Source: Methylovulum psychrotolerans
GTDB lineage: Bacteria; Pseudomonadota; Gammaproteobacteria; Methylococcales; Methylomonadaceae
NCBI RefSeq assembly: GCF_002923755.1
Contig: NZ_PGFZ01000006.1
Span: 188,230 to 234,694, forward strand
Direction of reading: 5' to 3'
Length of the DNA: 46,465 bases
Shown here one piece after another: positions 1 to 46,465 of this stretch. A model generated the notes under the pieces. The model had not been told where the DNA came from and did no database searches. It worked only from the letters and a program-made list of their open reading frames with translations. A program made the position numbers and the translations under genes. The first letter of the stretch is position 1, and the number at the start of each line of letters is the position of its first letter.

Positions 1-12
1 TCCTGCGCTTCT

Positions 13-156
13 CGGTTTTGTCGGGGGTCGGCAGAGTGGGCTCCTGCCCACCTGCCGACGCGCGGCATCCCTGCCGCGCCCCTTCGGGCTGATCCCGACA
101 AAACCTGCGATGCTCGGCGCGGCAAACCGGGGTAAAGCGACGTTACTGCGTAACGC
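13..156. repeat. Structured extragenic repeat, copy A
   Basis: This non-coding element is closely matched by 46226-46331, near the other end of the window. Shared blocks include the stretch around 52-79, the GCTGATCCCGACAAAACCTG block near 89-108 and a terminal dyad GTTACTGCGTAAC (142-154). The element is rich in inverted repeats: GTCGGCAG (27-34) pairs with CTGCCGAC (52-59) around an inner GTGGG/CCCAC stem, and TGCCGCGCC (72-80) pairs with GGCGCGGCA (116-124). Copy A carries the extra 27-59 hairpin that copy B lacks. It lies directly upstream of atpE, where atpB would be expected in this operon type, so it probably sits between atpB and atpE. Its mobility is unknown. Confidence 0.75.
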
Positions 157-194
157 CAAAACTTGAAACTACCACGAACTACGGGACATAAACT

Positions 195-476
195 ATGGAT
201 AACACCACCCTCATTGCAATGGCCTCTATCATTACCGCTGGTATGACCACCAGTTTCGGTTGTCTGGGGCCGGCCTTGGCGGAAGGAAAAGCGGTTTCGA
301 CTGCGCTTACCTCACTGGCCCAACAGCCCGATGCCTCCGCTACCATTACCCGCACTTTGTTTGTCGGTCTGGCGATGATTGAATCCACCGCCATTTACTG
401 TTTTGTGGTGTCCATGATCCTTATTTTTGCCAACCCGTTTTGGAATCATGTCATCGCCCAAACCGTGGGAAAATAA
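195..476 (+). CDS. atpE: N-type ATPase subunit c (rotor ring)
   Basis: This 93-residue hairpin protein with two membrane helices forms the ion-carrying ring of a membrane ATPase. The second helix carries E63-S64-T65, the usual carboxylate with neighbouring hydroxyls. The first helix carries a second acidic residue, E30, at the position aligned by eye with Q32 of the Ilyobacter Na+-ATPase. Longer-than-usual c subunits with such features are known from N-type ATPases, a laterally spread second ATPase of many bacteria. These were first proposed to pump Na+, but the Burkholderia pseudomallei ring was reported to be proton specific, so the ion cannot be decided here. The gene is followed three bases later by the b subunit. 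Upstream subunits (beta, epsilon, AtpQ, AtpR, a) would lie outside the window. Confidence 0.92.
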   Translation: MDNTTLIAMASIITAGMTTSFGCLGPALAEGKAVSTALTSLAQQPDASATITRTLFVGLAMIESTAIYCFVVSMILIFANPFWNHVIAQTVGK

Positions 477-479
477 GCC

Positions 480-1286
480 ATGTTGATCGATTGGTTCACT
501 GTCGGTGCCCAAACCCTTAATTTTTTGCTTCTGGTGGGGTTGATGAAACGGTTTTTATACCGCCCTATTCTCCAGGCAATTGACGAGCGGGAAAAACGTA
601 TTGCGGCGGAACTGAGCGCAGCAGCCGCCAAGATGGCGCAAGCCCAACAGCAGTACAACGAGTTCCAGCACAACAACCAAGTGTTCGGCCAAGAACGCGC
701 CCAACGGTTACAGCAGGCCGTGGCCGATGCCGAAGCCGAACGGCAACGGCTGATGACGGCGGCGCGGCAGGCGGCGGATACCTTAAGCGCCCAACGTCTG
801 GAGAGTTTGCGTAGCGAAGCCCAAAACCTGCATCAGACGATCCGCCAACGTACCCAGCAGGAAGTCTTTGCCATTGCCCGCAAAACCTTGGCGGATCTGG
901 CCGAAACGGGTTTGGAAGAACGCTTGGGCGAGTTGTTTATACGCCGCCTCCGCGCCTTAGAGGGGCAAGATAAGGCCGTGCTGGCGCAAGCCTGCCAAAG
1001 CGCCGCCGAACCTGCACTGCTACGCAGTGCGGTGGCATTGCCTGAGGCGCAACGTGTGGCGCTCCAACAGGCGGTCAACGAAACCTTTTCGGCACAAGTC
1101 CCCCTCCAGTTTGTCACCGCCCCGGACTTGGTCAGCGGCCTTGAGCTGAGCGTCAATGGCCAAAAAGTGGCTTGGAGCATCGACGATTATCTGACCTCAC
1201 TGGAACAGGCCGTTGCGGCGCTGCTGCCTAACGCCGACGCACCTGAAACTCAGCCCCAACCCAACGCCAATGAACAGGGAAGCTAA
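480..1286 (+). CDS. atpF: N-type ATPase subunit b with delta-like C-terminal region
   Basis: This 268-residue stator subunit is much longer than an ordinary b subunit of about 156 residues. It has one N-terminal membrane helix (about 5-25), a long Ala/Gln/Glu-rich coiled coil (about 30-140) and a C-terminal part (about 145-255). The C-terminal part ends in a pattern like the C-terminus of F-type delta ([20 protein letters not shown]). No separate delta gene (atpH) lies between this gene and atpA, which fits N-type operons, where b carries the delta function. The start at 480 has GGGAAAATAAGCC upstream and follows the atpE stop by three bases. It overlaps the proposed atpA start. Confidence 0.88.
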
Positions 1287-2826
1287 CCTGGAAGCGGTTT
1301 TTACCGCCGCCTTTGCCGAACTCAGCCAAGTCCGGGAAACCTTCACGCCGCAACTGCGCTTGCGCGAGGTCGGGACGCTGACTAGCGTCGCCACTGGCAT
1401 CGCTAAAGTGTCAGGGTTGCCGGGAGTCGGTTTTGAAGAGCTGGTCCAATTCCCCGGCGATGTCTTTGGCATTGCGTTTAACATTGATGAGGATGAAGTC
1501 GGTGTCGTGTTGCTCGGTGAGCATTGGCAATTACGCGCAGGTGATGAAGTCACCCGCACCGGGCGGGTAATGGACGTAGGCGTAGGCGACGGCTTGTTAG
1601 GCCGCGTCATCGACCCGCTCGGACGGCCTCTCGACGGTAACGGCCCTGTACACACCACGGCGCGGCTCCCCGTCGAACGCCCCGCCGTCGCCATTATGGA
1701 CAGGTCGCCCGTCAATGTGCCGCTACAGACTGGCATTAAAGTCATCGACGCGCTGATCCCTATCGGGCGCGGCCAACGCGAGTTGATTTTGGGCGATCGG
1801 CAAACCGGAAAAACGGCATTGGCTATCGACACCATCCTTAACCAACGCGACCAAAATGTGCTTTGTGTTTATTGCGCGATAGGCCAGCGGGCTTCCGCCG
1901 TGGCGAAAACCGTGGCGGTGTTGCGCGAGCAAGGGGCTTTGGCCTACACGGTAGTCGTGGTGACCGAAGGCAATAACCCGCCGGGGCTTACCTATATCGC
2001 ACCTTATGCCGCCACCAGCATTGCCGAGCATTTCATGGAACAAGGCCGTGACGTGCTGATTGTGTATGACGACTTGACCCAACATGCCCGCGCTTATCGG
2101 GAACTGTCCCTGTTGCTGCGCCGCCCGCCGGGCCGGGAAGCGTTCCCTGGCGACATTTTTTACATCCATTCCCGTTTGCTGGAGCGGGCGACCCATTTGG
2201 GCGCGGCATTGGGCGGCGGTTCGCTGACCGCCTTGCCCATCACCGAAACGGAAGCACAAAACATGTCCGCCTATATTCCGACTAACCTGATTTCGATCAC
2301 CGACGGGCAAATTTATTTGTCGCCGTCGCTGTTTGAATTGGGCGTATTACCTGCCGTTGACATCGGCAAATCGGTGTCGCGGGTCGGCGGTAAAGCGCAA
2401 TGGGCCAGCTTTCGGGCGGCGGCGGGCGACCTTAAGCTGGCTTACGCACAATTCGAGGAGTTAGAAACCTTTGCCCGTTTCGGTGCCCGTCTTGACGACC
2501 ACACCCGCAAAACCCTTGACCACGGGCGGCGCATCCGTGCTTGCCTTAAGCAACCTGAATTCGCCCCGGTCTCCGTACCCGCGCAAATCCTCATTTTGTT
2601 AGCGCTGACCGCCGACCTTTTCGATGCCGTGCCGCTTGAGCAAATGCCCGCCGCCGAACAAGCCGTACAGGCAGCGGCGGCAAACATTCCGGCGGAAATC
2701 TGTACACGTTTTGCCAATGCCGATAAGCTCAGCGATGAAGACCGCAAGCGGTTACTGGATATTGCCCGCCTGGCCCTGACCCGTTTCCAGCCCCCAGCTG
2801 AGACGGGCAAGGACAAAACGCCATGA
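1270..2826 (+). CDS. atpA: N-type ATPase subunit alpha
   Basis: This is the non-catalytic nucleotide-binding subunit of the ATPase head, 518 residues from the ATG at 1270. That start is preferred over the in-frame ATG at 1213 because [10 protein letters not shown] begins where alpha subunits normally do and the upstream 19 codons lie inside atpF. The 17-base overlap with atpF is compatible with translational coupling. The P-loop GDRQTGKT sits at about residues 175-182. The rest follows the alpha fold, including the region with VYDDLTQHA and the C-terminal helical domain. The stop overlaps the atpG start (ATGA at 2823). Confidence 0.95.
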
Positions 2827-3707
2827 GCGATAGCCCGGCCAGCTTGCGCCGGAAAATCAGCAGCGCCGAAGACCTGCAATCGGTAGTGCGCACCATGAAA
2901 GCCTTGGCGGCCTCCAGCGTCGGGCAATATGAAAATTCGGTACGCGCCTTGCAGGATTACACCCGCACTATTGAGTTGGGTTTAGGGGCATGTTTTCGTG
3001 CCAGCCCGCCGGGCATTCCGGCGGCGGCTGAGGCACAACCCAACGACAAGGGCTTATTTGGGGTGATTGTGTTTGGCTCCGACCAAGGTTTGGTCGGGCA
3101 GTTTAATGATGTGATCGCCGATTACACCCTAGCCGCACTCGCGGCGCTGCCCGGCCAAGCCCACGTCTGGGCAGTCGGCGAACGTGTCCATGACCGTTTG
3201 GCGGCGGCAGGTTTGCCGCCGTTAGGGCTGTTCAGTGTGCCGAATTCGGTCAAAGCTATCGCGCCGCTGGTCGGGCAGATTCAAATCGACAGCGAAACCC
3301 ACCGCGCCAAAGCCGGCTATACCCGGCTGTATGTCTTCCATAACCGCCCGCAAAGCGGTTCGCTGTATGAACCGGCCAGCCAACGCCTGCTGCCCCTGGA
3401 TTCAGAATGGCAACAAGGCTTGGCGGACATTCCTTGGCCGACCAGAAACTTGCCCGAAACCTTATGCGGCGGTACGGCCACATTACGCGCCTTAATCCGC
3501 GAATATTTGTTTATTTCACTGTTCCGCGCCTGCGCCGAATCCCTGGCCAGCGAAAACGCCAGCCGCTTGGCGGCGATGGAACGCGCCGATAAAAACATCG
3601 ACGGCCTGCTGGAAAATTTGCACAGTACCTTCCACCGCCTGCGCCAGAGCGCGATTGACGAAGAATTGTTTGATGTTATCGCCGGTTACGAGTCATTGGC
3701 GAAATGA
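2823..3707 (+). CDS. atpG: N-type ATPase subunit gamma
   Basis: This 294-residue central stalk subunit couples ring rotation to the alpha/beta head. The N-terminal helix ([20 protein letters not shown]) and the C-terminal helix ([20 protein letters not shown], then [20 protein letters not shown]) form the usual antiparallel coiled coil around a Rossmann-like middle domain. The start overlaps the atpA stop in an ATGA. It is the last gene of the operon, as expected for the N-type order ending in E-F-A-G. No clear terminator was seen in the 92 bases before the next gene. Confidence 0.94.
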
Positions 3708-3799
3708 CTGGGCAAAATAAACGCTAAGCACCACCCGGCTTGCCTCCCCTGGCAGCCATCAAGGCATGTTAACGCTCCCTCACCGCCCATCCGATACTT

Positions 3800-5089
3800 A
3801 TGGCTCACCTTAATTTTACTGAACAACGCCAAGCTGCCGCTGCGGGGCTGAAACTCTTATTACGCATTAGCTTGCGCGAATTCAACGAAGGCGGCCTTAA
3901 GTTTCGGGCAATGAGCTTGGTATATACCAGCTTACTCGCGCTCGCGCCCTTGCTGGCGGTAAGTTTTTCCATCCTTAAGGCCTTTGGCGTACATAACCAA
4001 ATCCAGGCGTTATTGACCGAATTGCTGGCACCGCTAAGGGGCAATGCTCAGGAAGTGACCGATAAAATCATCACCTTTGTCGATAATATCCAAGTCGGTG
4101 TCCTCGGCTTCGTCGGTTTTCTGACGCTGTTTTACACAGCGGTATCTTTACTGGAGCAAGTGGAGGAGTGCTTTAACCATATTTGGCGGGTCGCCAAGCC
4201 GCGCTCTTTATACCGCCGTTTCAGCGATTATCTCAGTGTTATCATGATAGGGCCGGTACTGCTGTTTTCCGGCCTAGGCATTGCCGCTTCCATGACCAGC
4301 ACCGCCTTAGTGCAACGCCTGATCGCGTTAGAACCGTTCGGCACGGTGTATTATCTGGCGGGGCTAATCCTGCCTTATGTGCTGATGATTGCCGCCTTCA
4401 CCTTTGTCTATGCGTTTATTCCCAATACCCCGGTCAAACTGCGCCCGGCCTTGATCGGCGGGGTGTGTGCAGGCTTAGTCTGGAAAGCGACGGGCTTTAT
4501 CTTCGCGGTTTTTATTGTCGACTCCGCCCAATACAGCGCCATTTATTCCGGTTTTGCGGTCATTTTGGTGGCTATGATTTGGCTGTACCTCAGTTGGCTG
4601 ATCTTATTGCTGGGCGGCGTGATGACGTTTTATATCCAGTTTCCGCATTATCTGAGCTATGCCAGCCGTAGCCCACGCCTGAGCATCCGCTCCCAAGAAC
4701 AGCTGGGTTTGCTGCTGATGCATCTGATCGGGCGGCAATATCTGCAAGGCGGGGCGGCCTGCACCTTGCAAAGCCTCTCAGAGACAATAAACATGCCGTG
4801 GGAGCCGGTCGCCGCCTTATTGGCTTGCCTGCAACAGCACGGCTTGGTCGTGGTTATTGACGGCGACACCAAAACCTATAGGCCGGCACACGATACCGAC
4901 ACCATTTTATTGCGCGATATTATCCGGGCAATACGCAGCGACGGCGATCAGCCCGCCCTACAGGCAACCGATAGCCTGCAAGCGTTGTTTAGCGAGTTGG
5001 ATGGCAGTATCGGCGCCGTGTTGCAAGAACGTAATTTACGCGAGCTGGTCAGCGCAAAAATAGCGGCCCTTCCCACCACACCGACCTAA
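3800..5089 (+). CDS. YihY/BrkB-family inner membrane protein
   Basis: This 429-residue multi-pass membrane protein matches the YihY family (formerly called ribonuclease BN or virulence factor BrkB), whose molecular function is unsettled. The family core occupies about residues 20-290. It begins with FRAMSLVYTSLLALAPLLAV, which includes the typical conserved region after a cytoplasmic helix. Further membrane segments follow around residues 95-120, 145-170, 180-210, 220-240 and 250-275. The roughly 140-residue cytoplasmic tail has a winged-helix-like look, as in longer family members. It lies 92 bases after atpG, and cotranscription is possible but not shown. Confidence 0.85.
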   Translation: MAHLNFTEQRQAAAAGLKLLLRISLREFNEGGLKFRAMSLVYTSLLALAPLLAVSFSILKAFGVHNQIQALLTELLAPLRGNAQEVTDKIITFVDNIQVGVLGFVGFLTLFYTAVSLLEQVEECFNHIWRVAKPRSLYRRFSDYLSVIMIGPVLLFSGLGIAASMTSTALVQRLIALEPFGTVYYLAGLILPYVLMIAAFTFVYAFIPNTPVKLRPALIGGVCAGLVWKATGFIFAVFIVDSAQYSAIYSGFAVILVAMIWLYLSWLILLLGGVMTFYIQFPHYLSYASRSPRLSIRSQEQLGLLLMHLIGRQYLQGGAACTLQSLSETINMPWEPVAALLACLQQHGLVVVIDGDTKTYRPAHDTDTILLRDIIRAIRSDGDQPALQATDSLQALFSELDGSIGAVLQERNLRELVSAKIAALPTTPT

Positions 5090-5136
5090 GGGGATAGCCG
5101 CACTTGCCGGGAGGATGCAGCAGATGTCCGCCTGAA

Positions 5137-5793
5137 TCAAGACCCGGAGCGGTCATTTTTTAGCAGCCAAACGTTTTCTTGTGCCGCACATTGGCCTTTC
5201 AGCCCCCCGGCAACGGCTGTGCTTGCTATAAGGGTCAACTCATAAGCGGCATTATAATGCCGCTGTACTTCCTCATTACTGACTGAAAAAGGCGGGCCCG
5301 CCAGCACGTTTTGGTCGTACTCATAGCAAATGAGCAACTGCGGCGCTGTAGCGGTTATCGCCATTAAATGTGCGGTGTATCGGTTGCGTACCGCTTCCGG
5401 GAGGGCGACCAACGCCGCCCGGTCATAAATGGCATCGGCCACGCCCAGCAACTCGCCAGACAAGTCAAATATATCACCTACGAATATGTCGATATTTTCG
5501 GCGCTGTAGCGCTCTAGCTTGCCCAGTGCGGATATTTTCGGCGCCACCCCCAATGTAGAAAATAATTGCCCAATGGCAATTTTGCTCAATTCAGCACCGA
5601 CAACACGATAGCCATTGGCCAGTAGCCAAGGAATATCAAGGGTCTTACCGCATAAAGGCAAAAAGACACGGCTACCCTTGGTTAGGGAAAGTGCCTTAAA
5701 ATAGTTTACCAAAAGCGGATTAGTGGTACTTTGGTGAAAGGCAATGTCATTATTTTCCCACTTTTGCTGCCAAAACGCTGTATCCACGATCAA
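5137..5793 (-). CDS. tpm: Thiopurine S-methyltransferase family protein
   Basis: This SAM-dependent methyltransferase of the TPMT family has 218 residues, close to the bacterial family size. The start is a TTG (5793-5791) with a GGGAG ribosome-binding site just upstream; a nearby ATG is out of frame. The family pattern FLPLCGKTLDIPWLLANGYRVVG (residues about 43-65) makes up the SAM-binding core, and VADAIYDRAALVALPE is the conserved mid-region. Bacterial homologues methylate thiopurines and also selenium and tellurium oxyanions to volatile forms; the natural substrate here is unknown. It is convergent with the YihY-family gene. Confidence 0.9.
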   Translation of the reverse strand: MIVDTAFWQQKWENNDIAFHQSTTNPLLVNYFKALSLTKGSRVFLPLCGKTLDIPWLLANGYRVVGAELSKIAIGQLFSTLGVAPKISALGKLERYSAENIDIFVGDIFDLSGELLGVADAIYDRAALVALPEAVRNRYTAHLMAITATAPQLLICYEYDQNVLAGPPFSVSNEEVQRHYNAAYELTLIASTAVAGGLKGQCAAQENVWLLKNDRSGS

Positions 5794-5905
5794 TGTCTCC
5801 CATGAGGTTTACTTTAGCTATAACGCCGTTTTCTGGCGGCTACCGAAATGCTGTGCGCTATCGGCCATGCCAATCAACGTTTCCTGGCTGATTTTATAGG
5901 TATTG

Positions 5906-8900
5906 CTAGCCCATTACCACCCGAACCTCATGTATTTTCCCGTCATCCTGTAAGGTAATGCCACCTGCCGTTTGGCGTTTGCCGTCCATTTCCAACAATG
6001 TCACGCCACGCATAACGCCGTTAGGATTTTCCACCGTAATCTGGTAACGGCTGGTTTCATGCTGATACACCAGGCTGTAAGTGCGCCAGGCTTTAGGGAT
6101 ACAAGGGTTAAAAATTAAGGTACCGGCACGGACTTGCAGGCCTAAGACATTTTCCAAGCCGGCGCGGTAATACCAACCTGCCGCCCCGGTATACCACGTC
6201 CAACCACCCCGGCGGCTATGCGGCGGTTCGGCATAAATATCCGCCGCCAACACAAAAGGCTCGACCTTGTAGGCATAAACGCCAGTACGGGTGGCGGTGC
6301 GTCTGATAGGGTTGAGCATCCGTAACAATTCGGCGGCTTGGTCGCCGTCTCCGAGCATAGCGTAGGCAATCACCGACCAGACTGCCGCATGGGTATATTG
6401 GCCACCGTTCTCACGCACCCCCGGCGGATAGCTTTTGATATAGCCGGGGTCGTGTTCAGTTTTGTCGAAAGGCGGCGTGAACAGTAACAGCAATTCTTCA
6501 CCGTCGCGCACCAGATATTCCTGGACGGAATTCATCGCCCGGCGGGCGCGTGCGTCATCGGCCACGCCGGACAGCACCGCCCAACTTTGCGCGATGGAAT
6601 CAATCCGGCATTCGGCATTGGCGGCGGAACCTAATGGCGTACCGTCATCAAAATACGCCCGCCGATACCAGGCACCGTCCCATGCTTCGGCTTCTACGGC
6701 GGCTTTTAATTGCCCAGCGTGTGCCAACCAACGGCTGCTGCGCTCGGTGTCGCCCCGCGCCTGCGCCACGGTGGCGAATTCGTTGAGGGTGGCGATTAAA
6801 AACCACGCCAGCCACACGCTTTCGCCCTTGCCCTGCTCGCCGACGCGGTTCATGCCGTCATTCCAATCGCCGCTGCCCATTAACGGCAGGCCATGTACCC
6901 CCGTCGCCAAGCTGATATCCAGGGCGCGGGCGCAGTGTTCAAATAAACTGGCTTGTTGCGTAGAGAGTGCGGGTTGGAAATAGGCATCTTCTTGTTCAGG
7001 TTTCAGCAACTCGCCTTCCAGAAAGGGCAGAGCCTCATCCAGCACCGCCGTGTCACCGCTGACTTTCATATAGTGTGCGGCCACATAAGGCAACCAGATC
7101 CGGTCATCGGAAAAGTGGGTGCGTACCCCCCGGCCTGTCGGCGGATGCCACCAATGTTGGACATCGCCTTCAGCAAATTGCCGTGCCGCCGCGCGGAGCA
7201 GATGGGCACGGGTCAAATCTGGCCGCGCCACGGCCAAGGCCATGCTGTCTTGGAGTTGGTCGCGGAAACCATAAGCCCCACCGACTTGATAGAAGCCTGC
7301 CCGCGCCCACATCCGGCAGCTCAGGGTTTGATACAGCAACCAGCGGTTTAACAGAATATCCAATTCGCGGTCTGGGGTTTTCACCTGGACTTTACCCAAG
7401 ACTTTTTCCCAGGTTTGGCTCACTTGCGCCAAGGTATCGGCAACGGGTATGGCACGGTAACGCCGTATCAGCTCGCTGGCTTGGCTGCGGTCTTGGCCTT
7501 GCCCTAACAGAAAAATAACTTCTGTACGCCCGTTAGGGGTGAGTTCAATCAAAGTTTGCAAGGCGGCGCAAGGGTCTAGCCCTGCCCCAACGCGATTTTT
7601 GAGCGGCTTGGCACCCAGCAACCCGGCGGGAGTGTCCAAACTGCCGTTGCGGCCAATAAACTCGGCGCGGTTGGCCGTCCAATTCGCCTGCACGCCTCCC
7701 AGATCGGCAAAGGCGATGTGTTCGCCCCATTCGGCATCCCAGGCGTTATAAGCAAATACGGCTCCGGTAAGCGGATCCCGTTCGGTGATGATGTGCGGCG
7801 CGGTGACGCTGCGTGACGCGCCCAGTACCCATTCGATGTAGGCCGTCACCGACAGTTTGCGCGGGCGGCCAGAGACGTTGGTCAGGGTTAAGGCGGAGAT
7901 TTTGATGGGGTCATCAGGGCTGACCAATTGCAGCAATTCGCTATGGATACCGTGCGAAACATGCTCAAAACGGCTATAACCTTGGCCGTGCCGGATCACA
8001 TAACTGGCATTGTCCACCCGAATCGGCAAGGCGGTCGGGCTCCATAACTCGCCAGTCTCCTCATCACGGATATAAAACGCTTCGCCGGGCGGGTCGCTGA
8101 CCGGGTCGTTAGACCATGGGGTCAATTGGTTTTCACGGCTATTGCCCGACCAAGTACAACCGCTGCCCAGTTCCGACACAGTAAAGCCAAATCCGGCATT
8201 GGCGATGACGTTAAGCCACGGGGCGGGTGTCCACTGGCCGTTATCCAAGACAATGACATACTCGCGCCCATCTTCGGCAAAGCCCCCCAAGCCATTGAAA
8301 AACTCCAGCGGCGGCAAGGCCAAGGCGGGTGCGGGGCAACGGGGGCCGGGCAGAGCTTTCGGGGTGGCGAAAGCGGAACTGGGGCGCGGCCGCCTTAATA
8401 ATTGTTCCGCCAAGGTACCACGGCTACTGACCAGCACCACGCGGGCGGCAGTCAGCAACAGCCCCCGTTCTTCTAACGGGAGCTGGTCGCCGCGCATGAC
8501 GAAAATAGCGCCTTGGTTTTCCGGTTCCTGATGCGTTGACAGGGCCAGGCTTTCGCGCACCATATTTTCCAATAAGGCTTGCAGATCTTCAATGTAGGAC
8601 AATTCCTTTTCGTTTAGCACCACCAAATCGACCGCCAGCCCTTTCATACGCCAATATTCATGGGCGCGGAGTAATTGCTCAACAATGCCCCGGTCTTCAT
8701 AATCGGTCACGCGCAACAGGATAATCGGGCGGTCACCAGAAATGCCGTAACGCCATAAACCGGTGACATTCAAGGTGTTCATCTGCATCAGCTTGCTGCT
8801 GGAGCGCAACGACGGGTCGGCAAACAGCAGGCGGTTGGCCAAATCCTGGAACAATTGCGCCTCATCGGGTTTGGTGCGTAAATGATGCAGTTGGATGTGC

Positions 8901-11900
8901 GCATGTGTCCACGCCAAGGACGAGACCCGCTCAAATGCCGCGACATTGTGGTATTTGTCGGCCAAATTTTCCGCTTCTAGGCGGGTGCCGGCAATCAAAG
9001 TGGTGAACGTGGCATGTTCGGTTGTGCCGGGGGCGATACGCAAGCGGGTACGCAAACTGAAAATCGGGTCTAGCACCGCCCCGACCGTGTTGCTGAGCGG
9101 CCTGCCGTCCATCACCGCAATCGGTTCACGCAGGGTTTGGCCACGGCCAATAAAGCGGGCGCGGTCGGTTTCATATTGAAAGCCTTGGCCATTTTGCCGA
9201 CCCGCCAACACATGCGCCGCCCATAACACCGGCCCTGTGCTGGTGCGGGGGCGGCGGTAGGCGAGCAGCCCGTGGGCTTGCGGCAAATGTTCGGTATGGA
9301 TGAACAAATTGGCGAAGGCCGGATGGGCAATATCGGTCGGCATGGCGGCCAGGACAATCTCGGCGTAAGAAGTGATTTCAATCTCGCGGGTGCGCGGGCC
9401 TTTATTGGTCACGCTCAGGCGGCGAATTTCGGCATCGTCTTCCGGCGAGACGACAATCTCTAAGGTGCTGATAATATCGCCATCGGTGCGGATCAAGCGC
9501 ACCCGGTCTTCGGCAAATAACACCTCATAAGTATCGGGCTGTGCGACGGTGGGTTGGTAACCTGCCGACCACACTTGGCCGGTGCCGACATCACGCAGAT
9601 AAATATAACTGCCCCAACTGTCGCGGGTGACATCTTCACGCCAGCGTGTCACCGCCAGATTGCGCCACGCGCTATAACCCGAACCGGCGGCGGTGACCAT
9701 CACCGCATAACGGCCATTCGACAACAAATGCGCCGAAGGCACATGCGAAGTCGGTGACGGTACGCGCCGCACCGGCGGTTGCACCGAATCTTTGACGGCG
9801 GCCAAACCTTGTAAAACCGGCAAGCTGTTGGTGTCGGCGCCGCGCGGAATCCGTTCTTGCAATAACAGGTCAGCGGCTTGGATCAATGGTGCCCGGTGGA
9901 AACGGTGGCGCATCAGCCCGTCATGGACGGCATTGGCGAAAGCCACCAGCGACATGCCTTGATGGTGCGCCATATAACAGCGCACCACCGCAAATTTTTG
10001 CCCTTCCGCGAGACGGCTGGGCGTGAAATCCAAGGCTTCATAAAAACCGTACCGCCCCAACGCCCCGACGTTTTCCAAGCGGGTGAAATTTTCCACGGCG
10101 GCATGGGGCAGATACATGGCCGCCAAGGCGGTGGCGTAAGGGGAAATGACCAAGTCATCATCCAAGCCGCGTTTCATGCCCAAATCCGGCACCCCAAACG
10201 CGCAATATTGATAAGTGAATTGCAGGTCACGGCTATTAAAGGCTGATTCGGACACCCCCCACGGCACATTACATTCCTTACCGTATTCAATCTGGCGCAT
10301 GACGACTAAGCGGCAGGTTTGGTCGAGCAAGCTGTAGCGTGGCGTAAAGGTTACCAAAGACGGCATCAGGTATTCAAACATCGACCCCGACCACGACAAC
10401 AACACCGTACCTTTGGCGGCGCGGGTCACCCTGCGCCCTAAATGGAACCAATGCGTACCCGGCACATCGCGCTTGGCAATGGCGATAAAACTGGCCAGCC
10501 GGGCTTCGGAAGCCAGCAGATCGTAATAACTGGGGTCTAAGATGCCTTCGGTGACGCGGTAGCCGATGGAAAATAACTGGCATTCCGGGTCATACAGAAA
10601 GCTAAAATCCATATCATAAAACAGCTTATCTGCCTGCATGACCAAGGCGGCCAAACGGCGGGTAAGACTGTCGGTTTGGTCTCTGGCTTGCCCTAACAGC
10701 ACGGCCAACGCATGGGCATCCGCCGATTTTGGCTCTAGGCCATTTAGCTCGGCCAAGACTTGGCCATACAAAGCCGCTAAGCCGTTAAGCGGTGTATCCA
10801 AGGTCAAATACGGCGTTTGCGTCACCGTACTGCCGATAAAACGTCCTGAGCCGGGCAGCCATGGCAACAACGTGCGCATATCCAAGACATGGGAACGGGT
10901 ATCGTTGCGTAACAACTTAGCCCAAACCAACACTTCATTGTCCGCTATTTCACCGCGTTCAGCGGCATAAGCCCTAGCCAAGTCGTGCAGGGTTTCGGTG
11001 CTTAAGGTCAATTGCCGCCACAAGGAACCCCACGCCTCGGTGTCGGTGGGGCGGCTGGCCAACAGATCGCCGATGCTCAGGCTTTTTTGCTGCAATTCCT
11101 TAAACGTTACGGTCAATGTCCGTTTATCATCGGTCATCTGGGCGAGGGCCGCCAGTAACAACTGCTGGGTGTCCGCCAGCCCCAGCAAGGCATTGGCCGG
11201 GGCTAATGGAGGGCTGGCCAAAAACTCTTGGCAGGTTTCCGATAAGGCCAACAAATGCCCCGCCAGATTGCCGCTGTCTACGGTCGACAGGTAGCTAGGT
11301 TCCAACACCTGTAAGCTTTGGGTGTCATACCAATTGTAAAAATGCCCGTGCAAACGCGGCAGGGCGCTCAAAGTTGCTAAGGTCGCTTCCAGACGCTGGA
11401 CGGTGTCGGTCAGGCCTAGCCAGCCGAAATCGCGGGCGGCCACCACCGACAGCAAATACAAACCAAAATTGGTCGGTGAACTGCGGTGCGCGATCACCGG
11501 TTCCGGGTCTTCCTGAAAATTATCCGGCGGCAGGTAGTTTTCCTCTGCTGTGACAAACGTCGTGAAAAACCGCCAAATCCGTCGGCCTATCAGGCGCAGT
11601 TGGGCGCTATCGGCGGCTAATAAGGCTTCGGCGTTATCCAAATGGGGCGGCAAGCTCAAGGCGCGGGCGGCGATAGGCGCCAGCCACCATAACAGTAAAA
11701 ACGGCGCGGCTATGCCCATGCCGGCAGGATTAAACACCAACACCACGGTCGCCGCCGTACCGACGACGATGGACGAGCCAAGCAGCGGGCGGATAAGCTT
11801 TTTCAGGGTATGGCCGGACGCATTTTTGGCCTGTAAGGCCGTAACCCATTTCAGCAATTGGCGGCGGGTAATAAACAGCCGGATCAGGGTGCAGCCTATC

Positions 11901-14626
11901 GCGTCCAACATCCGCCAAGCGTGTTGGGCCAGTAAGGTCAAGGCGACAATACTGTTGACGATCGCCAAAAGGATATTTTCCACCGCCACCCGGACATGGG
12001 TCAGTAAGGTAATGCCGCGCCGGGGTAAGCTGCATTCGCTGGTGATGGCTAAAATGGCCGGAAACGCCAAGGCCGTCAGGACAAAGCCCAGCAATACCGC
12101 CAGCGGGGCGTTCGGTATCGCCCAGATGGTGACCAAGGCGCAAAAAGTGCCGGGTGCGGACAGCGAGCGGCGCAAATTATCGAGCATTTTCCAGCGACCA
12201 ATGATCGGCATCCCCTTACCGCCACGGCCAAAAATCCACGGCAATAACTGCCAATCGCCCCGTGCCCAGCGATGCTCCCGCGATGCCGCAACCTCAGTAT
12301 GGGATGGGAATTCTTCAAAAAACTCAATATCACTGACCAAGGCGCAACGGGCGAACACGCTCTCGAACAAATCATGGCTGAGCTGGGTGTTATCGGGCAC
12401 CCGCCCTGCCAAGGCGGCCTCAAAACTATCGACATGGTACAGGCCTTTGCCGCTGTAGGTGCTCAGGGCAAACAAATCTTGATACACTTCAGACACGGAA
12501 CTGGCGTAAGCGTCAGTCCCCGAAGTCCCGGCAAAAATTTGGTGGAACATCGAATGTTCTTGCCGCAGCGGCAAGGTGGGGGTAACGCGCGGCTGGAGGA
12601 TACTGTAGCCGTCCACCACCTGCTGGCAAGCCGCGTCAAACACCGGTTGGTTCAGCGGATGGGCCGCGACCCCGACCAATTGGCTGACCACCCCCATCGG
12701 CAATTTGGTGTCGGCATCCAAGGTAATGACATAGCACACCCCGGACGGCGTGGCGGCGGCGTGGCCGTCAATCGGCAAAAAACTGGTATCAGTCGCGCCC
12801 CGCAACAAGCGGTTAAATTCATGCAGCTTGCCGCGCTTGCGTTCCCAGCCCATCCACTTGCCTTCGCTGGCATTCCACAGCCGTCGGCGATGGAAGACAA
12901 AAAACCGTTCCCCGCCGTATTTGGCGTTGAGCACGGCTACCGCCGCCAAGGCGCAGGCCAGCAAGCTTGCGTCATTCGGCAACATTTCGGTATCGGCATC
13001 GCAACCGTCCGATAACAAGGCAAAAAATACCCGCCCTTCGGGATTCGCCAAATACCGGACTTCCATTTGTCCGACTTGGTTTAGCACCCCCGCTTCGTTG
13101 ATAAACAGCGTCGGCACCACCACAAACGTACTTAACGGTTCAGGTACGCCGCCCTTAAATTCCAAGCGCGGTAAATGCCGGGGCGGCAGGCCAATACTGA
13201 TAAGGTGGTTGACCAAGCACACCGCCATATCGGAGGCCGGAAACACCCCAAACAGAGCCAGCAAACCCAATTGCAGGCCGCTAAGGCCCGCCGCGTAACT
13301 GAGGCTTAAAGGCAAGGCCAACACCAAGCCGGTCAATACCATCAGCCCGCCCATATAGGCCAGCCCGGCGTTGGCGATGGTGGTGCGCAAACAACGTTGC
13401 CGGAACGTGGTTTGATAACCGACGGTTTTCTCAAATTCATACCTGCCCGCACCAATCAGATAAAAGCCCGGCTCCTGTAAACGTCCGTTGCTTTGGGTCT
13501 GTTCGCTGACGCGCTGGGTTTGCGCCAGCACTTGCTGGGCGATGGCCAATTCGGTATGCGGCGAGCGCCTTGCCAAATCTTCAATGGCATGGCGGTAACG
13601 GTCACGCGTGAGAAAATCCATCGCCGTGTAGCCGGGATGAGTGCGCAAACAGCCATCAACCAAACTGATTTCTTCGACAAACAGACTCCAATCGAAAGCC
13701 GAAATCGCCCGCATACTGGTGATGATGTTACGCACCGAAGCATTGTCGGCGATTTGGTCGGCATGTTCCAAATGCACGACATCATCAAGGCTAAGGCCTA
13801 TACCCGTCAGCCACTCATTAAGAAAATCCAAGGATGGCATCGCGCCCGAATGCGGGTCATGCAAACGTTGCAGAATTTGCACCGCGTAAGATTGGCGCAG
13901 CGGCGTGGCGGGCAACACGGGCGTAGGCAACGGCGCGTCCGGCTTATCGGCCAACGCGGCGATTTGTTCGGCTTGGTCGACAAAATCATCGGCGAGCTTC
14001 CGGCCAGTTTGCGAGGACATGACCCGCACCGCCAAACGGCGCAGGTTATCGAGCAGCAACATCCGCAAAGTGATCGGTATCGCCCACAGTTCGCCCAGCG
14101 TCAACGGGTCGACCGATTGATAAGCCTTAATAAAATGCGCCAGCAGTTCAGCGGAAAAACGGCTGTCGGTATGGGCAATCAAGGCCCAGACGATACCGTA
14201 AACACGCGGAAACCCTACCAGCATCCCATCGGCCAGTTTCGGCAATTCCAAATAATAGCTTTCCGGCAAATCGTTTTGGATGTCGCCGACCTGCTCCTCA
14301 ATGATATGGAAGTTATCCAGTAACCATTCGGCGGCGGGGGTGATGGCGTGTTGCTCACGCACCGCCTTGGCGACCACCTGATAGGCTTCAAACAACACTT
14401 GGGCATTATCATGCACACGCGGAATCAGTTTTTGGCCTTGTTTTTGGCCGCTGACTTTCTGCGCCTGCGCCAAACTGACCGCGTGTTGTTCCAGCCGCTC
14501 GGTGCTGAACAATTCAAAGCGTATGGGATCTTCGCCGCCCGGATGGAGGACTCTGGCACGCGGTTTTTGTGGTAAGTGCTTGATCATAAATGTGCTGTTG
14601 GGGCTGTCAATGTGGTGGATACTCAA
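5906..14626 (-). CDS. Cyclic beta-1,2-glucan synthase (NdvB/Cgs-like, GT84-GH94)
   Basis: This protein of about 2,906 residues has the layout of Brucella/Agrobacterium cyclic beta-1,2-glucan synthases. There is an N-terminal soluble region, membrane helices around 415-470 and a GT84 glycosyltransferase with a DxD site (LDADTKLP, about 636-643) and EHRWARGDW (about 785). More helices follow at about 820-1010. Next comes a glycoamylase-like region (about 1390-1560, with SWSGSMFEYLMPSLVTF and HQGMSLVAFANAVHDG). Two supersandwich repeats begin near 1640 and 2125. The C-terminal GH94 phosphorylase domain has the acid motif GSGDWNDGMNR near 2588. Such enzymes make periplasmic osmoregulated cyclic glucans. 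The longest frame starts with TTG at 14626; an ATG at 14587 (residue 14) is an alternative, and neither has a clear ribosome-binding site. It stands alone, without an exporter gene next to it. Confidence 0.9.
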   Translation of the reverse strand: MSIHHIDSPNSTFMIKHLPQKPRARVLHPGGEDPIRFELFSTERLEQHAVSLAQAQKVSGQKQGQKLIPRVHDNAQVLFEAYQVVAKAVREQHAITPAAEWLLDNFHIIEEQVGDIQNDLPESYYLELPKLADGMLVGFPRVYGIVWALIAHTDSRFSAELLAHFIKAYQSVDPLTLGELWAIPITLRMLLLDNLRRLAVRVMSSQTGRKLADDFVDQAEQIAALADKPDAPLPTPVLPATPLRQSYAVQILQRLHDPHSGAMPSLDFLNEWLTGIGLSLDDVVHLEHADQIADNASVRNIITSMRAISAFDWSLFVEEISLVDGCLRTHPGYTAMDFLTRDRYRHAIEDLARRSPHTELAIAQQVLAQTQRVSEQTQSNGRLQEPGFYLIGAGRYEFEKTVGYQTTFRQRCLRTTIANAGLAYMGGLMVLTGLVLALPLSLSYAAGLSGLQLGLLALFGVFPASDMAVCLVNHLISIGLPPRHLPRLEFKGGVPEPLSTFVVVPTLFINEAGVLNQVGQMEVRYLANPEGRVFFALLSDGCDADTEMLPNDASLLACALAAVAVLNAKYGGERFFVFHRRRLWNASEGKWMGWERKRGKLHEFNRLLRGATDTSFLPIDGHAAATPSGVCYVITLDADTKLPMGVVSQLVGVAAHPLNQPVFDAACQQVVDGYSILQPRVTPTLPLRQEHSMFHQIFAGTSGTDAYASSVSEVYQDLFALSTYSGKGLYHVDSFEAALAGRVPDNTQLSHDLFESVFARCALVSDIEFFEEFPSHTEVAASREHRWARGDWQLLPWIFGRGGKGMPIIGRWKMLDNLRRSLSAPGTFCALVTIWAIPNAPLAVLLGFVLTALAFPAILAITSECSLPRRGITLLTHVRVAVENILLAIVNSIVALTLLAQHAWRMLDAIGCTLIRLFITRRQLLKWVTALQAKNASGHTLKKLIRPLLGSSIVVGTAATVVLVFNPAGMGIAAPFLLLWWLAPIAARALSLPPHLDNAEALLAADSAQLRLIGRRIWRFFTTFVTAEENYLPPDNFQEDPEPVIAHRSSPTNFGLYLLSVVAARDFGWLGLTDTVQRLEATLATLSALPRLHGHFYNWYDTQSLQVLEPSYLSTVDSGNLAGHLLALSETCQEFLASPPLAPANALLGLADTQQLLLAALAQMTDDKRTLTVTFKELQQKSLSIGDLLASRPTDTEAWGSLWRQLTLSTETLHDLARAYAAERGEIADNEVLVWAKLLRNDTRSHVLDMRTLLPWLPGSGRFIGSTVTQTPYLTLDTPLNGLAALYGQVLAELNGLEPKSADAHALAVLLGQARDQTDSLTRRLAALVMQADKLFYDMDFSFLYDPECQLFSIGYRVTEGILDPSYYDLLASEARLASFIAIAKRDVPGTHWFHLGRRVTRAAKGTVLLSWSGSMFEYLMPSLVTFTPRYSLLDQTCRLVVMRQIEYGKECNVPWGVSESAFNSRDLQFTYQYCAFGVPDLGMKRGLDDDLVISPYATALAAMYLPHAAVENFTRLENVGALGRYGFYEALDFTPSRLAEGQKFAVVRCYMAHHQGMSLVAFANAVHDGLMRHRFHRAPLIQAADLLLQERIPRGADTNSLPVLQGLAAVKDSVQPPVRRVPSPTSHVPSAHLLSNGRYAVMVTAAGSGYSAWRNLAVTRWREDVTRDSWGSYIYLRDVGTGQVWSAGYQPTVAQPDTYEVLFAEDRVRLIRTDGDIISTLEIVVSPEDDAEIRRLSVTNKGPRTREIEITSYAEIVLAAMPTDIAHPAFANLFIHTEHLPQAHGLLAYRRPRTSTGPVLWAAHVLAGRQNGQGFQYETDRARFIGRGQTLREPIAVMDGRPLSNTVGAVLDPIFSLRTRLRIAPGTTEHATFTTLIAGTRLEAENLADKYHNVAAFERVSSLAWTHAHIQLHHLRTKPDEAQLFQDLANRLLFADPSLRSSSKLMQMNTLNVTGLWRYGISGDRPIILLRVTDYEDRGIVEQLLRAHEYWRMKGLAVDLVVLNEKELSYIEDLQALLENMVRESLALSTHQEPENQGAIFVMRGDQLPLEERGLLLTAARVVLVSSRGTLAEQLLRRPRPSSAFATPKALPGPRCPAPALALPPLEFFNGLGGFAEDGREYVIVLDNGQWTPAPWLNVIANAGFGFTVSELGSGCTWSGNSRENQLTPWSNDPVSDPPGEAFYIRDEETGELWSPTALPIRVDNASYVIRHGQGYSRFEHVSHGIHSELLQLVSPDDPIKISALTLTNVSGRPRKLSVTAYIEWVLGASRSVTAPHIITERDPLTGAVFAYNAWDAEWGEHIAFADLGGVQANWTANRAEFIGRNGSLDTPAGLLGAKPLKNRVGAGLDPCAALQTLIELTPNGRTEVIFLLGQGQDRSQASELIRRYRAIPVADTLAQVSQTWEKVLGKVQVKTPDRELDILLNRWLLYQTLSCRMWARAGFYQVGGAYGFRDQLQDSMALAVARPDLTRAHLLRAAARQFAEGDVQHWWHPPTGRGVRTHFSDDRIWLPYVAAHYMKVSGDTAVLDEALPFLEGELLKPEQEDAYFQPALSTQQASLFEHCARALDISLATGVHGLPLMGSGDWNDGMNRVGEQGKGESVWLAWFLIATLNEFATVAQARGDTERSSRWLAHAGQLKAAVEAEAWDGAWYRRAYFDDGTPLGSAANAECRIDSIAQSWAVLSGVADDARARRAMNSVQEYLVRDGEELLLLFTPPFDKTEHDPGYIKSYPPGVRENGGQYTHAAVWSVIAYAMLGDGDQAAELLRMLNPIRRTATRTGVYAYKVEPFVLAADIYAEPPHSRRGGWTWYTGAAGWYYRAGLENVLGLQVRAGTLIFNPCIPKAWRTYSLVYQHETSRYQITVENPNGVMRGVTLLEMDGKRQTAGGITLQDDGKIHEVRVVMG

Positions 14627-14817
14627 CGGGGGATTGGGGGCTGGCCGCCAAACCCACGCGAGATAAAAAGGCCATGTCAGTCGATGTGCCTATTGTTAAA
14701 CAGGCTTAAGAAGGGGCCGTCGGTGCAAAATGACGATGCTTTCTTAATATTGCGGAAAAATAGGGAGGATAATCCTGCAAAAAATTTTTGCTCACTGGCT
14801 TAAGGGCCCAATCCCAG

Positions 14818-14852
14818 AATCTCCGGCTTCGGATACTGGCAAGCTGGAGATT
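14818..14852. repeat. Imperfect inverted repeat
   Basis: AATCTCCGGCTT (14818-14829) pairs with AAGCTGGAGATT (14841-14852) with one mismatch around an 11-base loop. There is no U-run after it. It lies just downstream of the DUF3309 gene on the minus strand, so it may help end that transcript or be a small extragenic repeat. Confidence 0.4.
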
Positions 14853-14867
14853 GCTGGTCTGGTGCGG

Positions 14868-15026
14868 CTAGATCCGGCCTAAAACAATCAGTGCCAGAAT
14901 AACGATAAGGACTAACCCCAAACCACCGCTGGGCGCATAACCCCAATTGCGGCTGTGCGGCCAAGTAGGGATTACCCCGATCAGCATGAGGATAATGACG
15001 ATAAGTAAAATAGTGCCTAGTGACAT
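14868..15026 (-). CDS. DUF3309-family small membrane protein
   Basis: This 52-residue protein matches the DUF3309 pattern. A hydrophobic N-terminal helix (about 3-18) is followed by the conserved PTWPHSRNWGYAPSGGLG loop and a second helix ending in LGRI. The ATG at 15026 has TTAGGAGC eight bases upstream. The function of the family is unknown; members are common in proteobacteria beside CsbD, YqjD and BON-type stress genes, as here. The short length makes it easy to miss. Confidence 0.88.
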   Translation of the reverse strand: MSLGTILLIVIILMLIGVIPTWPHSRNWGYAPSGGLGLVLIVILALIVLGRI

Positions 15027-15183
15027 GGTAGTGCTCCTAAAGTGGGGGATTATGGGGGGGGAGTTAAAGCATCATGGCCGACAAGGCCGTCCTGAAATCG
15101 CCACACGGGGCGGGCCATTCAAGTTGCGACAATCAGAATGGCCTTCAGTGACGGGCTGATGCCATGCCCGTCCCTTAACGACG

Positions 15184-15471
15184 TTATTTGAAATTGGCGG
15201 TCGCGGAGCTAAGGCCTGTCCTAAGGTCATCCCACACTTTATCGGCAGTTTCTTTGATGTTTTCCCAAGTGTCATCACTGGCGGTCTCCAAATCCCTCAT
15301 TTTCAGCGTGGCCGCTTGCTGATGGCCGCGTAGCGAATTCAGCTCTTGGGTATATTTCAGTTTCGCCGTGCCGACCGACCGCTCGGCTTGCGCTGTCAGC
15401 ACATCGATCTGCATTCCCCAGGCTTTTAATTCCGCAGCCATGCTATCTATATAGTCGTTTTTGGTTTTCAT
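15184..15471 (-). CDS. Coiled-coil small stress-type protein
   Basis: This is a 95-residue soluble, highly charged and helical protein (MKTKNDYIDSMAAELKAW...). It resembles the sll1863-like coiled-coil proteins often found beside CsbD-type genes; that family recall is by pattern only. No signal peptide or membrane segment is present. A CRP-like operator and a -10 element lie upstream on the same strand (15556-15598), giving a predicted 78-base leader. Biochemical function is unknown. Confidence 0.75.
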   Translation of the reverse strand: MKTKNDYIDSMAAELKAWGMQIDVLTAQAERSVGTAKLKYTQELNSLRGHQQAATLKMRDLETASDDTWENIKETADKVWDDLRTGLSSATANFK

Positions 15472-15555
15472 CGGCTTTCTCTTAGGTTTTTAAAAAGTAG
15501 CTATTGCCTGTCTCTGATAGGATGGGCAAGCCTGCCATATCAGCGACGCAAAAAT

Positions 15556-15598
15556 AGCTTAACGGCAAGAATTGCTAAAGTCGGTTCGGTAGCGAACA
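15556..15598 (-). promoter_or_regulatory. Class II CRP-like promoter of the coiled-coil protein gene
   Basis: The operator core on the minus strand reads TGTTC-GCTACC-GAACC (15598-15583), a 5-6-5 dyad. The -10-like hexamer TAAGCT lies at 15561-15556, 29.5 bp from the dyad centre. That puts the operator at -41.5 and the predicted start near 15549. It belongs to the window-wide TGTRC-N6-GYACA family but has T/A at the variable position of each half-site. Confidence 0.6.
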
Positions 15599-15907
15599 CA
15601 GCGGGGTGAGGGTACTTTGGAGACGGCGGCATCCGACCAACGCGGCCACTTGGAAATCCTACTATGCATTGCTGAGGGTGCGGGGGGTTCTTAAAGTTTT
15701 CAATCTGTATTCCCCTAAGTGCGATAACGCACCGACTTCCTGCTTGTTTTCCTTTAATCTACCCGTCAACTTGTCTAAAGGCGTTTTTTTAGGCCTCGCT
15801 TGCTACAAGCCAACAGTAATAAACACCCCCTAACCAATAAATAAATAAGGTGTTAGCCACGCAATAGGCATTTTTGATGCGATTGGCGGCCTTTATTTTT
15901 ACAAGGC
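15599..15907. other. Gene-free stretch
   Basis: No convincing gene was found between the operator at 15583-15598 and the small membrane protein gene at 15914. One short open frame (15606-15833) has no family resemblance or ribosome-binding site. An A/T-rich segment near 15818-15850 may hold the promoter of the downstream gene. Confidence 0.5.
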
Positions 15908-15913
15908 ATGATG

Positions 15914-16141
15914 ATGCAAACAACAAATGAATTACCGCCTGAACATTGCCAAGCGGCGGCGTTAGTCAACAAAAAAGCCCGGCAGTTAAAAATCGCGGAG
16001 CGGCAGTTTATGGCAGATTGCCGGGACTATATTAACGACAACCCAGTCGCCACACTCAGCGTGGCGGTAGGGATGGGTTTTGTGTTAAGTCGGTTATTAA
16101 GCGCCCACCCAGCTACCACCCCGGTTGTCGGCACAAAATAG
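15914..16141 (+). CDS. YqjD/ElaB-like small membrane-anchored protein
   Basis: This is a 75-residue protein with a helical charged N-terminus and one C-terminal membrane helix, preceded by the DYINDNPVATLSVAVGMGFV motif. That motif resembles the glycine-rich C-terminal anchor of YqjD/ElaB/DUF883 proteins. Some family members bind ribosomes at the inner membrane in stationary phase; this one is only related by the anchor. Three ATGs follow one another (15908, 15911, 15914), and the third has the best spacing to AAGG (15903-15906). It lies at the head of a row of four stress-type genes. Confidence 0.7.
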   Translation: MQTTNELPPEHCQAAALVNKKARQLKIAERQFMADCRDYINDNPVATLSVAVGMGFVLSRLLSAHPATTPVVGTK

Positions 16142-16211
16142 CGCCTATTCGGGGATAACACGGTCATGGAAAACCTTCAACATGACCCAACCATCATTTA
16201 AGGAGAACACT

Positions 16212-16616
16212 ATGTCCAGACGCTTATTGCTGATGTTCACGTTAACCGGCAGTTTCCTGCTGGCAACAGGGATAGCACAGGCAGACCATGAGACCGCCGT
16301 TTATTTGGCGGCCGGGCCCGCATTAGATAATACCGAAACCAATGCCCGCGACAAGTCCGGCACCACCTTAACCCCGGAAGAACAAAAAGAGACGAAAACG
16401 GATATCCGCATTACGGCACATATCCGTAAGGCCGTGGTTAAAAACAAATGGCTGTCATTGGATGCCAAAAATGCAAAAATCATCACCCGCAATGGCGTGG
16501 TGACGTTGCGCGGGCCGGTAGCCAATGCGGCGGAAAGTGCCAAACTGCAAAAAATCGCCACACAAACACGGGGCGTAATGCAGGTAGATAACCAATTAGA
16601 CAATAAAGCGCCATAA
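16212..16616 (+). CDS. Exported BON-domain protein
   Basis: This 134-residue protein has a signal peptide (MSRRLLLMFTLTGSFLLATG, cleavage near AQA-D) and one BON domain (about 60-130). The domain shows the usual pattern: DIRITAHIRKAVVKN, then AKIITRNGVVTLRGPVANA, then VMQVDNQL. BON proteins (OsmY-like) sit in the periplasm and protect the envelope under osmotic or other stress. The ATG at 16212 is chosen because AAGGAGAAC lies eight bases before it; an upstream ATG at 16125 overlaps the previous gene and hides the signal peptide. Confidence 0.85.
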   Translation: MSRRLLLMFTLTGSFLLATGIAQADHETAVYLAAGPALDNTETNARDKSGTTLTPEEQKETKTDIRITAHIRKAVVKNKWLSLDAKNAKIITRNGVVTLRGPVANAAESAKLQKIATQTRGVMQVDNQLDNKAP

Positions 16617-16632
16617 AGGCCAGGAGAACGTC

Positions 16633-17154
16633 ATGACTAAAGCCGTATTTTGTATCGCCCAATCAATGGAGCAAGCAGAACTTATCGTCAACCACTTAAA
16701 AGGGGCTGATTTTTCCAATAACGACATCTCCGTGCTGTTCCCGGACAAATCCACCACCCAAGATTTTGCCCATGAAAAACACACTAAATCCCCCGAAGGC
16801 GGCGCCATTGGCGGTGCGCTGGGCTTAGGTGCGGGGGCGATATTTGGCTGGTTAGCCGGCATCGGCAGTTTGGCGATTCCGGGCTTAGGCCCATTTATCG
16901 CCGCCGGCCCGATCATGGGTGCTTTGAGCGGGGCGGCAGTGGGTGCGGCCACGGGTGGTTTGACCGGCGCATTAATCGGCCTGGGCATCCCCGAATATGA
17001 AGCCAAACGCTACGAGGGCAAAATCAGCAGTGGTAATGCCTTGATTTCAGTGCGGGCGACCACTAGCGAAGAGCGTGATGTCGCCAAAAAAATCTTCGAG
17101 CACGCCCACGCCGAAGACATTTCCGTCACGACTGAAGCCGCAGTCAGCGCTTAA
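16633..17154 (+). CDS. Glycine-rich general-stress-type membrane-associated protein
   Basis: This 173-residue protein has three parts. A small alpha/beta domain (1-50) begins TKAVFCIAQSMEQAE, as in the YflT/general stress protein 17M type. A long Gly/Ala-rich hydrophobic middle (about 57-118) looks like paired membrane helices. A C-terminal segment carries ALISVRATTSEERDVAKKIF. The layout is repeated in the gene at 29310-29855, so the two are likely distant paralogues. AGGAGAACGTC precedes the ATG. The molecular role is unknown; it is placed with stress proteins by neighbourhood and family resemblance. Confidence 0.7.
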   Translation: MTKAVFCIAQSMEQAELIVNHLKGADFSNNDISVLFPDKSTTQDFAHEKHTKSPEGGAIGGALGLGAGAIFGWLAGIGSLAIPGLGPFIAAGPIMGALSGAAVGAATGGLTGALIGLGIPEYEAKRYEGKISSGNALISVRATTSEERDVAKKIFEHAHAEDISVTTEAAVSA

Positions 17155-17210
17155 GCCAGATGATGCTGTTCCTCCATCTTACCAAGTTTTATCCACCACG
17201 GGGTTATGTT

Positions 17211-17645
17211 ATGCAACACATTAAAGATATTGAAAAATTGCTGAAAAATGAATTATCGGCCACAGAAACTTACCAACAAGCATTGGATACGTTGAAAGCC
17301 GATGTCGGCTTAGGCGAGTCGGAAGTGTTGATGCCGCTGCTCGAAGAACACAAAGAAGCCTTGGCCAGTTTACAGGCCCTTAACCAGCGTTTGGCAGGCG
17401 AGCCTACCGAAAGCTCAGGCGCTTGGGGAGCATGGGCAAAAATAGTCTTGGGCGGCGCCAATTGGTTAGGTAAAGAATCGGTCTTAAAAGCCTTGCTGGA
17501 AGGGGAAAAAAGCGGTGCGGATGATTATAAGTCTGCCTTGGAAGACACCGAACTGCTGGCAGATATTCGGGCGTTGATTGAAACCAAGTTACTGCCCGCC
17601 CAACACGCGCATATTGGGACATTGGAATTGTTGTTAGTTGCCTAA
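17211..17645 (+). CDS. DUF2383-type four-helix (ferritin-like) protein
   Basis: This 144-residue helical protein has the pattern IKDIEKLLKNELSATETYQQAL...EHKEAL...GAWGAWAKIVLGGANWLG...ALLEGEKSGADDYKSAL...AQHAHIGTL. It fits the PA2169/DUF2383 ferritin-like four-helix family. Glu and His residues spaced along the helices could bind metal, but no function is established. The ATG at 17211 is favoured over 17160 because homologues begin near the first helix; no strong ribosome-binding site is seen for either. It is the last gene before a 460-base gap. Confidence 0.72.
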   Translation: MQHIKDIEKLLKNELSATETYQQALDTLKADVGLGESEVLMPLLEEHKEALASLQALNQRLAGEPTESSGAWGAWAKIVLGGANWLGKESVLKALLEGEKSGADDYKSALEDTELLADIRALIETKLLPAQHAHIGTLELLLVA

Positions 17646-17742
17646 ACAGACTAAGGAATGGGTAGGGCATAATTCAGGCAAACGTTCTCACGATAAGCGT
17701 ATGCCGAGGTTATTTTCTGCCCGCTCCTCAGTTTAAGCGGTC

Positions 17743-17773
17743 AAAAGCGTGTGCCTGACGGGTACGCGCTTTT
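17743..17773 (+). terminator. Possible terminator hairpin
   Basis: AAAAGCGTGT (17743-17752) pairs with ACGCGCTTTT (17764-17773), allowing one G-T pair. The U-rich end is part of the stem. It lies 98 bases after the ferritin-like gene and could end the 15914-17645 transcript. Confidence 0.45.
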
Positions 17774-17823
17774 GGTATGTAAAGCCGTTGGATTGCCAGC
17801 CCGGCCATTTTTGCTTTTGCATC

Positions 17824-17866
17824 TGTGCGCTAGCGCACAGATGCAAGCGGGCTTTACTGTTAGTAT
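17824..17866 (+). promoter_or_regulatory. Perfect CRP-like operator with -10 element, upstream of the Crp/Fnr gene
   Basis: The operator core TGTGC-GCTAGC-GCACA (17824-17839) is the centre of a perfect 30-bp palindrome (17817-17846). A -10-like TAGTAT lies at 17861-17866, 29.5 bp from the centre, so the dyad would be at -41.5 and transcription would start near 17873. The next gene is the Crp/Fnr regulator at 18110, which implies a leader of about 237 bases. The most symmetrical copy of the family lies before a regulator of the right class, which suggests autoregulation. Confidence 0.6.
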
Positions 17867-18109
17867 TTGACGTTTATCTGTTCATGCCGCCGCGAGGCGA
17901 GTACATTAAAACGACAAATGGAACTTAATGGGCTTTACTTTTACCAAACTGACGTAGCTTTATAGTCGACCCCGCAAGGTCGAGGCAGGATACGGGTTGT
18001 AAATATTTTTGTTTAGGCCACCCACTATTTTCTTATCAAAAGGTTATCTCCGTTGTTACATACGCCGCAATTTTGATTTTCACCCGCGTTAAGCTTCAAG
18101 GACAAGAGC
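17867..18109 (+). other. Long leader region before the Crp/Fnr gene
   Basis: No gene is seen here. A hairpin TCGACC-CCGCA-AGGTCGA lies at about 17966-17983. If the promoter at 17824-17866 is used, this is a 5' leader of about 237 bases, or it could include a small RNA. No known riboswitch pattern was recognised. Confidence 0.4.
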
Positions 18110-18856
18110 ATGGCAGATAAGTTGTCCGCACAACATAACCCCAAACAGAACCATCTTCTTGCCGTGTTGCCGGAAGACGTACTTATGCGCCTTGCCCCGC
18201 AGCTGGAACTGGTTCCTATGCGCCTAGGGGATGTTATTTACGAGTATGCCGAACAATTGCAGCATGTCTATTTCCCCACCACAGCCATTGTTTCCCTGCA
18301 TTATGTGATGGAAAACGGCGCATCGGCGGAGATCGCCGGGGTCGGCAATGAAGGCATAGTCGGCATATCCCTGTTTATGGGCGGCAACACCACCCCCAGT
18401 TTGGCGACCGTCTATACGGGCGGCTTTGGCTATCGGCTTAAGGCGCGTCATCTGATGGAAGAATTCAACCGCACCGGGCCACTGATGCGGTTGTTACTGC
18501 GTTATACCCAAGCCCTGATGACGCAAATGTCCCAAACGGCAGTATGTAACCGCCACCATTCGGTAGAGCAGCAATTATGCCGCTGGCTGTTGTTGACGCT
18601 GGATAAATTGCCGTCTAACGAATTGACCATGACCCAAGAATTGATCGCCAGTATGCTGGGGGTACGCCGTGAGGGTATTACTGAAGCCGCCGGCAATCTG
18701 CAACGGGCCGCATTAATCAGTTACCGCCGGGGGCATATCACCGTGCTTGACCGGTCGGGGCTGGAATCGCGTACCTGCGAGTGTTATGACGTGGTCAAGA
18801 AAGAATTTTATCGTTTGCTGAGTGATACGGGCACAGCCAAACAATTTCCGAATTAA
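18110..18856 (+). CDS. Crp/Fnr-family transcriptional regulator
   Basis: This 248-residue regulator has an N-terminal cyclic-nucleotide-binding-like beta-roll (about 20-140) and a C-terminal winged helix-turn-helix (about 155-225). There is no Cys cluster of the FNR type and no obvious cAMP-binding Arg/Ser pocket pattern, so the signal is unknown. The recognition helix GVRREGITEAAGNLQR keeps the Arg-Glu pair equivalent to CRP R180/E181 but has Glu where CRP has R185, so a binding site different from TGTGA is expected. AAGGACAAGAGC precedes the ATG. It stands just upstream of a two-component block and downstream of the most perfect TGTRC-N6-GYACA site. Confidence 0.88.
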   Translation: MADKLSAQHNPKQNHLLAVLPEDVLMRLAPQLELVPMRLGDVIYEYAEQLQHVYFPTTAIVSLHYVMENGASAEIAGVGNEGIVGISLFMGGNTTPSLATVYTGGFGYRLKARHLMEEFNRTGPLMRLLLRYTQALMTQMSQTAVCNRHHSVEQQLCRWLLLTLDKLPSNELTMTQELIASMLGVRREGITEAAGNLQRAALISYRRGHITVLDRSGLESRTCECYDVVKKEFYRLLSDTGTAKQFPN

Positions 18857-18915
18857 TTTTGCCCACTTATTTTACCGGCCCTAAACCACTAAACAAGAAC
18901 GAAAAAGGTAACGTC

Positions 18916-18987
18916 ATGAACCCAAGCACCGCCCAGCTATTCTTAGCCCGCCTGATAGCGGCACGACATAGGGACACTTGCCCTTGA
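18916..18987 (+). CDS. Possible 23-residue leader peptide upstream of the hybrid kinase
   Basis: A short frame (ATG 18916, TGA 18985-18987) encodes 23 residues and has AAAGG eight bases before it. Its stop overlaps the start region of the kinase, where TTG at 18984 and TGA form TTGA. This looks like a translational-coupling arrangement, in which the weak TTG start of the kinase depends on translation of the short frame. No family resemblance is seen, so it may be only a coupling device or a chance frame. Confidence 0.4.
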   Translation: MNPSTAQLFLARLIAARHRDTCP

Positions 18988-21900
18988 AAACGTCCGCTAA
19001 GGCTTTGGTTTTTCTGGCGGGCGCGGTGCTGTCCGCCGTGCTGGTGACGACGCTGGCTTTCTGGGTATTTAAGCAAACTGAGGCGGCGGCGGCGGCAAGG
19101 GCGCATACCTATACTGTGATCAGCCACGCGAACGGTTTGTTATCGGAATTGAAAGATGCCGAAACCGGGCAGCGCGGCTATGTGCTGACGGGCGATGAAA
19201 CCTTTCTGGCACCTTATACGGCGGTACGCGGCCAAGTCGGGGGACATTTGCAAGAATTGCGGCAACTGATCTTGGGCGACAATGCTATGGCAACCCAACA
19301 ACATCTGACGACAATAGCGCCGTTGATAGAGGCCCAAATAGCCGAGTTGGCGCATGTTATTGAGTTGCGCCGCCATACCGGTATGGCGGCGGCGGTTACG
19401 GCGGTAGCCAGTGGCGAGGGTAAACGCTGGATGGATGCTATCCGTAGCGAAATGGGCGGCTTCATCAACAGCGAAGAAACCGCCTTAATGCAGCGCGAAG
19501 CCCAGTTTCAGGCTGCTATGCGCCGTTTATTCAGCATTATTATCTTCAGCAGCTTGATAATGGCGGTGTCGGCGACGGCGTTTGCTTACCTGATTTATCG
19601 GCAAACCCAACAGCGGCTTAAGCACGTCACGCATCTGCAAACCCAGCATTTTTTAAAGGTGCAGGAAAACGCGAATAAAGAGCTGGCGCAACTCAACGCC
19701 GTTTTACAAAGCAACGAGCAAAAACTTGCCGTTACCCTCAATTCCATTGGCGATGCCGTGATCGCCACCGATACCATGGCACGGATCACCCTGCTCAATC
19801 CGGTGGCGGAAAAGCTCACCGCTTGGACACAAGCCACCGCTATCGGCAGGCCTATCGACGAGGTGTTTCAAATCGTCAACAAAACCACCCGTTTGGCCGC
19901 GACCATTCCGGTCATGGCGGCCTTGGAGCATGGCACGGTGCAAGGTCTGGCCAACCATACGGTGCTGATTGCCCAAGACGGTAACGAATACGATATTGCC
20001 GACAGTTGCGCCCCAATCCGTGACCACGACCGCCAAGTGATCGGCGCGGTGTTGGTGTTCCGTGATGTCACCGCCGACTATGCCGTGCAACAAGCCTTAC
20101 ACGACAGTAACGCCTTGGTGCAGACCATCCTCAACACCGTGTTGGACGGTATCATCACGTTCCATGCCGAGGACGGCGGCATTGAAACCGTCAACCCTGC
20201 GGCCGAGCGCATTTTTGGCTATACTGCCGCCGAACTGATCGGCCAAAACTTTAGGGTATTACTGCCCGAATGGGCAAAAGAACAAAGCCGTATCTGCTTA
20301 AATGCCAACGGTGATAGGGCAAATAGCCGCATGGAGCCACAATACGAAAGCGTAGGCCAACACAAGGCGGGGGGATCGTTTCCGTTGGAAATTTCCTTGA
20401 GCGAAATGCAGTTGGATGGGCAGCGTTATTTTACCGGCATTCTGCGTGATTTGACCACCCGCAAGCAGGCGGAAGAAGAGCTGGTCAAAGCGGGGGCTTT
20501 ACAGACCGCCATTTTTAACAGCGCAAACTTCTCCAGTATCGCCACCGATGCCAAGGGTGTCATCCAGATTTTTAATGTCGGGGCGGAACGTATGTTGGGC
20601 TATGCCGCCGCCGACGTGATGAACAAAATCACCCCCGCCGACATTTCCGACCCGCAAGAGGTCATCGCCCGCGCCAAAGCCTTGAGCACCGAGTTGGAAA
20701 CCACGATCACGCCCGGTTTTGAGGCCCTGGTGTTCAAGGCCTCGCGCGGCATCGAAGACATTTACGAACTGACCTACATCCGCAAAGACGGCAGCCGCTT
20801 TCCGGCGGTGGTCTCGGTCACGGCCTTGCGCGATGCCCAAGAGGCCATTATCGGTTATCTGCTGATAGGCACTGACAACACCGCCCGCAAACAGGTTGAA
20901 GAGGAACAGAAAAAACTCGACCAGCGCTTGCGTGACCAACAGTTTTATACCCGTTCGCTGATCGAAGCCAATATCGATGCGATTATGACTACCGATCCGG
21001 CTGGCATCATCACCGATGTCAACAAGCAGATGGAAGCGCTCACCGACTGTACCCGTGACGAGCTGATTGGCGCACCGTTCAAAAACTTTTTCACCAACCC
21101 CGAACGCGCCGAAGCGGCCATTAATTTGGTGCTGAACGAAAAGAACGTCACCAATTACGAACTGACCGCGCGTACCCGCAATGGCAAAGAAACTGTGGTG
21201 TCCTACAATGCCACGACGTTTTATGACCGGGACCGTAACCTGCAAGGTGTGTTCGCGGCGGCGCGGGATGTGACTGAGCGCAAACTCCTCGACCACGCCT
21301 TACAGGAAACCAATATCGCCTTAGAGTTGGCCAAATCTGTCGCGGAAAAGGCCAATCTTGCCAAATCCGATTTTCTCTCCAGCATGAGCCATGAATTGCG
21401 CTCGCCGCTGAATGCCATTTTGGGTTTTGGGCAATTGATCGAAGCGGGCAAACCGTCACTGACGGACAGCCAAAAAGCCAGCATTGACCAAATTTTACAG
21501 GCCGGTTGGTATTTGCTGGAGTTGATTAACGAAATCCTGGATCTGGCCTTGATCGAATCGGGCAAAGTATTGATGTCGCCCGAACCGGTATCGTTGGCGG
21601 AGGTGCTGGGTGATTGCCAATTGATGATCGAGCCGCAAGCGCAAAAAAGCGGTATCCGTGTGACGTTCCCGCATTTTGACAGCCCCTGTTTTGTCAAAGC
21701 CGACCGGACACGGGTCAAGCAGATATTTATTAACTTATTGTCCAATGCCATCAAGTATAACCGCGTGGCGGGCGAAGTGGCGGTGAGCTATGAGGTCAAC
21801 GCGGCCCAGCGTGTCCGCATCAGTTTTCGCGATACCGGGCAAGGTTTGCCAGAAGAGAAAATCTTGCAACTGTTCCAGCCCTTTAACCGCTTAGGCCAGG

Positions 21901-22511
21901 AGAACGGTATTGAAGAAGGTACGGGGATTGGCTTGGTGGTCAGTAAGCGTTTGGTTGAACTGATGGGCGGCGATATTGGCGTGGTCAGCACGGTGGGCGT
22001 GGGCAGTATGTTTTGGGTGGAACTCAATGTCACGCCCGAACCGCACAGTGTCGACGGCGATAACGAACCTATGGCCATGGCCCAACCCCTATTGGCCGAT
22101 GACGCGCGGCTGTATACCGTGCTGTGTGTCGAAGACAACCCCGCCAACCTGTTGTTGATTGCGACCTTGCTGGCCAGCAGGCCGGACATCCGCTTACTGT
22201 CGGCACGCGACGGCAACCGGGGGGTTGATATTGCCCGGCACGCGCAACCGGATGTTATCCTGATGGACATTAACCTGCCCGGCATTAGCGGCATTATGGC
22301 GTTGGAAATCTTGTCGCAAGATCCGCTAACATCGTATATTCCGGTGATCGCGCTCAGCGCCAACGCTATGCCGCGTGATATTGCCAAAGGTTTGGAAGCC
22401 GGATTTTTCCGTTACCTGACCAAACCGATCCGGGTCAATGAATTTATGAACACCTTAGATTTGGCGTTGAAATTATCGAAGCCGCCGCTTCGGCGGATTA
22501 AAGTGGAATGA
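18978..22511 (+). CDS. CHASE3-PAS hybrid sensor histidine kinase
   Basis: This membrane sensor kinase has about 1,177 residues. The order is TM1 (8-31), a CHASE3 sensor domain with the signature DAETGQRGYVLTGDE (about 57-71), TM2 (185-208) and four PAS-like domains (about 245-370, 372-500, 508-640, 655-770). HisKA follows with phospho-accepting His 805 (SMSHELRSPLNAI). The ATPase domain shows NLLSNAIKYN, DTGQGLP and GTGIGLVVSK. The C-terminal receiver carries Asp 1097 (LMDINLPG). The start is TTG at 18978 or, with better spacing to AGGGA, TTG at 18984. From HisKA to the end it closely resembles the next gene, indicating duplication. It likely feeds a phosphorelay with the downstream REC proteins. 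Confidence 0.9.
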   Translation: MPLKTSAKALVFLAGAVLSAVLVTTLAFWVFKQTEAAAAARAHTYTVISHANGLLSELKDAETGQRGYVLTGDETFLAPYTAVRGQVGGHLQELRQLILGDNAMATQQHLTTIAPLIEAQIAELAHVIELRRHTGMAAAVTAVASGEGKRWMDAIRSEMGGFINSEETALMQREAQFQAAMRRLFSIIIFSSLIMAVSATAFAYLIYRQTQQRLKHVTHLQTQHFLKVQENANKELAQLNAVLQSNEQKLAVTLNSIGDAVIATDTMARITLLNPVAEKLTAWTQATAIGRPIDEVFQIVNKTTRLAATIPVMAALEHGTVQGLANHTVLIAQDGNEYDIADSCAPIRDHDRQVIGAVLVFRDVTADYAVQQALHDSNALVQTILNTVLDGIITFHAEDGGIETVNPAAERIFGYTAAELIGQNFRVLLPEWAKEQSRICLNANGDRANSRMEPQYESVGQHKAGGSFPLEISLSEMQLDGQRYFTGILRDLTTRKQAEEELVKAGALQTAIFNSANFSSIATDAKGVIQIFNVGAERMLGYAAADVMNKITPADISDPQEVIARAKALSTELETTITPGFEALVFKASRGIEDIYELTYIRKDGSRFPAVVSVTALRDAQEAIIGYLLIGTDNTARKQVEEEQKKLDQRLRDQQFYTRSLIEANIDAIMTTDPAGIITDVNKQMEALTDCTRDELIGAPFKNFFTNPERAEAAINLVLNEKNVTNYELTARTRNGKETVVSYNATTFYDRDRNLQGVFAAARDVTERKLLDHALQETNIALELAKSVAEKANLAKSDFLSSMSHELRSPLNAILGFGQLIEAGKPSLTDSQKASIDQILQAGWYLLELINEILDLALIESGKVLMSPEPVSLAEVLGDCQLMIEPQAQKSGIRVTFPHFDSPCFVKADRTRVKQIFINLLSNAIKYNRVAGEVAVSYEVNAAQRVRISFRDTGQGLPEEKILQLFQPFNRLGQENGIEEGTGIGLVVSKRLVELMGGDIGVVSTVGVGSMFWVELNVTPEPHSVDGDNEPMAMAQPLLADDARLYTVLCVEDNPANLLLIATLLASRPDIRLLSARDGNRGVDIARHAQPDVILMDINLPGISGIMALEILSQDPLTSYIPVIALSANAMPRDIAKGLEAGFFRYLTKPIRVNEFMNTLDLALKLSKPPLRRIKVE

Positions 22512-22590
22512 CTTGCCTGATGGTTAACCCTATGCTGTGGCTGCTGGCTAACATTAACCCATACCGTGCACCTGAACCTCTGTTGGCAAT

Positions 22591-25008
22591 ATGAAGAATA
22601 CACTCTGGCATATTTTGTTGGTTGAAGAAAATGATGATGACCGTGCCGAGCTTCGGCAAAAATTGGCCTCAGGCTCAGAACGCCGCTATCGGTTTACCGA
22701 AGCCAAACTTGGTGCCGAAGCTTTGCAAAAAGCCCATGATAAACCCGATGGGCCTTACGAATGCATTATCCTAAGCTATTACCTGCCGGATATGAACAGC
22801 GAGGAAATATTGGCTGTGTTGTGCGAGGGTACGGAGTTGCCGCCGTGTCCGGTCGTAGTGGTTATAGGGGCGGTTAAGGATAAAGGCCCGGCACTGCTCC
22901 GTGCCGGCGCACAAGATTATATCGGCAAGCACAGGATCACTCCCGAAAGCCTGACCCGGGCCGTGGAGAATTCCGTAGAACGTTTCGTGCTGTTACGCGA
23001 ACGGATGCACACCTTGCAAGCCCTGAAAGCCAGCGAGGAGCGGCTGGCCCTAGGTGTGCAAGTCGCCGGTTTAGGGCTTGCCGATATTGATTACACCACA
23101 GGGATGGCGCACCTTTCCGCCGAAGCGGCACAGATGTTTGGCTTCGGCAACGTAAAATTGACCTTGCCGCGTGCAGCAATACATGCCAGCTTCCACCCTG
23201 ATGACCGCGCCGATGTGATGCAGTGCATCGCCCATGCGCTGTCCCCTAGAGGGACAAGGACTTTCCTTATGGATCATCGGGTGGTATGGCCTAATGGCCA
23301 AGTGCGCTGGTTACGCGTACGCAAGCATATCCGCTTTGCCGGGGAAGGCAATTTTCAGCAGCCTCAGCACGCCACCTTAGTGGCTCTGGATGTCACGACC
23401 GAAAAAACCGCCGAGCAGGCTTTGCGCGACAGTGAGGAGCAATTCCGCGCCTTATTGGAAGCCGCCCCCGATGCCATTGTCATTGTCGATGAGCAAGGCC
23501 TGATTGTGCTGGTGAATGCCCTGACGATTTCACTGTTTGGCTACAGCCGCGCCGAACTGCTCGGCGAACCGGTAGAAATGCTCATGCCGTCCCGTTTCCG
23601 CCACCTGCACAGCAACTTGCGCGATGGTTATCTGACCGAGCCGCAACCGCGCGAAATGGATGGCGGCTTGAATTTGTTCGGCAAACGTAAGGATGGCAGC
23701 GAATTTCCGATTGAAGTTAGCCTCAGCCCGCTGGAAACCAAAAAAGGCCGCTTGGTGTCCAGCGCCATCCGCGATATTACCGAACGCAAGCGTATCGAAG
23801 CGGAACTGAACAAAGCCAAGGCGGCGGCAGAAAATGCCAACCGGGCAAAATCCGATTTTCTCTCCAGCATGAGCCATGAATTGCGTTCGCCACTGAATGC
23901 GATCCTCGGTTTTGCCCAGTTACTTGAGGCGGGTACGCCGCCGCTTACACCGCGCCAAAAGACCAGTATCGACCAGATTCTCCACGCCGGCTGGTATTTG
24001 TTGGAGCTCATCAATGAAATCCTTGACTTGGCGATGATCGAATCCGGCAAGATTTCCTTATCCTTGGAATCCATTTCCTTGAGTGATGTGCTGGACGATT
24101 GTCAGGCTATGATTGAACCGCAAGCGCAAACCAGCGGCATCAGCATGAGTTACCCGCCGTTTGATGACACTTGTATTGTGAATGCCGACCGGACACGGGT
24201 AAAGCAAGTGTTTCTTAACCTGTTGTCTAACGCCATCAAATATAACCGTGCCGGCGGCACGATTGCCGTTACCTATAGCCAAAACACAACGGAACGTATA
24301 CGCATCAGTGTCCATGACACCGGTGAAGGCCTGTCCGCCGACAAACTCGAACAACTGTTCCAGCCTTTCAACCGCCTAGGACAAGAGAACGGTCTTGAAG
24401 AAGGCACCGGTATCGGTTTGGTAGTCAGTAAACGGCTTATCGAACTGATGGGCGGCCATATCGGCGTGGAAAGTACGGTTGGCGTGGGCAGTGTCTTTTG
24501 GGTCGAACTGATCCGGCCAACGTTTTCCGGACCTGCGGTCATAGTGCCTTTGCCCGCCGAAGTGACGCTGCATGTTCAGGAGAACAAATTGCTGTTCACG
24601 CTGCTTTATGTGGAAGACAATCCGACCAACTTGTTGTTGGTCGAGCAAATTATCACCAACCATAAAAATATCAAAATGCTCAGCGCCAAGACAGGCCGGA
24701 TAGGCGTTACGCTTGCGCGTATCCATCATCCCGATATTATTCTGATGGACATTAATCTGCCGGGCATCAGCGGCATAGACACGTTAAATATTTTGCGTGA
24801 AGATCCGGCCACGGCGGATATTCCCGTGATCGCCCTGAGCGCCAATGCGATGCCGGGTGACATTCAGAGAGGCTTACAAGCCGGATTCTTCCGTTATCTG
24901 ACCAAACCGATCAAGATTAATGAGTTTATAAATGCCTTGGATGACGTACTGACATGCTCTGAAACAGGCTTGAGCGCTATCCATAAACCGGACAATGACC
25001 ATGATTAG
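22591..25008 (+). CDS. Cytoplasmic hybrid histidine kinase with degenerate N-terminal receiver
   Basis: This protein has 805 residues and no membrane segment. An N-terminal receiver-like domain (1-130, starting ILLVEENDDDR) has Ser 62 (IILSYYLPDMN) where the phospho-accepting Asp should be, so it is probably a pseudo-receiver. Two PAS domains (about 146-272 and 275-400), HisKA with His 429, the ATPase domain and a complete C-terminal receiver with Asp 720 follow. HisKA-ATPase-REC is nearly the same as in the upstream kinase, even at the nucleotide level around the His box. The gene begins 79 bases after the first kinase and overlaps the next gene, so the three are probably one unit. Confidence 0.9.
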   Translation: MKNTLWHILLVEENDDDRAELRQKLASGSERRYRFTEAKLGAEALQKAHDKPDGPYECIILSYYLPDMNSEEILAVLCEGTELPPCPVVVVIGAVKDKGPALLRAGAQDYIGKHRITPESLTRAVENSVERFVLLRERMHTLQALKASEERLALGVQVAGLGLADIDYTTGMAHLSAEAAQMFGFGNVKLTLPRAAIHASFHPDDRADVMQCIAHALSPRGTRTFLMDHRVVWPNGQVRWLRVRKHIRFAGEGNFQQPQHATLVALDVTTEKTAEQALRDSEEQFRALLEAAPDAIVIVDEQGLIVLVNALTISLFGYSRAELLGEPVEMLMPSRFRHLHSNLRDGYLTEPQPREMDGGLNLFGKRKDGSEFPIEVSLSPLETKKGRLVSSAIRDITERKRIEAELNKAKAAAENANRAKSDFLSSMSHELRSPLNAILGFAQLLEAGTPPLTPRQKTSIDQILHAGWYLLELINEILDLAMIESGKISLSLESISLSDVLDDCQAMIEPQAQTSGISMSYPPFDDTCIVNADRTRVKQVFLNLLSNAIKYNRAGGTIAVTYSQNTTERIRISVHDTGEGLSADKLEQLFQPFNRLGQENGLEEGTGIGLVVSKRLIELMGGHIGVESTVGVGSVFWVELIRPTFSGPAVIVPLPAEVTLHVQENKLLFTLLYVEDNPTNLLLVEQIITNHKNIKMLSAKTGRIGVTLARIHHPDIILMDINLPGISGIDTLNILREDPATADIPVIALSANAMPGDIQRGLQAGFFRYLTKPIKINEFINALDDVLTCSETGLSAIHKPDNDHD

Positions 25009-25843
25009 CACAGCAGAAATCCTTAATTCCAGTATCTTGATAGTTGATGACCAGTTATCCAATGTGCTGTTGCTTGAACAGATGTTGGAAGGTGCGGGTT
25101 ATACCTGTATCGCCTCGACTACCGACCCCACCAAAGTCTGCGGGCTCTATCAGAAAAACCGTTACGACCTGATCCTGTTGGATTTGCAAATGCCGGGCAT
25201 GGATGGCTTTCAGGTGATGGAAGGGCTTAAACGCATCGAAACGGATGGTTATTTGCCGATTTTAGTGATCACGGCCCAACCTAACCATAAATTGCGGGCG
25301 CTCACGGTGGGCGCGAAAGATTTTGTCAGCAAACCGTTTGATCTCATTGAAGTGCAAAACCGCATCCGTAATATGCTGGAAGTGCGGCTGTTGTATAAAA
25401 ATCTTGAATATTATAACCAATCTTTGGAACAAATAGTCGCGGAACGCACCATTGAGCTGTCGGCCAGTGAAGAGCGTTTCCGCCGCTTAACCGAGCTGTC
25501 ATCAGATTGGTATTGGGAGCAGGACGCAAACGGGCAATTCACTATGGTTTACGGGCCGGTGCATGAAATGCTGGGCATTCGGATTAATAATGACGTATTG
25601 GATAATGTCGAAGAGCAAGGCATCATCTGGGACGAAGCCGAACGCCTGGTTTTGGAAACCAATTTGGCGGCCCGGAAACCGTTCCTGGATTTTGTCTACA
25701 GCAGGAACAAACCTAACGGTCAGCGGCAATATTTGATGGTGAGCGGGGAACCGGTGTTCGATCCGTCGGGACGCTTTATCGGCTATCGGGGCATCGGCAA
25801 AGATGTGACCGAAACCATGCGTCCGGGCAACATAACGCCTTAA
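24995..25843 (+). CDS. Response regulator with REC and PAS domains
   Basis: This 282-residue protein has a complete receiver (about 14-130; SILIVDDQ, phospho-acceptor Asp 63 in LILLDLQMPGMDG, Lys in VSKPFD), a short coiled linker (about 135-160) and one PAS domain (about 162-275, SSDWYWEQDANGQF). No DNA-binding or enzymatic output domain is present, so it may be a relay intermediate or act through protein contacts. The start overlaps the kinase stop by 14 bases; a second in-frame ATG at 25001 also overlaps. It is likely the partner of the two upstream kinases. Confidence 0.85.
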   Translation: MTMISTAEILNSSILIVDDQLSNVLLLEQMLEGAGYTCIASTTDPTKVCGLYQKNRYDLILLDLQMPGMDGFQVMEGLKRIETDGYLPILVITAQPNHKLRALTVGAKDFVSKPFDLIEVQNRIRNMLEVRLLYKNLEYYNQSLEQIVAERTIELSASEERFRRLTELSSDWYWEQDANGQFTMVYGPVHEMLGIRINNDVLDNVEEQGIIWDEAERLVLETNLAARKPFLDFVYSRNKPNGQRQYLMVSGEPVFDPSGRFIGYRGIGKDVTETMRPGNITP

Positions 25844-26009
25844 GGAAGGGGCAGGAAATAACCTCGGCGGCTTGTGCTTTGGAGCGCGGCGGGGCAATGA
25901 ACGCCTACTTATTTAGCCAAAAGCCCTAAAACCTAACAACCGCTATTTTACCGCCTTATCCGCCGGGTAACGGGCGGGAACTTCATTGTCAGCATTTAGG
26001 ACGTTTATT

Positions 26010-26951
26010 ATGACGTATAAAGATTATTATCAAATCATGGGCCTAGCGCGTGATGCCACGCAAGACGACATCAAGCGGGCCTACCGTAAACTGGCCCGCA
26101 AATACCATCCCGATGTCAGCAAGGAGGCGGATGCCGAGGCACAATTCAAAGCCTTGGGCGAAGCCTATGAGGTGCTTAAAGACGTTGAAAAACGCGCGGC
26201 TTACGATCAGCTCGGTGCAAACTGGCAAGCAGGCCAAGATTTTAAGCCGCCGCCCCATTGGGATGAAGGTTTTGAATTTGGCGGTGCGGCAGGATCTGGC
26301 GACTCAGCGCATTTTAGCGACTTTTTTTCCCAGATTTTTGGCCAAGGCGGTTTCCGTTCTGACGATGCAAGGTCAAACCGTCCTGAACAAGGGCAAGACA
26401 GCCACGCGAAAATCTATATTGATCTGGAGGACAGTTTCCAAGGCGCCACACGGGCCATTTCCTTAAGCACCCCGACCAGCAATGCCCAGGGCCAAGTGCA
26501 GCTTAAACACCGCAGCCTGAATGTCAAAATCCCTAAAGGCATTAAGCCGGGGCAGCATATCAAACTGGCCGGCCAAGGCCATGCGGGGTTCGGTAACGGC
26601 CCGGCGGGCGATTTGATCTTGGCGGTGGAATTTAATCCGCATCCGCTGTACCGCCTCGTTGAAGCACACATTTATCTGGACCTTCCTATCAGCCCCTGGG
26701 AAGCGGCGTTGGGTGCGAAAATCAAAGTGCCGACGCCGGACGGGCTGGTGGATTTAAAAGTGCCGCCCAATTCCAAGCAAGGCGGCAAATTACGGTTGCC
26801 GGGACGCGGCATACCCGGCAAACCGCCTGGGGATTTCTTTGTCGTCCTGCAAGTTGTCTTGCCGCCCGCCCTAACCGATGCGGAAAAAGCCGCTTACCAG
26901 CATTTGCAACAAGCGTTTGATTTTAACCCCCGCCAGACCATGGGAGTGTAA
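26010..26951 (+). CDS. cbpA: Curved-DNA-binding co-chaperone CbpA (DnaJ-like)
   Basis: This 313-residue DnaJ-class co-chaperone has an N-terminal J domain (about 4-70) with the HPD motif at residues 33-35, which stimulates DnaK. A Gly/Phe-containing linker (about 75-120) and two C-terminal substrate-binding beta domains (about 130-300) follow. There is no zinc finger, so it is CbpA-type rather than DnaJ. The ATG at 26010 has AGGA nine bases upstream; the longer frame begins at a TTG. The cbpM gene follows six bases later, confirming the assignment. Confidence 0.93.
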
Positions 26952-26957
26952 ATACCG

Positions 26958-27275
26958 ATGAATACCAATAATCTGTTTATTATCCATACGGGTACGGTCA
27001 TTGAAGACGACACCCTGACGCTGGAGCAATTGTGCACAAGCTGCGGGGTGCAAGCCGATTGGCTAGTCCGTTTAGTGGAGGAGAGCATTATCGAACCAGA
27101 TGGCGCAGAAATGCCGTCGTGGCGGTTTTCGGGTGCCAGTTTGGCGCGCGTCCGTGCCGCGTTCAATTTAGAGCGCGATTTAGGCGTAAATCTGGCAGGT
27201 ATCGCTTTGGCCTTGGACTTAATGGAGGAGCTTGAACGTCTGCGGAGGCAGCTAAAAATAAGCCGTCACGGCTAA
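26958..27275 (+). CDS. cbpM: CbpA modulator CbpM
   Basis: This is a 105-residue MerR-like small protein with the CbpM pattern: an N-terminal TLTLEQLCTSCGVQADWLVRLVEESII helix-turn-helix-like part, then WRFSGASLARVRAAFNLERDLGVNLAGIALALDLMEELE. CbpM binds the J domain of CbpA and inhibits its co-chaperone and DNA-binding activities. GGGAG precedes the start. It is cotranscribed with cbpA (gap of six bases). Confidence 0.9.
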   Translation: MNTNNLFIIHTGTVIEDDTLTLEQLCTSCGVQADWLVRLVEESIIEPDGAEMPSWRFSGASLARVRAAFNLERDLGVNLAGIALALDLMEELERLRRQLKISRHG

Positions 27276-27383
27276 GTTTGTCAAAATACCGCCTATCTTG
27301 CCTTTATTGTTGGCTGGTTAAAAACCGCCAATCGCCGGGTTGGGGATAGGCCTGTTACCTAACCAACCAAACTGGAAAATGCT

Positions 27384-27827
27384 ATGAAATTAACATGGAT
27401 CATCGTTGCCGACAACACCCAGGCGCGGATTTTTACCGCCGAAACGCCTTCATCAGCTTTGATTGAACTCGAAGGCTTAGGCCATGCCGAAGGCCGTTTG
27501 CATGACCGGGACATCACCTCTGACCTGCCCGGCAGAATAAAAAGCACCGACGGCAGCGCCCACGCTTTTGAACAAGCCACTGACCCGAAACATCACGAAG
27601 CCGACCTGTTCGCCCACACGATTGCCGCGCTGTTGGAATCTGCCCATAACGATAATCAATTCGGGCAATTGCTGATCATTGCCGAACCGTCGTTGCTGGG
27701 CTTATTACGTCACTGTTTGCCAGAATCCGTGCAGAAAGCCGTCACATTTGAACTGGCAAAAAATATCGCCTCGCACAGCCTTGCCGACATCCGCACACAC
27801 CTGCCCGAATATTTGCCGAATGCTTAA
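27384..27827 (+). CDS. Host-attachment-family protein
   Basis: This 147-residue protein matches the family named for Agrobacterium proteins required for attachment to host cells. It shows WIIVADNTQARIF at the start, HEADLFAHTIAALLESA in the middle and KNIASHSLADIRTHLP at the end. The family is related in fold to release-factor-like domains, and its biochemical role is not established; it is widespread in non-pathogens. GGAAAATGCT precedes the ATG. A strong palindromic extragenic repeat follows. Confidence 0.85.
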   Translation: MKLTWIIVADNTQARIFTAETPSSALIELEGLGHAEGRLHDRDITSDLPGRIKSTDGSAHAFEQATDPKHHEADLFAHTIAALLESAHNDNQFGQLLIIAEPSLLGLLRHCLPESVQKAVTFELAKNIASHSLADIRTHLPEYLPNA

Positions 27828-27921
27828 GCCTGTGGCCAACGGCAGCCTTGCATTGCAGCCCCTAAACTAGAAACATGCCCTGTCTCCAGCTAGGGAATGG
27901 GTGGGAAATACGCTAAAGGTC

Positions 27922-27973
27922 TTGGAGCGCGGGCATCTTGCCCGCAAGGGCGGGCAAGATGCCCGCGCTCCAA
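27922..27973. repeat. REP-like perfect palindrome
   Basis: Arms of 24 bp (27922-27945 and 27950-27973) are exactly complementary around a four-base loop. The sequence family, which starts TTGGAGCGCGGGCATCTTGC, resembles repetitive extragenic palindromes. Its chance translation gives the GARASCP-type peptides often misannotated as proteins. TTGGAGCGCGG recurs near 25878, perhaps a decayed copy. Confidence 0.75.
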
Positions 27974-28063
27974 AGATAAAACCGCCTCTGGTGATTTTAT
28001 GCCCGTTCCTAATCATCGGGCCGGGTATGTTACTGTCCGGCAAACCGGATATCAACGTTTCAT

Positions 28064-28097
28064 AATGCCCTTCAAACACTAGGAGGGCATTTTTTTT
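28064..28097 (+). terminator. Rho-independent terminator
   Basis: AATGCCCT (28064-28071) pairs with AGGGCATT (28084-28091), followed by a run of T to 28097. It would end transcription coming from 27384-27827 or of any small RNA in the gap. Confidence 0.75.
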
Positions 28098-28124
28098 GCC
28101 CCTACAACGCTTATTGTCCGCCTA

Positions 28125-28167
28125 TGTACCCCAGCGTACAGAATTTTTACCGCTAGGGGCGGATCAT
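28125..28167 (+). promoter_or_regulatory. CRP-like promoter upstream of exported protein gene
   Basis: The operator core is TGTAC-CCCAGC-GTACA (28125-28140). At the class II position the hexamer is GATCAT (28162-28167), which keeps four of six consensus bases, so the -10 is weaker than at the other sites. The predicted start is near 28174, with a leader of 29 bases before 28203. Confidence 0.5.
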
Positions 28168-28202
28168 GTCGGTCACTTACTGACAATAAACAAGGATATG
28201 TA

Positions 28203-28574
28203 ATGAAACTTTTTCTGGGCGCGGCACTACTCGCCGTCACCACCTTGCTGACCTGCACTACCGAAGCCGCCTCTATCAGGGTCGGCGAGTCCGGCTTCTA
28301 TGGGCGGCTTAATGTCGGCGGTTATCCGCCGCCGCAGGTCTATTATCGCCAACCGGTAGCTGCCCAATTTGTGCCCAGCAACCGCCCGCCCATTTATCTG
28401 CGTGTCCGGCCAGGCCACGCCCGGCAATGGCGGCGCTATTGTAGCCAATACAACGCCTGTAATGAACGGGTCTATTTCGTCAAACATGACTGGTATCAGC
28501 GCGAATATGCCCCACGTTACCAAAAATTTAACCGTGGCAACCACATAGCTTATCCGCCCGGCCAGCGGCGTTGA
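28203..28574 (+). CDS. Exported protein of unknown function
   Basis: This 123-residue protein has a signal peptide (MKLFLGAALLAVTTLLTCTT, cleavage near TEA-A). The mature part is Tyr/Pro/Arg-rich, with PPIYLRVRPGHARQWRRYC, CNERVYFVKHDWYQ and two Cys flanking YSQYNA, which could form a disulphide. Similar small exported proteins are common in beta- and gammaproteobacteria without assigned function. AAGGATATGTA precedes the start. A CRP-like promoter lies immediately upstream. Confidence 0.8.
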   Translation: MKLFLGAALLAVTTLLTCTTEAASIRVGESGFYGRLNVGGYPPPQVYYRQPVAAQFVPSNRPPIYLRVRPGHARQWRRYCSQYNACNERVYFVKHDWYQREYAPRYQKFNRGNHIAYPPGQRR

Positions 28575-28796
28575 TGGCCATTGCCAGTTCTACGGGTTAC
28601 ATAAAAATAATGTGGTTTTCTGTATGGCAACGAACAGACGCTACCGGGCAGACAAATGATAATAACCGCGCAGATAAGGCCGTCTAAGGGCTAATCTGCA
28701 AAAAATGTGACGCACTACAAATCCGATCCAGGCGGTGTGAAACGCATAGTACGCAACCGCCCCCGGTTTTATTAACCTTAATCTGACGAGAACGAC

Positions 28797-29144
28797 ATGA
28801 TAAACAAAAATACTTATATTGGTTTGGCTTGTATGGTTTTTATGGGTTTGGCTTCTGCGCCTTTATGGGCCGAAGAACCGGTCGCTTCTGGGCAACAGGC
28901 CGCTATCGCCACACCTGAAAAAACCGCCGTTGACCATAAAGCAGAGGCCGCCATCCAAAAAGGCCATGCCCAATATCATCAAAGTTTGGCGACCCACGAA
29001 AGGGCTGCCGCTTCCGTGCTTAACAATGCCAGCAAACGCCTTTTGGCGAACCGCCAAATTGCCTTAGCGGTTAACGAGGAAGCTTTAGTGGCTGAATATG
29101 AGAAAAAAGCCCTCGCCCACGAAGCAATGGCAGAGCCTAAATAA
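28797..29144 (+). CDS. Small exported helical protein
   Basis: This 115-residue protein has a signal peptide (about 1-25, ending LWA-EE). The mature part is helical and rich in Ala, His, Glu and Lys (KAEAAIQKGHAQYHQSLATH...), with several His that could bind metal. No family could be named. The start has GACGAGAAC upstream. A degenerate CRP-like half-site at 28748-28763 was not accepted as a promoter. A G-run/C-run hairpin follows at 29164-29192. Confidence 0.7.
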   Translation: MINKNTYIGLACMVFMGLASAPLWAEEPVASGQQAAIATPEKTAVDHKAEAAIQKGHAQYHQSLATHERAAASVLNNASKRLLANRQIALAVNEEALVAEYEKKALAHEAMAEPK

Positions 29145-29163
29145 TTCGGCGACAGAGAAAATG

Positions 29164-29192
29164 AGGGGGGGGCAAGAAAACCCATCCCCCCT
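29164..29192 (+). terminator. Possible weak terminator hairpin
   Basis: A run of eight G (29165-29172) can pair with a run of six C (29186-29191) across a 13-base loop. There is no T-run after it, so termination is uncertain. Confidence 0.3.
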
Positions 29193-29309
29193 TCACGCAA
29201 CGGTTTACAGGCACTTATGGGGCAAAAGATAGCGGACTTAACCAGATCAGCCGCAGCTTGTACCCATTCTTAATGCCGTATCGTTCACCAACATCATTGG
29301 AGCAATACT

Positions 29310-29855
29310 ATGTTAGAAAAATACAATTCAGCCGTCGGGCTGTTTAGCAATCATGAAGATGCTGAACATGCCGTCAAAGATCTGGAAAAATGTGGTTACG
29401 ACATGAAAAAATTGTCTGTTATCGGCAAAGATTATCATAGTGAAGAAAATGTCGTCGGTTATTACAACACTGGCGACCGCATGGCGACATGGGGTAAGTT
29501 CGGTTTATTCTGGGGCTGGGTATGGGGCATCCTGTTCGGTTCCGCCTTCTTCCTCATTCCGGGCATAGGCCCTGTCATGGTCGGCGGCCCGCTGGTCAGC
29601 TGGATATTAGGCGCCCTTGAAATGTCGGTCATCACGGGTGGCCTGACAGCCTTAGGTGGGGCGTTAGCGAGTATCGGCATTCCTGAAGACAGTGTCTTGC
29701 GCTATGAAACCGCGCTGAAAGCCGACAAATTCATCCTTATTGTCCACGGCTCGGTGCAAGAAGTTGAAAAAGCCCGGGGCATATTGATGCAGAACAAAGC
29801 CGAAGAGGCCAATGTGCATCACGAAGAAACAGCCAAATTATCGATCATGGCTTAA
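29310..29855 (+). CDS. Glycine-rich general-stress-type membrane protein, second copy of the architecture
   Basis: This 181-residue protein has an N-terminal alpha/beta domain (AVGLFSNHEDAEHAVKDLEKCGYDMKKLSVIGKDY), two Gly-rich hydrophobic hairpins (about 62-135) and a C-terminal segment with ILIVHGSVQEVEKARGIL. The fold order matches the gene at 16633-17154. DUF1269/YflT-type stress proteins are the nearest recall. TTGGAGCAATACT precedes the ATG. It ends against a bidirectional hairpin shared with the convergent DUF1003 gene. Confidence 0.72.
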   Translation: MLEKYNSAVGLFSNHEDAEHAVKDLEKCGYDMKKLSVIGKDYHSEENVVGYYNTGDRMATWGKFGLFWGWVWGILFGSAFFLIPGIGPVMVGGPLVSWILGALEMSVITGGLTALGGALASIGIPEDSVLRYETALKADKFILIVHGSVQEVEKARGILMQNKAEEANVHHEETAKLSIMA

Positions 29856-29907
29856 GGCATGTACTACGGATAACTCCTTTCCCCCCGTATTTAGGCCTGT
29901 TAATTTT

Positions 29908-29949
29908 CCAACCCTGGCTACCCAGAAAGTTATGGTTAGCCAAGGTTGG
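29908..29949. terminator. Hairpin between convergent genes
   Basis: CCAACCCTGGCTACC (29908-29922) pairs imperfectly with GGTTAGCCAAGGTTGG (29934-29949). It lies between the stops of 29310-29855 (+) and 29958-30515 (-) and could end transcription from both sides. Confidence 0.5.
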
Positions 29950-29957
29950 CTTCGTTT

Positions 29958-30515
29958 TCATGACTTGGTTTTTTTTCTCTTCGCTTGTTGGTTTAGGCGT
30001 TCTATTTCTGCCAACACATCTTCCGGTTTGGTTTCCATTTCAAGGTCGGCCAATTCGCTATTCTCATCGTCTTCAATACCCAATTTACCTTGGATGGCAT
30101 CCAACATCTGTAGGACGCGGGTCAATTCATGTTCGGTCAGCAAGCTGATCTGCAAGCCTAAATCAGCGCGGCGTTCCGATTCTTCAGATAAGCGGTTTTG
30201 GCTGATAAGGACAAAAGTCGACAGGAAAATGGCTTCCAATGATACGACCATGGTCAAAAGCCCGTAAGGGAAAGGGTCAAAAGACGGTATTGTCAAATGA
30301 CCCTCATTAAGGAAAATCCACAACCCAAACCACACGATATGCACATAGACAAAAATCATGCGCCCAGAAAATGCGGTGATGGCATCCGCCATCCGGTCTT
30401 GCAGATTCCGTTCGCTGGCCGCTTTCACCCGCAGGCGGATGATAGTGCGGATGTTCCGTTCGATAACAGTGCTGAGTGCAGGATTGTCTTCCGCTTGGGT
30501 GACTTGAGTTGCCAT
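29958..30515 (-). CDS. DUF1003-family membrane protein
   Basis: This 185-residue protein shows the DUF1003 pattern. A basic helix (RLRVKAASERNLQDRMADAITAF) is followed by two membrane helices (about 52-70 and 84-106; SGRMIFVYVHIVWFGLWIFL and PFPYGLLTMVVSLEAIFLST), then ISQNR and ERRADLGLQISLLTEHEL. The tail (about 140-185) is acidic and then very basic (KRKKTKS). Family function is unknown. It is convergent with the preceding stress-type gene. Confidence 0.88.
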   Translation of the reverse strand: MATQVTQAEDNPALSTVIERNIRTIIRLRVKAASERNLQDRMADAITAFSGRMIFVYVHIVWFGLWIFLNEGHLTIPSFDPFPYGLLTMVVSLEAIFLSTFVLISQNRLSEESERRADLGLQISLLTEHELTRVLQMLDAIQGKLGIEDDENSELADLEMETKPEDVLAEIERLNQQAKRKKTKS

Positions 30516-30757
30516 AATGTTTGCTTAAAGGTTAGGTGGGCGGCATTTGCCTGCGGGGTTTGGGGATGGTGGTGAAGGGATGTGCATAACATCAAGCAGG
30601 CGTTCATTACCTCTCAGCGTGTCCGACCCACCCCCGGTTCTTGAGCAAAGCCGAAGAATCCCTTAGCAGGGGCAACTTCCCCATCGTACAGGTGAAAATC
30701 AGGGGCTTATACCCTATCGGGCGGTTATCAATATTGGGGCGGCCAGCATTGCGGCAA

Positions 30758-30955
30758 TCATTGGCCTTTAACAGGGGCTTTCTGCTGATTGTTCTGGGCT
30801 ATTTTTTGGCTATCCGATGGGAGAGTATTTTCGTAGCTGAACCGCCGCCGATGACAGTTCCAACAGCGGTCGGCGACCACACAGCCGGGTAGCCAAGTGA
30901 TCAATAAAAGGCCTATACAAAAGCGGGTTATCTTCGAGGTTTTGTCCATTTTCAT
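30758..30955 (-). CDS. Small lipoprotein with CxxC motif
   Basis: This 65-residue protein has a lipoprotein signal peptide and lipobox LPGC (Cys 25), followed by VVADRCWNCHRRR, a CxxC that could bind metal or form a disulphide. The tail is short and Gln/Lys-rich. The ATG at 30955 has AACAGGAGT directly upstream. A longer in-frame start at 31129 is possible, but it would bury the signal sequence. A CRP-like promoter lies at 31161-31204, giving a leader of about 199 bases that contains a hairpin. Confidence 0.7.
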   Translation of the reverse strand: MKMDKTSKITRFCIGLLLITWLPGCVVADRCWNCHRRRFSYENTLPSDSQKIAQNNQQKAPVKGQ

Positions 30956-31042
30956 ACTCCTGTTAAAGCGATAGATATCGCTGAGTGCGGTTAAGTACCA
31001 TGAGCTTGGCCTGACATTTTTTTGTCCAAGCCAAGCGCAGTA

Positions 31043-31078
31043 CCGGATAAGCCAAGACTTATCGTTGGGCTTATCCGG
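31043..31078. repeat. Inverted repeat in the lipoprotein leader
   Basis: CCGGATAAGCC (31043-31053) is exactly complementary to GGCTTATCCGG (31068-31078). It lies in the predicted leader of the lipoprotein gene (minus strand) and could be a regulatory hairpin or a small extragenic repeat. Confidence 0.55.
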
Positions 31079-31160
31079 CATTGTTAGCCTGGCAAAATGG
31101 GCAAGGGTAACGGCCTCTCCATAAAACATCCGCCGATCTTGTTGCTATCGGCTTGCAGAA

Positions 31161-31204
31161 AACTATAGCTTTTATCACGCGCTGTAGTCTGTACGCTAAC
31201 GCAC
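31161..31204 (-). promoter_or_regulatory. Class II CRP-like promoter of the lipoprotein gene
   Basis: On the minus strand the operator reads CGTGC-GTTAGC-GTACA (31204-31189). A good -10, TATAGT, lies at 31166-31161, 30.5 bp from the dyad centre. The predicted start is near 31154. Confidence 0.58.
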
Positions 31205-31726
31205 GGATAGCTTAACCAATGGGATAAAATAAGTTTCTGCCACAGATACTTACAAGAAGTGAGTCCGGCCATTTTTTGAAAAACATCTTCTTTACCGTTA
31301 CGGGCCAGTGCTGGGTAAAGCGAAGCGTTTTCCGCCTTTAAGCCGTTACAACCCCACCATAAATTCGCACCCGCCCAACGGATGCCGCTTGATTTCCGTC
31401 CGGCTTTAGCCCAATATAAAGGGCGGCTGTTGCCGTTTATCCTGACACGAATTGCCCACCAACGCTTACTTGGCTGGCGTTCCGCTTGCGGCTATCGCCG
31501 ATTTTCGCGGCTGGCAACTGACGGAGATAAAGCGACCAGTGGGCAAGTGCAGCAACATTAACGGAGGTAGATACGAAATCTTTCATCACTTATCGTTCAA
31601 ATGTCAAAATCGGCCCGCCGTTTTACCCGCGTTTTCCGCACAAGCAGCACCCGCCAACAGTCGGTGCCGTAATCCCGTCGCGCCTTAAAATCGCGGCGGC
31701 TTGAAATCAACCACAAAACACCCCCT
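31205..31726. other. Gene-free stretch before phoU
   Basis: No convincing gene was found. A frame at 31452-31688 (+) has no family resemblance and no ribosome-binding site. No Pho box was recognised with confidence upstream of phoU. Confidence 0.5.
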
Positions 31727-32440
31727 ATGGACGACAGCAAAATACGCCAACATATATCCCGGCAGTTTAATACGGAACTCGAAGAAATACGCCATAAGGT
31801 ACTGGTAATGGGAGGATTGGTTGAGCAGCAATTGGCCTTAGCTATCCAAGCGTTCACCACGAACGATATGGAAACCGCCGAACTGGTCATGAGACGGGAT
31901 AACCTGATCAATGATATGGAGGTAGAAATTGATTTGGAATGCACGCAGATCATCGCCTTGAGGCAACCCACCGCATTTGATTTGCGGTTGCTGCTGACGG
32001 TCATCAAAATTATCAGCGAGTTGGAAATCGCCGGCGACCATGCGGAACGGATCGCCAAAGTGGCTATCAAGTTATCTGATACAGAAGGCAAGCATGACCA
32101 ATACCACGAAATCCTGCACATGGCCGAATTGGTCAAAAAGATGCTTAACGGGGCGTTGGACGCTTTTGCCAGAATGTCCATAGACGGCATCACCGTGATT
32201 ACAGCCATGGACGAAAAGGTCGACCTTGAATATGCCGGCATTGTCAGGCAATGGGTCACCCACATGATGGAAGACCCGCGCAACATTACCCGAACTTTAC
32301 ACAGCCTATGGGCAGTCCGGGCATTGGAACGCATTGGCGACCACGCCTGTTACCTTTGCGAACACCTGATTTTTATGGTCAAAGGCGAAGCCGTCAGGCA
32401 TTTGAGCCAACAGGAACTGGAAGAAAAGTTAAACGCCTAA
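31727..32440 (+). CDS. phoU: Phosphate-signalling protein PhoU
   Basis: This 237-residue protein is made of two three-helix PhoU repeats. The metal-binding signatures are ELEIAGDHAERIA (about 95-107) in the first repeat and ALERIGDHACYLCEHL (about 200-215) in the second. PhoU damps the PhoR/PhoB response and controls the PstSCAB transporter, and its loss raises polyphosphate in many bacteria. No pst or phoBR gene is adjacent, so it is a stand-alone copy. The ATG at 31727 lacks an obvious ribosome-binding site. Confidence 0.93.
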   Translation: MDDSKIRQHISRQFNTELEEIRHKVLVMGGLVEQQLALAIQAFTTNDMETAELVMRRDNLINDMEVEIDLECTQIIALRQPTAFDLRLLLTVIKIISELEIAGDHAERIAKVAIKLSDTEGKHDQYHEILHMAELVKKMLNGALDAFARMSIDGITVITAMDEKVDLEYAGIVRQWVTHMMEDPRNITRTLHSLWAVRALERIGDHACYLCEHLIFMVKGEAVRHLSQQELEEKLNA

Positions 32441-32494
32441 ACTTACAGACCATTGCCGTGGCTTATAGGCGGGTCCAGCTATTGTGATGCAAGA

Positions 32495-32536
32495 CGGGGG
32501 CATACTTATTCGCTTAAGTCGCCCCCGCTTTTATTT
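32495..32536 (+). terminator. Rho-independent terminator after phoU
   Basis: CGGGGGC (32495-32501) pairs with GCCCCCG (32521-32527), followed by CTTTTATTT. It lies 54 bases after the phoU stop and before the stop of the convergent helicase gene. Confidence 0.75.
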
Positions 32537-32568
32537 GGCGTTGCCGGGCAAGACGCTTACAGGATAAT

Positions 32569-33711
32569 TTACGCGGTGGTTTTAAAGCCGTCTATCTGTG
32601 CACGCGGTATTTGTGTGCCTATCAATTTTTCAACTAGCTTCAAAGCCTGATATTCGTCCTGCGATACCAGCGAAACCGCTTGGCCGTTTTGTCCTGCACG
32701 GCCTGTCCGGCCAATCCTGTGCACATAATCCGCGCAAGAGCGGGGCAGTTCAAAATTCACCACATGCGGTAACTTAGCGATGTCGATACCGCGGGCCGCC
32801 ACATCGGTCGCCACTAAGACCCGAATGTCGCCGGCTTTAAAACCCGCTAGGGCGCTGGTGCGGGCCCCTTGGCTTTTATTGCCGTGAATAGCCGCCGCTT
32901 TGATGTCGGCAGTGTTGAGCTTTTCGGCCAGTTTGTTCGCGCCATGCTTGGTGCTGGTAAAAACCAGCACTTGCCGCCAGTTTTTGCTGGTCACCAGATG
33001 TGCCAACAACGCCGTTTTGTCGGTTTTATTCACCTGATAGACAATCTGGTCTATGGTATCGGCGGCGGCATTTTCCACGGCGACCTCAATTTTTACCGGA
33101 TTCACCAGCAACCCGTTGGTCAGTTTGCGTATGTCCGCCGAAAAAGTGGCCGAAAACAACAGGTTTTGGCGTTTTTTAGGCAACAACGCCAGAATTTTAC
33201 TGATGTCTTTAATAAAGCCCATGTCCAACATCCTATCGGCCTCGTCCAACACCAGAATTTCAACTTTATCCAGTTTTAGGGCATTTTGGCTCACTAAATC
33301 CAATAACCGCCCAGGCGTGGCCGTTAATATATCGACACCGCCGCGTAAGCGCATCATTTGCGGATTGATTTTCACGCCGCCGAAAACCACCTCGGATTTT
33401 AAGCGCGGCTGTTGATAAGCGCCGTATTTTTGTACCGATTCGCCGACTTGGGCGGCGAGTTCGCGGGTGGGGGTCAAAATCAACGCACGCACCGGACGGT
33501 TGCGGCCATAATCGGTTTGTGCCAGGCGCTGTAAAATCGGTAAGGCAAACCCCGCCGTTTTGCCTGTGCCGGTTTCTGCGGCGGCCAATAAGTCCTGCCC
33601 CGTTAAAATGGCGGGTATGGCTTTACTCTGAATGGGGGTAGGTGTCGTGTAGCCGGAATCGGCGACCGCTTTCAATAAAGCTTCGGATAAACCGAGATGG
33701 GAAAATGGCAT
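32569..33711 (-). CDS. rhlE: DEAD-box RNA helicase (RhlE-like)
   Basis: This 380-residue ATP-dependent RNA helicase carries the Q motif region ([14 protein letters not shown]...[11 protein letters not shown]), motif [16 protein letters not shown], motif II DEAD, motif III SAT, RGIDIA and motif [12 protein letters not shown]. It ends soon after the helicase core and lacks the basic C-terminal tail of many RhlE proteins. The ATG at 33711 (MPFSHLGL) is preferred to a TTG at 33744 because it matches the usual family start. Likely roles are RNA or ribosome remodelling. Confidence 0.9.
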
Positions 33712-34147
33712 TACATGTCTCGAAGGGGAAAAGTGATGGGGCAACTATCGGATCAGCAGCGCTGATATTGACTTTATTAAGTGATGACAGAGCCATTAGG
33801 GAATCTTAGGCGGCAGTCTATCATAAGTAAGCGGCTACCCTATAAAGGAAATTGGAGAATTTGGCTGGTGCATAGTAATCTGCAAAAAGCGCGGACAGGC
33901 CTTAGTTGGAGGGTGACGCTGTTAGGCCGGATTAAAAATCCGAAAGTTTATACCTAGCGATTTATCCCTGCCAGAATTATCTGGACAGTTTTCATCCTGT
34001 CAACATTAACTTAAGCGCAACGGGTGCGGGCCGCATAATTAGCCAAAAGGCCTATATAAAGCCGTAGCCTTATCGACAAGACCAGCCCATCGGCTATACC
34101 AAGGCAAGCCCTATATGACCCAAATTCTTGGAACGGATTAAGGTTTT

Positions 34148-34294
34148 TTAAGCCAATGTTCCGGCTTCTTTCGTCCAACTGCGCTTGTATCGTATAACCA
34201 CTTTAGATTTTTCTTTAACGGGTTGGGCTGCTTTGGGGGGGGTAACTTGAAGTTGCGCTTGAAAGTAAGCACTATAGTTATTAGATGGGGTCAT
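34148..34294 (-). CDS. Possible 48-residue basic protein
   Basis: A frame from ATG 34294 to TAA 34148 encodes a soluble basic peptide with KVVIRYKRSWTKEAGTLA at its end. It has protein-like composition but no clear ribosome-binding site and no recognised family. It may be a remnant. Confidence 0.3.
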   Translation of the reverse strand: MTPSNNYSAYFQAQLQVTPPKAAQPVKEKSKVVIRYKRSWTKEAGTLA

Positions 34295-34586
34295 TCGTCT
34301 ATTTTTTTGTTGAAAATTGGATAGTATGGGTTAAAAGCCATCGACAACTGTCGCTTAGCTTTATTGTTTGTTAATGCGGTTTTCAATGAAGATTCATTGA
34401 CAATGCCAATGCCAATAAATTTTATAATGACTAACTGAAGAACAGGGCGAGGAATTACAGAGGGGACATCGGGTCGGTAAACAAAGCGAAATCATATTTT
34501 TCTAGCCAGTGCCATTATAAGCCTGTTACAGGGCTTGTCAAGTTTAATAAATATGGGATCGGCCAAAGCCTACCTGCCGGATGACA

Positions 34587-34637
34587 AAAAAGTGTAACAA
34601 GTTGTTACACTTTTTCAGGTGTTTTTGTTATGTAACA
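34587..34637. promoter_or_regulatory. Palindromic TGTAACA sites (operator or terminator)
   Basis: AAAAAGTGTAACAA (34587-34600) is exactly complementary to TTGTTACACTTTTT (34602-34615) around one base. A second dyad, TGTTATGTAACA (34626-34637), repeats the TGTAACA half-site 38 bp after its first occurrence. The spacing and symmetry look like operators for a dimeric repressor. The A/T flanks also allow the first to act as a terminator for the PaaK-like gene, which ends at 34773 on the minus strand. Confidence 0.45.
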
Positions 34638-34772
34638 TGATGCCGATAGTGTCTTGCTGATAACCTCTCTATCCGATATTTTAAACTTATCATTAAAAAT
34701 CAATATATTATATAGATTATACTAACTTAGTGGCAGCACCGATGAACCGGACCCCATCGGCAAGCGAAAAAC

Positions 34773-36275
34773 TCACCCGCGCGTATAGCGGTGCTTCACC
34801 CCTACCGGAAAATACGCCGGATCGGCGAAAGCACACAAGCTGACGTGGGGCAATTGCCGCTCAAGCGGCGTGTAGTTGGCGAATTCGCTGTTCAGGCGCA
34901 GCAACTGCACACGAACCGATGCCGCTATGGCGGGCACGCTTACCGCTTCGGGGTTTATGTTGGGCAGCAGTTCCACCGCGATATGCAGATATTTGTCGCC
35001 GTCTGGCGTTTCTGTGGTTTCCAGGACGAATTTTCCCGTCAGCCAAGCCATCAGTTCCGGTTGCTCAAGGCCTACCGTAATGTTTTCTGGGTAAATGTTG
35101 GCGCCGTAATAGGACACCGTGAAATCGGCACGGCCAAATACATAGACAAAGGGTAGGTTACGCGGCTGAAAACCCTCCTCTAAGCCCAATTCTGACATAC
35201 CCCCTACACCATGAGCCTGTAAAAATTTTCGCATCGCCTTGAAGCTCAGCAAGCCTCCTTTATCAGCAATGTGATAACGTAGCAAGGGTACGCCATTGTC
35301 TCCCGAAACCACCAAAGTGCCGTCGTGGCTTTCAAAAAAGCGGTTGCTAGGGTCGTATTGCACTAGGGTCGGCAGGCGGGATTCGCCGAACAGGCTACGC
35401 GCGGCATCAGGGTGGTGTGCCAGCCAACGGCGGATGGCGATGCTGAAAGGCGTTTCATTGCCGAGCACACCGCCGTCGGCGGTGCCGTACAGCGAAGCGG
35501 AATCAAAACAGGGCGACTGCGAACCGATGCGTTGGCCCAACAAGCTGCGCCATTCTTCGCTGAACACTTCACCGGCAAACACCAGCTTGGTCTGGTAATC
35601 CGCCCAATTGATGCCCTCGGCAATGCCTGCATCAAGCACATCTTTCACAAATGGCGGGTAGCCCAATAACACGGTCTGGTCAAAATGCCCCGCCAGTTCG
35701 CGGACAATACGGAAAATTTCCGCCTTATTGTTGCCCGGTGTCGCCACCATCAACGGATAGCCCTTACGCGCAAGCTGCCAGCAACAGGAGGTGGTAAACA
35801 AACCGCCTACCCAATTGCCTAAGGCAAAGCAAACAACCGCTAGGGTACGGCGTTGGTGGGCTTGGAAGCTATCACGGAACACTTGTTCAAAACGCACCGC
35901 CACCGCCAGTTCATCGGCGGCGGAACGTGGCCAAAAGGTTGGCTGTCCGGTGGAGCCGGATGATACCGCCACACGGTCAGTGCCGTTAAGGCTACCGCCG
36001 AAGCAGCGGGCGGGTAACGGATAAGCCCGCATGTAGCTGGTTTTGTCCATTAGCGGTAATGTTTGGAACGCCGCATAAGAACCGATAGCGTCGGGATTAA
36101 CCTGCCGGGTTTGTAAAAACTGACGGTAGGCGGGCACTTCGGCGGCGCAACGGTGAAATAAAGCCAAAGACTGTTCTTCAGGGGTGATGCTCTGTTCTGC
36201 GAGCAACGCATCCAGCGAGGTGGCGGTAAAGCGCTTAAAAACGTCTTCTGATGGGGGTGATAGCAAATCGGACAT
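34773..36275 (-). CDS. PaaK-like adenylate-forming enzyme (phenylacetate-CoA ligase family)
   Basis: This 500-residue ANL-superfamily enzyme has the AMP-binding P-loop VSSGSTGQPTFW (about 105-116), a YGTADGG region (about 265-271) and the C-terminal hinge region VFGRADFTVSYYGANIYPENI (about 383-403). This pattern is that of PaaK-type ligases, which activate an aryl or acyl acid as an adenylate. No acyl-carrier protein, thioesterase or aromatic catabolism gene is nearby, so the substrate is unknown. The start at 36275 has only a weak GGATGAC upstream. The gene stands alone between a gene-poor stretch and the plasmid-type origin. Confidence 0.82.
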   Translation of the reverse strand: MSDLLSPPSEDVFKRFTATSLDALLAEQSITPEEQSLALFHRCAAEVPAYRQFLQTRQVNPDAIGSYAAFQTLPLMDKTSYMRAYPLPARCFGGSLNGTDRVAVSSGSTGQPTFWPRSAADELAVAVRFEQVFRDSFQAHQRRTLAVVCFALGNWVGGLFTTSCCWQLARKGYPLMVATPGNNKAEIFRIVRELAGHFDQTVLLGYPPFVKDVLDAGIAEGINWADYQTKLVFAGEVFSEEWRSLLGQRIGSQSPCFDSASLYGTADGGVLGNETPFSIAIRRWLAHHPDAARSLFGESRLPTLVQYDPSNRFFESHDGTLVVSGDNGVPLLRYHIADKGGLLSFKAMRKFLQAHGVGGMSELGLEEGFQPRNLPFVYVFGRADFTVSYYGANIYPENITVGLEQPELMAWLTGKFVLETTETPDGDKYLHIAVELLPNINPEAVSVPAIAASVRVQLLRLNSEFANYTPLERQLPHVSLCAFADPAYFPVGVKHRYTRG

Positions 36276-36477
36276 ATAGTCATCCGGGCAATAGGGCTTA
36301 AGGTTTTTAGGTACGCGTCTTAGCTGTCAGGGATAGTATAACAAGATTGGCCAAGATAGTTTGGTTTCTCAAAAAAACTGACGACAAACTGCCTTGTTGT
36401 AGTTGTTTTAAATGTTTTAATTGTTTTATATGTTTTCGGACCGTTTTTCCTTCTGTGAATCATGGGGTTACAAGCCT

Positions 36478-36624
36478 AAATATGAGGAATTTGCACTGAA
36501 ATATGAGGAATTTGCACTGAAATATGAGGAATTTGCACTGAAATATGAGGAATTTGCACTGAAATATGAGGAATTTGCAGTCAACTATGAGAAAATTGCA
36601 CTGAACTATGAGAAATTTGCATCG
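36478..36624 (+). repeat. Seven tandem 21-bp iterons
   Basis: Seven back-to-back 21-bp units begin at 36478, 36499, 36520, 36541, 36562, 36583 and 36604. The first four are identical (AAATATGAGGAATTTGCACT plus G); the last three carry a few changes. The unit length of about two helical turns and the position before a Rep_3 gene mark them as initiator-binding iterons. Because 21 is a multiple of three, the array gives a chance open frame repeating KYEEFAL. Confidence 0.92.
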
Positions 36625-36777
36625 TAATCAGGATTCGGCGGTTCTGTGAGGCGAATATTAGCTCCCTGCTGGCGGCTTTTTTCTGTTTTTGGCGGCAATG
36701 GCGGTGGTTTTTGGGGAGGCTTTTGCTTAAAGGCTGGGCTTTTTCATTATGGTAATTTTTAGGTTATTGCTGAATGC

Positions 36778-36840
36778 GAAATTATTTTTACATTACGGTT
36801 AAATTTATATAAATCAATTGGTTAAATTTTATTTTTGTAC
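36778..36840. other. A/T-rich segment of the putative origin
   Basis: This segment is strongly A/T-rich and lies between the iteron array and the Rep gene. In iteron origins such a segment is the likely unwinding site. No convincing DnaA box was found by eye. Confidence 0.5.
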
Positions 36841-36886
36841 CTATTTAGGGTGTTTTTAGCTGGGCTAATGGTGTGGTAGGTGGGCT

Positions 36887-36940
36887 TAATATGAGAAATT
36901 TGCACTGCTTTTGGGGCTGAAATATGAGAAATTTGCACTG
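36887..36940 (+). repeat. Two promoter-proximal iterons
   Basis: Two further units, at 36887-36907 and 36920-36940, match the array consensus (AATATGAGAAATTTGCACTG). They are spaced 33 bp start to start and lie about 85 bases before the proposed rep start. Their place suggests autorepression of rep by its product, as in many iteron plasmids. Confidence 0.8.
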
Positions 36941-37024
36941 TATTTCTTGTGTGGCATAAATTATGGTGTTATATTTAAAACTTAATGTTTTTAATTTTTG
37001 TTCTGGCGGGCGTTTAATGAATTT

Positions 37025-38101
37025 ATGCTGATAAAAAAGAAAATTCCATTACCTACTTCACTGATTGTCACTCAATCGAATCAGTTGGTTGAGGCCAGAT
37101 ATAATTTGCCGCTAGCTGAGCAACGTTTGATTTTGACGATGATCTCTAGGATTCAGCCTGATGATGAGGATTTCAAGCCGTATTGCATCAGTGTTGGCGA
37201 GCTTGCCGAGTTTTTGGGGGTCGATAAGGCTTCGGCCTATAGGGAATGTAAAAAAACCACTGAAAATTTATTGAAGCGGGTTGTCAATATTGATGAAACG
37301 GATGGTTTGCTGCAAATTGGTTGGGTCTCGTCAGCCAAATATGTTGATGGTTCAGGAGAGGTCAACCTGAGTTTTGACCCTTTATTAAAACCTTATTTGT
37401 TAAAGCTTAAAGGCAATTTTACGTCGAGTAAATTGGAGATGTTATTGAGCTTTAAAAGCCAATACACCATCAGGATTTATACGTTATTGAAGCAATATGA
37501 AAAGTTGAAGGAAAGGGAATTTGACTTGGAATTTTTGCGGGAGGTTTTGGGGCTTAGGCCTGACCAATATCAGTTGTATGCCGATTTTAAGCGCTTTATT
37601 TTGGTGGCTGTGCAAAAAGAATTGACGCAAAAATCTGACCTTTATTTCAATTTTGAAGAAATTAAGGGTGGCCGCCGTGTGACAGCGATCCGCTTGCTCA
37701 TTTTGACGCATGAGGCCGTGATTATGAACCCGGCGGATAAGGATAACGGGGAGGGGGCTTTGCCGCCGCTTGATGGCTTACTTAGCTTAATTCCTGAACA
37801 GCACCGTTCAAAGAAGACAGTGCTGTCTTCCGTGGCGGCATACGAAAAAAAGCAAGGCTATGATTACGTTAAAAGAAATATATTGTACAGTAACGGTAAG
37901 GCGGATAAGTCTTATGCGGGTTTTTTAGTCAATGCCCTGAAAGAAGACTGGGGGCATGATTGGGAATTGGAGCAACAGGCAGCCCCGGCGGTTAAGAAAA
38001 AAATGACCGTTTGGGAGCGTCAAGGTTTTAAGAGCGAAAAAGACTATGATGCATTTATGTACCGTAAGCAGATGGAGAGCTACCAAACGGCCAGAAAATG
38101 A
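37025..38101 (+). CDS. Rep_3-family plasmid replication initiator
   Basis: This initiator of about 358 residues has the RepB/Rep_3 pattern. The N-terminal part reads LIVTQSNQLVEARYNLPLAEQRLILTMIS, followed by the two winged-helix domains (ISVGELAEFLGVDKASAYRECKKTTENLLKR and LEMLLSFKSQYTIRIYTLLKQYEKL). A C-terminal region of about 120 residues follows the core. It binds iterons to open the origin. The ATG at 37025 is preferred to a TTG at 36998, though neither has a clear ribosome-binding site. Codon use is more A/T-rich than in the neighbours, consistent with a plasmid backbone of separate origin. Confidence 0.9.
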   Translation: MLIKKKIPLPTSLIVTQSNQLVEARYNLPLAEQRLILTMISRIQPDDEDFKPYCISVGELAEFLGVDKASAYRECKKTTENLLKRVVNIDETDGLLQIGWVSSAKYVDGSGEVNLSFDPLLKPYLLKLKGNFTSSKLEMLLSFKSQYTIRIYTLLKQYEKLKEREFDLEFLREVLGLRPDQYQLYADFKRFILVAVQKELTQKSDLYFNFEEIKGGRRVTAIRLLILTHEAVIMNPADKDNGEGALPPLDGLLSLIPEQHRSKKTVLSSVAAYEKKQGYDYVKRNILYSNGKADKSYAGFLVNALKEDWGHDWELEQQAAPAVKKKMTVWERQGFKSEKDYDAFMYRKQMESYQTARK

Positions 38102-38407
38102 TTTTATCGGCAATGGGTGATTTGTCCGGTGTGGGTGTGGCGTTGGATTTAAGGCTTATAAAAGCACGTTTAAGGTCATTTATGTAAAAACCTATATTGG
38201 GCATGCCTTTAAGTGTAACGAGTCACCTGGCGTTAATTTATGGGCTTTTTGTCTGTTGCCCTTTTAATGAATTCAGGGTAGGGTGCAGCGGCGTAAATGT
38301 GAAAAAACCGCTATCTCCCTAAAGCCTTCACAGTGATCCAAACCATATTGGCGGCATGGAACGCCTTTTTCTCCGATATTTTAGTGCCGCTAAAACCCAG
38401 ATAAATA
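38102..38407. other. Gene-free stretch after rep
   Basis: No gene, terminator or repeat was identified in this 306-base gap between the convergent rep and pqiC-like genes. Confidence 0.5.
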
Positions 38408-38992
38408 TTATGGGCTATGCCGCAACGCGGCGGCTATTTCTTGGCCTAACTGGCTGAGGCATTGGCTTTGGGCGGCGACCATGCTGTTGTAATCGGAGGT
38501 TGAGGCGGCGGCTTGGTACTCCGAGCGTTTGTCTATGACCGTCTGGCCTTTATGTTTGATGGCCCATTGGGCGATCAGGCGGCTTTGCCCATTGGCGCCG
38601 ACATGGAATTCCACTATGTCGATGCTGATTTGGTAATCCACAGCCTGCTGTTGCGGCCAAGGATAGCGGACAAGATGGTCGCTGCCCAACTGGGCGGGCA
38701 GGGCTTTGAACAGGGCGAGGGCAATGTTTTGGTCCAGCCGTTCTGCCCAACGGTGGTGTTCGGCCAGCTTAAACTGGTGTTCGCTAAGGCCAACCATCAT
38801 TTGCGGGCGGTTCAGATAGTCGGGTATGTGTATCGGCCCCAAGCCGATCATGCCTTCGGGAATAGGGGTGGGCGGCGGCGGCTTAAGGCCTACATCCGCT
38901 GTGAGCCGGTAAAATTCGATGGGCTTGCTGTCATGGTGCATACACGCGCTCAATAACAGCGCCGACACCATCAGTACGGGTAGGGCGTTCAT
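38408..38992 (-). CDS. PqiC-like ABC-transport auxiliary lipoprotein
   Basis: This 194-residue lipoprotein has lipobox LSAC (Cys 17) and the PqiC/DUF330 pattern: a short N-terminal FYRLTA segment, IGLGPIHIPDYLNRPQMM, WAERLDQNIALALFKAL, and a C-terminal VAAQSQCLSQLGQEIAAAL. Such lipoproteins sit at the outer membrane and work with MCE proteins in lipid trafficking. AAAGGAGT lies before the start, inside the end of the MCE gene; the gap is six bases. It is the last gene of the operon. Confidence 0.87.
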   Translation of the reverse strand: MNALPVLMVSALLLSACMHHDSKPIEFYRLTADVGLKPPPPTPIPEGMIGLGPIHIPDYLNRPQMMVGLSEHQFKLAEHHRWAERLDQNIALALFKALPAQLGSDHLVRYPWPQQQAVDYQISIDIVEFHVGANGQSRLIAQWAIKHKGQTVIDKRSEYQAAASTSDYNSMVAAQSQCLSQLGQEIAAALRHSP

Positions 38993-38998
38993 GGTCTT

Positions 38999-39997
38999 TT
39001 ACTCCTTTCCATACACTATCGAATCGGGATGGCGTTGCAGGTAATCGGTCAGTTCTTTGGTGGATTGCGCCGCTTCCCGCAAGGCTTCCAGCGATTGCCA
39101 GAGCGGTGCGTCGGGGGCGGCCAAGGTTGCGACCGAACTTAACGAGGTTTTCGACTCGAGCAAGACACTGTTAGCCGTCCCTAAGGTTTTTTCGGTGGCG
39201 GCCAGCACGGGCTTAATGTCGTGGGTGAATTGCCGCACTAGGGTTTGGGTGTCCGTGACCGTTGTGTTCATATTGGTCAATAAGGGCGCAAGATTGCGGT
39301 TCATCGTGGCGATGAGCTTTTCGGTTTCATTTAAGGTTTTGGTCAAGGCCGCGCGGTTTTTCTTTAGTTCATCCGAGGTGGCGATGTCGCGCACCGCTTT
39401 TAAGGTCGCCGCAAGGTCCTTGACAATGGCTTCAAGCGGTAACTGGCGGATTTTTTGCAATATTTCATCGGCGGTGCTTCTGATCTGGTCTTCCGTGGTC
39501 GGCACGGCGGGCAATTCCGCCAGGCCTTTGTAGTGCAGTCCGGTCAGCTTGAGCGGGTCATTTTGATGGAAGTTAAATTCCACGGACAGTAGCCCGGTCA
39601 GCAGGCTTTGGGTTTGCAATTGGGCTTTTAGCCCGGCATCAATCAGGCGTTTGGCGTTTTGTTGGCGTTCTTGTGTGGTGGCGGCGGCTTGAAAGGGTTG
39701 CCCGCTGGCATCCAAGACCATTTCCGAGTCCAGCTCGATCACCACCGGTTTAATGATACGCGCGGCATTTTGGTCTAGCTCCAGAGAAATTTCTTTGACT
39801 GTGCCGACTTGCACGCCTTGCAAGGTGACGGGCGCACCGACATTCAGGCCGTTTAAGGCGGAGTCGAAATAAATGACGTATTCGGTTTTTTTCTTGAGCA
39901 GTTGGCCGCCGCCAAACACCATAATGCCGCCGACCAGCAAGATCAGCGCCCCGACCATAAATAAACCGATGCTGTAAGGGTTAACTGGCTTGCTCAT
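38999..39997 (-). CDS. MlaD-like MCE-domain protein
   Basis: This 332-residue substrate-binding protein of a lipid ABC transporter has one N-terminal membrane helix (about 9-30), one MCE domain (about 38-120, YFDSALNGLNVGAPVTLQGV) and a long helical C-terminus (about 170-325). A single MCE domain with a long helical tail is the PqiB/YebT/Mce-like arrangement rather than short E. coli MlaD. The ATG at 39997 lies five bases beyond the stop of the ATPase gene; an upstream frame to 40054 overlaps it. Confidence 0.87.
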   Translation of the reverse strand: MSKPVNPYSIGLFMVGALILLVGGIMVFGGGQLLKKKTEYVIYFDSALNGLNVGAPVTLQGVQVGTVKEISLELDQNAARIIKPVVIELDSEMVLDASGQPFQAAATTQERQQNAKRLIDAGLKAQLQTQSLLTGLLSVEFNFHQNDPLKLTGLHYKGLAELPAVPTTEDQIRSTADEILQKIRQLPLEAIVKDLAATLKAVRDIATSDELKKNRAALTKTLNETEKLIATMNRNLAPLLTNMNTTVTDTQTLVRQFTHDIKPVLAATEKTLGTANSVLLESKTSLSSVATLAAPDAPLWQSLEALREAAQSTKELTDYLQRHPDSIVYGKE

Positions 39998-40001
39998 TAT
40001 G

Positions 40002-40790
40002 TCACACCGCAGGAGTTTTGGGGCTGTCTGTTGGCCGGGCGGCGGTTTCGCCACGCGTCAGAAAGCGGATGATTTTCGGGTCTTTAGACTCGGCCAGTAA
40101 TTGTTGGGGCGGGCCGATGGCGATCATGGTTTTGGTTTCGGTGTCGAGGAACACGCTGTTGGTGCCGATGGCGAAAATGCTCGCCAATTCATGCGTGACC
40201 ATGATGATGGTCGTGCCCAGGTGGTCGCGCAGGTTGCGGATCAAATCGTCCAACAGCTTGGCGCTGAGCGGGTCTAGCCCTGCCGAGGGTTCATCAAAAA
40301 ACAGGATTTCCGGGTCTAGCGCCATCGCCCGCGCCAAGCCCGCGCGTTTTTGCATACCGCCGCTCAGTTCGGCCGGATAAAAATCCGCAAAGCCCGCCAA
40401 GCCCACTAAAGCCAATTTGTAGTTGACCAGTTGGCGGATGCGCCCGGCAGCCAAACGGGTATGCTCGGTGAGCGGTAGGGCGACATTCTCGAACAGGGTC
40501 ATGGAACTTAATAAGGCTCCGCTTTGGAATAATACGCCAGTGCGCTGCAATAGCCGCTGCCGGGTTTGGTGGTCGGCTTGCCATAAGCTGTCTTCACCAT
40601 ACAGCACATCGCCTTTGACGGGCTGCATTAAGCCGATAAGATTCATCAACAAGGTGCTTTTGCCACAGCCGCTACTGCCCATGATAATAAAAATATCCCC
40701 TTGATTGACGGTGAAATTAAGGTCTTGTTGAATGACATAATCAGCATAAGCCAAGGTCAGGTTTTTAATGGTCAGGCAGGGCGTGGCCAT
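40002..40790 (-). CDS. MlaF-like ABC transporter ATPase
   Basis: This 262-residue ATPase powers the lipid transporter. Walker A is GSSGCGKS (38-45), the signature is LSGGMQKRAGLARA, Walker B is ILFFDEPSAGLDP and the switch His lies in VTHELASIF. The ATG at 40790 follows the permease stop (40793) by two bases; the longer frame starting at 40967 runs inside the permease gene and is rejected. Confidence 0.92.
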   Translation of the reverse strand: MATPCLTIKNLTLAYADYVIQQDLNFTVNQGDIFIIMGSSGCGKSTLLMNLIGLMQPVKGDVLYGEDSLWQADHQTRQRLLQRTGVLFQSGALLSSMTLFENVALPLTEHTRLAAGRIRQLVNYKLALVGLAGFADFYPAELSGGMQKRAGLARAMALDPEILFFDEPSAGLDPLSAKLLDDLIRNLRDHLGTTIIMVTHELASIFAIGTNSVFLDTETKTMIAIGPPQQLLAESKDPKIIRFLTRGETAARPTDSPKTPAV

Positions 40791-40792
40791 CG

Positions 40793-41962
40793 TCAAATGC
40801 CTAAGCGGTTGCAGATCAGGGTCATCACGGCATCGGCAATGACAATAAAGACAATGCCCGTGACCACGGCGGAGGTGGTGGCGTCGCCGACCGCCGAGGC
40901 GCTGCGTCCGCATTGCATCCCCCGCAGGCAACCGGACAGCGCGATCAACACGCCGTAAACCGCACATTTGACGATGCCCATAGAAAAATCCTTAAGATGG
41001 ATGGCTGAGGCGGTGCGCTCAATGTACTGTACTAACGAGATGTCGAAAAAGTTCACCGTCACCAAGGCGCCGCCGGCAATGCCCACCACATCGGCATAAA
41101 GGCACAGCAGCGGCATCATACAGATCAGCGCCAGCAGGCGGGGCAGCACCAAAAACGGCAAAGGCTCAAAGCCCATGGTTTTCAGCGCGTCAATCTCGCT
41201 ATTGGCCTGCATAGTGCCTAATTGTGCGGCGAAGCTTGCCCCGGTGCGGCCTGTCATGATGACCGCCGCCATCAGGCCGCCCATATCCCGCGACATGCCC
41301 AAACCCACCATATCGGCGATATAAATTTCCGCGCCGAATAAAGCCAATTGCACCGCGCCGACAAACGCCAAAATCAACCCGACCAACAGGCTAATCAAGG
41401 TGATGATAGGCAATGCCGAAGGGCCGCAGTCTTGGATTTGCCGCCAAAAATCAACGGGGCGCAGGCGGGCTTTACCGCGCAGCAAAGCCAGCAGGCTAAG
41501 GGCCAGCTCACCGATAAAGCCGATGAATGCTTGGCCGTCCTGATATAAATCTAAACCCGCCGTACCTAATACGGCCAGCCATTGGGTCGGGGCGGCGCTG
41601 CGCTGCCTCCCGGTTGGTTCAGGAACGGCATAAACCAAGCTTAGCAAACCCTGTATCCCTTCGGGTAAGGTGCGGGTGTCAACATCAATGCCGCGCTTTT
41701 TGCCCTCATCAATCAGGCGGATCAGTTCGGTCATCAGCAGGCTATCCCATTTGCCTAAGCCCTGCATGGCAAACACCAGGCGCTTAACGCCCTTATTGTC
41801 CAATTGCGCCAAAACCGGGGAGAGGGGCGGTATATCCGCCGCCAACACCCAAGCCCCTGAGAAGGCGGCTTCTAAGGTGCTTTCCGTTTGCTTTAAGGTG
41901 ATGGAGCAGGGGGTTAGGGTGGCCGTCATGTTATGGGGTGTGCTTGCCTGCTGCTTTGCCAT
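40793..41962 (-). CDS. MlaE-like permease with N-terminal STAS-like domain
   Basis: This 389-residue protein has an N-terminal STAS/MlaB-like domain (about 15-110, with VFAMQGLGKWDSLLMTELIRL) and a MlaE permease domain (about 150-385). The latter carries the hallmarks GLILAFVGAVQL, MTGRTGASFAAQLGTMQANSEIDALKTMG and a series of five or six membrane helices. The fused domain replaces a separate MlaB. It follows the PPK2 gene by six bases and precedes the ATPase by two, so all are likely cotranscribed. Confidence 0.92.
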   Translation of the reverse strand: MAKQQASTPHNMTATLTPCSITLKQTESTLEAAFSGAWVLAADIPPLSPVLAQLDNKGVKRLVFAMQGLGKWDSLLMTELIRLIDEGKKRGIDVDTRTLPEGIQGLLSLVYAVPEPTGRQRSAAPTQWLAVLGTAGLDLYQDGQAFIGFIGELALSLLALLRGKARLRPVDFWRQIQDCGPSALPIITLISLLVGLILAFVGAVQLALFGAEIYIADMVGLGMSRDMGGLMAAVIMTGRTGASFAAQLGTMQANSEIDALKTMGFEPLPFLVLPRLLALICMMPLLCLYADVVGIAGGALVTVNFFDISLVQYIERTASAIHLKDFSMGIVKCAVYGVLIALSGCLRGMQCGRSASAVGDATTSAVVTGIVFIVIADAVMTLICNRLGI

Positions 41963-41968
41963 GAACGC

Positions 41969-42847
41969 CTAGGCATCTTCTTGCATCAGTTGCTGGCGTA
42001 TCGCCAGCAACTCCTGCTGACGGGCGGCATCGGCTTTAGGATAGCGCATATCCAATCCTTTAAGGGTATCGACAATAATCTGGGCGATAATCAGGCGGGT
42101 ATTTTTTTTGTCATCGGCAGGCACGATATACCACGGGGCATTTTTGGTGCTGGTCGCGCTCAGGCAAGCTTCATAAGCCTGCATATATTGTTTCCAATAA
42201 TAGCGTTCTTTTGTGTCGGCGATGCTGAACTTCCAGACTTTCTCCGGCGTGTCGATACGCTCAAGAAAGCGTTTGCGCTGCTCTTCTTTGGACAGATGCA
42301 GGAAAAACTTGATAATCCGGGTGCCGTTGCGGTGCAGATGCTTTTCAAAATCGACGATGGATTTATAGCGTTCCTGCCAGATGTTTTTTTCATCCAGCAA
42401 TTCGTCAGGTAAGCCTTGGCTGTGCAATATTTCCGGATGCACACGCGCAATCAGCACTTCCTCGTAATAGGAACGGTTAAATATGCCGATTCTGCCGCGT
42501 TCCGGCAAACATTGGGTGGTACGCCAGAGAAAATCATGATCCAGTTCCGCCGCACTGGGGTGTTTAAAACTGAACACTTGGCAGCCTTGCGGGTTAACCC
42601 CCGACATCACATGCCGTATAGAGCTGTCTTTGCCCGCCGCATCCATCGCCTGAAAAATAACTAACACCGCATAGCGGTTGGCGGCATATTGCAACTGTTG
42701 CAAGGCATTCAGTTCCGCCACTTGTTCGTCAAGCCATTGGTGGTAAGCCTTTTTTGATGCATAAACCGGATCCGTCTGCGTCGGCCAGTGTTTGAGGTTG
42801 ACGCTATCGCCTTCGGATACGCGGAAATCTTTCGTATTGATGCCCAT
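41969..42847 (-). CDS. PPK2-family polyphosphate kinase
   Basis: This 292-residue polyphosphate:nucleotide phosphotransferase has Walker A-like [12 protein letters not shown] (about 63-74), [18 protein letters not shown] and Walker B-like [19 protein letters not shown], with the lid region [21 protein letters not shown]. The NPQG motif and size are closest to class III PPK2 enzymes, which can phosphorylate AMP and ADP from polyphosphate; the class is by eye. The ATG at 42847 has AAGGATAAG upstream; the frame extends to 42877. It is the first gene of a unit that continues into the lipid transporter. Confidence 0.92.
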
Positions 42848-42976
42848 TTTCTTATCCTTGCCTGCTGAGCAAACCATCCGGCCGACCTGCCGTTTAGGCC
42901 AGTGTGCGGCTGTGGACGGGATGCCCTTGGTGATTAAAAGCCCTATCGTATCCTAAGACCCATGCCCGCAACCAGC

Positions 42977-43396
42977 CTATTTTTTGTCGGCCCCTTTGGG
43001 CATGGCATCAGGCATCATTGCGTCTTTGCCCATTTGGACGTGCTGCATCAGCATGTCTTCCATTTTTGCTTTACGCGCATCCATCGCGATGCGCTGCTCA
43101 ATCATGCGCGTGACCAAAGCCGCCAGCAGGCCGACTTTTTTCGCATCCGGCGCAGTGTTCATTTTGGCAAGCAGTTCGGTGAGCTCGGTGTCTTGGACTT
43201 TTATATCATCAAGCAGCTTTTGTTTCTGCGCCTGCATGGCTTGGCAATGCTCCATCATTTTAGGTTCTGGGGTAGCGTTTGACCCAGTAACGGCGGCCGT
43301 TTCGGCTTGGGCGGTCGAGAAAATAATGATGGCTAGCGCTAAAGCGAAGCACGAACCGACGATAAGGTGGGTGGTGGTGCTGGCAGATGTTTTCAT
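42977..43396 (-). CDS. Small exported helical protein
   Basis: This 139-residue protein has a signal peptide (about 1-31, ending STAQA-E). The mature part is helical and Met/Lys/Glu-rich: MMEHCQAMQAQKQKLLDDI, then LAKMNTAPDAKKVGLLAALVTRMIEQR, then MEDMLMQHVQMG. It resembles Spy/CpxP-type or other small periplasmic helical proteins only loosely. The ATG at 43396 (GGAAAAACTT upstream) is preferred to a TTG at 43414. A CRP-like promoter lies at 43482-43525, giving a leader of about 79 bases. Confidence 0.75.
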   Translation of the reverse strand: MKTSASTTTHLIVGSCFALALAIIIFSTAQAETAAVTGSNATPEPKMMEHCQAMQAQKQKLLDDIKVQDTELTELLAKMNTAPDAKKVGLLAALVTRMIEQRIAMDARKAKMEDMLMQHVQMGKDAMMPDAMPKGADKK

Positions 43397-43481
43397 AAGT
43401 TTTTCCAATGACAAAAAAGGGCGGGGATCCGGTCAATGCTAAGCTTGGCAAGATACGGTTTTGTTGTATAAGTCTGCACCG

Positions 43482-43525
43482 AGCTTAGCGAAAAACCTCC
43501 GGCGGTGTCGGTACGCTGGCGTACA
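43482..43525 (-). promoter_or_regulatory. Class II CRP-like promoter of the exported helical protein gene
   Basis: On the minus strand the operator reads TGTAC-GCCAGC-GTACC (43525-43510). The -10-like TAAGCT lies at 43487-43482, 30.5 bp from the dyad centre, the same hexamer as at 15561-15556. The predicted start is near 43475. Confidence 0.58.
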
Positions 43526-43623
43526 TAAATACCGTTTGTGACCGCCATAAGGACAGTGTAAATAAATGTTGTCTAAGCGGCGCCGCCTTAGGTTATTGGA
43601 CGGGGCGAAGAAAAAACGCGCTC

Positions 43624-43666
43624 TGTGTGTTGCCGTACCGAACAGGGCCAGTTTTAGCTGTAATGT
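43624..43666 (+). promoter_or_regulatory. Class II CRP-like promoter of the first CsbD gene
   Basis: The operator is TGTGT-GTTGCC-GTACC (43624-43639), with -10-like TAATGT at 43661-43666, 29.5 bp from the centre. The predicted start is near 43673 and the leader 78 bases. The centre GTTGCC is the same as at the second CsbD promoter. Confidence 0.6.
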
Positions 43667-43750
43667 GTGCAACCAAGCGGTGGGGAAACTATCCGGCGCT
43701 TAGGCTTATGGCAATGTCGCCATGACAGGACCAATTATCGGGAGCTAGTG

Positions 43751-43927
43751 ATGAATAAAGAACAAGTGAAAGGCCGGGTCGAAGAAACCAAAGGCAAAGT
43801 CAAGGAAGCGGTTGGCGTGGTACTGGACAATGAGTCAATGGAAGAGGAAGGCAAGCTGCAAAAAAATATCGGTAAAGTCAAGTCCGGTCTCGGCGACCTG
43901 AAAGAAGACCTTAAAAACAGCATCTGA
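43751..43927 (+). CDS. CsbD-family stress protein
   Basis: This 58-residue protein has the CsbD pattern MNKEQVKGRVEETKGKVKEA, then EEEGKLQKNIGKVKSGLGDLKEDLK. It is highly charged, soluble and probably disordered or helical. CsbD-like proteins are induced by general stress in many bacteria; the molecular role is unknown. GGAGCTAGTG precedes the ATG. The SmbP-like gene follows 64 bases later and is probably cotranscribed. Confidence 0.9.
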   Translation: MNKEQVKGRVEETKGKVKEAVGVVLDNESMEEEGKLQKNIGKVKSGLGDLKEDLKNSI

Positions 43928-43991
43928 TCCGGCATAGCGCCGCCATTTTCAGATATGACCGCAAGCCAACCGTTTTATACAGGAAATAATA

Positions 43992-44309
43992 ATGAAAAAT
44001 AACACCATGAAAATAGCCGCCTTATGCTTAGGCATTAGCTTAGCAGGCGCTTCATTTGCCACTTATGCTGCCGAAAGCCATATCGCGGAAGCGATTAAGC
44101 ACGCAGAAGCGGCGGCCAAAGCCACCGATGGCAAAACCATCACCGAACATGCGGAAACCGCCAAGACCCATGCCAGTGCCGCCAGCGAGCATTTGACTGC
44201 GGGCATTAAAAGCCTGAATGATGCGATTGACCACGGCAAAATGGGTCACGCCGAGTTAGCGAAAAAATCCACCGAAGAAGCCGTCAGCCATTTAAAAGAC
44301 GCGCAATAA
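43992..44309 (+). CDS. SmbP-like small exported metal-binding protein
   Basis: This 105-residue protein has a signal peptide (about 1-26, ending TYA-AE). The mature part is an Ala/Lys/Glu helix with His at regular spacing (SHIAEAIKHAEAAAK, ITEHAETAKTHASAASEHL, DHGKMGHAELAKKS, VSHLKDA). The pattern matches SmbP, a periplasmic copper/nickel-binding four-helix protein described from Nitrosomonas. ACAGGAAATAATA precedes the start. It lies between two CsbD-like genes. Confidence 0.82.
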   Translation: MKNNTMKIAALCLGISLAGASFATYAAESHIAEAIKHAEAAAKATDGKTITEHAETAKTHASAASEHLTAGIKSLNDAIDHGKMGHAELAKKSTEEAVSHLKDAQ

Positions 44310-44404
44310 TACGCTACAGCCAATACGGCGGGCATAGTATAGCCCGCCGTTTTATGCGCTTAGCTAAGCATTCAACATTCTTCCCTACCTAAATATTTTC
44401 CCTA

Positions 44405-44447
44405 TGTACGTTGCCGCACCGACACTGTTCAGGTTTGTTGGTATCCT
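44405..44447 (+). promoter_or_regulatory. Class II CRP-like promoter of the second CsbD-like gene
   Basis: The operator is TGTAC-GTTGCC-GCACC (44405-44420), with -10-like TATCCT at 44442-44447, 29.5 bp from the centre. The predicted start is near 44454, with a leader of 58 bases. Confidence 0.62.
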
Positions 44448-44511
44448 TTAGCCAGGGCAATAGGAAATGTTTGCACGGTTCGGATGATGACAAACACACT
44501 TGGAGATTGTT

Positions 44512-44691
44512 ATGGACAAAAAACCACTACACGGTCAAAGCGAAACCGCCAAAGGCCGAGGCAAACAAGCCGCAGGCAAGATGCCGGACGACAAAGCTAC
44601 AGAAGCCGACGGCAATGTCCAAAAAACGCCCGGTAAACTGCCGGCTGATGTCGGCAACCTAAAAGAAACCGTAAAGAAAGGCTGCTGTTAA
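44512..44691 (+). CDS. Second CsbD-like small protein
   Basis: This 59-residue charged soluble protein carries GQSETAKGRGKQAAGKMPDD and VGNLKETVKKGCC. It resembles CsbD in its repeated Gly-x-x-x-Gly-Lys segments and is probably a divergent paralogue of the gene at 43751. It ends in two Cys, unusual for the family. TTGGAGATTGTT precedes the ATG at 44512; an in-frame ATG at 44500 is less well placed. Its own promoter has the same operator centre as the first CsbD gene. Confidence 0.75.
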   Translation: MDKKPLHGQSETAKGRGKQAAGKMPDDKATEADGNVQKTPGKLPADVGNLKETVKKGCC

Positions 44692-44899
44692 CAGCGCCGT
44701 CTGCCCGGATAGGTAATTAAATCCGTTAGACCGATTCTCACATAGTAACGGTATTACCCGAAAAATAGTGTCATTTAGGGATAAATGGGAAGTTGGCCGC
44801 TGGGTGGATAAAGCGTGTTTTCGCTTTTGGCAATAACTTCATTTATTTATCTGTGGTTTTTATCGCCGCCAACGGGCGGCCTGTTACGGAGCAGCACAC

Positions 44900-45046
44900 A
44901 TGCTTGAAAGCATAGCACTCATATTAATCATCCTTTGGATATTGGGTTTAGTCTCTGCCTACACATTGGGCGGGTTTATCCATGTTCTTCTGGTTATCGC
45001 CATCATCGTCATCTTGGTGCGGGTCATTCAAGGACGGGGACTTTAG
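44900..45046 (+). CDS. lmo0937-family small membrane protein
   Basis: This 48-residue protein has two hydrophobic helices separated by SAYTLGGF and ends in IQGRGL. It matches the lmo0937 family, whose function is unknown. The start at 44900 has CGGAGCAGC upstream. It is too short for many gene callers. It sits in the row of small stress-type genes. Confidence 0.85.
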   Translation: MLESIALILIILWILGLVSAYTLGGFIHVLLVIAIIVILVRVIQGRGL

Positions 45047-45156
45047 CAAGAGGCGGGAAGTATTATCCTAACAGTAGGGCAAAGGGTCTTGCTTGCTGCC
45101 GGTTACTTCCGGCCACTTATTCTGACAGCCGCATTCATATTTTTAGGAGCAGGATC

Positions 45157-45378
45157 GTGGGCACAATCAAGATAATGGCAATCGTATTGATCGCAGCGGG
45201 TCTGCTGGGTCTGGTATATAACCAATTTAGCTACACCAAGGACACTCAAGAAGCCAAGATAGGCCCGTTAGAGCTGACAGTTAAAGACACCCAAACCATC
45301 GATATTCCGATTTGGGCAGGGGTGGCGGCGATGGTCGCCGGCTGTGGGCTGTTAGTTTTTGCCAGCAAAAATAACTGA
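45157..45378 (+). CDS. Two-helix small membrane protein (DUF3185-like)
   Basis: This 73-residue protein has one helix at about 5-23 and one at about 50-69. The loop reads SYTKDTQEAKIGPLELTVKDTQTIDIP. It resembles DUF3185-type small membrane proteins; the family call is by general pattern. The start is a GTG at 45157, supported by TTAGGAGCAGGATC; an ATG at 45175 lacks such a site. Function is unknown. Confidence 0.72.
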   Translation: MGTIKIMAIVLIAAGLLGLVYNQFSYTKDTQEAKIGPLELTVKDTQTIDIPIWAGVAAMVAGCGLLVFASKNN

Positions 45379-45443
45379 CAGCTTGTCCACGGTTAACGCA
45401 GATTCGATAAGGTACTTCCTAAATTTAGGGATACGCGAAAAAA

Positions 45444-45462
45444 CAGTGGCTATAGGCCACTG
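45444..45462 (+). terminator. Possible terminator hairpin
   Basis: CAGTGGC (45444-45450) pairs with GCCACTG (45456-45462) around a five-base loop. No T-run follows, so its role is uncertain. Confidence 0.35.
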
Positions 45463-45553
45463 ACATTAACAGCCAGTCAGCCTATTTTACTGACGGCTTC
45501 CGGTACGCCATATCGGCAAACCGGCATTTATTTACACTTTTTGGAGTATTATC

Positions 45554-45703
45554 ATGACAAAAAAACTGTTAGCTTGGGCATTAGTATTGGGTTTTATGGC
45601 GACATTAACTGCGTGCAACACGATTGAAGGCATGGGCAAAGACGTAGAAAGCGGCGGCAGCCATGTTGAAGGTGCCGCTAAAGACGTGAAAAAAGGTATG
45701 TGA
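45554..45703 (+). CDS. Entericidin-like small lipoprotein
   Basis: This 49-residue protein has a lipoprotein signal peptide and lipobox LTAC (Cys 21), then NTIEGMGKDVESGGSHVEGA and AKDVKKGM. The pattern is that of the entericidin A/B family of small envelope lipoproteins. In Escherichia coli ecnA/ecnB form an antidote/toxin pair under stress; elsewhere single copies such as this one are common and the role is unclear. TTTGGAGTATTATC precedes the ATG. A strong hairpin follows. Confidence 0.88.
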   Translation: MTKKLLAWALVLGFMATLTACNTIEGMGKDVESGGSHVEGAAKDVKKGM

Positions 45704-45718
45704 TAGGCGGTTGCCATA

Positions 45719-45745
45719 CCTGCGGTAACGTCTTGTTACCGCAGG
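45719..45745 (+). terminator. Hairpin after the entericidin-like gene
   Basis: CCTGCGGTAAC (45719-45729) is exactly complementary to GTTACCGCAGG (45735-45745). It lies 16 bases after the stop. No long T-run is present, but the stem is strong. Confidence 0.6.
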
Positions 45746-46225
45746 CCAGTTGCTACTGGTTGGGCTTGCCGCCATTAACCATTACAAAATCTGCCTCCAA
45801 GCGTGATAAGCCCTTTGAAATAAAGGCCAGCCATACGCGATAGCGGATTGCTGAAACTATTGATGATTAAAAAATTCTTCAGTTCTGCTTTGCCAGTGTA
45901 AATGAGCAATCATACATCAAGGGCGATAACTTTCTCATCCGCTTCCTCGGTTTCTTGTGGCTGTTGCCGCAAATAGTCCAGCACTGCTTACATATAGGCT
46001 GTTCAATAGTATTGCTTATCGACCCTACGCCCCCCCAATTGATTTTCCTGCCCTTTGCGGTAGCGGAAATTGTCAGCGTCATTGTCGCCTCAGCGGTTAA
46101 CGTTTAAGCGGCTTTTTTGTCTTGGATAGATTCCTCTTAGTTACTGATGTTACGCAGACATATTCTGCGGTTTAAAAAACAAATAATGAGTCGTTACCGC
46201 GACGGTTTTTTTAATCGGGTTGGGT
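45746..46225. other. Gene-free stretch near the right end
   Basis: No convincing gene was found. A frame at 45879-46082 (-) has no family resemblance or ribosome-binding site. Confidence 0.5.
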
Positions 46226-46331
46226 ACACTTGCCGACGCTCGGCATCCCTGCCGCGCCCCTGCGGGTATTCGGGCTGATCCCGACAAAACCTGCTGTGCT
46301 CGGCGCGGCAAACAGGTTACTGCGTAACGTC
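46226..46331. repeat. Structured extragenic repeat, copy B
   Basis: This second copy of the element at 13-156 shares the CCGACGC...CGGCATCCCTGCCGCGCCCC block, the GCTGATCCCGACAAAACCTG block and the terminal GTTACTGCGTAAC dyad (46316-46328). It lacks the extra hairpin of copy A and has a small insertion (GGGTATT). Confidence 0.78.
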
Positions 46332-46423
46332 AGTTATTACTCGATCATCAAGTTTTTCATAAAGTCACCTCTAAATAGTGGGGAAGATTAGCGGAGAGCT
46401 AAGGCTTGTTAAGGTGGGCAACT

Positions 46424-46443
46424 CCCTCCCCTGATGGGGAGGG
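46424..46443. repeat. Short GC palindrome at the window end
   Basis: CCCTCCCC (46424-46431) pairs exactly with GGGGAGGG (46436-46443) around TGAT, followed by GTTGGGGTGGGG-type sequence. This type of motif is common as a repetitive extragenic palindrome in proteobacteria. Confidence 0.55.
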
Positions 46444-46465
46444 TTGGGGTGGGGAGAATAAAATC

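Follow-up and report, generated by a model that had tools for sequence, protein, structure and literature searches.

Predicted class II CRP-type operators upstream of stress and envelope genes in Methylovulum psychrotolerans and a candidate CRP/FNR regulator

The window, i.e. the whole stretch of 46,465 nucleotides that was analysed, belongs to a 306-kb contig of M. psychrotolerans (C56). It contains a gene for a CRP/FNR-superfamily regulator followed by three signalling genes, which are possible partners of the regulator, and a giant GH94 gene, whose product we take to be of the cyclic beta-glucan synthase type (Table 1). A dyad with a -10 TATAAT is present at contig position 184597, left of the window, in front of an ATP-synthase-family gene, and the alternate F1F0 ATPase genes of the window probably form one operon with the gene behind that site. 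The preliminary description of this DNA had reported seven dyad/promoter modules between genes, and this observation is confirmed. All seven dyads were found, six at the positions given and the fourth in register at 31190-31205 instead of 31189-31204, and the -10 hexamers lie 29.5 or 30.5 bp from the dyad centres exactly as described, including the GATCAT of the dyad at 28125. The number itself was too low, as a matrix scan of the window returns exactly nine dyads, the ones overlooked being those at 15718 and 28621, and about 26 are present on the contig. The leaders of 78-79 bases are real distances here but are not conserved; the median leader is 120 over 155 sites with a -10 in relatives, and a conserved leader length was rejected as a coincidence.

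Table 1. Dyads, predicted -10 hexamers and genes of the window (distances are from the dyad centre)
Feature	Position	Strand	-10 hexamer	Matrix score	Gene faced or remark
Alternate F1F0 ATPase subunit genes (F0 B, alpha, gamma)	480..3707	+			
GH94 protein, 2893 aa	5906..14587	-			giant gene
Dyad GGTTCGGTAGCGAACA	15583..15598	-	TAAGCT, 15561-15556 (minus), 29.5 bp	18.6	gene 15184-15471(-), perhaps onward to the GH94 gene
Dyad AGTGCGATAACGCACC	15718..15733	+	TAATCT, 15755-15760, 29.5 bp	20.6	DUF883_C-like gene 15911-16141 and gene run to 17645 (BON, DUF1269-like, DUF2383-like)
Dyad TGTGCGCTAGCGCACA	17824..17839	+	TAGTAT, 17861-17866, 29.5 bp	30.4	CRP/FNR regulator gene
CRP/FNR-superfamily regulator, 248 aa	18110..18856	+			proposed reader of the dyads
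CHASE3-PAS hybrid histidine kinase	18978-22511	+			downstream of regulator
PAS hybrid kinase	22591-25008	+			downstream of regulator
Receiver-PAS protein	25001-25843	+			downstream of regulator
Dyad TGTACCCCAGCGTACA	28125..28140	+	GATCAT (-10-like), 28162-28167, 29.5 bp	21.9	small protein 28203-28574, no Pfam match
Dyad TGTATGGCAACGAACA	28621..28636	+	GATAAT, 28658-28663, 29.5 bp	20.8	protein called at 28842-29144 (ORF from 28797), no Pfam match
Dyad TGTACGCTAACGCACG	31190..31205	- (direction uncertain)	best TATAGT, 31167-31162 (minus), 30.5 bp	24.7 plus, 25.2 minus	leftward: lipoprotein-like ORF (by eye) and DUF1003 gene; rightward: PhoU-domain gene 31727-32440
Dyad GGTACGCTGGCGTACA	43510..43525	-	TAAGCT, 43487-43482 (minus), 30.5 bp	24.4	small gene 42977-43396(-), no Pfam match
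Dyad TGTGTGTTGCCGTACC	43624..43639	+	TAATGT, 43661-43666, 29.5 bp	16.1	CsbD gene 43751-43927, then SMBP-type gene 43992-44309
Dyad TGTACGTTGCCGCACC	44405..44420	+	TATCCT, 44442-44447, 29.5 bp	20.6	CsbD-like gene 44512-44691

Around two dozen genes that lie clustered together are preceded by the same short signal, and many of these have stress or envelope functions. The predicted targets include BON, CsbD, DUF883-like and DUF4398 proteins; they are not confined to small stress genes, the regulator itself, a catalase and the alternate F1F0 ATPase being also among them. In the run 15911-17645 the BON match is above the Pfam cut-off and the DUF883_C-like, DUF1269-like and DUF2383-like matches are below theirs. 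The CsbD gene of genome G089 that is 74% identical to the one at 43751-43927 likewise has a site. The Pfam counts in relatives cover the 137 non-CRP target genes, out of 147, that encode at most 700 aa, and a control set of 137 drawn from the 737 remaining genes. Ice-binding proteins were found in 15/137 targets as against 2/137 controls, while OmpA (8/137 against 6/137) was not enriched.

A loose consensus does not distinguish these sites. Allowing up to two mismatches, TGTRC-N6-GYACA is matched 18 times between genes and 24 times within genes in the window, of which 19.5% is intergenic, and genome-wide TGTRCGNNNNCGYACA with up to two mismatches occurs 391 times against 472 for the reversed control and is not commoner than it. 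The case therefore rests on a matrix, its controls and co-occurrence. The matrix was trained solely on sites of relatives, with places counted at a score of at least 13 and genes called by a simple script. On the contig it finds 26 places: 24 immediately precede a gene when read in the direction with the higher score (chosen partly by the -10 score), 2 are convergent and none is genic. Twenty column-permuted matrices gave 0-6 places each on the same contig, 24 in total, 3 of them intergenic. Genome collections hold 461 stretches encoding a relative of the regulator, and in the best 80 of these 461 (loci of at most ~20 kb) there are 48 exact dyads between genes and none inside a gene; with one mismatch the counts are 112 between genes and 8 inside. 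The preliminary description had set a dyad as frequent inside genes as between them against its own reading; these counts go the other way. A chance or low-specificity palindrome was rejected by the matrix, the controls and co-occurrence, not by the loose consensus. A repeat element or a fortuitous palindrome between genes, such as an intergenic mobile repeat, a terminator or an attachment site, would agree with the palindromic, intergenic and regionally clustered nature of the motif and with the two-mismatch matches in the window. This reading is extremely improbable, since base conservation in relatives falls off beyond the dyad and two flanking bases and reappears only at the -10, 210 of the 250 places that the matrix finds in relatives precede a gene when read in their better-scoring direction (again picked partly by the -10 score), and the spacers are mostly unrelated, 72 of 80 being kept as non-redundant.

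The spacing to the -10 is the second property of these sites. When 80 sites of relatives were oriented by neighbouring genes only and a -10 was taken as at least 4/6 matches to TATAAT, 47 had it at 29.5 bp, as compared to 0-16 at any other offset from 9.5 to 59.5. After removal of similar spacers it was present in 42/72, as against 4/72 on the mirror side. On the contig, neighbouring genes alone set the direction of 11 places, and the -10 lies 29.5 bp downstream in 10 of them and on the mirror side in one. In CRP/FNR class II promoters the operator centre is expected near -41.5; here the starts are predicted ones, with the -10 at 29.5 bp in those 47/80 sites. The class II CRP/FNR interpretation offered earlier is thus supported on relatives' data. 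CRP/FNR proteins can repress too, and the dyads could be repressor sites, a protein at about -41.5 blocking polymerase until stress relieves the block. Fourteen more distant regulator genes have a site, and at 8 of them it faces only away from the gene (3 face both ways and 3 toward, as read by eye), which may favour this reading and indicates that autoregulation there may be negative or absent. We consider repression quite unlikely, because the register to the -10 in the direction of the gene is single and fixed: an activator touching polymerase needs such a register, whereas a repressor site is freer to move.

The protein encoded at 18110-18856 has a C-terminal HTH_Crp_2 domain (51.7 bits, cut-off 27) behind a cyclic-nucleotide-binding-like beta-roll and a long dimer helix. 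Its closest solved structure by profile is NtcA (5.5e-10), with the unnamed Crp/Fnr protein 3dv8 at 8.5e-10. The N-terminal cysteines for a 4Fe-4S cluster are absent, the first cysteine being C146; C146 and a C-terminal C-E-C-Y are invariant in 79/79 close and 11/11 more distant sequences. Residues 82-99 are GIVGISLFMGGNTTPSLA, and most relatives end this segment in PSRA. In the annotated plasmid neighbourhoods that were read, the regulator is annotated merely as 'Crp/Fnr family transcriptional regulator'. A second copy with 60% identity is present on contig C1 of the same genome, with no site nearby.

It could be possible that another regulator of the island, either a second CRP paralogue of ~40% identity or a response regulator, reads the dyads and that the 18110-18856 protein merely co-travels. 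Adjacent paralogue pairs are common, and such paralogues may use the sites jointly or have them to themselves. Response-regulator and PAS genes are also abundant at these loci, Response_reg being present in 16/137 sampled non-target genes. We hold this to be unlikely. Among 76 loci with sites, 64 have no second called CRP gene (in loci of up to ~20 kb; a paralogue may lie elsewhere), the spacing matches class II CRP-family promoters, and the dyad at 17824, the most perfect site of the contig, lies upstream of this regulator. Matrix sites also precede the regulator gene in L017, L018, L019, L020 and L026 and in loci of other families and classes, while just 42/79 regulator genes have a site directly upstream. 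The upstream alignment of the regulator genes is of limited use, as it places the second dyad of L019, which faces a divergent CsbD gene, in the site column.

Regulator and dyad co-occur. Among 121 genomes of the family, the exact dyad is present in 42 of the 53 with the regulator (11 have none) as against 3 of the 68 without it. In most of the genomes tested, though not in every one, the sites are concentrated around the regulator gene. Within 50 kb the exceptions are G028 (0/4 sites), G139 (0/2), G053 (1/5), G074 (1/5) and G290 (1/4), in a count over 101 rows at E <=0.01 (99 places, one regulator place in G110 being a broken copy); the model search covered 150 candidates per genome out of 621-1474. 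In M. psychrotolerans, predicted sites are also present outside C56, on contigs C45, C12 and C1. The regulator is also encoded on plasmids. On a Methylomagnum plasmid that carries it, there is no site in the 16.8 kb around the gene. In the five annotated plasmid neighbourhoods, a GH94 or glucoamylase-family giant lies near or adjoins the same regulator family in three and is absent in two. In 20-kb steps C56 has no sharp boundary (GC 0.49-0.58), and an island defined by GC or gene density was rejected. C56 may be a plasmid: it carries two Rep3 initiators, and one doubtful tRNA was seen in its 306 kb.

Our data indicate, with a probability of about 0.86, that the dyads are operators of the 18110-18856 protein for class II activation of a stress/envelope regulon. 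A dimer of the protein would bind the near-palindrome TATGTRCG-N-YA-N-CGYACAGA. Centred ~41.5 bp upstream of the start, it would replace the -35 element and assist RNA polymerase at a -10 located 29.5 bp (in some cases 30.5 bp) from the dyad centre. The site before its own gene would place the regulator among its own targets. The regulon, much of which lies close to the regulator gene, would comprise BON, CsbD, DUF883-like, DUF4398, catalase and ATPase genes, and ice-binding genes in relatives.

A wider and more tentative possibility, which we consider somewhat less than even, is that the dyads and their regulator make up a mobile general-stress system that is widespread in Proteobacteria and operates beside sigma-S. 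An uncharacterised CRP-type activator, with its invariant thiols (C146, C-E-C-Y) as a possible redox or metal switch, would be carried on plasmids and islands along with the promoters that it drives. If true, it would be a local regulon with sites around the regulator, including ice-binding, BON/CsbD/DUF883 and cyclic-glucan-synthase genes. Through the present analysis, a regulator with hundreds of relatives in genome collections acquires predictions of its operator, of the promoter geometry and of its target genes. The target families CsbD, BON, DUF883 and DUF4398 are frequently classed as stress proteins with no assigned role, and what switches these genes on becomes directly testable in culturable hosts. 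Whether such a regulon moves as a unit is a question prompted by the crowding of sites around the regulator in many genomes and by the plasmids that carry it.

The preliminary description knew of no named regulon with this consensus, and searches of open-access literature yielded nothing on this operator or regulon, subscription papers being outside their scope and this being no proof that the system is unpublished; there is, though, a near named consensus, that of NtcA. The main text of a study of thermal acclimation in Methylobacter (PMC10030640) mentions no CsbD, BON, ice-binding protein or Crp. A low-oxygen-activated locus of Burkholderia harbours stress genes, BON and universal stress proteins among them (PMC6127331). 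It was rejected as the same system, being tied to the Anr/FixK-like regulator BCAM0049 and the word 'motif' being absent from the main text of that paper. The FNR/Anr/FixK group shares the CRP/FNR fold with the present regulator. The FNR-type dyad is TTGAT-N4-ATCAA, unlike the dyad found here, and a regulator of FNR type was rejected on the missing N-terminal cysteines.

In E. coli, CsbD/YjbJ, OsmY-type BON, DUF883-like proteins, the large catalase and entericidin are linked to sigma-S (RpoS). These gene types overlap with those found here, but the present promoters carry the predicted operator of a DNA-bound regulator. A missing RpoS as the reason for the system was rejected, as RpoS is encoded above the family cut-off in this genome and likewise in 97/121 family genomes. 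E. coli CRP acts at class II promoters through a 16-bp dyad with TGT...ACA arms, an N6 spacer and a fixed -10 register. Fold, dyad size, arms, spacer and register match here, whereas the half-site is TGTRC instead of TGTGA, the position of recognition-helix R185 is a glutamate (alignment by eye), and the cAMP-contacting GE...RS motif of CRP was not seen in the regulator on comparison by eye. The nearest named consensus, GTAN8TAC centred at ~-41.5, is that of NtcA, a CRP-family activator and the global nitrogen regulator of cyanobacteria, as described in PMC3898017. TGTAC-N6-GTACA contains GTA-N8-TAC, but GTA/TAC is present in only part of the sites, GTG being favoured over GTA in the left half-site of relatives (64% against 21%) beside an almost fixed C. 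Moreover, the host is not a cyanobacterium and the predicted targets are stress/envelope and not nitrogen genes. As an NtcA orthologue the regulator was rejected (23.2 bits against a cut-off of 244.95, NCBIfam NtcA). The regulon is best read as one of class II CRP type whose regulator belongs to an uncharacterised subfamily, with NtcA kept as the nearest analogue.

Re-reading of the window sequence recovered all seven TGTRC-N6-GYACA dyads claimed in the preliminary description, six exactly where it had placed them and the one at 31189 off by one base. Every -10 hexamer named there lies 29.5 or 30.5 bp from its dyad centre when gene direction is considered. A matrix trained on the sites of relatives returned exactly nine modules in the window, namely these seven and two more, each of which has a -10 at 29.5 bp (see table). 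No matrix site scoring at least 13 was found immediately 5' of the entericidin-type or the DnaJ-type gene of the window.

Relatives of the regulator, the CRP/FNR-superfamily protein proposed to read the dyads, are encoded on 461 stretches of the genome collection, and the best 80 of these 461 served as loci. Their identity ranges from 72 to 93%, and the hosts are methanotrophs, Gallionella and Sideroxydans types, Oxalobacteraceae and others. The 80 loci total 1.23 Mb, with an intergenic share of 21% by our own gene calls. It was found that the dyad is not as frequent within genes as between them: TGTRCGNNNNCGYACA has 48 exact intergenic matches vs 0 genic ones, and 112 vs 8 at one mismatch. 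As controls, the reversed pattern and six permutations of the dyad had 0 exact matches between genes and 0-27 within them; at one mismatch the ranges were 0-14 and 2-95. It should be noted here that the permuted dyad TGRTCGNNNNCGAYCA matched exactly 27 times, always within genes, and this is probably a conserved coding stretch. When 80 sites were oriented by neighbouring genes, a -10 with at least four matches to TATAAT stood at 29.5 bp in 47, which supports the class II CRP/FNR reading; TAnnnT stood there in 37. Other offsets gave 0-16 and 0-5 sites, respectively. After similar spacers were dropped the -10 was present in 42 of 72 sites, compared with 4 when the mirror side was examined. With the gene on the right, the consensus of the relatives' sites is T-A-TGTRCG-N-YA-N-CGYACA-G-A.

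Contig C56, which holds the window, has 306,074 bases and makes up 5.9% of the 5.19-Mb genome. The matrix, trained on relatives only, found 26 places scoring at least 13 on it (24 before a gene, 2 convergent and 0 genic), and 25 of them fall within 81-271 kb; 20 permuted matrices together found 24 places, 3 of them intergenic. A -10 scoring above 3 at 29.5 bp was seen in 21 of the 26 in the chosen direction, which was picked partly by -10 score. Orientation by genes alone gave 10 of 11 places, with 1 of 11 on the mirror side. A sequence model covering the dyad, the spacer and the -10 was run genome-wide with an E limit of 10 and 150 of 883 candidates scored. It returned 29 rows (26 places by our count), and 21 of the matches are on C56, as are all three exact dyad matches of the genome. 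C56 is possibly a large plasmid, in whole or in part. It carries two Rep3-type replication initiators, and ARAGORN reported a single doubtful tRNA across the 306 kb. Ten-N runs border the window exactly, and the window is therefore a single piece of a gapped scaffold.

Features located on the window, contig C56 and related DNA
Feature	Location	Strand	Remark
GH94 protein gene	window 5906-14587	-	2893 aa
Additional module	window 15718		-10 at 29.5 bp
DnaJ-type chaperone gene	window 26010-26951	+	
Additional module	window 28621		-10 at 29.5 bp
Rep3-type initiator gene	window 37106-38101	+	
Entericidin-type lipoprotein gene	window 45554-45703	+	
Ten-N run	C56:188220-188229		flanks window
Ten-N run	C56:234695-234704		flanks window
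Rep3-type initiator gene	C56:235292-235720		
Regulator with tandem paralogue	G048:C138:49325-50930		family genome
Regulator with tandem paralogue	G025:C88:8787-10381		family genome
Regulator with tandem paralogue	G120:C95:14017-15938		family genome
Matrix sites	L130: 5118, 5177, 7177, 11315, 11372		pKLC102, Pseudomonas aeruginosa element

Dyad and regulator occur together. Among 121 family genomes, counted as regulator-bearing at E up to 1e-30, exact TGTRCGNYANCGYACA was present in 42 of 53 with the regulator vs 3 of 68 without (p = 1e-18), and among those of at least 3.5 Mb in 37 of 45 vs 1 of 20. Across 299 genomes of the phylum the figures were 12 of 23 vs 25 of 276 (p = 1e-6). Eleven family genomes have the regulator without the exact dyad; the three included in the model search (G024, G027 and G078) each gave model matches. 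In the 80 loci, a site lies directly 5' of 42 of the 79 regulator genes for which enough upstream DNA was present. It lies within 600 bp upstream of a regulator gene in 14 of 29 loci from a phylum-wide search (53-77% identity, the second own copy included), facing away from the regulator only in 8, both ways in 3 and towards it in 3. The model search covered 18 genomes that encode the regulator and consist of no more than four contigs each; 57 of the 99 best matches fall within 25 kb of a regulator gene (expected 2.2). Clustering within 50 kb is strong in some (G061 7/7, G084 8/8, G107 5/5, G110 16/23) and weak or absent in others (G028 0/4, G139 0/2, G053 1/5, G074 1/5, G290 1/4). In family genomes a paralogue about 40% identical to the regulator often forms a tandem pair with it, and such pairs also occur on Variovorax and Acidovorax plasmids.

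The predicted C56 targets include genes for CsbD, BON, DUF4398, DUF2171 and OmpA proteins, DUF883_C-like proteins (scores below the Pfam cut-off), a large catalase, a glucose/sorbosone-dehydrogenase-type protein, squalene-hopene cyclase, a YdbH-like protein, a TPP enzyme and an ATP-synthase-family gene adjoining alternate F1F0 ATPase subunits. Pfam families of 137 targets were compared with 137 other proteins of the same relative loci. BON (16 vs at most 2, since BON is outside the 25 families listed for controls), ice-binding (15 vs 2) and DUF4398 (14 vs 3) are thus clearly enriched. OmpA (8 vs 6) and glycine zipper (6 vs 4) showed no enrichment in this comparison. DUF5670 gave 5 vs 3 and response regulators 5 vs 16; CsbD was seen in 4 targets and DUF883_C in 5, each with no more than 2 among the controls. 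G089 belongs to the same genus; of the 6 sites in 60 kb of its DNA, 4 precede relatives of genes with a site in the own genome (OmpA, DUF883-like, CsbD and the regulator).

Plasmid records carry relatives of the regulator as well: 58 have one at E up to 1e-40, and the 20 listed show 54-69% identity. Of five annotated neighbourhoods, three (pKLC102, p22B1P2 and pACDW039_1) have a GH94 or glucoamylase-family giant beside or near the regulator relative, and it is absent from the other two; the GH94 gene of the window is likewise near the regulator. Matrix sites scoring at least 13 were found on four of the same five stretches (5, 1, 0, 2 and 2 places), with zero on the scanned stretch of the Methylomagnum plasmid. 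On pKLC102, a Pseudomonas aeruginosa element, they are in the gap separating the GH94 gene from the one beside it, and close to hypothetical and fatty-acid-desaturase genes.

Taken as a whole, the analysis supports and extends the reading of the preliminary description: the system is a predicted CRP/FNR-superfamily regulon, and its operator was not found described in the open-access literature searched. The breadth of this regulon, its packing around the regulator and its target list deserve experiment. In a class II CRP promoter the dimer sits over the -35 region and contacts polymerase, and the constant dyad-to--10 register matches class II promoters of the CRP family. CRP contacts DNA through R180-E181 and R185. 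By eye alignment, the recognition helix of the regulator retains the arginine and glutamate of the R180-E181 pair, which would fit GTG being favoured over GTA, and has glutamate at the R185 position, which may accompany C, not A, as the next base. On comparison by eye, the cAMP motif was not seen in the regulator sequence. The class II arrangement is likewise ascribed to NtcA in PMC3898017, and the NtcA operator GTAN8TAC lies inside the TGTAC form of the dyad. Hybrid histidine kinase genes lie downstream of the regulator gene. Unlike FNR, the regulator is missing the FNR cysteines; C146, C223 and C225 do not vary across 79 close sequences and 11 more distant ones.
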